DNA of 64,000 bases, taken from contig OZ038533.1 of NCBI GenBank assembly GCA_964036665.1, forward strand, positions 13,921,075 through 13,985,074. The letters run 5' to 3'. Shown here in pieces: positions 1 through 64,000 of the stretch. The DNA comes from Gordius sp. MW1. Lineage: Eukaryota; Nematomorpha; Gordioida; Gordea; Gordiidae. Position numbers and translations under genes: made by a program. Every line of letters starts with the position of its first letter. Positions within the stretch are counted from its first letter, which is position 1. Below the pieces are notes generated by a model that saw nothing but the letters and a program-made list of their open reading frames with translations, was not told the origin of the DNA and did no database searches.

Positions 1-398
1 TATATTGAACCACCATAACTTTTAGAAACACCGATAATATATTAAGAAATAGAACAAAATAAGAATAAATCTTGATAATATTACGATTTTTAAAACAATT
101 TCAACCTTAAAAGTAATAGTTTTTTAATATTTTATAAAAGTGTGATCTGCCAAATATTTATAATAATTATTGAATTGTAACAGTGATAAAGTTCTGTATT
201 GCGCTAATCCAATATAATGGCATTAAATCCCCACAAAAAATGTTTTGCATATACTTTTGTTTAAAATATTTTAAAATTATATTTGGCATTCCCCCCCCCC
301 AGAAGGCATCACAAAAAAGAAATAAACCAATTTTTTTACTAATAAATTATAGAAATGGCTAAGATTAGTTATAAATATTTAGCTTGCACAAATTAACA

Positions 399-560
399 TG
401 GGCGTAGCCGGGGGGGGGGGGGCGGCCCCCCCCCCCCCCTAAATGAATTTTTTTTCAATACAAAAACTCTTTAAAATTAAAAAAATATGTTTTGCCCCCC
501 CCCTAATTGAATTTAAAACGATTTCGCCCCCCCCCCTAATCCAAAATTTGGCTACGCCCA
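399..560. mobile_element. Short G/C-run element, TGGGCGTAGCC family (copy 1)
   Basis: A non-coding element of about 160 bp with inverted ends: TGGGCGTAGCC at the left and GGCTACGCCCA at the right. A G run and a C run follow the left end, and two more C runs (near 496 and 525) alternate with AT-rich sequence. It has no coding potential. At least a dozen relatives lie in this window. The inverted ends suggest a MITE; no clear target duplication is visible, so the superfamily is unknown. Confidence 0.7.
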
Positions 561-783
561 TACACGTTAATTTATAACTTTTATATTTTATACGAATATG
601 TTACTTTGTTTAAGGCAAGCCCAACATAGGTGTAGAAAGAGCACATTACAACGGTGTTGTGCTAACATTTAATTGGCCGAATATTTGTGGGGAATGATAT
701 GTGAACACGTCAAGCAAAAATTCTTTGCACATCACGTTATCCTTAAACTTTCGTTCGGGGTCTAAATTATTTAATAAATAGTC

Positions 784-937
784 ATGGGCGGGCGTAGCCG
801 AAGTGGGGGGGGGGCAACCCTCTACAAAAATTTGTTGAATTATTAAAATTATGGCTACAATTTCAAAAAATGATCCTTTTGCCCCTCCCTAAATCATTAT
901 TGCCCCCCCCCCTTAATCCCAACGCTCTACGATCATG
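784..937. mobile_element. Degenerate TGGGCGTAGCC-family element (copy 2)
   Basis: The left end (GGGCGTAGCCGAAG, then a G run) and the internal C-run pattern match copy 1. The right end has decayed to CTACGATCATG. Flanking 561-783 and 938-1253 are AT-rich with no gene visible. Confidence 0.5.
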
Positions 938-1253
938 TAAATAGCTATATATTTATATCAATGTATCAAAAAATGATCAAATTGTTGGGTCTTAATTTTA
1001 TGATCTCAAAGAAATTGTTACCTCAAAATGCCTATATAAGAAGCGATATAGTCTTAAAACATATTAAATATAAGATTGTATCTTAATGTATATATTATTA
1101 TGTGCAATAAGTCTTAGCAAAATTAGTTATATCTTAGAAGTTATTTATGACCTTCACAGACTTTATTTAAATGAAGGGCAAAATTTAAAATGAATATTAT
1201 GTGACATTTATTTGTAACATCATTCTTGGATATAACTATATATGATCACGCAG

Positions 1254-1420
1254 GGGCGTAACGAGGGAGCAGGGGCCGACCCCCCTCCCCTGAATGACGA
1301 AAAAAAATTTCAATGCAAAAAACCCTAAAAATTAAAAAAATTTATGTGATACCCCTCCTTAATTGAACTTTTAAACGCTTTGCCCCCCCCCCTACTAATC
1401 TAAAACCTGGCTACTCCCAT
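1254..1420. mobile_element. Degenerate TGGGCGTAGCC-family element (copy 3)
   Basis: It runs from GGGGCGTAACGAGGG to CTGGCTACTCCCAT, with the same internal order as copy 1: a short C run, AT-rich sequence with CAATGCAAAAA, a C run, then AACTTTTAAACG and a last C run. The ends differ from copy 1 by a few bases. 1421-1734 is AT-rich with no feature seen. Confidence 0.55.
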
Positions 1421-1734
1421 GGCATGAGCTAATGTTTCTTGATTAATCCTAGCGCTCAAACTAAGATTTTAAAAGATTGATTTACGTTTTATTAGGCCTT
1501 AAGTAATAAAGAAAGTAAAACTTTTGTTTGGCCAAACGTGCATTTATAATGGCAATATGTTGAAGAAGATAATCAATTTTTTTATATCGGCAAATATATG
1601 GAAATTACACTACTAACCAAATGTTTGTTTCTAAATCTTCAATAAAAATTTGTGGCGCTGTAAATGTTCTGATTTTTGATAAGAGACTTCCCATTCACTT
1701 CGAATATGGCAATGACACTTTTAATAAATAAAAA

Positions 1735-2040
1735 TTTCCAATAGCTGTTTGTTACACTAAGGTGGTCAGCTCCTTTAGATATTTGGATAAGGGGTGATGC
1801 TTGGCTATCCACGCCAGACAGCCGTGGTGACGATGTGATTTTTAAACTTTTTTGAAATAAGTGTCAGAGGCGGGATCCTGCGAGCTCTTGCTTCAAAGAC
1901 TAAACATCTACCCACTACGCCACCACGCCCCTAAAAAAATTTCCAATGGCTGTTTGTCACACTAAGGTGGTCAGCTATTTTAGATATTTGGATAAGGGGT
2001 GATGCTCGGCTGTCCAGGCCTGACAGCCGTGGTGACGATT
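1735..2040 (-). mobile_element. tRNA-derived SINE with duplicated body
   Basis: On the minus strand, about 1935 down to 1862 reads as a tRNA-like head: GGCGTGGTGGCGTAGTGGG includes a good Pol III A box, and the head ends GGATCCCGCCTCTGACAC, like a tRNA-Leu 3' end. A body of about 90 bp containing GATATTTGGATAAGGGGTG occurs on both sides of the head (1761-1830 and 1966-2039), so the unit is partly duplicated at about 205 bp spacing. The B box is degenerate. Not known to be active. Confidence 0.55.
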
Positions 2041-2382
2041 TGTATTAAATCATCATCTAAGGTTGCCACTAACTTCATGACTCTTAAAAATGTTCATAAT
2101 AAATCCCACAACAAGTAAGCACAAATTTTGGGACCTATCTGAAAATATCGACCCAAAAAAGTGAACTATGGGCGTTGAACAAAACCCACGTATATTAACA
2201 ATAAAAATATTATTCGAATCTGATTCGTGACTTAAATAAAGCCATGGACCAAGAAAGTAACAAGCACCGAACACGGGGCAAAAGCTTAAGTGTGCACATG
2301 GCGCGAGTCATGTAAGATGCAGCACCTATCGCATCGATAAAACCTTAGTCAGTATGGATAAATTTAAGCCCATGAGCCATCA

Positions 2383-2546
2383 TGGGCATAGCCAGGGGTG
2401 GGACGACCCCCCCCCCCTAAATGAAAAAAAATATTCAATGCAGAAACCCTTTAAAATTTAAAAAAATATGTTTGCCCCCCCCCTAATAGAACTTTTAAAC
2501 GTTTCTTCGCCCCCCCCCCCCTAATCCGAAACCTGGCTACGCCCAT
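2383..2546. mobile_element. TGGGCGTAGCC-family element (copy 4)
   Basis: Good inverted ends (ATGGGCATAGCCAGG and CTGGCTACGCCCATG) with three long C runs between. It has the same internal layout as copy 1. 2041-2382 shows only AT-rich sequence. Confidence 0.7.
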
Positions 2547-2950
2547 GGCATGAGCTAATTCTTGATTAGTCCTAATCTAGTTTTTAGTAGAACAAATCAG
2601 AACTTTAAGTTGTTTCTAAATTGTTGCGTTTACATTCAATATGAAATTTTAGAGTGGTTTTTGTTGTATATGTAGCAAAGACCAGAAATACCGGGCCACA
2701 TAAATTTAGATTTTCGGGCGGGCCCGGGCGGGCACTATAATAAAATTCGAGCAATTGGGGCTCAATTATATTTTAGAGCAATGTATTATTCTATTTTGGT
2801 GCAAAAATTTGTTACTTTGTGATTTGATTTTTAAATTTCGTTAATTTTGGTTTTCTTCCAAACAAATGGAAATTAAAATAACAAAATATTATAATATTAG
2901 TTCTAAAAATTTAAAAAACATAATTTTAGGTTGTGCTGGCCTGGCGGAAC

Positions 2951-4348
2951 CATAGACTAATAGACTGCTCATTCGCTTTAAAAAAGTGATGCCAATTTTG
3001 ACCGCCATTTGTAAGCTCTACAACGAGAGAGTCTATTCTAACGTTATAATGGGATTCTATATATACTCTCTATTTTTTACCCTCTTTCTCACCCGGGGAG
3101 GGGGGGGGGGGGTGTTTTGCCCCCCCCTAATTTTTTACCCTCTTTCTGATGCGGGGGAGAGGGGGGGGGGGGCAAGGAGGGGGGGGGGGCAGGGGGTGTT
3201 TTGCCCCCCCCCCCCCCAATTTTTTACCCTCTTTCTGATGCGGGGGAGAGGGGGGGGGGGGCAGGGGGTCTTTTGCCCCCTCTTATTTTTTACCCTCTTT
3301 CTCACCCGGGGAGGGAGGGGGGGGGGGGGGGGGTGTTTTGCCCCCCCCCTAATTTTTTACCCTCTTTCTTATGCGGGGGAGGGGGGGGGGGGGTGATTCG
3401 CTCCTCTTCTTATTTTTTACCCTCTTTGTCCCGGGGGGGGGGCCGGAAAGCCCTTTTTAACCCTTTCAAAATATTTTTGTGAAATTTTGCGGATTTTCTA
3501 TTGAAATTTATATTTTTTTTTAAAAATTGACTAGCACCCCCCCCCCCCTTCTCTCCGGCATCTGAAAAAGGGTAAAAAATAAGGGGGGGGAGCAAAACAC
3601 CCCCTGCGCCCCCTCCCCCGCATCAGAAAGAGGGTAAAAAATTAGGGGGGGGCAAAACACCCCTGCCCCACCCCTCTCCCCTCATCAGAGTGTAAAAAAT
3701 AAATTGGGGGCGCAAAACACCCCCTGCCCCCCCCCTCTCCTCCGCATCAGAAAGAGGGTAAAAAGGGGGGGGGGGTAAAACACCCCCCTGCCCCCCCCCC
3801 CTCTCCCCCCATCAGAAAGAGGGTAAAAAATAAGGGGGGGGGGCAAAACACCACCTGCCCCCCTCTCCCCCGCATCAGAAAGAGGGAAAAAAATTAGGGG
3901 GAAGGGCAAAACACCTCCCTGCCCCCCCCCCCTCTCCCCCGCATCAGAAAGAGGGTGAAAAATTGGGGGGGGGCAAAACACCCCCTGCCCCTCCCTCTCC
4001 CCCGCATCAGAAATAGGGTAAAAAATTGGGGGGGGGGGGCAAACACCCCCCTGCCCCCCCCCCTCTCCTCCGCATCAGAAAGAGGGTAAAAAATTAGGGG
4101 GGGGGCAAAACACCCTCCTGCCCCCCCCCCCTCTCCCCCGCATCAGAAAGAGGGTAAAAAATTGGGGGGGGGGGGCAGAACACCCCCCTCCCCAGGTGAA
4201 AAAGAGGGTAAAAAATAGAGAGTATATATAGAATCCCATTATAATGTTAGAATAGACTCTCTCGTTGTAGAGCTTACAAATGGCGGTCAAAATTGGCATC
4301 ACTTTTACGGTACGTATGTACGTATAATGAGCAGTCTATTAGTCTATG
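2951..4348. mobile_element. Foldback transposon, hAT-type 8-bp target duplication
   Basis: A 1.4-kb element whose arms are inverted copies of each other. It starts CATAGACTAATAGACTGCTC and ends with the complement of that sequence, and the inverted repeat extends about 120 bp further in (2979-3095 against 4190-4306). GGCGGAAC occurs on both sides (2943-2950 and 4349-4356), an exact 8-bp target duplication as made by hAT transposases. The core is a G-run/C-run minisatellite (separate entry). It has no transposase, so it would need one in trans. Reading frames in this region are by-products of the minisatellite. Confidence 0.8.
3068..4215. repeat. Inverted G-run/C-run minisatellite core of the foldback
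   Basis: Units of about 55-75 bp carry TTTTTTACCCTCTTTCT, a spacer (GATGCGGGGGAGA or ACCCGGGGAGG), a G run, TGTTTTGC and a C run. About five units read forward to about 3430. After a spacer of about 100 bp, about eleven read in reverse from 3540, where AGAGGGTAAAAAATT ends each unit. The array can therefore fold on itself, and each strand has long G tracts. The same cassette occurs in the second foldback at 42540-43535. Confidence 0.85.
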
Positions 4349-4516
4349 GGCGGAACTTAAAAAGGTTCGGGAGGGCAGCTTAATTATAAAATCGGACCGG
4401 ATCGGGTTAGGGCAGAATTTTTTAAACAAATCTGACCTCTGTAATGTAGATTGAGTGGTTGACAGTAATCCTAATATATAAAAATGTGGATTCTCCATTA
4501 TATGGTATATTGGCTG

Positions 4517-5632
4517 TAGAGAACTGCACGGGTGACCCGAGACCCGACCCGGACCCGACCCGACCCGACCCGACCCGACCTCGGGTCGGGTCGGGTTCGG
4601 GTAGAAAATTTGAAAATGATTTCGGGTCGGGTCGCGGGTAGAAAATTTGAAAATGATTTCGGGTCGGGTCCGGGTAAAAAATTTGAAAATGCTTTCGGGT
4701 CGGGTCGGGTCAAATTTATAGAGTCAGGTCCAAGGTTTATACATTGTAAAAAACACGCGAGACCTATTTTTTTAATTAATGTTAATTGCTAAGCAAAGAG
4801 TGTTTTTAAATATCGAAATGCACAATTAATTTGGATCATTCATTTATTTAATTCTCTTCCTCTTTTTTTAAATTTTAAAACTCCAAACTCTGAAGTGCTA
4901 GCTAATTCTCATCACTAATTCAAACTACATAAATTACTCCTGTTTTTAATTTGACTATTAAAAGGTAAAGTATTTCAATAAAGTTATATTTTAAATTTTT
5001 TTAGTGTTAACAGTGAAGTTTTAGCTAATCCTCATCGTTAATTTAAATTACATTTAATACATAGCCAACTTAAAAGTAAGTTATAATTTTATAAATGTTT
5101 CATGTGCAATTTTTTTTTATAATAACTTATATTATTTTAAAGTTTCATATCAAATGAATTTATCTTAAATTGCACTTCAAACTTAAAACATTCACTATAA
5201 ATTTCATCTTATTTACTATATTGATTATAATCAGCTAAATATTAATGGTTTCATAATAACAATAAATGGATGTTAAATAGTTGTCTCAAGTCTATAACAT
5301 ATGAGCAGTTTACTTGATATTAGGAAACTAAATATAGATAAATAATGAGTTTTTTTTCACCATCCCCTTTAAAGTGTACAAATCATCATGGCTTTTATTA
5401 GTCGATTTAATTTTACACACAGCAATTTTCGCGCTCGAAAGTAATTTTTTTATAATTTTTCGGGTCGGGTCGGGTTCGGGTTGAAGTTTTTAAAATGCTT
5501 TCGGGTCGGGTCGGGTTCGGGTAGAAAATTTGAAAATGATTTCGGGTCGGGTCGGGTCCGGGTAGAAAATTTGAAAATGATTTCGGGTCGGGTCGGGTTC
5601 GGGTTGAAAAAAAGTGACTTTGCAGTTCTCTA
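4517..5632. mobile_element. hAT-like MITE with GGGTCGGGTC subterminal repeats
   Basis: A 1116-bp element beginning TAGAGAACTGCA and ending TGCAGTTCTCTA, flanked by an exact 8-bp duplication ATTGGCTG (4509-4516 and 5633-5640). Both ends carry many direct and inverted copies of CGGGTCGGGT alternating with AAAATTTGAAAATGATTT. The middle (4790-5440) is AT-rich and non-coding. The short frames over the ends are repeat by-products. Confidence 0.85.
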
Positions 5633-5640
5633 ATTGGCTG

Positions 5641-6890
5641 TTACAATGTCTCAATTCAGTATTAAACTCGTTTTCCTTGAATGGAATTTATAAGTGCGCC
5701 AAATGCATTTGCATAAGTTTAGACTGACTTTCACCGTTTGCTATAAAGGTTATGCTTTTTCACATAAAATTTTTTATAAATAAATTCTAAATTTTTAAAT
5801 AACATGTTAATTTTTACACTCAAACATTGTGACGAATTGACAACGATTTCGATACATAAATAATATTTAAAACAGAAAAATGATTTAAAAAACAAGCATT
5901 TTTCGAAACTTTAAAAAGACCTAAATTTGTACCTGAATATTATAAAAGGCCAAGGCCAAGTAAAGTAGAAGCAATTTGAGGAACTATAGTTATCTAGATA
6001 TGATATCATGAGACTAAATATTGATTTTAAAATTTTAACACTAATTTTGTACACACAGGAACTTTTGGATTAGAGCAGGGGACAGCTGGATTTTCCCGCC
6101 TCTCCGTGACTATGCCCATATTTTTAAGCATATTTCCATATTAAAGATTAAAACATGAGAAAAGTTTTTTTACGCTTTGTAATTGTTTTAAATGTTTCCA
6201 AATAATTTCTTAACAAGCCCGGTAGACCTAATGTATATGTCTTATATTTATTAAATAAATTATATAAAGTGACCGTTATAATATCGTTTATTCTCTTAGA
6301 TGAGATGAAGGGTGTTGTTAGTTAAATTCTTCTTTAAATTAATTTTGCTATAAACTAATTATTATTTTACCAGCCTCTAAATCGAATTGCTTCCACCTAA
6401 CTTGGCTATGTTCCAAAACAATTTATTTTCATTTCAGCTACTATACATTATTATTAATTGCAAGCCCAAAAAGGTACACGAGTAATAAATTAAGAATTCT
6501 GCGCTTATGGTTGATTGGCTGAAATGTAACGGCCAAATGTTATGTAAACACGTTAATTGAACATTCCTAAACCTCCACGTGTTGCTAAGTACATGGGCGA
6601 AGTCATGAGGAGGCAGTGGCTGCCCTCCCCCCAAATTAAATACCTATAATATTATTTACTAAAATTATATTTAATAGCATTTATTGGAAATTGTAATAGT
6701 TTATTTAGGAAATAATGCGTTAGGAACGCAGATTTACAATTTGGGAAAAGGGGTTTGGATTGTTTTAAACATTTTAATTTGAAATGCAAAATCAAAGATA
6801 ATAAATATAATAGTATATATAATAAATGACAAGTCAAATTTAGATAGTTTGGCCTGTGTTCTGAGGATAGTGTGATAAGGAAATGTAATA
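5641..6890. other. AT-rich spacer, no gene seen
   Basis: No coding exon or structured repeat could be supported. A truncated TGGGCGTAGCC-type left end (ATGGGCGAAGTCATGAGG, then a C run) lies at 6594-6640. Confidence 0.5.
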
Positions 6891-7221
6891 CAGTCCAAAC
6901 CGTTTAATTGCAAAGCCTTAGGCCTGAAAAAATTCGCGATTAACCGATATTTCGCGATTAAACGATGGATATAAAAGTATATGTACATTATATTAAATAT
7001 TCATTTATTACGCTTCGCAATAAAACGATATTTTATATAATTTTATCTGGTTGATTTAAGGACTCGAAAATGTTTGTAAATATCCGATATTGTACTATTA
7101 AGCGATTTGCCAATAAACGATGTTTTTGTTAATATTATCGTTAAAAAAAACCAAATGGCGGTAACTTCGCGATTAAAAAATTTCCGCGATAATCCGATTT
7201 GTGATTAAGAAGTTTTGACTG
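6891..7221. mobile_element. TA-flanked MITE, pogo/Tc1-mariner type
   Basis: A 331-bp element that starts CAGTCCAAAC and ends GTTTTGACTG, with TA on each side (6889-6890 and 7222-7223). CAGTC-type ends plus a TA target are typical of pogo/Tigger-like elements. Inside are several copies of a CGCGATTAA(A/C)CGAT motif in both orientations. No transposase; a trans-mobilised derivative. Confidence 0.7.
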
Positions 7222-7223
7222 TA

Positions 7224-7980
7224 GGAGAAAATGAAATTCTAAAAGTATTCGTTTGCTTGGTAGTATCAGCCATTTATACTAAAAATAAAAGTCTCATTTG
7301 CTAGTCGTGCACTTGTTGAAGGAATCATGATTACAAAACCATATTGATTTCGTAAAAAGCTAACATTCTCGGAATTAACGTGAATTTCTATTTCTTATTT
7401 TTATTATCTCGAGATCTCGACATCATTTAATGGCTACGACAGTGCCGGGGCATAATGTAAATGGGTGTTAAAGAAATATTAAATTTAAAACACATGTTTT
7501 AGCAGATATTCATACAAAAATGGTTTTTAATGGGCCAACCAAACAGCAGCCCCCAAACAATCCATTTCCTGTACCCGCGCCTTAGTTATGTTCGTAACTA
7601 TTAGATAAATTCTATTGAAAGATTTATAATATTCTTCATGGAGCTATTACTATTATAAATGGAAAGTTTGAGGAGGGATAAAATGATCTTTTGAATTATC
7701 AAGTATTTATAAAATTGTAAAATATAAGGGGTGGTAGAGTAATGTCCTTTTTGGCTAGTCTCCTACTTCGAACCAAAACTCTGCAAAAATAAATATTTTG
7801 TAGAATTACTTTTAATAGAATCTGATTTACAGGCTAAAAATTTCTTTCGGCGCTAAAAGTAAACCTAATGCGTTTATTAATTGCTATGCAATTTATGGGA
7901 TCACTTTCCATTTTGTTTGTCCGCCTATTCGGCGTCCGCTATTCGGCGTGCGCACCGAATGTCACGCACCGAATGTCTTG
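7224..7980. other. Spacer without a recognisable gene
   Basis: AT-rich. From about 7885 it enters the composite-repeat family: TTGCTATGCAATTTATGGG, then a 7920-7980 stretch with TTCGGCG and CACCGAATGTC repeats that recurs at 27055-27155. Confidence 0.45.
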
Positions 7981-9600
7981 TTTTGTTTACTTTTAATTTT
8001 TGTTAATTTAACCAGTTTTTGGGTTCGAATCCCGGGTTTTTTTTGACTATTATGATTGTTCCTGTTACTACCAATGTTATTATGACTTTTTGGCCGTCCG
8101 TTGGGTGCTGACCGATGGAAAAAAATGACCATTGGCCAAAATGTGAATCCAAGTTTATTTTTTCGTTTTTTTCGACTTTTATGATTGTTCCTGTTACTAC
8201 CATTGCTATTATGACTTTTTGGCCGTCCGTTGGGTGCTGACCAATGAAAAAAATGACCATTGGCCAAAATGTGAATCCAAGTTTATTTTTTTCGTTTTTT
8301 TTTTTGATTATTATGATTGTTCCTGTTACTACCATTGCTATTATGACTTTTTGGCCGTCAGTTGATTGCTGACCAATGGAAAAAAATGACCATTGGCCAA
8401 AATGTGAATCGGAATTATTTTTTTCGTTTTTTTTGATTATTATGATTGTTCCTGTTACTACCAATGCTATTATGACATTTTGGCCGTCCGTTGGGTGCTG
8501 ACCGATGGAAAAAAATGACCATTGGCCAAAATGTGAATCGGAATTATTTTTTTCGTTTTTTTTTGATTATTATGATTGTTCCTGTTACTACCAATGCTAT
8601 TATGACTTTTTGGCCGTCCGTTGGGTGCTGACCGATGGAAAAAAATGACCATTGGCCAAAATGTGAATCGGAATTATTTTTTTCGTTTTTTTTGATTATT
8701 ATGATTGTTCCTGTTACTACCATTGTTTTTATGACTTTTTGGCCGTCCGTTGATTGCTGACCAATGGAAAAAAATGACCATTGGCCAAAATGTGAATCGG
8801 AATTATTTTTTTCGTTTTTTTTGATTATTATGATTGTTCCTGTTACTACCAATGCTATTATGACATTTTGGCCGTCCGTTGGGTGCTGACCGATGGAAAA
8901 AAATGACCATTGGCCAAAATGTGATTCGAAAATTTTTTTTTCGTTTTTTTTGACTCTTATGAATTTATATCCACTTTTACCGTGTCCTGGCTGCTGACAA
9001 ATGCAAAAAAAATGACCATTGGCCAAAGTGTGAATCGAAATATTTTTTTTCATTATTGTTTTGACTCTTATGTATTTATATCGACTTTTAACGTGCACTG
9101 GCTGCTGACCAATGGAAAAAAATGACCATTGGCCAAAATGTGAATCGAAATTATATGTTTCGTTTTTTTTGATTATTATGATTGTTCCTGTTACTACCAA
9201 TGCTATTATGACTTTTTGGCCGTCCGTTGGGTGCTGACCAATGGAAAAAAATGACCTTTGGCCAAAATGTGATTCGAAAATTTTTTTTTCGTTTTTTTTG
9301 ACTCTTATGAATTTATATCCACTTTTACCGTGTCCTGGCTGCTGACCAATGCAAAAAAATGACCATTGGCCAAAGTGTGAATCGAAATTTTTTTTTCATT
9401 ATTGTTTTGACTCTTTTGTATTTATATCGACTTTTAACGTGTACTGGCTGCTGACCGATGGAAAAATGACCATTGGCCAAAATGTGAATCGAAATTATTT
9501 TTTTCGTTTTTTTTGACTCTTATGAATTTATATCCACTTTTACCGTGCCCTGGCTGCTGACCAATGAAAAAAATGACCATTGGCCAAAATGTGGTTGAAA
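7981..9600 (-). repeat. ATTGGCCA satellite array 1 (about 12 units)
   Basis: A tandem array of about 127-130-bp units, read best on the minus strand. Each unit holds TTGGCCAATGGTCA, a T run, a second CATTGGTCAG, GCCAGCGGACGGCCAAAAAG, and a tail ending GTCAAAAAAAACGAAAA. Two variants alternate: one with GTAACAGGAACAATCATAAT and one with GGTAAAAGTGGATATAAATTC. The right edge in minus orientation ends at a tRNA-like box (GGGTTCGAATCCCGG near 8022). The period is near 129 bp, a multiple of three, so long frames open by chance. Probably non-coding. Confidence 0.85.
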
Positions 9601-9639
9601 AAGTTTTGATATCCTTACAATACCTGTGTCATTTTTAGG

Positions 9640-10030
9640 TGTACGGTCGTAACAGGCAATAGCGGAGCTATTGCATGTCGCTGCTTGTTACGTCGCAAGT
9701 CCATTATTATTATTCAATTAAATTTCATTTCTCCATTATGTATATTTGTAACTTTTTATGTTTGTTAATAAGTTTTATTTTATTTCCCATTAATTTCTAT
9801 GTAAAATTTTTACTTAATTGCTATGCAATTTTTTATTATAAGCCACAATAGGAATTATCCCAATTTAATAACATTTTACATTAACCAAAAGTAAGTTTTT
9901 AAATTTTATCATTTTTAGATGCGCGGTCGTAACAGGCAATAGCGGAGCTATTGCATATCGCTGCTAATTGTGCCATTTTTAGATGCGCGGTCGTAACAGG
10001 CAATAGCGGAGCTATTGCATGTCGCTGATA
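9640..10030. repeat. Three copies of a palindromic CAATAGCGGAGCTATTG repeat
   Basis: GGTCGTAACAGG followed by CAATAGCGGAGCTATTGCAT and TCGCTG occurs near 9645, 9922 and 9982. The core AATAGC-GGA-GCTATT is a short perfect hairpin. The last copy runs into the 175-bp tandem repeats that follow. Function unknown. Confidence 0.7.
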
Positions 10031-10545
10031 GTTTCGTCGTAAGCATTTTAATTGCTATGCTGTTGGAAAATGCCAGGTCCTACTTCAACAGCCATTTAAT
10101 TTTTGCAATTGAAATTTTTTCTAAAGATAAAATTAAAAATAACAATTAAAATAAGAAAAAAATTTTCAAGCCGTGATTGAGCGTAGGTCAATCAATACCT
10201 GTGATAGTTTCGTCGTAAGCATTTTAATTGCTATGCTGTTGGAAAATGCCAGGTTCTACTTCAACAGCCATTTAATTTTTGCAATTGAAATTTTTTCTAA
10301 AGATAAAATTAAAAATAACAATTAAAATAAGAAAAAAATTTTCAAGCCGTGATTGAGCGTAGGTCAATACCTGTGATAGTTTCGTCGTAAGCATTTTAAT
10401 TGCTATGCTGTTGGAAAATGCCAGGTCCTACTTCAACAGCCATTTAATTTTTGCAATTAAAATTTTTTCTAAAGATAAAATTAAAAATAACAATTAAAAT
10501 AAGAAAAAACTTTCAAGCCGTGATTGAGCGTAGGTCAATACCTGG
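10027..10545. repeat. Three tandem copies of a 175-bp unit
   Basis: Three near-identical units start at about 10027, 10202 and 10376, each opening with GATAGTTTCGTCGTAAGC and closing with GAGCGTAGGTCAATACCTG. Differences are a few substitutions and a short indel, so the amplification is recent. The unit contains TTAATTGCTATGCTG, like the ATTGCTATGCAATT motif at the ends of the composite repeats. No coding potential. Confidence 0.8.
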
Positions 10546-11342
10546 GAGGGGCAAAGTGATTTTTTTAAAATCTTTATTTCCAATTCTCTATTATTATTAA
10601 AAAGTTGATTAATTAATTTTATTATTTCTAATTTCCGCCTGTTGTTATTTTAATTGAAACTATTTTCTAACACTTAAAATTAACCTAATTTCCATCCATA
10701 ATTCTCCTGCTGAAATGTGACTTAACTTCTTGTAACCTTAATTATAGTCGATAAAATTGTGGTTTAGCAATTTCTAATTGAAATTTTGCTCCATACTTAC
10801 CCCTTCTTAGTTCCCAAGCGAGCGACTGGCAGGAAATTTGCGGAGAGAAAGCAATTTAAGAATTTTCTAGTCGCGAGAGGAGAGATTGAAAACGACACAT
10901 GTATCTACAACTAGATAATCAATATTAGACCCTGCGCAAGGATGACACGCAAAATCGTGAAGCGTTCCCAATGGGGAGGGGTACATATCTATTGCTTAAA
11001 CCTAAGAAGCATGTATATCAGGACGATTTTCTTCTAATTACTGTAAATCTACAAGCTAAAAGCATAAGAAAAATTAATAAAAAATTATGTAAAAAAAAAT
11101 AATTCATTATATATTACTTGCTATGCAATTTATCCTTAAACGACGTTAAATTTTTTGATTGCCAATCCCTTGTTACATAGCCAGCTTCTGCCAAATTAAA
11201 GAAATACTATCTTTTTCTTCTTCAAATTTTTATCACATGCAAAACATACGTTATAAAACGGCGAGTAAAATTGAGGTTTTGAATTTAAATGAATTTTATT
11301 TTTTTTGGACAAAAAAGTAGATTTTTATGTTGTGTAACTAGC
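10546..11342. other. Spacer, no gene recognised
   Basis: AT-rich sequence with one GC-richer patch (10800-10990). One ATTACTTGCTATGCAATTTA composite-repeat motif lies near 11105. No exon could be supported. Confidence 0.4.
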
Positions 11343-11660
11343 ATGGGAGTAGCCAAGGGGGAAACCCTAGCAATTATCCTACCCCCTATAGGCATTCTCG
11401 CCCCTTCACACCTTTCTCGCCCATAAATTGCATAGCAAATATGCTACATTTATACGTAGAATAGATGAGTCGTCCCCTCTTCCCTTCCCCCCCCCCCCTT
11501 CCCTTCTCCCCCTTCTCCGGGGGTCTGGGGGCGGAGCCCCCAGGAGATGGGGGTTTGGGGGCAGAGCCCCCAACGGGGGACTGGGGGCGGAGCCCCCAGC
11601 AGGGGGTTTGGGGGCGAAGCCTCCAAGGGCGCCCAGTTACGCCCGAAGGGCGTATTTTTT
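11343..11660 (-). repeat. Composite-repeat end with GGGGGCGGAGCCCCC hairpin array
   Basis: 11343-11500 is the inverse of the composite-repeat end at 25268-25440 and 27351-27490: CCCCTATAGGCATTCTCG, CCCATAAATTGCATAGC and GACTCATCT blocks in reverse order. 11512-11625 is an array of four roughly 30-bp units built on GGGGGC(G/A)(G/A)AGCC(C/T)CC, each a perfect or near-perfect hairpin, then CGCCC-GAA-GGGCG near 11640. The GC content is very unlike the surroundings. Translated frames here are repeat by-products. Confidence 0.65.
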
Positions 11661-11795
11661 ATTTATTGTTGGATTTAGCTTCGATGAAACCTATTTAAAG
11701 TCGGGTCGAAGAATAAGATTATTGTTAGATCGATAGGCTTAAAAAATTAGAAATGATTTTGGGATAATTTTGTAGCCTATATCACATTAGTGATC

Positions 11796-11937
11796 ATGGG
11801 CGTAGCCAGGAGGGGGGGTTATAACCCAAACATTTGTTAAAATTTATTAATTTTGGTTTAAATTTCAAATAATAAATATTTTTCCCCTCCCTAATTCATT
11901 ATTGCCCCCCTCTAATCCCAATTTAGGCTACTCCCAT
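11796..11937. mobile_element. TGGGCGTAGCC-family element
   Basis: ATGGGCGTAGCCAGGAGG at the left, TTTAGGCTACTCCCAT at the right, with short C runs inside. It is a TTTGTT-bearing subtype resembling those at 21914 and 38674, with fewer and shorter C runs. Confidence 0.6.
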
Positions 11938-12588
11938 GTTACAACATTAAACAATATTGTAATCAAGGTAAATCATTGGCATTTTTGATCCTCCAAAACA
12001 ATGACTATCACATATAAATTATTATAAATGGACAGTTCCAAAAATTATAGAATATGCTTAATGTAAAATATTTATTCACGATTTGCCTCTTATTATTGAT
12101 AGTTGAGACAAGGTTGTTCTAACTTATTATAAAACTTCCCAATGCATAATGCATTAGCTCGTTAAACTAATAATCGCATGATAAAGCTTAATTGATCTAT
12201 TAAATTTTGTGTTCAACTAATTCTTAGAGCATTTTACCAAAAACTTCATATACCTTAATATCCTTTTATGCATCAACGTCTCGCTATCATCAAATTTCCT
12301 AGCTTTAAATCTGTCCTAAAACCCGTGTTGTTTCTCATGATCGAATAAAAAACTTAATTATTCAAATTTGTTATCGTTCAAAAGAGACGGGTTAAGGACA
12401 TTAAACACGTAAGACAAAACAAAAATTCTGGTATATTTCTCCCTAATAATTTCAAGTACTCTTTAGACCTGGTTTGATACAAATTTTAATTACAAATAAG
12501 TCTGTTTAAAAAACACAGGCATATAAACTTAAAATGAGCGATCCGCAGTATAAAAACGGGATTAAATAAATAAAAAGCATGTTACAAT
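11938..12588. other. 3' flank of DNA2, no other feature
   Basis: AT-rich sequence downstream of the minus-strand DNA2 stop. No exon or repeat was recognised. Confidence 0.4.
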
Positions 12589-15500
12589 TTAATTTTGAAT
12601 CGTGATAAAATGATCTGGGGTCAGAATAGTGTTCAAAACAGTTTTACATAACTCATAATGTTTCCATAAAGTCGATTTACTGCCGACCATAATCAACTTA
12701 TGTCTAGCTCGGCTAAATGCTACGTTGAGCCTTCTCCGATCTTTGAGTATAGAGCTGGTCCCCCCTTCGCTTGCATCAAAATTTTGTGATGATACTACAA
12801 ATGACAGTATTATAACCGACTTTTCATGGCCCTGGAATTGATCTATGGTCTTAACGTCAATTTCTGAACCAACTAGAGCTCCCTTTAGCGCCTCAACTTG
12901 TGCGCTGTACAAAGCTATGATACCCAATTCGGATGTGGGAATGTGACATCGCTTTATTAAAGTTTCCACTAAATCTACGATCACTCGAATTTCTATAAGA
13001 TTTACAGTAGTCAAGTTGGATTGATCATCTCGTCGGTGATACTTCTTTAAACAGCCATCCACGTTCAAGAATGCTATCGCCTTACCCAAGTCAGGGTCTA
13101 AGGCGCGATAAATCCAATCGGATTTTTGATCATTGATATGGCTGAGTATGGAAGGATTAATGGTATTAGTAGCAACTTCTAAGTTTCCGGATAACAGTTT
13201 CCCGTTCAAAATGAGGGGATGATTGCAAAGTTGCATTAGAGTCCGATTCATCCTGTATTGCACGTTAAGTTCGTAAAGTAGGGTGGACCGTGATCCATTT
13301 CGCGTGGCGCTTTCTTCTAGCGAAGCGAACAGACTCTGTTCGCCATCCAATTTTTTTGCAAGGGGGTGCTTTATTATGGGTGGTAATTGGTCCGAATCTC
13401 CTACCAATACGAATCGCTCGCACCTTAGAAGCGCGCTCAAAATTAAGGGCTGCGATATTTGGGAAGCTTCATCCACTACGCATACGTCGTATCGCATTTT
13501 GTGTATCAAGGGCTCCCTAAGAAACAAGCGCATGTATATAAAAGTAAAGATTAATTCTAAAATTTACAAATGTCTTTATATATTAGTTACAAATTTGGAT
13601 AGTGGGGCAAGTATTACGTTTGAAAAGCTCCTTTAATTCCAATAAATATATAGTGAATAAAGGGATTATTATTATTAATTCTTTATACGAATAAAAACCA
13701 GCAAAAATCATTTAGTAATAATTAAAAAAATTCAAAGTTCGTCTAAAAGATACTTTTAATAATCATTGCAAATTGAACCTGGAGATAGTGAAAGCTGTTG
13801 CGGCATAAATGCTGTGACTCGCGAGGTATTGTTCAAGTTTTCCCATGTCAAATCGCCTTTTGTCCTCAACCCCCGTCACACAATTTTCTTTAATGGTCGC
13901 GGATGTCAAGCAATATTTTCTCAACTCCCGAGGAATTTTATCGTCGTTACACTTATTTTCATCCTTACAAAAACCGGCTCCAACCCTAAGAAAATCGTGG
14001 ATACCGTCGGCAGAAAGTTTGCAGAGAACGTTATCTATGGCTGAATTGGTATGCGCCGTCAATAGTGTAGATAGACCGAGTGCGCGAAAAATTGATATTA
14101 GCTTTAGGATCGTTTTTGTTTTACCCGACCCTGGCATTCCCTTTATCAAGATGTACCTTGAAGTATACAAAACTAGTTTTTAATTCTTCAGTTAGTCCAA
14201 ATAAAATATTTATTAATATATCCAAGTCTGAAGAAACCGGGATTTTGACCTTTAAAATTAAACAGAACTCTCTAATACTTGGCTACCTTAATAAAATCAA
14301 TTCATGGACAGTTTAAATTTTGTTTGAAGTAAATTGGCGTTGGCCCTTAAGTCCCAGCCTGCACATAACTTTTTAACGGTTGAGCCTACTTCCCCAATTC
14401 TTATTTTCTCAAACGCTGACCACCTTAATTTGTATTCCTTTCTAAATAAGATCGCATAAAGCATCCAATGTCTTCATATAGACAAAAATAAGATGAGACT
14501 AGATATAAATAATTTACTTCTGACAAGTCAAAGCACCGATGATGGCTTTAAGCTGTTCGTCGTTGAGGGTTTTAGTGTACTTTCGAACAATCCTTTCTTC
14601 GTGAGGCGTCAGAACTCGACTAGCCGGTTCAGCTAATCCCCTTACAATAACGTCCCGTAACCGTTTAAAACCAGGCCCAGGCCTCATTAAAGCAGTTAAA
14701 TTCCCGAGCCCGGCTGAAAGTGAGTAAGTGGAAAGTTGACGATCGTATTTATGTTTAGAGTTATCGTAAAGTTTGACGACAGAAAGGTGGCAGAGAAGAG
14801 GTGACGAGTTAAACTTAAGTATTTCTTGCTTATAATGAGCGTCGGATTTGATTATTGAAATGGTGAAAATGTGTGAAATTTGACCATTATCGATGGACAT
14901 CAATATGCCCATTATTTGACTCTTTGACTGTTCACATTCGATCAAGACTTTTTGACCGACCACGAAGGCTGGACAAAGTTCATCTTTGGCATCGATAGAA
15001 CGAAACCTAAAAAATTTATAATAAAACACATTTGTATACATTTACATGATATAAAATTATTAATCAATGTATTTACCACAGGACACAGTTCAAAAATATT
15101 AAATTCCTTAAAATGCAAAAATCAACAAACTCCAAAATAAAGTGTCAAAATCGCCCAAAAACAAACTTTATAGCAAGATTTTCTTCACGTTCCATCATCT
15201 CAAATTCATTTTCGAAAGGGATGGATGTACAAAGCAGACGATCCAAACGTCCGCTAGAAGCAGATGATTTACATTCACGTGATAAAGCTTGACATTCGAT
15301 ATGCAATATAGAATACCATTTTTTAAAGTAAGCTGTATCACTTTTATCTAAATGCTCAACGATATTAGTGTGAGATGGCCTAGGATTATTGCAATCCTCT
15401 ATTTCATTTCGCCCTTCTTCGGAATCATTAAAACTTTTGCTAATCAACGAGCAGGATAGCAATTGTGGGCACCTTTGGCATGTTCCCTCATTAGCAGTTA

Positions 15501-17532
15501 CTTTAGGAAGGTATGATTTATATGTGAATAATTCATCAGAATGCTCTCTACCATTATTAGCTATGCATTTTACCGGGTTAAAGTTAAGCCTCGGCATGGT
15601 ATAGTAAGCTAATTCATTACGAATTTTAATCAAGCCTATCAAGTGTCTAGGTACATCAGTTTTCACCGGTATCATGGTCAATCCCACCTCAAAGTTATCT
15701 TCCCGCTCCACCTTCAATTGCTTACGACCGTTGAACGATCGATACTTTTTAACGTTTTGTTCACGATCCAAGTATAATAGTAGACCTTTGGTCGCTCCGC
15801 TGCCTTTGTCATCTAATTTGGAGGCAGTGGCCTCATTTAGGAGCAAAGAGTAAAGCATAACTTGTGCTTGGTGTTCGATAGAGTTTGAATTACGCCCAGT
15901 TTTAAGTTCTAAAACTGCCCGTACGTCGCAAGATTCAGATTCGCTATTTGCCATGGCGGAACTTAAGTCTAAAGTTACATCCAAAAATCCCTTTAAACCA
16001 TACACCTGGGATTCGATATAATTTTCGGTTACGAGATTTTTGATTCGGTAGGCCAGAGATTTTTTTGGTGTCGATGATAGTTTTTTTTCATAGTTTTGAC
16101 ACATTTCCTTTGGATACTCGAGGGATAAAATTGGGTTTTTGTTGATTATGTACCGCATTTTCCAATCTACAAAATCTGCTATTCGAGCGTCTAATTTGCG
16201 AGTTAAAGATTCCAACGATAAATCATAAAAAATAACATCTAACAACATCGAAGCATCGATTGAGTTCGTAATTAACGATTTAATTTTAGTAAATTCTTCA
16301 TTTTTCAAATATTCAGAAGATTGAATGTAACCATTAGTCATACATGTGACACTTTGTTGTATATAGGATTGGAAAACTTTGTGAGCTAGTTTTCCATAAG
16401 CCAAATTAAAAGCCTCTCCATTCTCATAGAGTTCTATAAGAAAAACGATTTTTTATAATGTAACAACAAATAATTTATGCTAATGTACTTTTCTCTTCCA
16501 AAATACAGAATCCATCTGAATTTACTTCAATGTAAGATGGTGGATCAGGAATTGTAATAATCCTCTGGTTAAGTATACTACGACGAGGACATGATATTCC
16601 AGATACAATATTTGTACATGAAATAGGTGATAGAGGATTAATTGTAAGGGCAATATGTGCTTCATCAAGTATTAATAATAATGGAACGTGCTTGTCAATG
16701 TAGGAATTACAACAATGCCTTACTATGTTTGTATAACGGGGAGAAAGGTTAATGGTTTGATAAATAGATTCAAATGAAATATTTTCCAAATTTAAATAAT
16801 AATTAGAATTTTTAATGTCTGAATTAGGGTTGAAATTTACTATTCTAATTAGACTACCAATGTCTACTAAATGTTCTGACCAACTTCCTAGCAAAATACA
16901 CTGTAGTCTAGGTATACAATCAGAAACAACTGAATTATATATAATTAATGACAAATATATAATTTCTACATCATTTAAGGTTATTTTCTGAATGTTAATG
17001 GTTAAATATATGCAATGTTCAATATCAATTTCTAGATGGTTAATGAACTTTTGATTGTCACATGGTATTGAGTCATCTAATTTTTTAATCTGATTGTTAT
17101 ATAATATTTTAGAATCCAAAAGGTCAGAACAATACTCCTTTTTTGCTAACTTTTCCTTAACATCCAAATTTTGTTTAGAGGTTAAATTTAACTTTTTAGG
17201 TACAATAGTGTAAAATTTTTTGGAATTTCCATGTATGTTAGTTTGATCTGATTTAAGATTTGTTATTAATTTCAAAACTGTAGCAGGTGGAATCAACTTT
17301 TGTAATATTTCATTTTCTTTACTACATTTTAGATGAGGTTTACTAACTAATTAACAGTAATTAAAAACTTTTAAATATAAAATAATTAGGGTATATTAAA
17401 ATAAGTTATATATATACAAAAAATTATACCACATTGAGACCCTGACTTCGCAGAAAAATAGTTAAATATTTTTTGTTGATTTTGTTTAGTGGAATTTTTT
17501 TGTTTGTCTTTGAAAACAGCATTCTTTTTCAT
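12589..17532 (-). CDS. DNA2: DNA2 DNA replication ATP-dependent helicase/nuclease
   Basis: DNA2 trims long 5' flaps in Okazaki-fragment maturation and resects DNA ends, in the nucleus. Six exons, all GT-AG: 17532-17430, 17346-16489, 16433-15167, 15006-14518, 14156-13779 and 13516-12589. They sum to 4023 bases, 1340 codons plus TAA. Exon 1 encodes QQKIFNYF (residues 19-26), a textbook PIP box. The nuclease has GLKGFLD (Asp472) and LELKTG (Glu496, Lys498). The Fe-S cysteines are C287 (CPRR) and the CxxCx5C at 639/642/648. Helicase motifs: GMPGSGKT (Lys918), VVDEAS (Asp1047), GDSDQLPP, QYRMN, DQFQGHE and RRLNVAFSRARHK. It is longer than vertebrate DNA2 (about 1060 residues), mainly through a poorly conserved N-terminal region. 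Introns are 55-360 bp. No disabling change is seen, so it looks functional. The first-exon start is inferred from a single ATG in frame. Confidence 0.93.
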
Positions 17533-19717
17533 ACTAAAAAAATAATTTCAAAAAATGCGGCAAACGGGTCTAGGTTAAACAGATGATTAATGTCAGCTGA
17601 CTTTTTAAAACTTAGATTTAAATGATAGCGGTACGAGAATATCGGGAAGAATCTGAACTAATTTAAAAGTAACGCATCCATTCTTTTAAAAAAATGAAAT
17701 GACAAAGAGAAAATATCTCAAAATCTCAAATTAAGTATGTCGTAGAATCAATAATTCTCAAATAAGGAAATATAAAAATGATGCAAAATTTCTAACTTAA
17801 ATTAAATCTAATCTAAGTTTTTACCTTAGCATCATGTCAATTTTTACCTTTAAGAATTTTATAGCGTCAAAATTTAGTATACATTTGGTTATTAAAATTC
17901 ATAGTTTACACTAATGGTTTACACACTCCAGTAGTTGTTTAGTTAATTTCTATCGTTCAAGCAAACAAATATCTACAATTAGTATATTTAATGAATAGAA
18001 TTTATCATCATAGCCAGGATTAGAAATACAGGGAGTCGAAAATGATTAGAGTAAATATGATTTTTTTAATTTAAGGAGCTCTTAGATTAAGAGACCTGCC
18101 TCCGGCTGCGCTTATGACTCTTATAAGAATATTTTTGTTTAATAAACATAGATTTATAATAACAGAGGGTTGGGGAAAGACGTTAGTGATAAAGATGATG
18201 CAACATAGAAAATAAAAATGAAAATCATTATTATACAAATTCAACCTACGATTACCTAAAATAAATAATTGAATAATAGCACAGGTCTACAAAAAAAATC
18301 ATCCTGCAATTAAACCTATAATCCTGATAGAGAATTTTGCGCTGATGATGATGTTTTTGGTTTTTCCCCAAAACTTCCCGTTTTTTAGAAAAACGAGGTT
18401 GAAGATGCAAAAAATGCCTATTACCCCATTTTGAGACTCAATGGCCACGAAATTTGTGATTTATACCAAAAAATATTAATTTAATCCTGTAGATTAAAGT
18501 TTCATCTTTACGTCCATTATTTTATTTTTTATATCTCCCTTATATTTAAATTTATTTGCGTTTACGTAAACCCTCCCCTTATCGAAATTCGTCCCGCTAG
18601 TGGAAGAAGGAGTACATAGCACATAATAGACATACATTGTTTACTAACAATTAATCTCCCCCTTTCTCCATCTCTCTCACTCCCGCCCCCATTATCCAAG
18701 CACACATGGGAGAAAGAGATGAGAGTATGTGAAGGAGGAGAGATATGTGTTAGTAAACATCGCGTACACAGTAAATATAATAAATTAATTATATTTTATT
18801 GAAATAATAGATTAGCAAGAATTATTTATAAAGAAACATAATATTATACACAAAAAAGAAGGACAATATATTGGGCCTAAAAATGTAATTAAACGTCATC
18901 TTAGGTAATGTGTAAATCCAAATTATCAATAAAATAAATTAATTATTTTATTAAAATTAGTAAATAAGCAAGAATTAAATCAAAAAAAAAATGATAATAT
19001 ACACAAAATAGAATGATAAATATATAAGGCTCCCGATAGGTTAACTACATCTTAGATAAAAGATGTCCTATATAATCCAATATAATACATTATTGTAGCT
19101 CTTGTGACAGTAATTTTTAAATAAATTAAAATCAATTTAGCACCACCGATGGGAAAAGACCTGACGGGGTCACACTCATCCCATGGTCCCGTGGACTGAA
19201 TCTCACTTGGGACTTCACCACGGTCGACATACTTGCCCCATCCAACTCCTCTCCCGACCTAATAGTCAGTGAAGAGAATAGGAAGACAGCCAAATCCCTC
19301 GCGGACACAATATTCATTCCCGTAGTGGCAACCACAATTGGAAATTTAGGCGTTGAAGCTCTCGCTCTCCTGAAACAAATTGGAAAAGCGATCTCCAGTG
19401 TCTCTCTAGATTTGAAAAATTACTTTTTTATCAGGCATAAGATCACAATGGAAATCGTTAAATCCAACACGATTTCTATACACGGATCAATGCCATCCGT
19501 TTAGTTATAGTGCGTATTTATATTTTTTTTAGTCGTGTATGTAATTTTTTGTATACCACTTAATAAAGTTATTTTAATACAAAAAAATCTAAACAAGGGA
19601 TTATAACAATTAAGTAATCAATACGCTTAACAGGTAGCCTCTATTAAGATGGCGTCCGATTTGATATCAATATTTTGACATGTATGCACGCTCAAAGAGT
19701 AGTCTAGTGGTCTATAG
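17533..19717. other. 5' flank of DNA2 and spacer
   Basis: No second gene is recognisable. 18660-18780 contains an imperfect inverted repeat (TGTTTACTAACA against TGTTAGTAAACA, with CCCCCTTTCTCC against GGAGGAGAGA). A minus-strand frame at 19132-19335 has no recognisable content. Confidence 0.4.
18275..18700. repeat. Dispersed repeat, related copy at 56520-56960
   Basis: CACAGGTCTA(C)AAAAAAA, then AATCCTGATAGAGAATTTTGC and GATGCAAAAAATG, then a TTTACGT(A/G)AACCC block and TTCGTCCC. These occur in the same order at 56520-56960 with about 75-80% similarity by eye. Both are non-coding; likely fragments of one old transposon. Confidence 0.5.
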
Positions 19718-21071
19718 TACGCCACTGGAGTTCGAATCAAGGTTCGATTCGTATTCAAATTTTTTTCAAAAAAATTATTCGATTCGAGATTCGTCGAATA
19801 TTAAAATGAAGATTCGATTCGAAAAAAATTTAAGGATTCGAAATCGATTCGAATATATTTTAAGTTTTTTTATTTTTAAAAACACAAAGGCCACTATGAT
19901 TTTAATTTGCATATACATTTGAAAAATTTATTTGAAATAAATTTTAAAAAATACACATTGAAAGTAAAAATATTCAAGGCGACATATAACTATGGCGATA
20001 TGTGCAAATCAAGAACCGTTTTTAGCCAACTTTTAAGGCAAATTATTTTCCTAACACTTTCTTCCTAAAAGGGTTGCTTGTGTTTGGCTAATAAATTGGT
20101 TCCGATTGAAAATATTTTTTCGCACGGGGTATTTTGCAGGTATAGAGGGAAGATTTTTTGCCAATTTTTATGGCTGGAATACGACGTTGATTTGATTTCC
20201 ACCATTGTAAAGGCTCAACATTGGAGGTCACACGTGGTTTGTGCAAAAATGTCTCCGACTTCGCCTTGCCGCTCTTAATTGACGATCCAGTGTTGATACC
20301 TCGCTAGTTGATTCAATCGGCTAACCGCCTATAGCAGTTTCCAAGACATCTTTAATTTCTCTATAGTATGCCATGTACTGGTGATAAACACTCAAATTTT
20401 GAGCCTTTGACGACACTCGCTAATAAGGCTATCTTCTTATTGGATGCCATATATCTTCAATCTTCTGTTTGGCCATTTATTCTATGCTTTGTTGATAATA
20501 TACCAGTAATACCAAGTTCATTGTGGGATTTTCCCCCCGGATATTAAATTAGTTGCACTGTAAAAGGGAAAAAGTATGAATTTAACCTTTTCAATTTGTT
20601 CCCATTCAATGTTGGATAGTAATTCCTCCTAAGAGGAAATTAAAGGTCAAATCCAATGCTTATCTTACTAAAACAGCCTTTTCTATCATTACTTTGGTGG
20701 TGTTCCACCTGACTATCATGGTTTTGCCTTTAGGGTCAAATTCTTTACATATAGCCTTTAATCGCAAAATATTTTTGGGCTGTCTTGCAATTTTTATCAA
20801 AGCCCATAATTAATTTAATTGTGATCCTCGTTCTCCAGAACTTATTTAAGTTAAAAAAAATTAAACTTTTTCAAATTGTAGCAGGAATAATAACTAAAAT
20901 GCCTTAAGATAAAAATAGCTAAATATTTGAGTCTCGTATATTTAAATTAAACTTAAAAAAATAAAATTCGATTTTAAGGTTCGATTCGGATTATCGAATC
21001 TTAGCAGCATAAATATTCGATTCGAAACTTACACATATGGATTCGAATCTCGAATATTTCTCAGAGGCGTA
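19718..21071. mobile_element. hAT-like element with GATTCGAATC repeats
   Basis: A 1354-bp element with short inverted ends (TACGCCACTG and CAGAGGCGTA) and an exact 8-bp duplication GTCTATAG (19710-19717 and 21072-21079). The left 180 bp and right 120 bp are crowded with TTCGATTCG and ATTCGAATC repeats. The interior carries a degraded transposase C-terminus on the minus strand, so this is a deletion derivative of an autonomous hAT. Confidence 0.75.
20040..20155 (-). pseudogene. Relic of hAT transposase C-terminal dimerisation region
   Basis: The minus strand reads SIPAKYPVRKNIFNRNQFIS followed by QTQATLLGRKC and a stop. This fits the hATC pattern IPAxSxPSERxFSxxGxxISxxRxxLxxxK. It is interrupted by frame changes and is clearly dead, but it independently supports the hAT assignment of the surrounding element. 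Confidence 0.5.
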
Positions 21072-21079
21072 GTCTATAG

Positions 21080-22275
21080 TTACAACTTAGCCCCTCACGC
21101 ATTTCACTCGTAGCTTATGCATTCACACCCAAGTCGGAGCATTTATCATAATAACACTACCAACGAGCACATAAAAAGAGATATGATATATAGATAGTCA
21201 AAAAATGGATTACATTTTCACAAAAGAGTAACGATGGTGCCTAGCTCTATTGGTTATATTATAACATGACACCAAGGTACTTTATACTTATAACGTTTAT
21301 CTGTAGGCCAAGAGTTTAATAAATTCGCTAAATATTAAGAGGTAAAAATAAGAAGCGTCCACATCCACTCCTTGCTATAAGGTTAATAAACTGATAAAGA
21401 CAAGTAATTGTCAGGGTCAACCCATTTTTGTATGGACACTAAATTAAGACTCGTAAGTCATAAAGAGGAGGTCAGATATGTAGTCACTATTAATCCCAAT
21501 TTTTATTCTTTTTCTATAAAGAAGTCCTGAGGGCTATCTACTAATCAGATCTACATATTTAACGGCTAAAATCGAAATAGATAGATCTGGACCACCGATA
21601 GCACCCCAGCACTAATAACGTCTAGGGGCAGCTCAGTTACCGAAGAGGGCGCATAGAGTATGTGACTCAAGAGGATATGGTGAATTAGGCCACCCAGGGG
21701 GCTAGAGAATTAATCGCGGCGGAAGCCGACGACTTTACTAAGTGTAACGTAGGCACTGTGAGAAATTTTCCTTCAACCTAATTAGGTTGTGCCGAGAGTG
21801 CAAAAAGGGAAGCCTATGTGGCGCGTTTTTATTATTCTAATTTTTGCTTAACTACGCGTGTGACTTTTAAATTTTAAACTAGCAACGAGAATCTTAAAAG
21901 CTAGATGCATATACATGGGCGTAGCCAAGGGGAGCGGCAGGGAGGGACGGGTGCCCCCCTCTAAATCAAAAATTTATGGAAAAACTTTAGAATCGCTAGA
22001 CTTTCAAAGAATGGTCATTTTGCCCCTTCCTAAATAATTATTGTCCCCCTCTAAATTCAAATCTGGCTACGCCCGTGTGCATATAAGATGAGTAAGACTG
22101 TCCATGGGTAACCATGAAAAGGCGCTACTTAGCATAGGTACGATATATAGCCAATTAGATCGACCCAACGGTGGTAATTCAATTGCTACTACACGCTAAA
22201 AAGAATCGCCAGGTTTATTGAACAATTTTTAGTGACTCAACCGGCAACCTTTTTTTCAAATGTCTGCCTTGTCAT
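21080..22275. other. Spacer with one short element, no gene
   Basis: Mixed-composition sequence. Apart from the TGGGCGTAGCC element at 21914-22078, nothing could be supported. Confidence 0.4.
21914..22078. mobile_element. TGGGCGTAGCC-family element
   Basis: The left end is ATGGGCGTAGCCAAGGGG and the right end is CTGGCTACGCCCGTG, with the subtype-2 interior (AAATCAAAAATTTATGG, then CATTTTGCCCC and CCTAAATAATTATTG). Confidence 0.7.
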
Positions 22276-22283
22276 GTGTCAAT

Positions 22284-22737
22284 CAGAGACCAGATTTGCC
22301 CGGCCCGGCCCGCTGCCCGAACTTGCCCGCCCGGCCCACGGGCCGGGCAACTGTCCTCAATTTTAACTTTCGGGCGGGCCCGGGCGGGCACCATAACAAG
22401 ATTCGGGCAATTCGAACTCAATTTTTTAAAATAATGTATTATATTGTTTTTGTGTATATTTTGCCACTTTTTTAATTGATTTCATAAGGTTTGTTAATCC
22501 TAGTTCTCATTTAAAAAAAAATCAAAAATTTAGATAAAATTTTTAAAAAATATAAGGATATTTGTGCTAAAAATTTTAAAACATAGCATTTCGGGCCGGG
22601 CAGTTCGGGCAGCTGAGATAATTCGGGCATTGCCGGGCGGACACATAAAAGGGTTCGGGCGGGCTCGGGCGGGCAGATTAAGTATAAAATCGGGCCGGGG
22701 GGTTCGGGCAGAAAAATTCTAACAAATCTGACCTCTG
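22284..22737. mobile_element. GC-rich hAT-like MITE with GCCCGGGC repeats
   Basis: A 454-bp element that starts CAGAGACCAGATTTG and ends CAAATCTGACCTCTG, with the exact 8-bp duplication GTGTCAAT (22276-22283 and 22738-22745). Both ends hold many copies of GCCCGGCCCG or CGGGCGGGC. It is the intact relative of the split element at 2676-4441. Frames over it are by-products. Confidence 0.85.
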
Positions 22738-23320
22738 GTGTCAATGGTATGCATATAGACTGTAATGGGTTGTGGAAAATCGGAATTCTATTCCGGATTT
22801 CAAGTCGACTGCTAAAAAAATTCAATATATATTTAACTAGATTGATCTTTGAATTTAAAATGCTCCTAGATGGTATGATAGAGAGAATTTATTCGCGGGC
22901 GCAGTAGCGAGTAAGTTTTTTTACTAATGACACATGCCCCAAAGAGTAAACCTCCATTTTAATTGCAGGAGACAGTTAATATTCTAATTAGGTTAGCTTA
23001 GTAAAAAAACCTTCCTATTTTAAATCTAAACGGTATTATATATTTTGATACCCTCTATTATATAGGAATTAACACTACTAGCATTCGTTAAAGATTTTAG
23101 GGTTTTTTATAAAAACCTTTTGCTTTTAAACTTAAAATCGCACGTTTATTTAACTAATTTGTCAAAATATTTGAAACCGTGTAAATAAAAGAACTTTCTA
23201 TTAAACCACTCAATATTTTGCAAGCTTTTTTGTTATCTTTCTAGAAGTCAGGATGTTAATTTAACTGCTTTCTAGTTTTTGTTATATGTCCCATATTTTA
23301 ACTAAGGAGACCATTTTAAG

Positions 23321-26300
23321 ATGTATGACCACGACTCTTTTACTGAGAAGAGGAAAATTATAATGCTGAAATTGGGAATCGATTCTGAAAATTCAAAAAA
23401 TAATAGTACTTCAGGTAAAAAAGATAATGAAGATAAAGGCACCAATGAAAAAAACAAGACCTTAAGGTATATATCCAAAGATGTTTCCTCAAACAATAAA
23501 AATATTCAAAATATTGAATCCAGCAAGTTAGCGACCGTTGATGTTGAAATGCCTACAAGTAGTATACTAATAAATTTTAATTGTTTTCCTAGATTAATTT
23601 AAATTTATTTCACTTCAAAACTTATTCGTTTTAAATGACAAAAAAGGTTCGAAAGTTAAAGATATGGTAGCTAAATTTACGGGTGTCACCCCTAATGTGG
23701 CAGAAAGGAAATCAATGGCACAACCGACCAAACTTGTTTTCATAGGTAAAACATCAAAAGAATCGGAAGGAAATGCCAAAGGTACACTATAACATAAAGT
23801 ATCTTTCGTTATAATACATCAGGAAAGAACAGGGAAAATATAAAAGCTAGTTCAAAGAGGGTTTCCAATTCTAATGTCAATCAAATTACTATAGATCGCA
23901 AAAACGATAAATTGCCAATCAGCGATCACAATGACGAAAGTAATTCACAAATTACTCATTTGTATTAGGATTTAAATTATCGAATAAATGTAAAGGGGAA
24001 TAATAAACATTTTATAAATAATCCATGTCAGATGTGTCTTTAGTCAAAAGGATGGTAAAACAAATGTCGGGTCAAATTGAAGATTCTCAAAGTATAAATG
24101 TAGCACCACCTCCATTAAATGCTTCAAAAATTAAAGGCAAATACACTTCCTTAATCGAATCTAGCGTGAGTGTAACCGAGGAAAGAAAAAATAGCTTAAA
24201 TCAAAACAGCGATATTGTGGACCTCAAGCAGACCTATCATGATTACAATGAAAAACGAAAGGCGCTGATGGAAAAATTGGGATTGGGTAAAAAAGTGGAA
24301 GAAAAGGTATTAGCAGAAAAAGTGTCTCCCAAAATTAAAAAAGAGTTCAAATTCAACGTAAAACCCCAAGAAGTAATTGAGAAAGATGCGAAGAAAGTTA
24401 AGACGATAGGCGAAATTTCCAAAAATATAACGTTGGATTTGGCGAAACACATGGCAAAGGTTCATGAAGCTTCTAAATTAGATCAAAGTAAGACTTTTCT
24501 AATGGTCAATAATAAATTTTATGTTCAACCTCCCATTTTTAAAACTAAATAAATTTTAATATCTATTAGATTTTTTTTCATTAAACTTAGTAATCTTGCA
24601 AAAGTCTAATGGTGTATGGGTTGCTTGCAATACATCTCAATTTGATGTTCACAAAATTAACAAAAACGTAATTTAAATTACTTCTTATCAAATGCGACAA
24701 CATTTGTCGATAAAGTATTAGGATGTATTATTTAAAAAAACGATTTAATTCAATAAATAAAATTGAATTAAACACTTTTAGACCCATATAAATAATAGTA
24801 TTTGATTACAATTTAACTTTAAGTTTTTTTAAGTTCTATATTATTCAAGGTCGAACTCCGCATGAGGCAGCCTTAAGTGCAGATAAAGTTGCAAAAGAGG
24901 ATGTGATGGAATGGAAGGATTGGGCTATTAACCCTAAATCACGTTTAAGGTAAGCCCGATATCATTCCCCATCTATACAAATGTCTGAATTTTCCCATCC
25001 CCTATTGTTTTTTTAATGCAGCCAAGTCAGTCTCACCTCAAAATGCTTAACAACCTGCTGGGTGTATAGATTTTCAAATTTTATGATATTTCTAAATATT
25101 AAATCATTGTTGAAATTTATAAAATTAACAAAAGAGATATAACTATTTCGAATTTCGTTAAACGGGTTTTTGAAAAGTTATATTCTTATAAAACAACTCT
25201 GCAAATTTTTGTGCAATTTCAATTGATACTTTATAATATTTTACATCTTTCGACCAAGAACTAAATACTCGGGTCTTTGGCCCTCGTGGGAAGGAGGAGA
25301 AGGGAAGGGGAGTAGGGGAGTAGGGGAAGGGAAGGGGGGACGACTCATCTATACTCCGTATAAACGTAGCATATTTGCTATGCAATTTATGGGCGAGAAA
25401 GGTAGGAAGGGGCGAGAATGCCTATAGGGGGGTATTAAAAGCAATATAATTAGTTATAGACCCTTGTAGGGGAGGGCATAGGGTAATTATCAATGTTAAC
25501 CAATTCAAAAACGAAAAAAAATTTCGATTTATTTGGCCAATGGTATTTTTTCCATTGTTGAGTCAAAAAGTCATATTATCAATGATATTAACAAGAACAA
25601 AATATTAATTTAATTTAAAAAAAATAAAAATTTTGCCCTCTCCCGAGCTTGAACCAGGGATATCCAGTTCACCCTGTTTACAAGCCGTGCTATAACCCGT
25701 CACACCATGGTGGTATTAAAATAATAGAAGTTATTATCTTATTTATATAGATAATGAGATAATAAAGTTCTGTTTTATGTTTAGAAAATCAATATATTTC
25801 ATCGGTCAGTAGCCAGCGGACGGTCAAAAAGTCAAATTATCAATGGTATTAACAAGAACATAATATTAATTTATTTTTAAAGAAAAAAAATTAAAATAAA
25901 AATTCCTTTTAGGCTTAAAAAAGGGCTAAATTCTGAAACTACCCGCCCGATTCGCTCGAAACTTTACCCGTAGGTACCCAGGGCGGCCAGGGGTAAAATA
26001 CCCTTTTCAGATTCCTAAAATACCTTTTCGTTTTAAAAATATCGGACATTTCCCGGCCACACGTGCGGTGTAATATCTATGACACGTAGAAAATTTTACT
26101 AATTATATAAACTTACGCGCGCCATCTAATAAAGTACAATTCGTGTTTTAATAGTTTAATAGTAGATTGAATTTAATTAAAAAGAACGGGCTATGATTAT
26201 ACCTTTGAAGGAGGTTTCGAATTTTGTGTTAGTTTCTATCAATATATTGTATCGTAAATTAGAATCTAATACCTATATTTTTTTAACTATAACTTTTTTT

Positions 26301-29300
26301 TAGGTTTTCTATGAAATCACAATCTAATTAAATGAAATATATTAACCCAATAAAAAAATATATATGCATTTATAAGGTTAAAAATATATATTACATAGTT
26401 GGCTGTCTGTTAGACCATCTATAATAAATTTTTAGATTATATATAAAATTTGGCCAATGGTCATTTTTTTTCATCGGTCAGTACCAACAGATACTCTATA
26501 AATCAATGATAGCCAAAAAACACGGAAAATTTTTTTTTGATGCTCACTTTGGCCAATGGTCATTTTTTTCCATTGGTCAGCAGCCAGCGGACGGCCAAAA
26601 AGTCATATTATCAATGGTATTAACAAAAACAATCATAAGAGTCAAAAAAAAACGGAAAAAAATTTCGATTCACAATTTGGCCAATGGTCATTTTTTTCCA
26701 ATGGTCAGCAGTCAGGAAACGGTAAAAGTGAATATAAATTCATAAGAGTCAAAAAAACGAAAAAAAAATTTTCGAATCACATTTTGGCCAATGGTCATTT
26801 TTTTCTATTGGTCAGCAGCCAGGACACGGTAAAAGTGGATATAAATTCATAATAGGCAAAAAATAACGAAAAAAAAATTTTCGAATCACATCTTGGCCAA
26901 TGGTCATTTTTTTCCATTGGTCAGCAGCCAACGGACGGCCAAAAAGTCACAATAACAATGGTATTAACAGGAACAATCATAATAGTCAAAAAAAACTCCG
27001 GGATTCGAACCCACAAACTAGTTAAATTAATTAAAATTAAAAGTAAACAGCGTGAGAAGACATTCGGTGCGTGACAAGACATTCGGTGCAAGACACCGAA
27101 GAGCGTGACAATATATAGATTCGGTGCAAGACATTCGGTAGCGTGACAAGACATCGGAAAATGGAAAGTGAGCCCATAATGAAACATAGATCCTTGTAAG
27201 GGAGGGCATAGGGTAAAAATTTCGATTTATACTTTGGCCAATGGTCATTTTTTTCATTGGTCAGTAGCCAGCGGACGGCCAAAAGGTCACATTAACAATG
27301 GTATTAACAAGAACAATATATTAATTTAATTTAAAAAATAAATAAAAAAACTCGGGCCTTCGGCCCTCGTGGGAAGGGGGAGAAGGGAAGGGGGGACGAC
27401 TCATCTGCACTTCGTATAAATGTATCATATTTGCTATGCAATTTATGGGCGAGAAAGGTGGGAAGGGGCGAGAATGCCTATAGGGGGGTATTAAATGCCT
27501 AATGATTAATTAATTATTTATACAAATTTTCCATTTATAGGCAAAATGTAATATAGGCAAAATGTAATATAGGCAAGGGTTAGGGTTAGATTTAGTGTTT
27601 GCATCTAGTTGCGTGTTACATTAGTTTTTATGGCCTTTAGTGATTATGGGTCTAACAAACATTATATTATAAAACATCACAATGTTAAGAATTTGCAGAA
27701 CTGTTGGGAGAAATTTTTTGTTGAATTTGAACAATTTTTAATTAAAAAAAATCAAAAATTTGGCCAATGGTCATTTTTTCTCTATTGGTCAGTACCAACA
27801 GATACTCTATAAGTCAATGATAGCCAAAAAAACGGAAAAAAAATTTTGATGCTCACTTTGGCCAATGGTCATTTTTTTCCATTGGTCAGCAGCCAGCACA
27901 CGGAAAAAGTGGATATAAATTCATAAGAGTAAAAAAAAAACGAAAAAAATATTTTCGAATCACATTTTGGCCAATGGTCATTTTTTTTCCATTGGTCAGC
28001 AGCCAGGACACGGTAAAAGTGGATATAAATTCATAATAGTCAAAAACAACGAAAAAAAAAAGTTTTCGAATCACATTTTGGTCAATGGTCATTTTATTCC
28101 ATTGGTCAGCAGCCAGCGGACGGCCAAAATGTCATAATAGCAATGGTAGGAACAGGAACAATCATAATAGTCAAAAAAAAACGAAAAAAATAATTTCGAT
28201 TCACATTTTGGCTAATGGTCATTTTTTCCATCTGTCAGGAGCCAGCGGACGGCCAAAAAGTCATAATAGCAATGGTAGTAACGGGAACAATCATAATAGT
28301 CAAAAAAAAACGAAAAAAATAATTTCGATTCACATTTTGGCCAATGGTCATTTTTTCCATCGGTCAGGAGCCAGCGGACGGCCAAAAAGTTATAATAGCA
28401 ATGGTAGTAACAGGGACAATCAAAAGAGTCAAAAAAAACTCCGGGATTCTAACCCAAAAACTAGTTAAATTGCATAGCAATTAAAAGTACAACTTTTAAT
28501 TATGTTTATTATATAACATTGGTCAGCAGCCAGCGGACGGCCAAAAAGTCATAATAGCAATGGTAGAAACAGGAACAATCATAATAGTCAAAAAAAAACG
28601 AAAAAAATAATTTCGATTCACATTTTGGCCAATGGTCATTTTTTTCATTGGTCAGCAGCCAGCGGACGGCCAAAAATTCTTATTATCAATGTGTTGTAGT
28701 CCTACACGAATCAGAACAGTTGCTCATATCTCTTCCCCATTGCTTTACGCATTTTAACTCCGATCTATATATAGACGCGTAGATATACATCACGTGTAGA
28801 TGTAGATATCCATACGCGCGTTTTCATTGGTCAATTATTATCTTTTGTTCACAACATAACATATGATGTAGTTTTTGCTTTTTTCATATTTCAATAATAA
28901 TTAATCCCAAGTAACCGCGCGAATTAGTGAAGCGAAATTATTTATATCTAAAAATGAAAAAAGCAAAAACTACATCATATGTTATGTTGTGAACAAAAGA
29001 TAATAATTGACCAATGAAAACGCGCGTATGGATATCTACATCTACACGTGATGTATATCTACGCGTCTATATATAGATCGGAGTTAAAATGCGTAAAGCA
29101 ATGGGGAAGAGATATGAGCAACTGTTCTGATTCGTGTAGGACTACAACACCATACCCTTCACGATAACTTCCTCCGACCCGATTGTTGACTTCTAGACAC
29201 GGTCATCGGATTTGAGTTGTTGACCGTTGTTCATTGTTCGGACGTACGAATCCATTTGTATTGAACGTCTCCAGGATCGTTTTTTCTGATTCGGCCTTCC

Positions 29301-32300
29301 GATTTGATTTCGTCGTTGGCCGTAAAAATTGAAACGCACCATACCCTTCAAGCTTGCTAGGGGGAGAGGGTTTTGTCAATGTATCCGAGCGTTGTTCGGG
29401 CGTTGTTGGGTTCGGGATAGGATACTTCACCCCAATTGTTTCTTTGATTTTCCCCCATACGAGCAAGACAGAAACATCTTCGCCACTCTAAGTCGTCCAG
29501 GCCGCTCCTCTATAAGAGCCGCTAGCCTCTCGACCAAAGCGTACGATATCTCCGGTAAATTATAGGTGACGTCGCTATACCACATATCAGCTATCGGCGC
29601 CGATATAGGCACCAGCGACATCACTAAGTGTAAAAAATTTATCATCAGGCGTATGTAAGAAAATATATACAAGAGTTAATAAACATAAATCATAATAAAC
29701 TTTTATCATAATTAATCCAAATTGATATAATCATGTTTTTTGGTTATTACAGTGGTGTCAGAATAAAAATGGATACATTTTAATTTATTAAGCTTTAAAC
29801 ATGAAAAGATAATGTTTATTGTGTTTATTTATTTTATTTTTGGTTGGTGTAATGTTAATCCAGAAATATTAGGATTAAAATATAAAGAATGCAACGATTT
29901 AGATTGCTATTTTAACATTCATTTTTGGGTATTAAGAAGGGTGTGGCAATATTTTTAATTTTTAAATACGATGAGTATGGCAGTATTTTGAAACTTTATA
30001 AATTAGTGCTCAAGTCCCAATAGAATCGCGCGAAGGTAAATTTTTCATAATGCATGTTTTATTCCTTTAAATTTTTCACATTTGCTTTTTCGCATGGAAT
30101 TTTTTTGATTCATTATCCGTCATGGTCCTTGATTGATCAGCTGGTATCTGACAGTGCGATAATAGAGCGCCGAGAGTATGTGATTCCGGTGCTGTGGAAC
30201 GCTATTGCAGTTCTGGAAAATTCTGTCGGTACCTGCTGGTGGACGACGCGGTGGTATTTAACGTTTATTATTTAACGTGTGAACGAGGTTTCGGATATGC
30301 ATGAGCGCACGTATAGCCAGAAGCGAATTAATTAGTTTTTCGACGTTAATCGTCGGTACACTTTCGGGTGTGGCGCCTACGGGTGCGACGTCTACGGACG
30401 TGTTTAATTAATTCGAAGGCTTATTGCCTGTTATGACCTGTTTTTTTGGCTTTATGCCCTATCACCTTTATATTAGGTTTGATGAGGTCGAGTTTTCTGG
30501 GTGGGCAAATTGCCCGTGCGCATGATTGATTAATTTGTTGGAGTTAATTACCTCGCATGTGCGAAGGGAAGTTAATACCATCGTTGTCAGGTCCAAGGTT
30601 ACCGTTATGGAGTTCATAGCTCCCAGGTGATTATGGTAGGCGGAGTTGCATTTATGCGAGATACGCCTGATGATAAATTTTTTACACTTAGTGATGTCGC
30701 TGGTGCCTATATCGGCGCCGATAGCTGATATGTGGTATAGCGACGTCACCTATAATTTACCGGAGATATCGTACGCTTTGGTCGAGAGGCTAGCGGCTCT
30801 TATAGAGGAGCGGCCTGGACGACTTAGAGTGGCGAAGATGTTTCTGTCTTGCTCGTATGGGGGAAAATCAAAGAAACAATTGGGGTGAAGTATCCTATCC
30901 CGAACCCAACAACGCCCGAACAACGCTCGGATACATTGACAAAACCCTCTCCCCCTAGCAAGCTTGAAGGGTATGGTGCGTTTCAATTTTTACGGCCAAC
31001 GACGAAATCAAATCGGAAGGCCGAATCAGAAAAAACGATCCTGGAGACGTTCAATACAAATGGATTCGTACGTCCGAACAATGAACAACGGTCAACAACT
31101 CAAATCCGATGACCGTGTCTAGAAGTCAACAATCGGGTCGGAGGAAGTTATCGTGAAGGGTATGGTGTTGTAGTCCTACACGAATCAGAACAGTTGCTCA
31201 TATCTCTTCCCCATTGCTTTACGCATTTTAACTCCGATCTATATATAGACGCGTAGATATACATCACGTGTAGATGTAGATATCCATACGCGCGTTTTCA
31301 TTGGTCAATTATTATCTTTTGTTCACAACATAACATATGATGTAGTTTTTGCTTTTTTCATTTTTAGATATAAATAATTTCGCTTCACTAATTCGCGCGG
31401 TTACTTGGGATTAATTATTATTGAAATAAATTCATAAAACATAAATAAAAGTTAAGGTAAGAAAATATATACAAGAGTTAATAAACATAAATCATAATAA
31501 ACTTTTATCATAATTAATCCAAATTGATATAATCATGTTTTTTGGTTATTACACAATGATAGTAACAAGAACAATCATAAGAGTCAAAAAAACTCCGGGA
31601 TTCTAACCCCAAAACTAGTTAAATTGCATAGCAATTAAAAAGTAAACAACTTTTATTTATGTTTATTATATAATATACTTATGCATTAATTTAACGTAGC
31701 AATTAACCCGACCCCGCCCGAAAGCGAGGGAGATAGAGATGAGGGGTGGGGCACCTCTTTCTCATGCATTAATTTAAAAAATATACCCAATGCAAATAGA
31801 TAGGGAGGGTAACGGACAACGGACGGACGGACACCAAAAAACGAGCCCATAAATTGCATAGCAATTAATTTTGCCCTCTCCGGGATTCGGACCCACATTA
31901 GTAAAGGCATAGGGTTTGGTAAGGGGCACAGGGACCCATATCAGTAAAGGCATAGGCTTTGGTAAGGGGCACAGGGACCCATATCAGTAGAGGCGTAGGC
32001 CCTTGTAGGAAAGGGCATAGGGTAATTATCAATGTTAACCTATTCAAAGACGAAAAAATACCATAAATTGCATATAGCAATTTAAAATTTCGCTTTATTT
32101 GGCCAATGGTCATTTTTTCATTGGTCAGTAGCCAGCGGACGGTCAAAAATTGATATTATCAATGGTATTAACAAGAACAAAATATTAATTTAATTTAAAA
32201 AAAATTAAAAAAAAATTCGTCCTCTCCCTGGCTTGAACCCGGGATATCCAGGTCACAAAGCTGGCGCCAATAACTTGGTGGACGACGGACGACGGACAAC

Positions 32301-35300
32301 CAAAAACGAGCCCATAAATTGCATAGCAATTAATAGATCCTTGTTTACAAACGAAAGAAGCTTTCAAAATTTAAATTACGAGATAAGTTATTTTCGTTTT
32401 AGAGATTTTCGAGATAAGTTTTAAAGTAAGTTGCAGAACAAAGTTGCTTTTCATTTTTTAAAATACCACAGTTTAATACTAAGGTTATCATATTTAGGAG
32501 ATTTTCACATATAATGTTGTTTTATGGACTATTTTTTAACTGGCCTAATTTTTATATGTTTTACAATTAATATAAAATATCTAAATCCCCCCCCTTTTGG
32601 GAATTTTTTTTAAAACTTAGCGAATTATATGGAAATACTCAATGATATTAATAGGACTTTTTTTATTGTTGCGCTGATAAAAATAATCAACTACCTTATT
32701 GAAATTAATTTTAGATGAAAATCTATTAATTATAATACTATTTATGCAAACATTTTCCTTCCTATTACAGGTTTTAAAATTAAAAGAAATTTAAGAGCGT
32801 TTTTCACGCTTCCTTCCTGAGATCTAATTTTTTTGACTTACTCTTTTCTTTAGAAACTGAGTGTGCTAATTTCCATAATTGAGATTTATGATCAAATTCA
32901 ACTAAATAAATTTCTCATCATTTATTCATGGAACCTGTGATTATTAAATAAGGGGATAGCGATAGTTTTAATTTTTGATATGGCTAGAAATTAACAAAAT
33001 TAGGTAATTTTTGTTAAATAAAATTAAACTTGCAGAGTTTCCAATTACATTTGAGACAAATGGTTTTATGCAGCTACAGGTGCTACAATTCAAAGTGAAA
33101 TGGCAGATCTCTCGTTTAAATAATAAAAAACTGTGTGAGACCGATGATTTTAACATGATTATAGAACATTTTCAAAATAAAAATAAATGATTATTTTAAT
33201 ATGGACAAAAGAATTTGCATTTAAAAATCAGTAAAATAAAAGAATTTTTTTCGAGAAAGGTTCAGGCTGGGCTCATGCTTAGCAAAAATTATCGGGCCGG
33301 GTCCGCACATATAATTTTTTCTTAATTAGTCCGGGCCGGATCCAGATTTTAAAAATTTTTCTAACTTATAAACAAATGAATTAAGCCTAAAGGGCTGGCA
33401 TGGGCGTAGCCAGGGGAAGGAAGGCAGGGGGGGGGGGCGGCTGCCCCCCCCCCCCCTAATTTTATAAAAAAATATTTTCAATACAAAAACCCTTAAGAAT
33501 TAAAAAAAAATTATGTTTTGCCCCCCCCCCTTTGCTCTGCCCCACCCTAATTAGGCTCTGCCCCCCCCCCTCCGGATAGCCGAGACCTTTTTTTTTGCTC
33601 TTAGGAAAATTTTAGAGGAAAATTTTTGGATTTGGATAGCCGAGACCTTTTTTTTTGCTCTCAGGAAAATTTTAGAATTTTTTTTTAATCTGCCCCCCCC
33701 CCCTAATTTAAAACCTGGCTACGCCCATGAGGGCTGGTGCAGATCTACAGTTTAAACAACGCATGGTTGGCATATTCAGAAAAATTGAAAGGGCTCTTTG
33801 CAAATTGCATCCTTGCAAGAAAAGCCACAGGAATTGGGGCACAAAACGTAAATAATTTAACTTTTATAAGCTTTTTCTAAGTACAAACAACTGCATATAT
33901 TAATAATGCATTTTTTTTATCAAAAACCTATTATAAATATTAAATGTATATAATTTTAATTGATTTTTGGTAATATAAAATTTTTGACAGTTACTCACAC
34001 CCCCCCCCCCCCCCCCCCCAAGTACACAATCTGAATTTTTTTGTTTATAGTGTTATTTATCAAAAATCTTTGAAAATAACTCCTGCCTTAACCACTGATT
34101 CAGACATATTGTAGTCAAATTTGTTAAAAATGAATTTTTAAATCTCATGATTTTCACAAGCTGCTATATTTTTAATGTACCAAAACTAAATTGTTGAAAA
34201 TTGTACACATGTTAAACCTTATATTATAAAAATACGTCTAAAATAGTTTATTAATCTAATTAAAATATGTGCAAAAGATAAATTTACCAAAATCGTTTTA
34301 GAAATCACATTATGTATATAAAATTTTAAAATAATAATTTTAAAAACCGAATTTATGTTTACATTATATATTAGAGTCATGGTATTTAAAATAGGGTGTT
34401 ATTTAAATGCATAGTGAAAAATTCCATAATGCTCAGTTGTTTGTGCTCAGTTTTTAATTCAACTTGCTCAGATTTTTAATTAAAAATGTTCAGTTTTTTT
34501 TATGCTCAGATTTTAATTAAAAAGTGCTCAGTTTTTTTGTAAACAAATGTTCAGTAATTTTTCAAAAATTATTCAGTTTTTTTTCAAAAAATGTTAAGTT
34601 TTTTTTTCAAAAAATATTCAGTTTTTTTCAAAAAAATGTTCAGTTTTTTTTCAAAAAAATATTTCGTTTTTTTTTCAAAATATGCTGAGTTGTTATTAAA
34701 ATCACTAAATCTAACCCTAACCCTTGCCTATATTACATTTTGCACAGAAGTGTTATTGAGCTGTGGAAACGCTAGAGAGCTTTAATAATAGTAATAAATT
34801 ATTCATTTAAATCGCGTATTTATAAAAAGTAATTTTATCTGTGGAAACCTTAGAGAGCTTTTATAATCGTTGTAAGTTATTACTCTATTTGTATAATAAA
34901 AATTGTCTATATTAAGTACATAAATCAAAGTATATTAAAAACAAACAAAATGATTCCTTTAATAATCATTTATTAAAATAATATATATAAAAACCTAATA
35001 AAATGTTATAGCTGCTATATATAAGTGATATAACCAAAAATATTTTGAGGTTGGATTGAACGTCTGACTAGCAGCTTCAATAGCTCGTACCTCGCAGGTT
35101 CGATACCCGCACCTATCTCGTTTTAATTAAAAATTAAAACCACTTTGCATAAAAAAACTTGGCAAGTATAATTAATCTCTGAGCAAATAAATAAAAATCT
35201 GAACATTTAATAAAAAACTTAACATTTAATTCAAAACTTGGCAAATTGAATAAAAAACTTGGAAAATGGCAATAAAAACTTTGCACTTTGAATAAAAAAC

Positions 35301-38300
35301 TATGCAAAATAATTTGTTCTCTTTAAAATATAAATATGTTGATATATAATTCATATGTTTATTTATTATATAGAGGAGACGAATTTAGAATAAGATTTGC
35401 CCGTTACTTAAGAGAAAATATGATAGGGTCAAAAAGGTACATATCAATGCAATTTTACAGACAACACAATGTTGTCTCAGAAGTCAGAAGCCCGTGGAGT
35501 AACACAATGATTGGAAATTTTGTTAACAACTATTTTGATCAGGACGATTAGTAAATAATATATTTTTTGACATTACAATATCGTTTATAAATTTATTTAA
35601 AAAATATGAGAATTATTATTAAGATTATTAATATTATATACATTTTTGCAAAAACGTATCAAAATTTGGAATGCAAGCTATTATAGATATTAATCAAGGT
35701 TGGCATAAAATATCCTGGAATATGTTATGGCTATAATTTTTGACTTATTTTTTATGAAAGTAAAAATCTGATAAGTTTATATTATTATTCCTTAGCGATC
35801 AGTTAAAAAGTATCATACCACGTGCGCTAATTGAAAAAGGGTTATTAATAAACGAGCTTGTAAGTAGTGAAGATAAAAAGAAGTAAATTATAATACTAAC
35901 TATATTAATAATTGAAAACAGGGGAAAAGCATATAACTCAACTTCTGACAATGTATTTTATCGACCATGGCCTCAAGAAAAGTAATTCATATTGATGTCT
36001 CTGGCTTTAAATTACATCATTCTATATAGGCCTGAACATTATAGCGCTCAGGATGCAGATAAAAAAGTCCCATTGACCAAGAATCTAGGCAAACCCATTC
36101 ATTTTAAGTATGTCTTATTTTTGCAATTGCAAAATATTACAGATGTTATTAATTATAACTTAGAACCACTTACTAATTTTAGAATAGTAAACGCATTAGG
36201 CATCGTTTCTTGCACAATTTAATTATTTGATTTTCTAATCGACTTTAAAAACTGGTTGGGAGAGGTATAAAAGAGACGTTGAAATCATTAATATTAGTCA
36301 AAGAATTCTCACAATTTATAAGTCAAATAATAGCTTACCCTTTCTATTGATAAAACTACATGTTTTTATTCATAAAAATGAATTAAAATAAAATATGTTA
36401 TTTTATTACCCATCCTAATTATAAATAAAATAAAAGCATTCATTATAATTTTAGGCAAAAGTTCATTTGAACATTATCATTATTTAAAACGGATTAAATC
36501 TTCATTCAATAATGTGTCATTTTAGCAATTACATGATTAGGGCGTCTCGCAACTTAAACTTTATTAACACGTCAGTATCGCTGTTTTCATTTATTTAAAA
36601 CAGGCGCGTAGTTCTCAAGGGGGAGGAAAAATTCAAAAAAATCTTCGACACTTTTATTTATAATGTAACAAAAATAAACCTCGCGTACTATATATACGAA
36701 AACTCAAGGCGCTATATAACCAGCTTTGGAAAAGTCTCTTCTTTTCATTAATCAGAGCATTTACTATCGCTTTTATACCTTAAAAAAGGACATGGACCTT
36801 CAAAAATTTTTTCAAATTTTGGTCAAGGGGGTAGAAAAGTCCCGCTTTCTGCCCCCTTGGCTACGCGCCTGATTTAAAAGCTTATAATTCAATGCTTTTG
36901 CAAATGATGTTTTAGTTTACAGACAATTGGTAATGTACAGAGACCTTTGTAATCGTACTATATTCCAAAAGTTAGCTGTTTTTTCACACAATTTTTCAAA
37001 ATCGTTTGTTAAAACGTGTCAAACTTGATGCAAGAAATATTTTTATTCTACCTCCTTTGACTCATTTTTAAATTCATAAATTTATTTCACCCATTTTGGG
37101 TTAATTTTTTGACCATCTAATTAAACTTAAAGTTCAAGGTGAGAATAAATAAGCAGTAAAATGATTTTATTTAAGATTATTTTTACATAAAGCTTTAAAT
37201 TAATCTGATAATTAATAAAGTTAGGAGTGTTCAGCTTCAGTTCTTTTACCATCCTTATTAAAACTGGCGGACGAAATTTAAATTAGGCTAAAAATATAAT
37301 CCTACACAATGATGGCTTACATGGGCGTAGCCAAGTTTTGGATTAGGGGGGGGGGCAAAATGCTTAAAAGTTCAATTAGCGGGGGGGGCAAAACGTAAAT
37401 TTTTCTAATTTTTAAGGGTTTTTGCATTGATTTTTTTTTGCCATTTAGGGGGGGGGGGCAGAACCCCCCCTGCCCCCCTTCCCCCTCTGGCTACGCCCAT
37501 GATGGCTTAGAATAGATATATGATTTAAACACGAGGAATATTGTCAAACAATTATTGACTCATTACTTTATTTAATTTTAGAATAAAGAGATGGTATTCC
37601 GACAGTGATATATACATTTTATTTAGAAATGAGACTCACAAATGGTAAGTAAAAATATTATCCATATATTTATGCGCATATTTTATACCACTCTTTTTAA
37701 GGTAAATTTATAACATTAAATATATATTCTGCTACTTTGATATTACCTATCCATACATAAATGTTTAGGCACCAAAAACCAATTTTATTTTAATTTTTTA
37801 TCAGATTTTTTTGTTAACTATAATTACATCACGATTTAATACCTACACTTCTCCAATTTTTACAATGAATTTAAATGGAGATTGATGCAGAAAAATTATT
37901 TTAAGCTTTTAATTATAATAATAGTATGGCTTTATTACATAAATTTATAACCCCAGCATTTTTTCTGCATTGCTTTAATTTTTAGAATGGATATTATTGG
38001 CTAAAAAATGTACATTAATTTTTTACGATTAAAAGGTTAGATTATCAAAATTTCGAAAAAGTTGATAAAAAGGAAGGAATTGATGGGCAAATAAAGGACC
38101 AAGGATTTGGGTAAGAATTTACTTTTCCACCTTGCATGTTATATAACTCAACAGTAGTACAATTGGCACTCATTTGGATGCTCGGAATAAAATCAGGTAA
38201 AACAAATTACGATACAGTTAAAATTCACTTATTTTCTGATTAATTTAATTATGAATAGTTAATATCAACAAATATTTTTATTAATTTTTGACGTTTAACT

Positions 38301-41209
38301 TTATTATATTATATCGCCAAAAGCTTTGATTTTGTCAATAGTTGTTAAAATAAATGAGAGCTAACTGCATTTCCATAGTGTGCCTGGGCTTTCTTGCATA
38401 TGATTTCGAACACCCTTTATAATATACATAATACTTAATAGAAGGCGAAGATCCTTCCTTAATTTTATTGTTAACCAATTTCCATGGGCGTAACCAAGGG
38501 GGGCGGCCGCCCCTCTCTAAATGACGGGAAAAAAATTTTCAACGCAAAAACCCTTAAAAATTCAAAAATTTATGTTTTGCCCCTTTCTAATTAAACTTTT
38601 AAACGTTTCGCCCCCTCCTAATCCAGAACCTCGCTACACCCATGCCATTTTCTACAATTTGATAATATTTATACATGGGCGTAGCCAGAGGGAGGCAGGA
38701 AAAGGCGGCTGCCCCCATCTAAATCCAAAAAAACTTTCAATTGAATGTAATTATGCATAAAGTTTGGCAACATTATCATTTTGCCCCTCCCTAAATCATT
38801 ATTGCCCCCCTCCAATTCCAATCCTGGCTACGCCCATGTAATTATGCAATAAGTTATCTCAATTCCGCCAAAAACATATTAAATATAAATGAGCAACAAA
38901 TTAGTTATTATAAGGGGGAATTATAAATCAATGTCTTCCTATGCAGCGATACAAATTATGTTCATAATGTTGTCGAACTATTGATTAAAATTTTTAAATT
39001 ACAGTTATACTCATTTCATGCTTTATAAATATTATAACTTTCCTATAAAGAACAACCCTTTCAAAAATCACATAATTTTTTCAGAAATTGAGTTAAATTC
39101 GTTAAAAACCAATTCAGGAATGAAACTTATTAAACTAATTTATTGCATTGTATTTATTAAATTGAATTATTAATCTTTATTCTTTTACGATTAGAAACAA
39201 AAAGTTGCTCAAATGGCTTTTGGAAGATCTTAAAAGTAAAATTGTTAAACTTTTACAGCACCTTAGAATTTATTAATTGTGGGTATATTTTAATATATAT
39301 GATAAAAATTAAGTTTTCATCTAAACAACCTATGTTTATTATTAATAAATTTTATAAAATATAATTATTGTTGGTTAAACACGTCATTTTAATTGCTAAA
39401 TTATTTTTATATATAAATTTATTTTGGGTAAAAAATTTCTCATTAAAAAATTAAACTCCAAAAATATTGTTCAATCTCATATAGTGTAATAACCGACGAC
39501 AAAAAGATTACATTATACATGTCGCTTTAAGTTAAAAGCTTATAAATATATAAATAAATATTTTAAAATCTTTATTTAGGCAATCATTAGATTTATAAAA
39601 TATAACGTCGAAATTTCATGCAAAATTTGTTTCAAGAGGCATTTGTGTTTATAGCATACTGTTTGGTCATTATATTCTGTATTTAGAAATACTTCACAAA
39701 TTTTTTAGAAAATAAGAATTAATTTATATATGGAGATTTAAACAAAAGAATTGTTTTATTATGAAAAGCCGTTAAATATAGTTTCTGAGAACCAGAGCAG
39801 GGGCTCAGCCGGAGAGGAGGGCCATAAATTACCCATGAGACCGGAATTTTTTATATTCAAAAGTCTATAAATTCATTATATTCCAAACATTTTCGGGAAA
39901 ATGTTGTTAGTTTACTAATTCTCTATTTCAAAATTCTAACTTGCCAAAAAAACTTGATTTAATAATAAAATCATAAATATTGTTTTATATCCAAAACAAA
40001 TGATGCTTTGCTGGAAATAATATCAAACAGGAAATAAAGCCTCAGTTAAAAAGTTAAAGCCACTTTGTATGACACTGTTTCTTGGAATATTTAGCTTCAT
40101 GACGACCTATCTTCTTTCTAGCAGTGTTTATCACCCAGGGTGGTGGTCAGTGTTTCAACATGGTTTCATTTGTCTATATATTTACGTAGATCTTTATTTT
40201 TCTAGTGCAATTTCATATCGTGCCTTATTTTATGGTTTCAAATAGGCTTGGGTCCTACTTTTTTTCGTTTTCCTGCGAAATTTATCTTCTTAATTTTCTT
40301 TCCGACATAGCTATCGTCCCTTCTCTCTACATGACCATAATACCATCTTAGTCCATTCTATTTGTTACGAGCTTTGTCTCAATACATGTTGTAGTTAGAT
40401 TTCTCCTTATTTCACAATTACCAGCGCTAAAAATAGAAATCAGGGTAGGATTAGATAGTGATTCCGCAATCTAATATTCAATTACTTTCTTATGTATTGA
40501 TAAACCTTTGGGTTACGCATTTTTACTATGCACACAATTGCGGAAGAAAAGGAACTTGACTATCAAAAAAATATTTCGATAACAATAAGGAACAATATTG
40601 ATAATAAATTACTACAATTTTTTTTTATTAGTGGATGCAAATGCCAATATGATAGTGGTAGAGTTGAAAGTATTGAGGCATAATTTTATAATGCCAATAT
40701 TGAGTCGGGATAAAATTGTTCGTTGTTTAGCTCAGACTTTGAACTAATTACCTATAATATAGAGTTTCAACATAAGATAAATTAATTGTTTATTTCAAAA
40801 TGCAGATTTTTTTATATATCAAATCCAATTAAATTTATTAATTTTCTATAAAAATTAACTAATTTATAGATTTATATTTGGTAATAAAGTATATCACAAT
40901 TTCGTATCTTTCAATCGTTTATTTTGCTCAGATAGAGGCCACGTGGTTATTTCTACTATGGATAATATATCCCGACTGCTAGATCGGTGCGAGGAAATGA
41001 CAGAAAGTGAAATATACGAAATTTTGGAGCTTTTTTTCACGTGTTTGGATTACGAACACATACTAAAACGATATTTGGCGGGCCTAGACGCCAATTATAT
41101 GGACGCAGTTAAACGTGGAGCCTTCCCCACACCCAGCCTACTTTCATGTTACACCTGCAGCCATTTGATAAAAACGAAATTTAAGCCATACGATATACCT
41201 TCTTTCTAA
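23321..41209 (+). CDS. Unrecognised 14-exon protein-coding gene (648 residues)
   Basis: I do not recognise this protein. Exons: 23321-23558, 23647-23781, 23823-23939, 24032-24487, 24850-24949, 35374-35550, 35796-35882, 35922-35981, 36030-36107, 37582-37644, 38036-38110, 38155-38196, 39195-39235 and 40932-41209. All 13 GT-AG junctions keep phase, total 1947 bases ending TAA, with a TACTAAC branch site before exon 8. Residues 1-315 are Lys/Ser/Asn-rich, probably disordered, with two paired motifs: EKRKxxMxKLG (9-19 and 237-247) and VKxMVxxxxG (83-92 and 168-177). Residues 317-648 look folded: MEWKDWAINPKSRLR near 335-349, FRIRFARYL, a W/Y-rich stretch (FYRPWPQEK; KRWYSDSDIY), and a C-terminal helical part with CYTCSH. 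Intron 5 is 10.4 kb and full of repeats. Risks: it could be two genes joined by me, a 5' exon may be missing, and the exon 2 and 11 acceptors are weak. Confidence 0.55.
25268..25480 (+). repeat. Left-end fragment of the composite repeat
   Basis: CTCGGGTCTTTGGCCCTCG, a purine-rich GGGAAGG tract, GACGACTCATCT, TTGCTATGCAATTTATGGGC, then GGGGCGAGAATGCC. The same blocks in the same order begin the composites at 27351 and 54488. Truncated here. It lies in intron 5 of the unrecognised gene. Confidence 0.7.
25530..25900 (-). mobile_element. tRNA-like SINE fragment between satellite fragments
   Basis: The minus strand of about 25712-25632 reads as a tRNA-like segment with GGTGTGACGGGTTATAGC and a T-arm-like CCCTGGTTCAAGCTCGG. 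Partial ATTGGCCA satellite units lie on both sides (25545-25610 and 25800-25870). A related tRNA-like segment is at 32220-32290. Both are too divergent to be a working tRNA. Confidence 0.45.
25901..26440. other. Intronic spacer
   Basis: AT-rich apart from a GC-richer patch at 25940-26060. No repeat family or exon was recognised. Confidence 0.35.
26441..27010 (+). repeat. ATTGGCCA satellite array 2a
   Basis: About four plus-strand units with TTGGCCAATGGTCATTTTTT, CAGCAGCCAG and CGGACGGCCAAAAAG. The array ends CTCCGGGATTCGAACCC at 27000, the same tRNA-like box that ends array 1. It is followed by CACCGAATGTC-type repeats (27055-27155), as at 7920-7980. Confidence 0.8.
27011..27350. repeat. Fragments of the composite repeat family
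   Basis: Short repeats of ATTCGGTGC with GACAAGACAT (27055-27160), a CTTGTAAGGGAGGGCATAGGG block (27190) that recurs near 25465 and 32005, then one partial satellite unit (27235-27330). Non-coding. Confidence 0.55.
27351..28691 (+). repeat. Composite repeat with ATTGGCCA satellite array 2b
   Basis: It starts CTCGGGCCTTCGGCCCTCG and is followed by an A/T-rich unique part of about 350 bp (including GGCAAGGGTTAGGGTTAG near 27575). Then come about seven satellite units, a CGGGATTCTAACCC box and ATTGCATAGCAATT (28465-28480), then a second partial array. The same architecture, block for block, is inserted in a gypsy LTR at 54483-56239. At 28691 the array is broken by the LTR element that follows. 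Confidence 0.75.
28692..29751 (+). repeat. 5' LTR interrupted by inverted sequence
   Basis: 28692-28887 matches the first 196 bp of the 3' LTR, and 29655-29751 matches its last 97 bp. The 95 bp between (31362-31456 in the 3' LTR) is missing, replaced by the 767-bp inverted copy. The first part and the adjacent inverted LTR part form a hairpin with 196-bp arms and a 66-bp loop. Confidence 0.85.
28888..29654 (-). repeat. 767-bp inverted copy of the element's own 3' end
   Basis: It is the reverse complement of 30661-31427: 505 bp of internal sequence plus the first 262 bp of the 3' LTR. Both copies are exactly 767 bp, implying no indels, and the frames at 29203-29466 (minus) and 30849-31112 (plus) encode the same 87 residues. 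Arms are separated by 1006 bp. Confidence 0.9.
29753..29763 (+). promoter_or_regulatory. Primer-binding site, tRNA-Leu-like (partial)
   Basis: TGGTGTCAGAA follows the 5' LTR after one base. It matches the start of the longer site at 52159 (TGGTGTCAGAAGTGGGAT), which is complementary to the 3' end of tRNA-Leu. Beyond 11 bases the match is lost. Confidence 0.6.
29764..31165 (+). other. Internal region of the LTR element, no known domain
   Basis: Two short plus-strand frames lie at its 3' end: one ending at 30888 (with LPEISYALVERLAALIEERP) and an overlapping one at 30849-31112 (rich in Pro, Thr, Ser and charged residues). I recognise no retroelement domain in either. They could be a residual gag-like segment or captured sequence. 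The first 900 bp has no long frame. Confidence 0.4.
31166..31553 (+). repeat. 3' LTR (388 bp)
   Basis: From TGTTGTAGTCC to GGTTATTACA, followed by the CAATG duplication. It contains a palindrome-rich stretch, ATCTATATATAGA then CGCGTAGATATAC. Confidence 0.85.
31559..32345. repeat. Composite-repeat fragments and a tRNA-like SINE
   Basis: The satellite interrupted at 28691 resumes here (GATAGTAACAAGAACAATC, CTCCGGGATTCTAACCC, ATTGCATAGCAATT). Then come a GAGGGAGATAGAGATGAGG block and a CGGACAACGGACGGACGGAC block ending ACGAGCCCATAAATTGC (31715-31870), a pair of roughly 60-bp direct repeats (AGTAAAGGCATAGG at 31901 and 31942), a partial satellite unit (32095-32180), and a tRNA-like minus-strand segment (32290-32222, with CCCGGGTTCAAGCC). 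The same blocks recur at 55880-56235. Confidence 0.65.
32346..33396. other. Intronic spacer
   Basis: AT-rich with no exon or clear repeat. 33250-33355 holds weak CGGGCCGGGTCC-type blocks that may be the last trace of a GC-rich hAT-like element. Confidence 0.35.
33397..33730. mobile_element. TGGGCGTAGCC-family element with internal duplication
   Basis: Good ends (CATGGGCGTAGCCAGG and CTGGCTACGCCCATG). It is longer than its relatives because a block of about 55 bp (GATAGCCGAGACC, a T run, then GCTCT(T/C)AGGAAAATTTTAGA) is tandemly repeated at 33575-33680. Confidence 0.7.
33731..34430. other. Intronic spacer
   Basis: AT-rich, with a single long C run at 34000-34020. No gene or repeat was recognised. 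Confidence 0.35.
34431..35320. repeat. AT-rich inverted-repeat region with a Pol III-type B box
   Basis: The left part (34431-34690) is a run of degenerate 20-30-bp units with (T/G)(G/T)CTCAG or TGTTCAG followed by a T run. The right part (35150-35310) carries the complementary theme (CTGAACATTT, AATAAAAAACTTGGC). Between them are a fragment shared with the composite repeat (CTAACCCTAACCCTTGCC, 34712-34745) and CGCAGGTTCGATACCCGC at 35095-35112, a perfect B-box-like sequence without a convincing tRNA fold. It ends about 50 bp before exon 6 of the unrecognised gene. Confidence 0.45.
36602..36872. mobile_element. Larger CAGGCGCGTAG-ended relative of the G/C-run family
   Basis: It starts CAGGCGCGTAGTTCTCAAGG and ends CCCCTTGGCTACGCGCCTG. 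The ends resemble the TGGGCGTAGCC family, but the 270-bp interior differs (GCGCTATATAACCAGC). Non-coding, intronic. Confidence 0.5.
37319..37502 (-). mobile_element. TGGGCGTAGCC-family element, inverse orientation
   Basis: Same ends as the other copies, but the interior is reversed: GATTAGGGGGG, AAGTTCAATTAGCGG, then TTTGCATTGA and a C run last. Intronic. Confidence 0.7.
38483..38643 (+). mobile_element. TGGGCGTAGCC-family element
   Basis: ATGGGCGTAACCAAGG to CTCGCTACACCCATG with the usual interior (AACGCAAAAACCCTTAAAAA, then AACTTTTAAACGTTTCGCC). The G/C runs are short in this copy. Confidence 0.65.
38674..38838 (+). mobile_element. TGGGCGTAGCC-family element, subtype 2
   Basis: ATGGGCGTAGCCAGAGG to CCTGGCTACGCCCATG, 30 bp from the previous copy. 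The interior matches the 21914 copy (CATTTTGCCCCTCCC, then AAATCATTATTGCC). Confidence 0.65.
38839..40242. other. Introns 12-13 of the unrecognised gene, mostly featureless
   Basis: AT-rich apart from exon 13 (39195-39235). No other repeat family was recognised. Confidence 0.35.
40243..40350 (-). pseudogene. LINE reverse-transcriptase C-terminal relic
   Basis: The minus strand encodes GHVERRDDSYVGKKIKKI and then FAGKRKKVGPKP before a stop. This is the pattern GHVxRRxDxxVxKRxxxxxxxGKRxxGRPK found near the end of many RTE-like non-LTR reverse transcriptases. Neighbouring frames are broken. It lies in the last intron of the unrecognised gene, antisense to it. Confidence 0.5.
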
Positions 41210-42163
41210 CCTGTGGTGGTACAGCTGAAAAAATACAAAACTTATTTAAGAGAAAATTTTAAACCTTGGCATAATATTACGTGTATATAGATGTCAATGT
41301 TCTTATGCGTGATACATTTATTATGTAATGATTTCAGGAGCCATAAAAAATTAAAACTATACCACTTAACTCTGCTAAATTTTGGCGCATCCTTAATAAA
41401 TAATAATAATTAAAAAAACTAAACAGGCTCCTTTTGGTCCTCCTGATGCACTGAAATTATTTTTACGGAATTTCGAAAAGCCAAGTTAAAAAAAGTATTT
41501 GTTGTTAAACGTATCTGCACTTTCCTCGTCCCCTTATTCTCTTGACTTGTTTAGGGTTGCCACACTAGGAATAGATAAAATTCCCACTAGAAATTAAAAA
41601 GTGAAGTTATAAACCGTGGGTAAAGATTCAATTTTTTGGCAAACATGAGAAAAATTGTATAGAAACTAGAGTTGTACTGAAAAATAAATTTTAATTAAAT
41701 TTATTTACAAAATTTATAAAAATAAACAAATAATTAATCTAGAAGATATTACTTTTTTTCAGGCTTTTAATAATAATCTTTTGCAGTGCAATATGTTCAC
41801 AATACAAATACTTTTTTTTAAATAGTTCTTATGAAAGAATAATTACATTAGAATACGACGAAATCGAAAATAATATTTAATTTTAACCCAAAAATAATGT
41901 TTATTTCAACACGGTTCGAATATAATTTACAAATTTCATAACAAACGCAACCCTAAAATCAGTTTTCCCACTTAAAAACCCATTCTACATATAAAAAGCA
42001 GCAGGATTACTAAAATAATTCAGTTTATACTTTATTTGAAAATGTAAAATGGCATGGCATTACTCAGCAAAGTCGAACTTGAACCAAATTTTCTTAAGTC
42101 ACTCGTACAGAACTCTAATTCAGTAACTAATTACTTTAAACAAGGAATAACTCTTAATAAGTC
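41210..42163. other. Spacer between the unrecognised gene and the gypsy element
   Basis: AT-rich; no further exon or repeat was recognised. Confidence 0.35.
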
Positions 42164-42168
42164 CTTCC

Positions 42169-43911
42169 TATTACAGTTTTACTACAGCCAGGTTTCTAAG
42201 CGATACAATAATAGAAAGTGAGTAAAAACGTGTATATCCAACGTATATAATTAGAGTTGTTAAATTGCTAATTTAGCAATGCTAACTATGTGCTATGCTC
42301 GAGCACGAACAGTAGCTGGGTAATATGCTAGTTTAACACAATGAGTGCTAGCTGCTCGGTGCAATAGTTTTAACAGTAGCACCTAAAAATGCTCGAGAGG
42401 TTAGTCGAAGCAGCCAAATCTGTTAAAAAATTTAGGAGGAGCTCGAGCAGTAAATTCGAGCAGATAGTAGATTGAATTGCTACTTGTTAAAATTACAATT
42501 TTAATCCTATTATATATCATAAATAAATTAAGAACTTTGCCCCCCCCCCCTATTTTTTACCCTCTTTCTTACCAGAGGGGGGGGGGGGGAGGGGGGGGGG
42601 GGGGTCTTTTGCCCCCCCCCTTGTTTTTTTACCCTCTTTCTTACCAAAGGGGGGGGGGGGGGGGGGGTGTTTTGCCCCCCCCCCTATTTTTACCCTCTTT
42701 CTTACCAGATGGGGGGGGGATGTTTTCCCCCCCCCCCCATTTTTTACCCTCTTTCTTACCAGATGGAAGGGGGATGTTTTGCCCCCCCCCCTTATTTTTT
42801 ACCCTTTTTCTTACAAGAGGGGAGGGGGGTGTTTTGCTCCCTCCCTTATTTTTTACCCTCTTTCTTACCAGATGGGAGGGGGGGGGGGTGTTTTGCCCCC
42901 CCCCCCTTATTTTTTATCCTCATTCTCATCAGATTGGAGGGGGATGTTTTGCCCCCCCCCCCTTTATTTTTTACCCTCTTTCTCACCAGAGACGGGTTTG
43001 CCCCCCAACCTTTTTTTTACACTTTTTCTTACCAGGGGGGGGCAGCAGTGAAAAAGAGGGATAAAAAATAAGGGGGGCAAAACACCCCCCCCCCCCCCCA
43101 TCTTCCCTCTGGTGAGAAAGAGGATAATAAGGGGGGGGGGCAAAACACTTCCCTCCCCTCTAGTGAGAAAGAGGATAAAAAATAGGCCCCATCTCCTCTC
43201 TGGTGAAAAAGAGGATAGAAAATAAGGGGGGGGGGCAAAACACCCGCCCCCCCTCCCATCTGGTAAGAATAAAAAATAAGGGGGGAGGGGGGCAAAACAC
43301 CCCCCCCCCCTTCCCTCTGGTAAGATAGAGGGTAAAAAATAGGGGGGGGGGCCAAACACCGCCCCACCCCCCATCTCCCCTCTGGTGAGAAAGAGGATAA
43401 AAATAAGGGGGGGGGGCAAAACACCTCCCCCCTCCCCCCTGGTGAGAAAGAGGATAAAAAATAAGGGGGGGGGCAAAACACCCCCCCCCCCCTCTGGTAA
43501 GAAAGAGGGTAAAAAATAAGGGGGGGGGGCAAAGTTCTTAATTTATTTGATATATAATAGGATTAAAATTGTAATTTTAACAAATAGCAATTCAATCTAC
43601 TATCTGCTCGAATTTACTGCTCGAGCTCCTCCTAAATTTTTTAACAGATTTGGCTGCTTCGACTAACCTCTCGAGCATTTTTACGTGCTACTGTTAAAAC
43701 TATCGCACCGAACAGCTAGCACTCATTGTGCTAACCTACATATTACCCAGCTAGTGTTCGTGCTCGCGTTTTTAGTTGAAGCTACTTAGCAATTTAACAA
43801 CTATATATATAATACATTCCGCATATAACCAATTAACGATAATTTGATTGACAACACATCGGTAAATTACATATCCCCTGAGGCACTTCGCACTCCAATT
43901 ACCTCTCTACA
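42169..43911 (-). repeat. 3' LTR of the gypsy element (split by a foldback)
   Basis: 42169-42251 and 43814-43911 together make the LTR. They align with 54431-54482 plus 56240-56361 with a few substitutions (for example AGGCACTTCGC against AGGCATTTCGC). Confidence 0.85.
42252..43805. mobile_element. hAT-type foldback transposon with G/C-run minisatellite core
   Basis: 1554 bp, bounded by the exact 8-bp duplication TATATAAT (42244-42251 and 43806-43813). Ends are TAGAGTTGTTAAATTGCTAA and the near-perfect complement, and the inverted arms extend about 290 bp (42252-42540 against 43520-43805) with CTCGAGCA-type motifs. The core at 42540-43535 is the inverted array TTTTTTACCCTCTTTCTTACC, G run, TGTTTTGC, C run: about eight units one way, then about eight the other, meeting near 43045. 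No transposase. The long frames here are by-products of the array. Confidence 0.85.
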
Positions 43912-43924
43912 GTTCCCCCCTTTT
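43912..43924 (-). promoter_or_regulatory. Polypurine tract of the gypsy element
   Basis: On the minus strand AAAAGGGGGGAAC lies directly before the 3' LTR start TGTAGAG. This is the expected primer for plus-strand synthesis. Confidence 0.8.
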
Positions 43925-44370
43925 CACACAAATTCTTTAAGGAATGCTGGCGGTTTCCGACTACGCTGCGGGTATCTAGGTTCTTCTCTAGGCGTTCCTG
44001 ACTGTTTTTGAATTTGTTCCCTTCTAGGTTCTTCTCTGGGCGTTCCTGACTGGTTTTGCATTTGTTCCCTTATAGCACTTGTTCCCGCTTCCCTTTCTGA
44101 TGATATCCTTTGCGGCCACCCGTTCTCTTGTCCCAGTGTGGTCCAAACCAAGATTTTCCGTTTCCTTACTTGATCCACGTGTCGGTGGTGTTTTCTTCCC
44201 TGTGCCCATACATCGTAGGACCGACTACAGTGCTTGGCTTTTATCGTGCCTTCTACCCATTTGCTTGGTCCTAAAAACATACGTACCCAAACCAAGTCTC
44301 CTACGTTGAAATCCGCGGGTTCCCGGTCTCTACCCATTGTTGTGGTACGGTTTCTCTCAATACCTCCCAT
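43925..44370 (-). pseudogene. Gypsy integrase C-terminal (GPY/F-like) region
   Basis: An open minus-strand frame with DFNVGDLVWVR, GPSKWVEGTIKAKHCSRSY and HRHVDQVRKRK. This is the beta-barrel tail that follows the integrase core in Mag-like elements. It ends with duplicated RNAQRR/PREEPR-type segments (direct repeats of about 60 bp at 43980-44090) and stops just before the polypurine tract. Confidence 0.75.
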
Positions 44371-44756
44371 TCGGTTCGTATACGCCTTTTTAGCATCACC
44401 TCTGCAGGGCTTTTGTTGGTTGTGGGGTGTTTTGTAGATCTGTAGTTTTCTAAAAATCTACTTAGCCCTACTTCCAACTCGTTTCTAATAATGGCTTCTT
44501 TAATTAATCGTACATATCTTTCTACCAGACCGTTAGAGGCAGGATGGTAAGGAGCTGTCCATCGCTGATTAATCCCTTCTATCTTGCAAAAATTCTGTAA
44601 TTCCTGCCCTTTGAATTGCGGGCTGTTATCTGATACTAACCATGACGGATTTCCAAATCTAGCAAACGTTTCGGCAAGTTTTTTTTTTATGGTGGTCGCT
44701 GTGGTGTCTTCTAATTTAAACACTTCTACCCATTTCGAGCTATTGTCCACCATCAC
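44301..44756 (-). pseudogene. Gypsy integrase catalytic core
   Basis: The minus-strand frame carries the D,D-35-E triad context: VDNSSKW, WLVSDNSPQF and SNGLVERYV. It is preceded by a TAG stop near 44773 (after MGPL), so the polyprotein is broken. Its end overlaps the tail frame, implying a frame change near 44340. Confidence 0.8.
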
Positions 44757-44773
44757 CAGGTATGACTTACCCT

Positions 44774-45336
44774 AGAGAGGACCCATGATATCGATATGTA
44801 TTTGAACCGACAGTTTATGGCTAGGTTGACACTCTATCAACGGTGCCTTCTTCGCCGCCGCGGCAGTGTAATTGCAATTCCGGCACCCTTTCGCTACGCT
44901 CAATAAGTCATCGTCGAGAGTAGGCCATTACTGCGCCGCCACTTCTTGCATCCGCTTGATACCCACGTGGCCCTTATGTAATCTTTGGAAGTAACGCTCC
45001 TCGTAACTTAGCCGGAATTAATATTCGTTGTCCTTTGTAAAATATTATGCTTTTGGCTTCGTGTAACTTTGGCAGGTGTTTTTCGTAGAAGCGTTTTAGC
45101 CCATACGTGACCATTGTGTTTTGTTTACCTCTAATCCACTCTTTTAATTGTCGCAGCCCCGGGTCGTCCAAGGTGTGTTGTCTTACTACGTTCAATGATA
45201 TAAACGGATTCGTCGAGTCTTCTGGCATTTCCTCGCTAACCTGATACGCGTTTTCGTTCGGTTTTCTAGACAAGAAATCTGCCGCGTTTTCGGATCCCTT
45301 GTTGTACACAAACTTGGTCGTGTAGCCTGATACCAT
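44774..45336 (-). pseudogene. Gypsy RNase H-integrase linker with HHCC zinc finger
   Basis: The frame at 45336-44974 has the connection region (SGYTTKFVYNKGSENAADFL and onward). Below it, in a shifted frame, the HHCC finger reads H-x3-H (LHKGHVG) and later C-x2-C (CRNC). A stop lies between them near 44930. Dead. Confidence 0.65.
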
Positions 45337-45412
45337 GAGCGCCCCCCTAGTTAGACGTGGTGACCATTATTCCTTGCCCCTTTTGCTCTGATCGAATATA
45401 TATACTAGGGGT

Positions 45413-45754
45413 TTATGATCCGTCATGATTGTAACGCTTCGTCCTTATATATTCATTGAACTTTTTTAGTCCATAAACCACCGCAAGGGCCTCTCGTTCG
45501 ATCGTCGAATACCGGCTTTCGCTATCGTTTAACGCTCTTGATAGGCCACCACTCCAATTCTCCCCTGGTGCTCGTTGCTGTAAGATGGCCCCTAACCCTG
45601 TACCAGAGGCGTCTACGACCAGGCCAGTCTCCCAATCTACATTAAAGTATGCCAGTACGGGGGCTTTAGTAAGCGCGGACTTGATGGCTTCGAATGCGTC
45701 TTGTTGTTCTCCACCCCAGTGGTACAACACGTTTTTTTCATGCGTTTCTGAATC
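45413..45754 (-). pseudogene. Gypsy RNase H domain
   Basis: ALTKAPVLAYFNVDWE, GLVVDASGTGLGAILQQ (first catalytic Asp) and SRYSTIEREALAVVYGLKKF (catalytic Glu) are intact. The upstream part is cut by the MITE at 45763; the frame continues on the far side at 47097, giving an uninterrupted join. Confidence 0.8.
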
Positions 45755-45762
45755 GGGTGCAC

Positions 45763-47088
45763 TAGTGATGCGGAAAACCCGAGAAAAATCTCGGTCTCGT
45801 CTCGACGAGAATTTGAAAAATGGAGTCGAGATCGAGACGAGAATTTTGGTGTCGAAACGAGACGATACGAGATTTTCTTGGCGAGATCTCGACTTTTTAT
45901 TCATCGTTAGATTTTAGTAAATTACTGATATTTTAATTTGCATGATTTACATTTTAGGTATTAAGTGTAAATCAATATGTATGGAATATATTTAATATTA
46001 AAAAAATTCCTAAGTGTAATAAATATTATATATTTTTGCAAACAAATTTAAAATTTGGCAATAATTTACCTACTTATGGTTAACACCTTAGTGTATACGA
46101 TTTTAAAAGTACAATAGAGTACTAGAAGTTTTTAAGCTTCAACTAATAGTATGCCTCCCAAAATTTTGAACTTAATAAGACATTATGTGAATACATAGCT
46201 TTGTCACATGCATTACTTTTCACATTATAAGCTGGGTAGGGAGGTGCATTCAAATTTACTATAATTTCTACAATTGTGCAAAATAAAATTAATACACGAA
46301 CCTATATTGTACTAGATAAATTACTATTTAATGGCATAGTTAGTTAGATTAGAAGGTAATTATTTAGAATACAAATTTGATTATAATGATTTTTGTCATA
46401 AAATTTAAAGTTTAAAACCTTATGTCCTTGATCCTTTAATAATTTTGCTTTAATTGTTGGTTTTACTACGTTTTCATATGTGCAACTAATTATCAATTCC
46501 GTAAATAATAATATTTGTATTGAAAGTCGATTGCACTTGTGGTTTATAACGTTATAGTAAACATGCAATAAACTCCATGGGCTATAATTGATGATGATAT
46601 AAATGGACTTAAACGTTTGCCTTAAATATGTTAAATGAAGCTTCAGGGTTAATAAAAGATTGCAATTTGCTCAATTATGCAAATAAGTCAACTATAAGCG
46701 AACTTATAATTTTTTAAGTCTATTTATAGTTGACTAATACAGTGAATATGATACATGTTTTAAATTTAATTTTCTATACTTTAAATTTTTTTTAGTCTGC
46801 ACTTCAAGGAAAATGTTATTTTTATAATTTATTCATTCTCAGTGAGATGTCGTGTCCCGCTAAATCTTTAAAAAGTTTGTGTATTAAAGTTTTTCAAAAA
46901 ATATAAAAGTTTACCATTTGGTTTTTTAGACAATTATTTAATATTTTTAATACAACAGGAAAATTTTTTATTCCGTATATATATTTTTTAAAAAGTCGAG
47001 ACGAGAATTCTCGTCGAGACGAGACCGAGATTTTTCTAGACCGAGACGAGATTTTCATAATCGCTCCCGAGACGAGATCGAAACACTA
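45763..47088. mobile_element. hAT-like MITE with CTCGTCTCGACGAGA repeats
   Basis: 1326 bp, from TAGTGATGCGG to CGAAACACTA, with the exact 8-bp duplication GGGTGCAC (45755-45762 and 47089-47096). Both ends are packed with TCTCGTCTCGA/TCGAGACGAGA palindromic repeats. The middle is AT-rich and non-coding. It splits the RT/RNase H junction of the gypsy element. Confidence 0.88.
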
Positions 47089-47096
47089 GGGTGCAC

Positions 47097-48144
47097 GATT
47101 TTGGCGTAGTCCTTAATAAACTTTGAAAAATATGCTGTTAACCCCAGGAACGATTTTATTTCATTTTTGTTTGTTAAATTTTTCCACTGCTTGACCAGTT
47201 CGGCTTTATTGTCGTTGATTTGAATTCCCTTGTTAATTATTACGTATCCCAAAAATGTTACTTCCTTCGCCCACAAGATGCTCTTGGAAATGTTTGGCAA
47301 GAAACCCCATTTTTGTAACGTTTCTAGTACTTTGAGTAACCGCTCGTTGTGGATTTGTTCCGTTTCCCCCGCGAATAGTATATCATCGATGTATACCGCT
47401 ACCCCGTCCATGCCTCCTAATATCTGCGCGGCGCAATTTAAGCCAAACATTCGGTTAACTTTTAATAGGCCCTTGTGCGTGGAGATAGTCAATCGTTGGC
47501 TCGTTTCTGGACCTAATTCGAGTTGTAAGTACGCTTTCGTTAGGTCCAGCCTAGTAAAACAACACGCGTTATCGAGTTTATTTAACAAATCGTCGATTTT
47601 GGGCAAGGGGTACAACAATCCTTGAGCGTATTTGTTTATAGGAAACCGGTAATCAATACATAATCGAAGAGTCCCATCGCTTTTATCCACGGGTACCACT
47701 AGACTGGCCCATCTTGAGAAATCGATCGGTTCTAACACCCCGTCTCTGACCCATTTGTCCAGCTCTTCTTCTACTTCTTTCTTCCACGCCATCGGCACCC
47801 TTCGTGCGGGGATAAATACAGGATCTACGCTCTCTTTTAACGGTACTTCCACCGTTATTCCCTTGACTACTTTTGAAAATGCGTTTAGCTGGCCCTCCCA
47901 TTGCTTCATCACGTGCCGGATCGCGGACTTGGAATCCTTCGGTCTTTCTACGTAATTTACGGCGAACCGTTCCGCCGCAGCTCTGGAGTTCCAACGATTC
48001 GTTGCCAAATTTCGGGCTCAATCCAATCGATCCCATACAACGGCGGCCCAGCTACGTCTGCTATCAATAACGACAGCTGTTTCTCGTGTCCCCCATTCGG
48101 ACATCAGCTTGCACCTTGGCTACGATCTTTATTTCCTCGTGGCC
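47097..48144 (-). pseudogene. Gypsy reverse transcriptase
   Basis: Motifs in order: VPMAWKKEVEEELDKWVRDG, SRWASLVVPVDKSDGTLRLC, LPKIDDLLNKL, FTRLDLTKAYLQLEL, VYIDDILFAG (catalytic YIDD), and FLGYVI. A short internal deletion removes the usual stretch between MFGLNCAA and the YIDD region. Stops lie at the 5' side (48035-48080). Confidence 0.85.
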
Positions 48145-48152
48145 ATACGCGT

Positions 48153-48956
48153 TAGAGGTGTGCACGGATCAGATTTTTTTGATCCAATCCGTTCCGAGGG
48201 GTTTTTGAAAAATTTTATATCCATCCGATCCGATCCAAGTCTTTTAAAATCTAGATCCGATCCGATCCGATCCGAGTTTTTTAAAATCTAAATACGATCC
48301 GATCCGAAATTTTTTAATTAAAATTTTACGAACAGAACTTTTTATTGATGATTAAATTCAAAATACATAAAATAAGGTATAACAATTTTAATAGACCTGA
48401 AATAAATATAAAATTTTATTTGACTAATTCCATATTATCATATAAAAATGATAAAGAATCTAAATTTTCTGGTTTAATTCGGGGAAAGGAGCTACGCGTG
48501 TGCCTTAAGGAAAGGGGAGATTGTGATTGATAATTTTCGGAGTTGAGTTGAGATAGAAAGAGATGCGTGTGCTAAAAAGGAAACGGAAGATGCTGATTTA
48601 TCATTGACACTAGCTTCTTTCTCGCCAAACAAGAAAGTCTAGCTAGGAAAAAACGCTAGGGAAATACTGATAAATATATTAGGGTAAGTAAGGTGAGAGG
48701 TGGTATTGGGCATCAAAAATGGTAAAGTAAAAAAAGAATGCAAAGATAATTATGAAAAGGTATACTAAAAATTATTAATTTAAGAACTTATTATTGTTTA
48801 TTTTAAATTTGAAAATCCGATCCGATCCGACTAAATTAAAATGTTGATCCGATCCGATCCGACTTCCAAAATTAAAATGTTGATCCGATCCGTCCGAATC
48901 CGAGTTCAGACGGATCGGATCGGATGTCGGATCGGATTGATCCGTGCACACCTCTA
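48153..48956. mobile_element. hAT-like MITE with GATCCGATCC repeats
   Basis: 804 bp, with ends TAGAGGTGTGCACGGATCA and its complement. The 8-bp flanks ATACGCGT (48145-48152) and GTACGCGT (48957-48964) match at seven positions. Both ends hold arrays of GATCCGATCCGA. The interior is AT-rich. It splits the gypsy protease/RT region. Confidence 0.85.
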
Positions 48957-48964
48957 GTACGCGT

Positions 48965-49058
48965 ACACCGTCGGGACGGGCTCTTTGTTGCGTGGGATCT
49001 CCTTCGCCCATCTTCGCGCCGTTATTATCGATACCGTGGCGCCGGTATCGAAGATGCA
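48965..49058 (-). pseudogene. Gypsy aspartic protease fragment
   Basis: FDTGATVSIITARRWAKEIP holds the DTGA active-site motif of retroviral-type proteases. A TAA stop separates it from the upstream frame, and the MITE at 48153-48956 separates it from RT. Confidence 0.7.
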
Positions 49059-49590
49059 TTAAAATAATTCGTTATTAATATATATATCTACAGTTAACAC
49101 ATCTAAAGCATGTTTTACCCTGGGAATTCGGACCGGCCCAGGCCACGCTTCTCGTCCCGCCACTACGCTCCACGCCTCTTCGGACCCGTCTTGCAAAGTG
49201 CTTAGCCCCCCGTGTATCGTCTCGGCCGTTAACGCCAGCTCGCGTAGGCGGTCCCATTTGATGTCATTTTCTGCCAACAGTCTCGCCTGTAAGCTTCTAT
49301 CGCGCAATCCTATAATGAATTGGTCGACGATTCTGTTATGCAATTCTTCGTATCCGAAGTTGCAGCTGTTAGCTCCGGCCTTGAGTCTATTAGCGTACGT
49401 GTCTATCGTCTCTCCCTGGCCTTGTCGGACCTTTGAGAATTCATACCTCTTTGCCCTCGCTCAAGAATTCCTTTGGAATAATTTTTTTAACCCATTTTTA
49501 GCTTCTTCATATGTAATTCCTGTCAACTCTTGAGGTCTATAATCCTCTAGTATTAATTGGAATGCCTCCCCATCACGGCTGGTTAATAAT
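49059..49590 (-). pseudogene. Gypsy gag fragment
   Basis: The minus strand has VRQGQGETIDTYANRLKAGA, NRIVDQFIIGLRDRSLQARL and LRELALTAETI. These are typical of the capsid C-terminal region of Mag-like gag (YxxRLxxLxxxCxF, then IVDQFIIGLRD). No CCHC knuckle is preserved. The upstream part continues at 54296 beyond the hAT insertion. Confidence 0.7.
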
Positions 49591-51661
49591 CAGAGCTGTT
49601 AAGAACTAGTTCATTTTGAACTAGTTCATAGAACTAGTTCACTTTTTTCTGAACTTAGAACTGAACTAGTTACCTTCCCAAAAATTTGAACTGTGAACTT
49701 AGTTCATTTTTTTAAGATTGAACTTGAACTAGTTATTTTTTTTCTAATTCTGAACTTGAACTTTAACTATACAATGTAATTGAACTAGTTCATCACAAAT
49801 ATATTATTTAAAATAAATTTATAAGCCGAGTGTATATGCATCAACAATTTGACGTGCATTGTCTTGTCGGTAATCATACAGACACACAGTAACCGCGAAT
49901 TTTTGATTTTAAAAACACAAAATTTTTTAGAAAAGATGGATACCATTAGGGATTCGGGTATTTGCTCTGAAGTAGATAATAGGAACGAGGCAGCTCAATC
50001 TACCTTTTTACTTTGGCCTTCAATGGAAGAATACTTCAAATATGTATCTTCAGATAAAGATTCATTCAAAGTTAAGTGCAAACTATGCACTAAAGTTGTG
50101 GCAGCTTCAAGAACCTCAACAGCCAATTATGGAGACATATAAAGGTAATAAGAATAACTTATTATAATTTATAATATAAAATCTAGGTGTCTCAAAGGCT
50201 GTCAAGAATAAGACTGGAAAAAGTTGTGAAGCTAACAAAAAGTTAACACAGACCTTAATTGACAGGCCTTTATATAACCAAAATTCCCCAATGGCAATTA
50301 TTAAATATATAATCAATGCTAATCAACCATTTTCGCTATGTGATGATGAGCACTTCAATGAATTGTTGAGGGCTTTTAATCCAAAAGCAAAAACAATTTG
50401 TAGGCAAACACTCACAGGGAAAATGATAAAATTTGCTGCAAAGATGAAAGATACAGTTAGAACAAAGTTAATGGCACCCAAGTATGTATGTACAACTGCA
50501 GACAGTTGGACAGCATTTAATAAGTACTTATTAATTTCTCTAAAATTGTCAATTTATTTTTTTTGTTAGGCCATTTATTGGGGTAACAGCTCATTGGATA
50601 GACGATGAGAGTCTTAAAAGAGTTGATGCAGTTCTAGCCTGCAAATGTTTAGAGGGGAGGCACTCTTTTGATGTTATATGCAAATCCCTTACTCAAATTT
50701 ACAAAGAGTACCATATTCAAAACAAAAATATCTGTACAATTACTGACAACGGATCTAATTTCGTTAAAGCATTCAGGTACTATTTATTATATAATTCTTC
50801 TTCCCTAACTTTTATATAGGATTTTTAATGAAAATGATGAGATGCATTAGGAAGTAGTATCTCTTAAGGATATACTTGATCGGGCTAGTTTAGAGGGACA
50901 TAATCAAAATGATTATGATTATCTACCCAAACATAAGAGATGTGCTTGTCACACCCTAAATCTGATTGCTACAAGTGATGTTAATAAACTTTTGAAAAAC
51001 AATAATGGGTTTACTAAATTATATAATTCTTCATTCTGTAAGTGCCAGGCACTTTGGAACCTCAATAGCAGATCCACAATATCGGCACAAACCATACGTA
51101 ACCGTTTTGGGTGTAATATACCCTACCCTGTAGTAACTAGATGGAATTCAACATTTGATTTAATCTTTGTTATAATAAAAATGATTCAAAATAAACCTAG
51201 TGATTTTCATACTCTCTGTGATGAATTAAGGCTTGAAAGGCTTTCTTCTGAAGAATCAAATTTTTTACAGGAATATCACTTAGTGAGTCATTATTTTAAA
51301 TTTATTTAAATTTTTTAAGGTAAGGGAGCCACTTGCTAAGGCACTTGAAATTTTGTAGGGGCAAACATATATGTATATGGCATATTATACACCTACCATA
51401 AGTCAGATTCAGTTATGTCTGCAGAATATGGTAAACTTAAAATGGGCTCAACCTTAAAAGATGCTATTTTGAAAGGAATAAACATCAGGTATCAAATATA
51501 AATGGATTCTAATATATAAATCATATGGTTTTAAGATTTCCTGATCTCTATGATGAGGAAAATATTATTGCAGCTGTCCTGCATCCAATTTTTAAGACAG
51601 ACTGGGCTTGGATCCTGTCACCGGAAAATGTGGAGGAAAGGTCCAAAATCTTAAAAGCAAT

Positions 51662-52157
51662 TGTGGCATAACGCCAATCCCCTCTTAATTTTGGTTTTAT
51701 CCAGTTTTGGTTGCTTAGTTCTAGTTTTATGATATAGCTATTTTTCTTCCCCCCTTTCGTGTTTTAATTACTATTCTTGGCTTGTTCAATTACCCCTTTA
51801 GTTTTATTACCCTCCCCTTGCTAGTTGTATGACTATTCAAATTTATTGTCACGCAGTCCTAACGCGTTTGTTTGTTATAATCCCCCTCCCCGATCGTGAT
51901 GGTATTGTTTACATATTTTCATCTTCAATCAACCCCCGATCGTTATTGTATTGTTTACCTATTTACGTCAACGATCATCATTATTATTCCTACTATTAAA
52001 AGAAGGAATTGTTTGTAAAATTATTAATAATAAAAGATTTGTTTTGTGGAAATAAAATTGGGAAAAATATATTAGTGGTTACGAATCCTATAAAATACAT
52101 TCTCCCTCACTGAGGGAGGATCATTCGTTAAATCTATACTTATTTAAGTATAGAAAA
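51662..52157 (+). repeat. 5' LTR of the short LTR element
   Basis: Near-identical to 53073-53567. Differences include CATATTTTCATC against CATATATAATC, and single substitutions near 51957 and 51990. Confidence 0.9.
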
Positions 52158-52158
52158 T

Positions 52159-52176
52159 TGGTGTCAGAAGTGGGAT
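52159..52176 (+). promoter_or_regulatory. Primer-binding site complementary to tRNA-Leu
   Basis: TGGTGTCAGAAGTGGGAT starts one base after the 5' LTR. It complements the 3' end typical of tRNA-Leu (ATCCCACTTCTGACACCA). The 28.7-kb LTR element shares the first 11 bases. Confidence 0.8.
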
Positions 52177-53072
52177 CCTGGCTACCCCGCAAACATAATA
52201 CAATGGAAATTCCAATATGTCGGTGGACAGATGGCGGCCAAATTCTGAATGTGCCACTTAAATTATATTCAATGAAGGAGTTCTGAAAATTCTAATGGCA
52301 ATATTCAGGTGCGATATTCTATGAACCACGCGATATTCCATGAACCACGCGATATTCTATGAAAAAAAAAAGAATTAAAAATTCTGAAAATTCTAATGAC
52401 AATATTCAGGGAAGGTATGAAAAATTCTTAAACCATTCGATTATCTTGAAACAGATATTCAATGAAAATGCGTCAGACTTGGTAAGATGTACACACACTG
52501 AAAACAAATTATTTAAATAGAAGCCTAAATTATTATTGTGTTACTTAAATTATTGTTATTAAACAATGTTAAACCAAAATCCCCCCCCCCCCCCGTTTAG
52601 TTGAATATTATTTGGCAATGTAAGCATGATTTTATGAAAGGGAAAAAAGCGAGCGATTTTTGTAAAGTGGATTATATTAGGGCGAAGGAAACGACAATTT
52701 TTGTAAAGTGAATTATATTGATATTTGGAAAGGAAATGACATTTTTTGTAAAGTGGCTTGTATGACGGAGATTTTTGGTTACCAATTGAACTACTAAACC
52801 GAGTATTGAGGCTCTGAACTCTTTGAGTCATCCTCGGGTATATAAGGCTCTGAACTCTTTGAGTCATCCTTGGAGTTTTTAAGGAACGGTATAATCCGTA
52901 TCTTTGGTTTTCGGAAAGTAGTGTCTGTCAATATCGAGGTCAATATCTAGGTCAAGGTCAATATCATGGTCAATGTTTATGTCAAGGTCAATGTCAAAAA
53001 GCATGAATACGGAGATTACAAAATTGCCAGAAATACGTAAAGGTCAAGTTTGTTATTTGGTAAAGGGTAAGG

Positions 53073-53567
53073 TGTGGCATAACGCCAATCCCCTCTTAAT
53101 TTTGGTTTTATCCAGTTTTGGTTGCTTAGTTCTAGTTTTATGATATAGCTATTTTTCTTCCCCCCTTTCGTGTTTTAATTACTATTCTTGGCTTGTTCAA
53201 TTACCCCTTTAGTTTTATTACCCTCCCCTTGCTAGTTGTATGACTATTCAAATTTATTGTCACGCAGTCCTAACGCGTTTGTTTGTTATAATCCCCCTCC
53301 CCGATCGTGATGGTATTGTTTACATATATAATCTTCAATCAACCCCCGATCGTTATTGTATTGGTTACCTATTTACGTCAACGATCATCATTATTATTCC
53401 CACTATTAAAAGAAGGAATTGTTTGTAAAATTATTAATAATAAAAGATTTGTTTTGTGGAAATAAAATTGGGAAAAATATATTAGTGGTTACGAATCCTA
53501 TAAAATACATTCTCCCTCACTGAGGGAGGATCATTCGTTAAATCTATACTTATTTAAGTATAGAAAA
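53073..53567 (+). repeat. 3' LTR of the short LTR element
   Basis: It mirrors the 5' LTR and abuts the GCAAT duplication, after which the hAT transposase frame resumes. Confidence 0.9.
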
Positions 53568-54295
53568 GCAATAAATTTACTAGTGCCTCAAACAACTGAA
53601 AATATGGAGGTGCATGATGATACACAGAATGGTTTAGATTTTTTTGATATAATACGTGAGAATTCTAATAAAGAAACAATTGAAGACTATATTAAATTAA
53701 ATAATACCTCATTTGATGTATTCGATGAATTTCCCAATCTAAAGCAAATTTTTATCAAATTTAATGTTTGCCTCCCATCTAGTGCTCCAGTTGAAAGGCT
53801 TTTCAGTCTGGGAAAGCTTATATTTGGAGATAAACGTACTTGTTTATTAAACGAGTTGAGAACAATATTTTATTAAAGTCCAATTCACATGATTTTTATT
53901 GTAAATTATAATTGTATATTGTTTGTAATAAAGATTTTAAACATTGTATAGTTGATGATTTTATTATATATGAATATTTCCTTAGATCAGATTTTCAAAT
54001 ATATAATAAACTATAAAATTTATTTAAAATTTTGGATAGCTCTCAAAAAAAACTGATTTTAATTTAGGAATCATTTCCTAAATTGGATTAGATTCAAATT
54101 TTATCATATTTAAAAAAATTAACTGAACTTTGACTAGTTATTTTTGTAAAATTAAACTATTAACTTGAACTAGTTACATTTTTTTCTACATGAACTTGTT
54201 ACTTTTGAAAAAAAAATGATCTTGAACTAATTTTTTCAAATTGAACTATGAACTAGTTCGTATCATAGATGAACTTTAACAGCTCTGTTAATAAT

Positions 54296-54430
54296 AGAGC
54301 TGCTTTTTGCTCATCTGTCTCCGTCTTATTGCTCTTTAGGAATAGTTCAAATTGTGTTATAAAAGCGTCGATGTTAGCCGTTGTTTTATATTTCTGCAAT
54401 CCCGCGTAAGCTTATCCTTTAGGTCGCCAC
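54296..54430 (-). pseudogene. 5' end of gypsy gag and leader
   Basis: The minus strand continues the gag reading (FITQFELFLKSNKTETDEQK) from the other side of the hAT insertion. Just inside the 5' LTR end the minus strand reads GTGGCGACC, the first bases expected of a tRNA-Arg-type primer site as used by some gypsy elements; the match beyond that is poor. Confidence 0.5.
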
Positions 54431-56361
54431 TATTACAGTTGGGGATCTTTATTTACTACAGACAGGTTTCGAAGCGATACAATAAAACTCGGGCCTTCGG
54501 CCCTCGTGGGAAGGGGGAGAAGGGAAGGGGGAAAGGGAGGGGGGACGACTCATCTGTACTTCGTATAAATGTATCATATTTGCTATGCAATTTATGGGCG
54601 AGAAAGGTGGGAAGGGGCGAGAATGCCTATAGGGGGGTATTAAATGCCTAATGATTAATTAATTATTTATACAAATTTTCCATTATAGGCAAAATGATAT
54701 AGGCAAAATGTAATATAGGCAAGGGTTAGTGTTAGATTTAGTGTTTGCATCTAGTTGCGTATTACATTAGTTTTTATTGATTATGGGTCTAACAAACATT
54801 ATATTATAAAACAACACAATGTTAAGAATTTGCAGAATTGTTGGGAGAAATGTTTTGTTGAATTTGAACAATTTTTAATTAAAAAAATCAAAATTTGGCC
54901 AATGGTCACTTTTTCTCTATTGGTCAGTACCAACAGATACTCTATAAGTCAATGATAGCCAAAAAAATGGAAAAAAAAATTTTGATGCTCACTTTGGCCA
55001 ATGGTCATTTTTTTCCATTGGTCAGCAGCCAGGACACGGTAAAAGTGGATATAAATTCATAAGAGTAAAAAAAAACAAAATTTTCAAATCACATTTTGGC
55101 CAATGGTCATTTTTTTCCATTGGTCAGCAGCCAAGACACGGTAAAAATGGATATAAATTCATAATAGTCAAAAAAAACGAAAAAAAAGTTTTCGAATCAC
55201 ATTTTCGCCAATGGTCATTTTATTCCATTGGTCAGCAGCCAGCGGACGGCTAAAAAGTGATAATAGCAATGGTAGGAACAGGAACAATCATAATAGTCAA
55301 AAAAAAACGAAAAAAATATTTTCGATTCACATTTTGGCCAATGGTCATTTTTTCCATCGGTCAGGAGCCAGCGGACGGCCAAAAAGTCATAATAGCAATG
55401 GTAGTAACAGGAACAATCATAATAGTCAAAAAAAAACGAAAAAATAAACTCGGATTCACATTTTGGCCAATGGTCATTTTTTTCAGTGGTCAGCAGCCAA
55501 CGGACGGCCAAAAAGTCTTATTATCAATGATAGTAACAAGAACAATCATAAGAGTCAAAAAAACCGGGGATTCTAACCCAAAAACTAGTTAAATGGCATA
55601 GCAATTAAAAGTAAACAACTTATATTTATGTTTATTATATAACATTGGTCAGCAGCCAGCGGACGGCCAAAAAGTCATAATAGCAATGGTAGAAACAGGA
55701 ACAATCATAATAGTCAAAAAAAAAACGAAAAAAATAATTTCGATTCACATTTTGGCCAATGGTCATTTTTTTCATTGGTCAGCAGCCAGCGGACGGCCAA
55801 AAGTTCTTATTATCAATGATAGTAACAAGAACAATCATAAGAGTCAAAAAAACTCCGGGATTCTAACCCCAAAACTAGTTAAATTGCATAGCAATTAAAA
55901 AGTAAACAACTTTTATTTATGTTTATTATATAACTAGTTAAATTGCATAGCAGTAAAAGTAAACAACTTTTATCTATGTTTATTATATAATAGATAATTT
56001 AACAAATCTTATATATAACACAGCGAGGGAGATAGAGATGAGGGGTGGGGCACCTCTTATGCATTAATTTAAAAAATAACACAGCGAGGGAGATAGAGAT
56101 GAGGGGTGGGGCACCTCTTTCTCATGCATTAATTTAAAAAATCGATAACCTAATATACCCAATGCAAATAGATAGGGAGGGTAACGGACAACGGACGGAC
56201 AACCAAAAAACGAGCCCATAAATTGCATTGCAATTAATAGAACGTGTATATCCAACGTATATAATACATTCCGCATATAACCAATTAACTAATTTGATTG
56301 ACAACACATCGGTAAATAACATATCCCCTGAGGCATTTCGCACTCCAATTACCTCTCTACA
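54431..56361 (-). repeat. 5' LTR of the gypsy element (split by a composite repeat)
   Basis: 54431-54482 and 56240-56361 align with the 3' LTR. The rest is the inserted satellite composite. A short extra GGGGATCTTTA lies near the inner edge compared with the 3' LTR. Confidence 0.75.
54483..56239 (+). repeat. Composite repeat with ATTGGCCA satellite, inserted in an LTR
   Basis: It starts CTCGGGCCTTCGGCCCTCG (54488) and has the same unique section as 27351-27800. It then has about seven satellite units (54895-55560), a second short array (55640-55850), CTCCGGGATTCTAACCC, duplicated ATTGCATAGCA(A)TT motifs, a duplicated GAGGGAGATAGAGATGAGG block (56025, 56088), CGGACAACGGACGGAC, and ends CCCATAAATTGCATTGC. 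Compared with the intact 3' LTR, about 15 bp of target is lost and no target duplication is obvious. The mechanism of spread is unknown. Confidence 0.75.
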
Positions 56362-56519
56362 CTTCCAGATACTTTTTATCAATTCAAATAACATTATTTG
56401 TAATTCGTCTAGTTTTTTACAATTATAATTTTAAACGTTTACGCAAATTCTTATGTATCAAATTTAAATCTTTATTTAATAAGCCAGATTAATATTAGTT
56501 ATTTTTATATATGTATAAT

Positions 56520-56960
56520 ACACAGGTCTAAAAAAAATATACCGCAATCGGACCTATAATTCTGATAGAGAATTTTGCGCTGAATAGTATAGAGTTTTTA
56601 GTTTTTTTTAGATAAATGAGATTGAAGATGCGAAAAATGGACAACTTTCTTTTATTTGAGGCTAAATTCCCACGGCATTTTTAATTTATACTAAAAAATA
56701 ATAACTTATTCCTGCAAATTAAAGTTTCATCTATAGGGCCTTTAGTTTATTTTTTTGCCTACCTCTATAATTTAATTTATTTAAGTTTACGTGAACCCCT
56801 TCCCCTTATTAAATTTCGTCCCCATACACCTGAAAAATGGAGTACATTAGAATACATGCTATACTACTTATAGGATGTTTACTAAAACATCACACTCTTC
56901 CTTATTTCTTCTATTCCACTCCCGCTCCCAAATCTGTTTCCTCAGGTTCTATAATCAATG
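56520..56960. repeat. Dispersed repeat, related copy at 18275-18700
   Basis: CACAGGTCTAAAAAAAATAT, CTGATAGAGAATTTTGCGC, GATTGAAGATGCGAAAAATG, then TTTACGTGAACCC and TTCGTCCCC in the same order as the 18.3-kb copy. Confidence 0.5.
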
Positions 56961-57322
56961 ATATCACCATGTATAGCAATAGCATAGTATGTAAATAAAG
57001 GCGGATAAACAAAATACAAATATTACCATTTACGAGCTAAAGTAATCAGATACAAAATAAATAATAAAAAATACTGATCAACATTGGAAAATAACCGAAC
57101 AAAAAATCAAAGTATAAACCTCTTGCTGAGCATAAAATTTGCGACTCATCATATAATCATTCCACTGAATCAAAAAAGTAAGATCATAATAATTTGTTTT
57201 AAAATGACAATAACAATCATAGCTCGTTACGTATAAAAAGCGGTAAAAGGATGGATTTCTGAATAAATAATTTAAAGTTGGATGTAAGGTCAAGTAGTGG
57301 TGTCTATTTAAGTGGAAGTTGA

Positions 57323-60300
57323 CTAGATCCTTTCGAAATAGCGTTTGGCTTCGACATTTTTGCACCTCAGGGTCTATATAAAATAAGGTATATTATAAAC
57401 AAAGTATACGCTTTTCTTTAACAATTCATTTACAAGTTGATGCCTTTAAAAAAAAATTATTCACCGAAAGCTATTTTAAACCGAACCGAGGTCGGGCCAA
57501 AATTTTGACATCCGTCCGCGCAAATAGAAAATAAAGGTTGCAAAAACATCACTATAGATTTAAATCATAACAACTAATCCTAAACCTTACGAAATATGCA
57601 AAAATATTTGTAAAATATTGAAACACTCCAATCAAATGAATGCATTTTTTATCCAAAAATTAAATAAATATTTACACAGCTAAAGAATACTTCATTTAGG
57701 TCTTATTAAAAAGTTCCCAAAAGTTAGGACTTGAAAACAAGAGTCCTGGGAGACCCGTTTGTACATAAATTCACACACGTCGATTTTCATGCAATTAAAA
57801 GAGTAATAATCACAAAAATAACATAAGCCTACTAAATCAAATACGTCCACGGTCAAAGTTCAAATTTAAAAAATAATATGGCCGCTACTATTAGACGTTT
57901 CTGCTGCAGAGCTAAACAAAAACTAATACAACTTATTAATTTGGCTATTATACTTAAACATGGGCGTAGCCAGCGGGGGGCGGCTGCCCCTCCCCCCCCC
58001 CCCCTAAATGGCAAAAAAAAATTTCAATGCAAAAACCCTTAAAAATTAAAAAAAAATTAAGTTTTGCCCCCCCCCCCCCTATTGAACTTTTAAACGTTTT
58101 GCCCCCCCCCCCTAATTCAAAACCTGGCTACGCCCATGTACTTAAAGATATTCGAGAATTATTTGTTTTATCGATTAGTCATATATAGTTTCTATGAAGC
58201 CAGTTCCAATTAATCAAGGGCAGGGAAAGGTATGAGGGAAGGGTTTGGAGGTCAAACTTCCATGTTTTATTATGTAACTGTTTATTTAAAGGTGGGGGGG
58301 GTCAACATGGGCGCAGCTAGGGGATGGCAGGGAGGGGTGGCTGCCCCCCTTTAGATCCAAAAATTATTTAAAATTAATTTAATTATGGAAGTTTAAAAAA
58401 ATTACATTTTGACCCTAACCCTAAATCGTTTTTGCCCCCCTTTAATTCCATTTCTGGCTACGCCACGCCCCATACCAGGTTTAATTGAAATTGCTTCCTA
58501 AATATTATCCACTTAGATACTTTGCCCCATTTATTTAAACTGGTCTTTTTGGGTGAAAAGTCGAGATAAGATGTTACGACATTCATGAAACTTCTCGCTG
58601 CAAAGCAGTGCAAAACGTTTCTACCGCAGATGCATTTAAAAAAATTATTTAATTCTAAAATTTTATAAATAAAAAAGTTATCGCTCAAAATATTATTGGT
58701 ATTTGCGATCGCTATTCCGTTTCTTATTTCTTATCGAACTTATAGCCGTATGGATTTAAGGAATCGAATGTAATTGATATTCCCAAGTAAATATCAATTT
58801 GTTTGACTTATTGCATGGTTGAGATGTTTTATTATTTTAGGTATAGGAGTCCCAAGGTCGCATTGTAAATATACAAAAAATTGGGGCAATTAATTTTAGT
58901 AGAGCATAGGGGGGGGGCGTCAATGAAATAATAGAAGAATGGTTCATTATTTGGAAAAAAAAATAATTGCAAAAATCGACAAATTTATATTATATGGCCC
59001 ATCTTTTGCAAATTTTTACTGGCGCGAATTAAGTATCAGATCAGATCGATAAATCTGAGAGTTGGTTTTAAATAAATTTTTGTAGTAAATGAAAGTTTGA
59101 ACCAAAAATATATTACATTTACATATTTTGATGATCAATATTAAAAAAATCTGTAGGTATTTTTTTATTGTTTAAAACCCCGAACACATAATTAACTAAA
59201 AAGTCATAACATTGATGTCTAAGTTGATTAACGAAACATCTTTCCAAAATTGTTATTTATCATGTATTAATTTGTTATATATAGGGTAACAGTTTTGTTC
59301 AGACTCAAGTTTTGTGATGCGTTCGAGTTAGTAACATAAAATTTCTTTAGGTCGGACCGCTATATTTTGCATGTCTCAGCTTTAAATTAATTTTTATAGA
59401 AAATTTTCATGTGATAGACTGCCAAAAGAAATTTATATACGAAGATAATCATTCGGGCAGAAAAACAGTAATGATAATTGGGCTCGGGCGAGATCGAAAA
59501 AGTCAACCAGCGGTCATTAGCTAGTCTATAAGCGAAAGCAAATTAAAAATCTTTTAAAGAAGCATATGTCCACAGCCATTAAAATTCCAAAAAAAATTAC
59601 AAGTTGGACAGTACAGGACGGAAAACCAAAAAGTAGTCCATAAATTGGATAGAAATTAAAAATTATAAAACCAAGAAAACTTAACAAAGTAAATTTTTGA
59701 GGCATTAATTGAAAAATCTATTACTTGAGAAAAAAAACTTATAGACAGCATTAATCCTTACACTTTTACACAATTCATACATTCAAACACGCTTTGATAG
59801 AAAAGTTAAGCTTTTAAAAAATAATAATAATTAGACAAGATTATCTGAGAGCATATTGTCTCTTTGGCTCAAACTTTAAAAATCTTAGCTATAAGGAATG
59901 GAATTGTTAAAAATCAAATAAAAGATGGCATATGTAAGAAAAAATATATTTTTTAACTTTTCAATTTTTTAATAAAAATGACAATAAAAGTGTTGATAAA
60001 ATTAATTTACCAGAACTACATGTTCATCATCGATCCATTCTCGAATGTTTGTTTGGGCTTCTTGTGAATTATTGATAGGTGTTTCTTCTTCAATTAATTT
60101 ATTACCCTCAACCTTCATTATTACCTAAAAAAATTCATGTAATTTTTGCATTAACAAATCACATCTTATATCTGTAATTATATTTATTACTAAAAGGGGT
60201 GAAACATAAACATGATTTTGATATACGATAATTGAGCAGGATTTGTTAGCTTTATGAATTATAATTTAATAATGTTGACAATGAATATATTGATAATTAA

Positions 60301-61096
60301 TTTGTTGGTATAATTAAACATAAAAAGCAAATGGGTAATATATAATAAAAATTTTAAACACAACTAGAATGGAATATGTAACAATTAAATTTTCATTGAA
60401 TAGGGAATATAAAAAGGGATAATATATTAACTTATCAAAATCAATAGAGTTTGGGTAAAGGCCTTTAAATTTGCAAATGAAGAATATACCTTACATTTTG
60501 TACCATCCATTCTTGTATGGTAAAACTCCTCTTCTAATTTGAAAGTCATATCAGTAACAGTTTTAATGGCAGTGTATATTTTGAGTCGCCAAATTGAATC
60601 TTTTTCAAGACCATCATCTCCTTCTTCAAACCAAATTTCCATATAGGGTGATAAAGCTGTTGCCATTTTAATAGCCAAATAACCAGCACCTTTTTATTAA
60701 TCAAATAATGAATAATGGCATATATAATTACAATTAAATTTTAAAAGTTTATGCATATAATAGAAATAAATATTGAAAAAAACTGGTAGAATGATTAACA
60801 ATAAATTTAGTGCAATTGTGTATATAAAGAAAATTGGGCACAAAAATTTATACTAAGTTAAATAAACCATAAAATTCAAAGCCATTAATTTAGGCAACAT
60901 CACTAGTAATAGCAAAACATCTTATTCATACAAACTCATTAAATAATTTTAACCTGTTTGATATAAATTTAGTGTCTTAATAATAAGTGGACGACTGATA
61001 AAGATGCTTTGTATTAAGTGTATTACCTTTAGCCTTTAAATATTCTTCAAACATTTCACTTTTGACGAGTCTGTATTTCCCTGCAAACTTTGCCAT
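57323..61096 (-). CDS. Fatty-acid-binding protein (intracellular lipid-binding family)
   Basis: A cytosolic beta-barrel carrier of fatty acids or retinoids. Four exons, the classic number for this family: 61096-61027, 60689-60490, 60124-60011 and 57373-57323; 435 bases, 144 residues plus TAG, all phases consistent. Exon 1 gives MAKFAGKYRLVKSEMFEEYL, the family signature (GKYxLxxSExFxxYL). Exon 2 covers the helix-turn-helix lid and strands B-D, with FKLEEEF. Exon 3 has VEGNKL and NIREW (Arg118, the usual carboxylate ligand). Exon 4 reads TLRCKNVEAKRYFERI; it keeps Arg139, but the usual Tyr two residues on is Phe141. It is about ten residues longer than most members, mainly in exon 2. The last intron is 2.6 kb and holds two short elements. 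A LINE 3' end lies 10 bp upstream of the ATG. Confidence 0.88.
57958..58138 (+). mobile_element. TGGGCGTAGCC-family element
   Basis: ATGGGCGTAGCCAGCGGG to CTGGCTACGCCCATG with three long C runs. Among the best-preserved copies. It lies in intron 3 of the lipid-binding protein gene. Confidence 0.75.
58305..58470 (+). mobile_element. TGGGCGTAGCC-family element, subtype 2
   Basis: ATGGGCGCAGCTAGGGG to TCTGGCTACGCCACGCC, with the subtype-2 interior (ACATTTTGACCC, then CCTAAATCG). Same intron as the previous copy. Confidence 0.6.
58471..60010. other. Rest of intron 3 of the lipid-binding protein gene
   Basis: AT-rich. 59580-59650 has a weak CGGAAAACCAAAAAGTAGTCC-like trace of the composite-repeat family. 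No other exon could be supported. Confidence 0.35.
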
Positions 61097-61106
61097 ATGA
61101 CTTTAT

Positions 61107-64000
61107 GTAAGTAAGTAAGTAAGTTTGCCGCGAAGACGCCCAAGAGCTTAGTTAGTGCAATCTAAGGTTGAGCCCCTTCTAACGCCAAATGGCGCATCAG
61201 GCCACGTTAGTGATAACGTGTGTAAATATGCTGTAAAAAAATGGTTAACATGCAGTGTAATTATGACATGTAAATATGTAATACCTATTGACTTGAAAGT
61301 AATGTAAAGCCTTTAATGGTAAGGTCGTAAATGAATAATGCGTGAGAAGATCCTTAATGGGGGAGCCGCAATAATTTGTTATTAGAGAAGTCTTTCCAAA
61401 GCTTCCTGTCTTGCATGATGGGTAGCAATGAATTCCAATCATGACCCAGTGCTTGGACCTCACGGAACACCTTGTAAAGCCAGCTGCCGTTGCATTTGCG
61501 GCCTTTTAGCTGGGGTGGACACCAAAACAGGGAAGATAGACAATAGTTGGTTCCCTTCCTTCGCGCTTGATGTGCCAAAAAACCCCATTTTCTCGCGAGT
61601 AGAATGTTTTTGATTGGGGCGATTTTGCAGCGCACCCATAGATCCTCATTGGTTATTCTCATCGGATAAAATATCCGGCAAACGATACGTAGCATTTTAT
61701 TAAGACTAACTTGCAGTTTCTTTAGGCTAGGAGCCTTCAGCGACCAAGAATCGCAGCCGTATAGGAGGACTGGTAGGATCGTGACTTTGAAAATTCTCAA
61801 ACGTGTATGGAGCGTCAGTTGGCGTGAGCGCCAAATCGCCGAGCATGAATAGAATTTGACCATGGTCCGACGGAGCTTCGATTCGGCATCCGCTTTGGCG
61901 TAGGTATCTGGAGTAAGGTCCACTCCCAAATATCGGACTTTTTGAGATGCATTTATTATGTTGTTGTTGATTACCAGAGTAGAGTTCGAAGGATCGTTTA
62001 TACAAATCATTGAGCATTTGTTGGGGTTTATAAACAGTCCTGCTTGCTTGGCTTGGATGCTGAACCTGTCTAACATTAGTTGTGCTTTGGAAATAGAAGG
62101 GGCCACTAGACATATGTCGTCTGCGAACAGCAGGGATGATAGAGTAGTGCCGTTTAGTTTGATACCATCAGTCGGAAATGTGGATCTCTTCATTATTAGA
62201 TCCATCGCAATTATAAAGAGGAGAGGGGACAGCGGGCAACCTTGCCTGACACCAGAAGTTACTGGTATGGGCTCCGATTTATGGTGGAGGTGAGAGATAA
62301 CTAGTTTCATGTTTTCATAAAGTAGAAAGATCATGAGAGTTATTTTCTTAGGCAAGCCTAATAAGCATAGCGCTTCCCAAATGTATAGATGGCACAGCGA
62401 GTCAAAAGCTTTAGCGATGTCTAAAAACACAAGAACCAGGGGGGAACCGCTTGTCCGTGAGATATCCATTATGTTCCTTAATGTTATTATGTGCTCTGTC
62501 GTCGTACGGCACTTCCTAAAACCTGCTTGATTGTTTTTAATTATTTCGTCCACCTCGCTGTAGATTCGATTGTAAATAACCTTGATGAATATTTTTGATT
62601 CAAGGTTAATGATAGTCACGCCCCGGTAGTTGTCGGGATTGGATGGATCTCCTTTTTTGAAAAGTTTGATCAAGTGACCTATTGTCCAGGAGTCCGGTAT
62701 AACCTCTTTCGTCCAAACTTTCAGAAACAAGTCGTGTAAAATAGAGCTAGAGATATGGGAGTCAGCTTTGAGCGCTTCTGAGGTTAGACCTGACGGATCG
62801 GCCGCTTTGTGGGATTTGAGTGACTTGATAGCTCTGTCAATTTCAGATAAATAGGGTGGGTCCGTATCGATGAGGAGGGGTGGTGGGCCTTTGAAGTTAA
62901 CGATAAATCCTCTGTATATATCTACTACAGGGAATAAGGGCTGGGGCGACAAGATTGAACGAAAATGATCTTCCCAAGCTTTGGTTTGGGCCAAGGTGTC
63001 GTTGGAGCCGCCAACTGTGTTTATGCTATTGTAGGCTCGTTTGGAGAATGTGTTATAGTTAAGGCTGTCTAGAATGGTAAACAACTGGTGACTGTTATTA
63101 GAGCGGGCTGCCACTTCGGCCTCTGTGGCTTTTGCGTTAATAAACGCTATTTTATCTTGTCTAATGCTGGATTTAATACGCTTGCTGAGAGCGGATAAGC
63201 ATGCGTTTTTGAAAGGAAACTCATTTCTATCAAAGTAGATGTTAGATTTTGTCTTGAGGAGCCCAGTTGTTTTTTCTGAAAACCAAGTCTTTGTTCTAAT
63301 TCGACCCTGGTCCTTCAAGGGAATTGTAAAAATTTCTGATATTTTTATGCTGTGATCGTTTATCGACAGGTCGGAAAGATTGTTATTTTGGATTTTTAGG
63401 CGAAGGTGGTCCCTAAATTCAGTGGTTTGGGACAGACCCTGGGGCCTTATTTTCGGGGATTTGCGTGTCGAAGGAACCCGTAGGGTAGCTGCTTTCAACA
63501 CTAGTTCAGCGGCTATTGCACAATGGTCAGCATCATCGGTGAGGGGGTCCACAATTACATGAAAGTTTTTGACGATTTTTAGATGCCTTGACCTACAGAT
63601 CAGATGGTCTATTTGGCTTGATTGCAAGTTGTTTATTTTCCGGAAGGTGGCCAGCTGAATATAAGGAAGATCTGAGAATGTTGAAGTAATTCGCCAATTT
63701 CCCATATTGCACCATTTTTTTAGAATAATACCGTTTCTGTTGTTGGAGCCTAAGGTGTTAGGGCCTATTAAATTAGGGTTGTCACGGTCAGTGCGTCCGA
63801 CGGATGAGTTCAAGTCGCCAATTATAATTGGCACCGACTTGCGGCTTAAATTTTTGATTTTGTCAGAAAGAAGGCTAAAAAATTCGTTAATAACCTTAGT
63901 TTTGTAGGAGGATGTAGGGGCATAAACGTTTATCACTGACACCACACGTACCCCTATTGTTAGATTGATTATAAGGATTCTTTCGTTCACCCAGTCGATA
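61107..64000 (-). mobile_element. Non-LTR retrotransposon (LINE), 3' part, runs off the window
   Basis: It comprises an open EN-RT frame, a 3' untranslated region (61125-61353) and a terminal microsatellite: TTAC repeats on the minus strand (61107-61124), as seen at the 3' ends of several LINE clades. No poly(A). The 5' part lies beyond 64000. The open frame of at least 882 codons suggests a young copy. Confidence 0.9.
61354..64000 (-). CDS. LINE endonuclease/reverse transcriptase, 5' end outside window
   Basis: The frame is open from the window edge to the stop at 61354. The apurinic-type endonuclease part (about the first 190 visible residues) has INVYAP, IIIGDLNS, SQIDHL and ADHCAI. The reverse transcriptase has LFKKGDPSNPDNYRGVTI, QAGFRKCRTTTEHI, FLDIAKAFDS, GVRQGCPLSPLLF and LLFADDICL (catalytic FADD, about residue 630). 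The C-terminal segment has RLRIFKVTILPVLLYGCDSW and MLRIVCRI...RITNEDLW, common to RTE/L2-like families. No RNase H or zinc knuckle. The clade is uncertain. No stop or frameshift is seen, so it may encode an active protein. Confidence 0.88.
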   Translation of the reverse strand, partial: IDWVNERILIINLTIGVRVVSVINVYAPTSSYKTKVINEFFSLLSDKIKNLSRKSVPIIIGDLNSSVGRTDRDNPNLIGPNTLGSNNRNGIILKKWCNMGNWRITSTFSDLPYIQLATFRKINNLQSSQIDHLICRSRHLKIVKNFHVIVDPLTDDADHCAIAAELVLKAATLRVPSTRKSPKIRPQGLSQTTEFRDHLRLKIQNNNLSDLSINDHSIKISEIFTIPLKDQGRIRTKTWFSEKTTGLLKTKSNIYFDRNEFPFKNACLSALSKRIKSSIRQDKIAFINAKATEAEVAARSNNSHQLFTILDSLNYNTFSKRAYNSINTVGGSNDTLAQTKAWEDHFRSILSPQPLFPVVDIYRGFIVNFKGPPPLLIDTDPPYLSEIDRAIKSLKSHKAADPSGLTSEALKADSHISSSILHDLFLKVWTKEVIPDSWTIGHLIKLFKKGDPSNPDNYRGVTIINLESKIFIKVIYNRIYSEVDEIIKNNQAGFRKCRTTTEHIITLRNIMDISRTSGSPLVLVFLDIAKAFDSLCHLYIWEALCLLGLPKKITLMIFLLYENMKLVISHLHHKSEPIPVTSGVRQGCPLSPLLFIIAMDLIMKRSTFPTDGIKLNGTTLSSLLFADDICLVAPSISKAQLMLDRFSIQAKQAGLFINPNKCSMICINDPSNSTLVINNNIINASQKVRYLGVDLTPDTYAKADAESKLRRTMVKFYSCSAIWRSRQLTLHTRLRIFKVTILPVLLYGCDSWSLKAPSLKKLQVSLNKMLRIVCRIFYPMRITNEDLWVRCKIAPIKNILLARKWGFLAHQARRKGTNYCLSSLFWCPPQLKGRKCNGSWLYKVFREVQALGHDWNSLLPIMQDRKLWKDFSNNKLLRLPH

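What the first reader, a model, noticed from the sequence alone, without database searches (positions are those of the whole stretch)
2951..43805. Two different hAT-type foldbacks share one inverted G-run/C-run minisatellite
The elements at 2951-4348 and 42252-43805 have unrelated terminal arms (CATAGACTAATAG against TAGAGTTGTTAAA) but both make 8-bp target duplications. Both contain the same cassette: TTTTTTACCCTCTTTCT, a spacer, a G run, TGTTTTGC and a C run, arranged as two facing arrays around a centre. Either the cassette moves between elements, or terminal arms were swapped around a fixed core. The core could form long hairpins and G-quadruplexes on either strand. I know of no described family with this layout.
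Basis: partly seen in the sequence, partly recalled or inferred. Interest (0 to 1): 0.75.

Follow-up and report, generated by a model that had tools for sequence, protein, structure and literature searches.

The report
One repeat core inside unrelated transposons
In one eukaryotic genome the same noncoding core of facing tandem repeats sits inside jumping genes with unrelated ends, one kind from the P-element group and others that look like hAT elements, which suggests that the inside and the ends of a transposon can be exchanged between unrelated groups.

Summary
Both window elements are complete foldback insertions with perfect 8-bp duplications, unrelated arms and a shared facing minisatellite. 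TACCCTCTTTCT occurs 3,693 + 3,733 times genome-wide, against 17 and 25 for the reversed control.

Element A is not hAT. Its arm is the end of P-superfamily transposons: other copies run from the same arm into decayed P-transposase sequence. Element B and a third family C (ends TAGTGTTGTAAAAA) have hAT-like ends and 8-bp duplications, but I found no hAT transposase for them.

A (P) and C (hAT-like) share more than the cassette. A's centre equals the start of C's 1.3-kb centre at 94% mean identity, the same as between A copies, while their arms show no similarity. Divergence cannot explain that, so ends were exchanged around a core. B shares the cassette only. Units cluster by arm family (483 of 541), so transfers were few.

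The transfer route is inferred. Galileo chimeras and coral CMITEs are precedents within one family or superfamily.

The parts
2943..2950 (.). 8-bp target duplication GGCGGAAC, left of element A
   Evidence: 8 of 8 match to 4349-4356
2951..3072 (+). left arm of A: end of a P-superfamily transposon (CATAGACTAATAGACTGCTCATT..)
   Evidence: aligns with the end of the P-transposase element in L085; the same arm runs into P-transposase sequence in L098 and L099
3073..3432 (+). left cassette array of A (spacer types CACCC and GATGC)
3433..3536 (.). centre of A: shortened copy of the start of the 1.3-kb centre of family C
   Evidence: 3433-3492 matches L011 centre positions 6-65 at 98%, 3493-3532 matches positions 95-134 at 90%
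3537..4216 (-). right, facing cassette array of A
4217..4348 (-). right arm of A, inverted copy of the same P end
   Evidence: 97.7% over 132 aligned bases to the left arm
4349..4356 (.). 8-bp target duplication GGCGGAAC, right of element A
42244..42251 (.). 8-bp target duplication TATATAAT, left of element B
   Evidence: 8 of 8 match to 43806-43813
42252..42539 (+). left arm of B: hAT-like end TAGAGTTGTTAAATTG..
   Evidence: TAGAGTTGTTAAATTGC has 365 + 349 copies, many as pairs about 200 bp apart; no transposase found
42540..43042 (+). left cassette array of B (spacer types TACCA and CACCA), beginning in a C run
43043..43529 (-). right, facing cassette array of B
43530..43805 (-). right arm of B
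   Evidence: 94.9% over 297 aligned bases to the left arm, array bases included
43806..43813 (.). 8-bp target duplication TATATAAT, right of element B

Best explanation
These are nonautonomous foldback transposons built from two modules of different history. The outer module is an ordinary transposon end: a P-superfamily end in A, hAT-like ends in B and C. Each end type also exists on short copies without the cassette. The inner module is a noncoding core of two facing minisatellite arrays, around a centre in A and C. The core entered at least two unrelated end types in a few events, most likely by template switching or gene conversion while transposon-made breaks were repaired; the joins lie in low-complexity DNA (C runs in B and C, a T-rich TATTT string in A). 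After that each end type amplified its own version: units expanded and contracted like any minisatellite, and whole elements were moved in trans by the transposase that fits their ends. Shown: the anatomy, the 8-bp duplications, P identity of the A ends, identity of the A and C cores under unrelated arms, relatives of all three end types without a core, family-specific units. Inferred: the repair-based transfer, its direction, trans-mobilisation, and hAT identity of B and C.
For: P identity of A: L085 holds a 3,437-bp element whose end aligns with the A arm (score 55; 200 shuffles mean 15.5, maximum 25), with 8-bp duplication TATATAAT-like TATATGCC on both sides (read) and THAP, P-HTH and TNP-like RNaseH frames in order. 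L098 and L099 carry the full A arm and run into decayed P-transposase sequence (78-79% DNA identity to L085 over 518 and 555 bp; 75% protein identity over 154 aa for L098; THAP frame in L099). Duplications: A, 15 end pairs at 7-8 of 8 among 32 loosely formed pairs, two of the 15 being one duplicated insertion; B, 3 of 4 pairs 8 of 8, plus L074 7 of 8 by eye; C, 6 of 8 pairs 8 of 8. Shared core: C centre in 40 long copies at 95-100%; A centre against C 94.2% mean in 22 loci, between A copies 94.5% in 231 pairs. Arms A, B, C: no score above shuffles. No A end inside three C elements. Units: 483 of 541 nearest units in the same arm family, 0 of 500 permutations as high. Core-free copies: L028, L082, L083 for A, L079, L080 for C, about 200-bp pairs for B (distances only).
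Against: No hAT transposase with B or C ends was found; 12 of 150 scored dimerisation-domain hits were checked downstream. B shares only the cassette, so its link to the A and C core is weaker. D ends are unresolved, and 7 of 20 core centres on C1 could not be assigned. L018 and two of eight C end pairs lack a matching duplication. L098 has one loose cassette match in 1.4 kb. No intermediate with one P and one hAT-like arm was seen in the loci read.
Confidence: 0.7

Rival explanations
1. Nested insertion: the core is itself a mobile element that inserted separately into P and hAT-like elements.
For: The same core occurs in several hosts.
Against: The outer edges of the core differ between families (TATTT string in A, C run in B and C). 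Host arms are inverted copies on both sides of the core, which a simple insertion does not make. I saw no duplication at core edges, but did not search all copies for one.
Confidence: 0.12
2. Common descent: A, B and C are one old family whose arms diverged while the core was kept.
For: All three have 8-bp duplications and an inverted layout. B and C ends both start TAG.GTTGT.
Against: A arms run into P transposase genes, and A and C arms show no similarity above shuffles while their noncoding centres are 94% identical.
Confidence: 0.05
3. The arrays are kept because they bind transposase: cassettes act as internal binding sites, as THAP sites in the arm repeats of Galileo do, so several families gained by acquiring them.
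For: In Galileo, THAP binding sites lie in arm tandem repeats (PMC3688188, abstract and one section read). The motif is regularly repeated and kept in both array directions. Compatible with the main explanation.
Against: Core-free copies of all three end types have spread. P and hAT transposases bind DNA with different domains, so one site serving both is unlikely (established knowledge). Not tested.
Confidence: 0.1
4. Independent simple-sequence growth or assembly error made the shared G/C-run arrays.
For: G and C runs are long, variable and error-prone, and other repeats in the window have them too.
Against: The 12-base motif outside the runs has 7,426 copies against 42 in the control; the centre start, which has no such runs, has 78 + 76 copies against 0. 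Only run lengths remain doubtful.
Confidence: 0.02

Closest known systems
Galileo (P superfamily foldback transposon of Drosophila)
   Same: Long internally repetitive inverted arms; P-superfamily transposase; chimeric copies in which one central region lies under ends of three subfamilies (PMC3573991, passages and one section read); THAP sites in arm repeats (PMC3688188, abstract and one section read).
   Different: Galileo has 7-bp duplications, here 8; its exchange is between subfamilies of one transposon, here between P ends and unrelated hAT-like ends. Sequences were not compared.
CMITEs of Acropora corals
   Same: Different ends around a conserved internal region of unknown origin (PMC2872659, abstract and two sections read).
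   Different: All CMITE ends keep a piggyBac motif and TTAA duplications; about 100 bp long; the internal region is 75 bases, not facing minisatellites.
Tetris (Drosophila virilis)
   Same: Nonautonomous foldback element with tandem repeats in its inverted arms (PMC4079207, abstract read).
   Different: Repeats of about 220 bp; the abstract relates its ends to one other element, DAIBAM, with which it shares them, not a core under unrelated ends.
P elements and their MITEs in Anopheles gambiae
   Same: 8-bp duplications; P-derived ends around an interior unrelated to P (PMC1562414, passages read).
   Different: The passages read do not describe facing minisatellites or an interior shared with another superfamily.

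Membership tests
P superfamily (element A ends) | same ends as elements coding for a P-type transposase | tested here: met
   L085 element and L098, L099; C-terminal frames of L098 and L099 alone gave no Pfam match
P superfamily (element A ends) | 8-bp target duplication | tested here: met
   15 of 32 loosely formed end pairs at 7-8 of 8, 14 after removing one duplicated locus
P superfamily (element A ends) | own transposase gene | tested here: not met
   window A holds arrays and centre only, so it is a nonautonomous derivative
hAT superfamily (elements B and C) | 8-bp duplication and TAG-type short inverted ends | tested here: met
   the hAT pattern of ends is recalled knowledge
hAT superfamily (elements B and C) | relative with the same ends that codes for a hAT transposase | tested here: inconclusive
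   12 of 150 scored PF05699 hits read about 560 bp downstream: none with the C end, two with CAACTCTA, like the first nine bases of B
hAT superfamily (element A) | hAT ends or transposase | tested here: not met
   A ends belong to P elements
Galileo | 7-bp duplication | tested here: not met
   8-bp duplications
Galileo | Galileo end sequence | not tested
   no Galileo sequence was compared
foldback elements (structural class) | long inverted arms with internal tandem repeats around a short centre | tested here: met

The most novel reading that the evidence does not exclude
The core is a passenger not tied to any transposon superfamily: a noncoding inverted minisatellite that passes between P and hAT-like transposons because its palindrome and its G/C runs promote template switching, and so is copied by whichever transposases are active.
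Probability: 0.3. Interest if true: 0.8.

Novelty: new variant of a known kind. Interest (0 to 1): 0.6.

Why it matters
Classification and phylogeny of DNA transposons assume that inside and ends travel together. Here a noncoding core of 94% identity sits under P-superfamily ends and under unrelated, hAT-like ends, so the two modules appear to recombine across superfamilies. Capture junctions, core-free relatives and amplified products lie in one genome, so the way foldback transposons acquire their long repetitive arms can be tested directly.

Tried and rejected
hAT identity of A was dropped once P transposons with the same ends were found. L081, the first long A-ended element fetched, has an A arm without cassette but no transposase frame and other repeats inside. 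L077, a 3.0-kb pair of C ends, has no frame over 75 aa, and L078 has only short frames, one of which I took from memory for a semaphorin exon. The hAT C-terminal frame inside an A array (L035) is flanked by GGGTCGGGT-type repeats and is taken as a nested insertion, not as A's transposase. Rfam found nothing in the window. The pattern TTTTTTACCCTCTTTCTNANC has no match in viral contigs, and one piece of the P transposase has none in plasmids (of little value). The host was not identified.

A possible origin of the cassette from the CATGGGCGTAGCCA MITE, whose copies also hold G and C runs and TGTTTTGCCCC, was seen by eye, not tested, and is not claimed. The first unit-clustering test sampled A units and held two duplicated loci; it was repeated on the A-D units without them, with the same outcome.
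Full report
WHAT IS THERE. Window 2951-4348 (element A) and 42252-43805 (element B) are complete insertions with perfect 8-bp duplications, GGCGGAAC and TATATAAT. Between inverted arms lie two facing arrays of one minisatellite unit: TTTTTTACCCTCTTTCT, about five spacer bases, a G run, TGTTTTGC, a C run and an A/T linker. The G run, TGTTTTG and C run can fold as a small hairpin: an idealised 27-mer gives -13.8 kcal/mol as DNA, 1 of 200 shuffles as good; a stretch of A is matched by 5 of 200 and a unit of B by 34 of 200, so the real B unit folds no better than chance. The four-G-run motif occurs 6 and 5 times on the two strands of A and 3 and 3 times in B, of 37 in the window. Whether such structures form was not tested.

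GENOME-WIDE. TACCCTCTTTCT has 3,693 + 3,733 exact copies against 17 and 25 for the reversed pattern. I read the 14 array loci behind the first 100 listed places, all in the first 2.74 Mb of C1. By arms: type A in 3 (both sides in L012 and L022, one in L013), type B in 3 (both sides in L014 and L021, one in L015), type C in 2 (both sides in L011 and L018), type D in 3 (L017, L019, L020, a shared arm of about 320 bp on one side). L016 shares the inner ~75 bp of the B arm on one side. L009 and L010 have no recurrent arm next to the array; L010 and L016 share a 141-bp flank that stops short of it. D ends were not resolved. Fourteen arrays in 2.74 Mb would extrapolate to about a thousand genome-wide, a rough figure from one chromosome end.

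ENDS OF A ARE P-SUPERFAMILY ENDS. Thirty A-arm loci were fetched of 40 scored of 628 candidates; 29 of 30 hold a cassette motif. They include the window copy (L026), a second cut of L013 (L042) and a duplicated locus (L029 and L032 have identical flanks). Fifteen end pairs match at 7 or 8 of 8 duplication positions, of 32 pairs formed by a loose search that also joins chance matches; 14 are distinct, and one of them (L028, 457 bp) has no cassette. P-type transposase domains are present (59 TNP-like_GBD matches, several per element). Of two such elements read, L084 is 3,406 bp with ends CATAGACTAAGAATAACATAGAC and duplication ATTTACAT, and L085 is 3,437 bp with ends CAGAGACTAACTAGACTGCTCATT and CATAGACTGCTCATT and duplication TATATGCC. 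The first 63 bp of L085 match A copies L012, L082 and L083 at 78-80% and 37 bp of the window element at 89%; the local score is 55 against a shuffle maximum of 25. Its frames carry THAP, the P HTH, TNP-like RNaseH_N, a GBD start below the curated cut-off, and RNaseH_C, in order. Two match the solved P transposase 6p5a weakly (E 2.6e-4 and 5.5e-5).

A WITHOUT THE CORE. L098 and L099 carry the full A arm but continue ..TCTCTATTTATTAAAAA.. into decayed P-transposase sequence. L099 has no cassette motif in 1.4 kb and L098 one loose match. DNA identity to L085 is 78-79% over 518 and 555 bp; the L098 frame is 75% identical to L085 over 154 aa; L099 has a THAP frame, while the other two frames scanned gave no Pfam match. 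Cassette copies read ..CTCTCTATTTTTTACCCTC.. instead. Genome-wide 88 + 100 places match GGGATTCTATATATACTCTCTATTTATTA with up to 2 mismatches, and the 100 listed hold both versions, five of them an exact match to the core-free form. Both arms of A copy the same P end. So A is a P end, duplicated in inverted order, around a core that joined at a T-rich string. Short core-free A copies also exist (L082, L083).

B AND C. C ends in TAGTGTTGTAAAAA, with 2,338 + 2,353 exact copies against 16 and 15 in the control. Six of 8 end pairs have 8 of 8 duplications, two have 6 of 8. L011 has ATTCATGA on both sides; L018 does not match (read). Short core-free copies L079 and L080 have duplications GTGTACAC and CTCCATTC (read). 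For B, 3 of 4 end pairs match 8 of 8, and L074 7 of 8 by eye; the B 17-mer has 365 + 349 copies against 1 and 0. Of 99 listed sites on C1, 28 pairs lie at most 260 bp apart and one pair 3,616 bp apart. hAT identity of B and C rests on ends and duplications alone. I looked about 560 bp downstream of 12 of 150 scored PF05699 hits (3,413 candidates): none has the C end; two, L091 and L092, have CAACTCTA, like the first nine bases of B.

ONE CORE UNDER A AND C. The C centre (1,316 bp, from L011) has 40 copies of 1.1 kb or more at 95-100%, among 40 scored of 826 candidates. The A centre is its start: best segments 80-98% identical over 57-135 bp. Mean A to C identity is 94.2% (22 loci) and the mean between A copies 94.5% (231 pairs), from 26 of 33 A entries whose centre scored, duplicates included. 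L011 and L056 agree at 99% over 136 bp there. The A version reads as an internal deletion of the C centre (sequences). Arms show no similarity above shuffles: A-C 14 against mean 19.7, A-B 19 against 18.8, B-C 23 against 22.6. No A end was found in three C elements at up to 2 mismatches of a 13-mer. The centre start AGCCCTTTTTAACCCTTT has 78 + 76 copies against 0; of 20 on C1, 7 lie by A ends, 6 in C elements and 7 are unassigned, the C lists being partial. Divergence would not leave noncoding centres 94% alike and arms unrelated, so a module was exchanged. B has no such centre and shares the cassette only.

HOW OFTEN. With G and C runs capped at three, 483 of 541 A-D units have their nearest unit outside their own array in the same arm family (permutation mean 282.7, SD 39.2, maximum 388, 0 of 500 as high). 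D is the exception: 11 of 27. A and C units are as close (0.252) as A units to one another (0.255); B is further off (0.305 and 0.320). Spacers agree: A and C share GATGC, while B and the few units of L009, L010 and L016 have ACCA types. On one side of the centre the C elements L011 and L056 carry A-type CACCC/GATGC units; L018, without a centre, does not. This fits few transfers followed by amplification within each family. Array sides differ in length, as expected of minisatellites.

MECHANISM. Most likely a break left by transposon excision, or a stalled palindrome, was repaired with a template switch into an array-bearing element. The ends decide the transposase; the core is carried along. 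Direction and timing are not known. A binding role for the arrays, as in Galileo, remains possible.

LITERATURE. Seven searches. Closest: Galileo copies with one central region under ends of three subfamilies (PMC3573991, passages and one section); THAP sites in Galileo arm repeats (PMC3688188, abstract and one section); CMITEs (PMC2872659, abstract and two sections); Tetris (PMC4079207, abstract); Anopheles P MITEs (PMC1562414, passages). Nothing that I read describes a core shared between superfamilies. The library holds open-licence papers only, so absence from print is not shown.

Noticed in passing
window 37320-37501, 57959-58138, 33399-33729 and others: A second MITE family, CATGGGCGTAGCCA..TGGCTACGCCCATG, with G and C runs inside; the three copies named have perfect 8-bp duplications (ATGGCTTA, TACTTAAA, AGGGCTGG). 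Some copies hold TGTTTTGCCCC, as the cassette does.
   Followed up: partly
window 48153-48956: Element with 19-nt perfect inverted ends TAGAGGTGTGCACGGATCA, ATCCGATCC-type repeats inside and flanks ATACGCGT / GTACGCGT (7 of 8).
   Followed up: partly
L035:701-1087 (-): hAT dimerisation frame (PF05699) between GGGTCGGGT-type repeats, nested in a cassette array of an A element; many near-identical hits genome-wide.
   Followed up: partly
window 8036-9593, 26633-28438, 54963-55563: Large tandem arrays of 102-129-bp units (GACCAATGGAAAAAAATGACCATTGGCCAAAATG..) at three places in both directions.
   Followed up: no
L056:2849-7041 (-): Ty3-type retrotransposon frames inserted in the centre of a C element; described only.
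   Followed up: no
window 50851-51309 (+): A 152-aa frame that looks hAT-transposase-like by eye (CHTLNLIAT..VVTRWNSTFD) but has no Pfam match.
   Followed up: partly
window 12589-17350 (-): Frames with AAA_12 and AAA_11 helicase domains in the first; taken from memory for a Dna2-like gene with introns.
   Followed up: no
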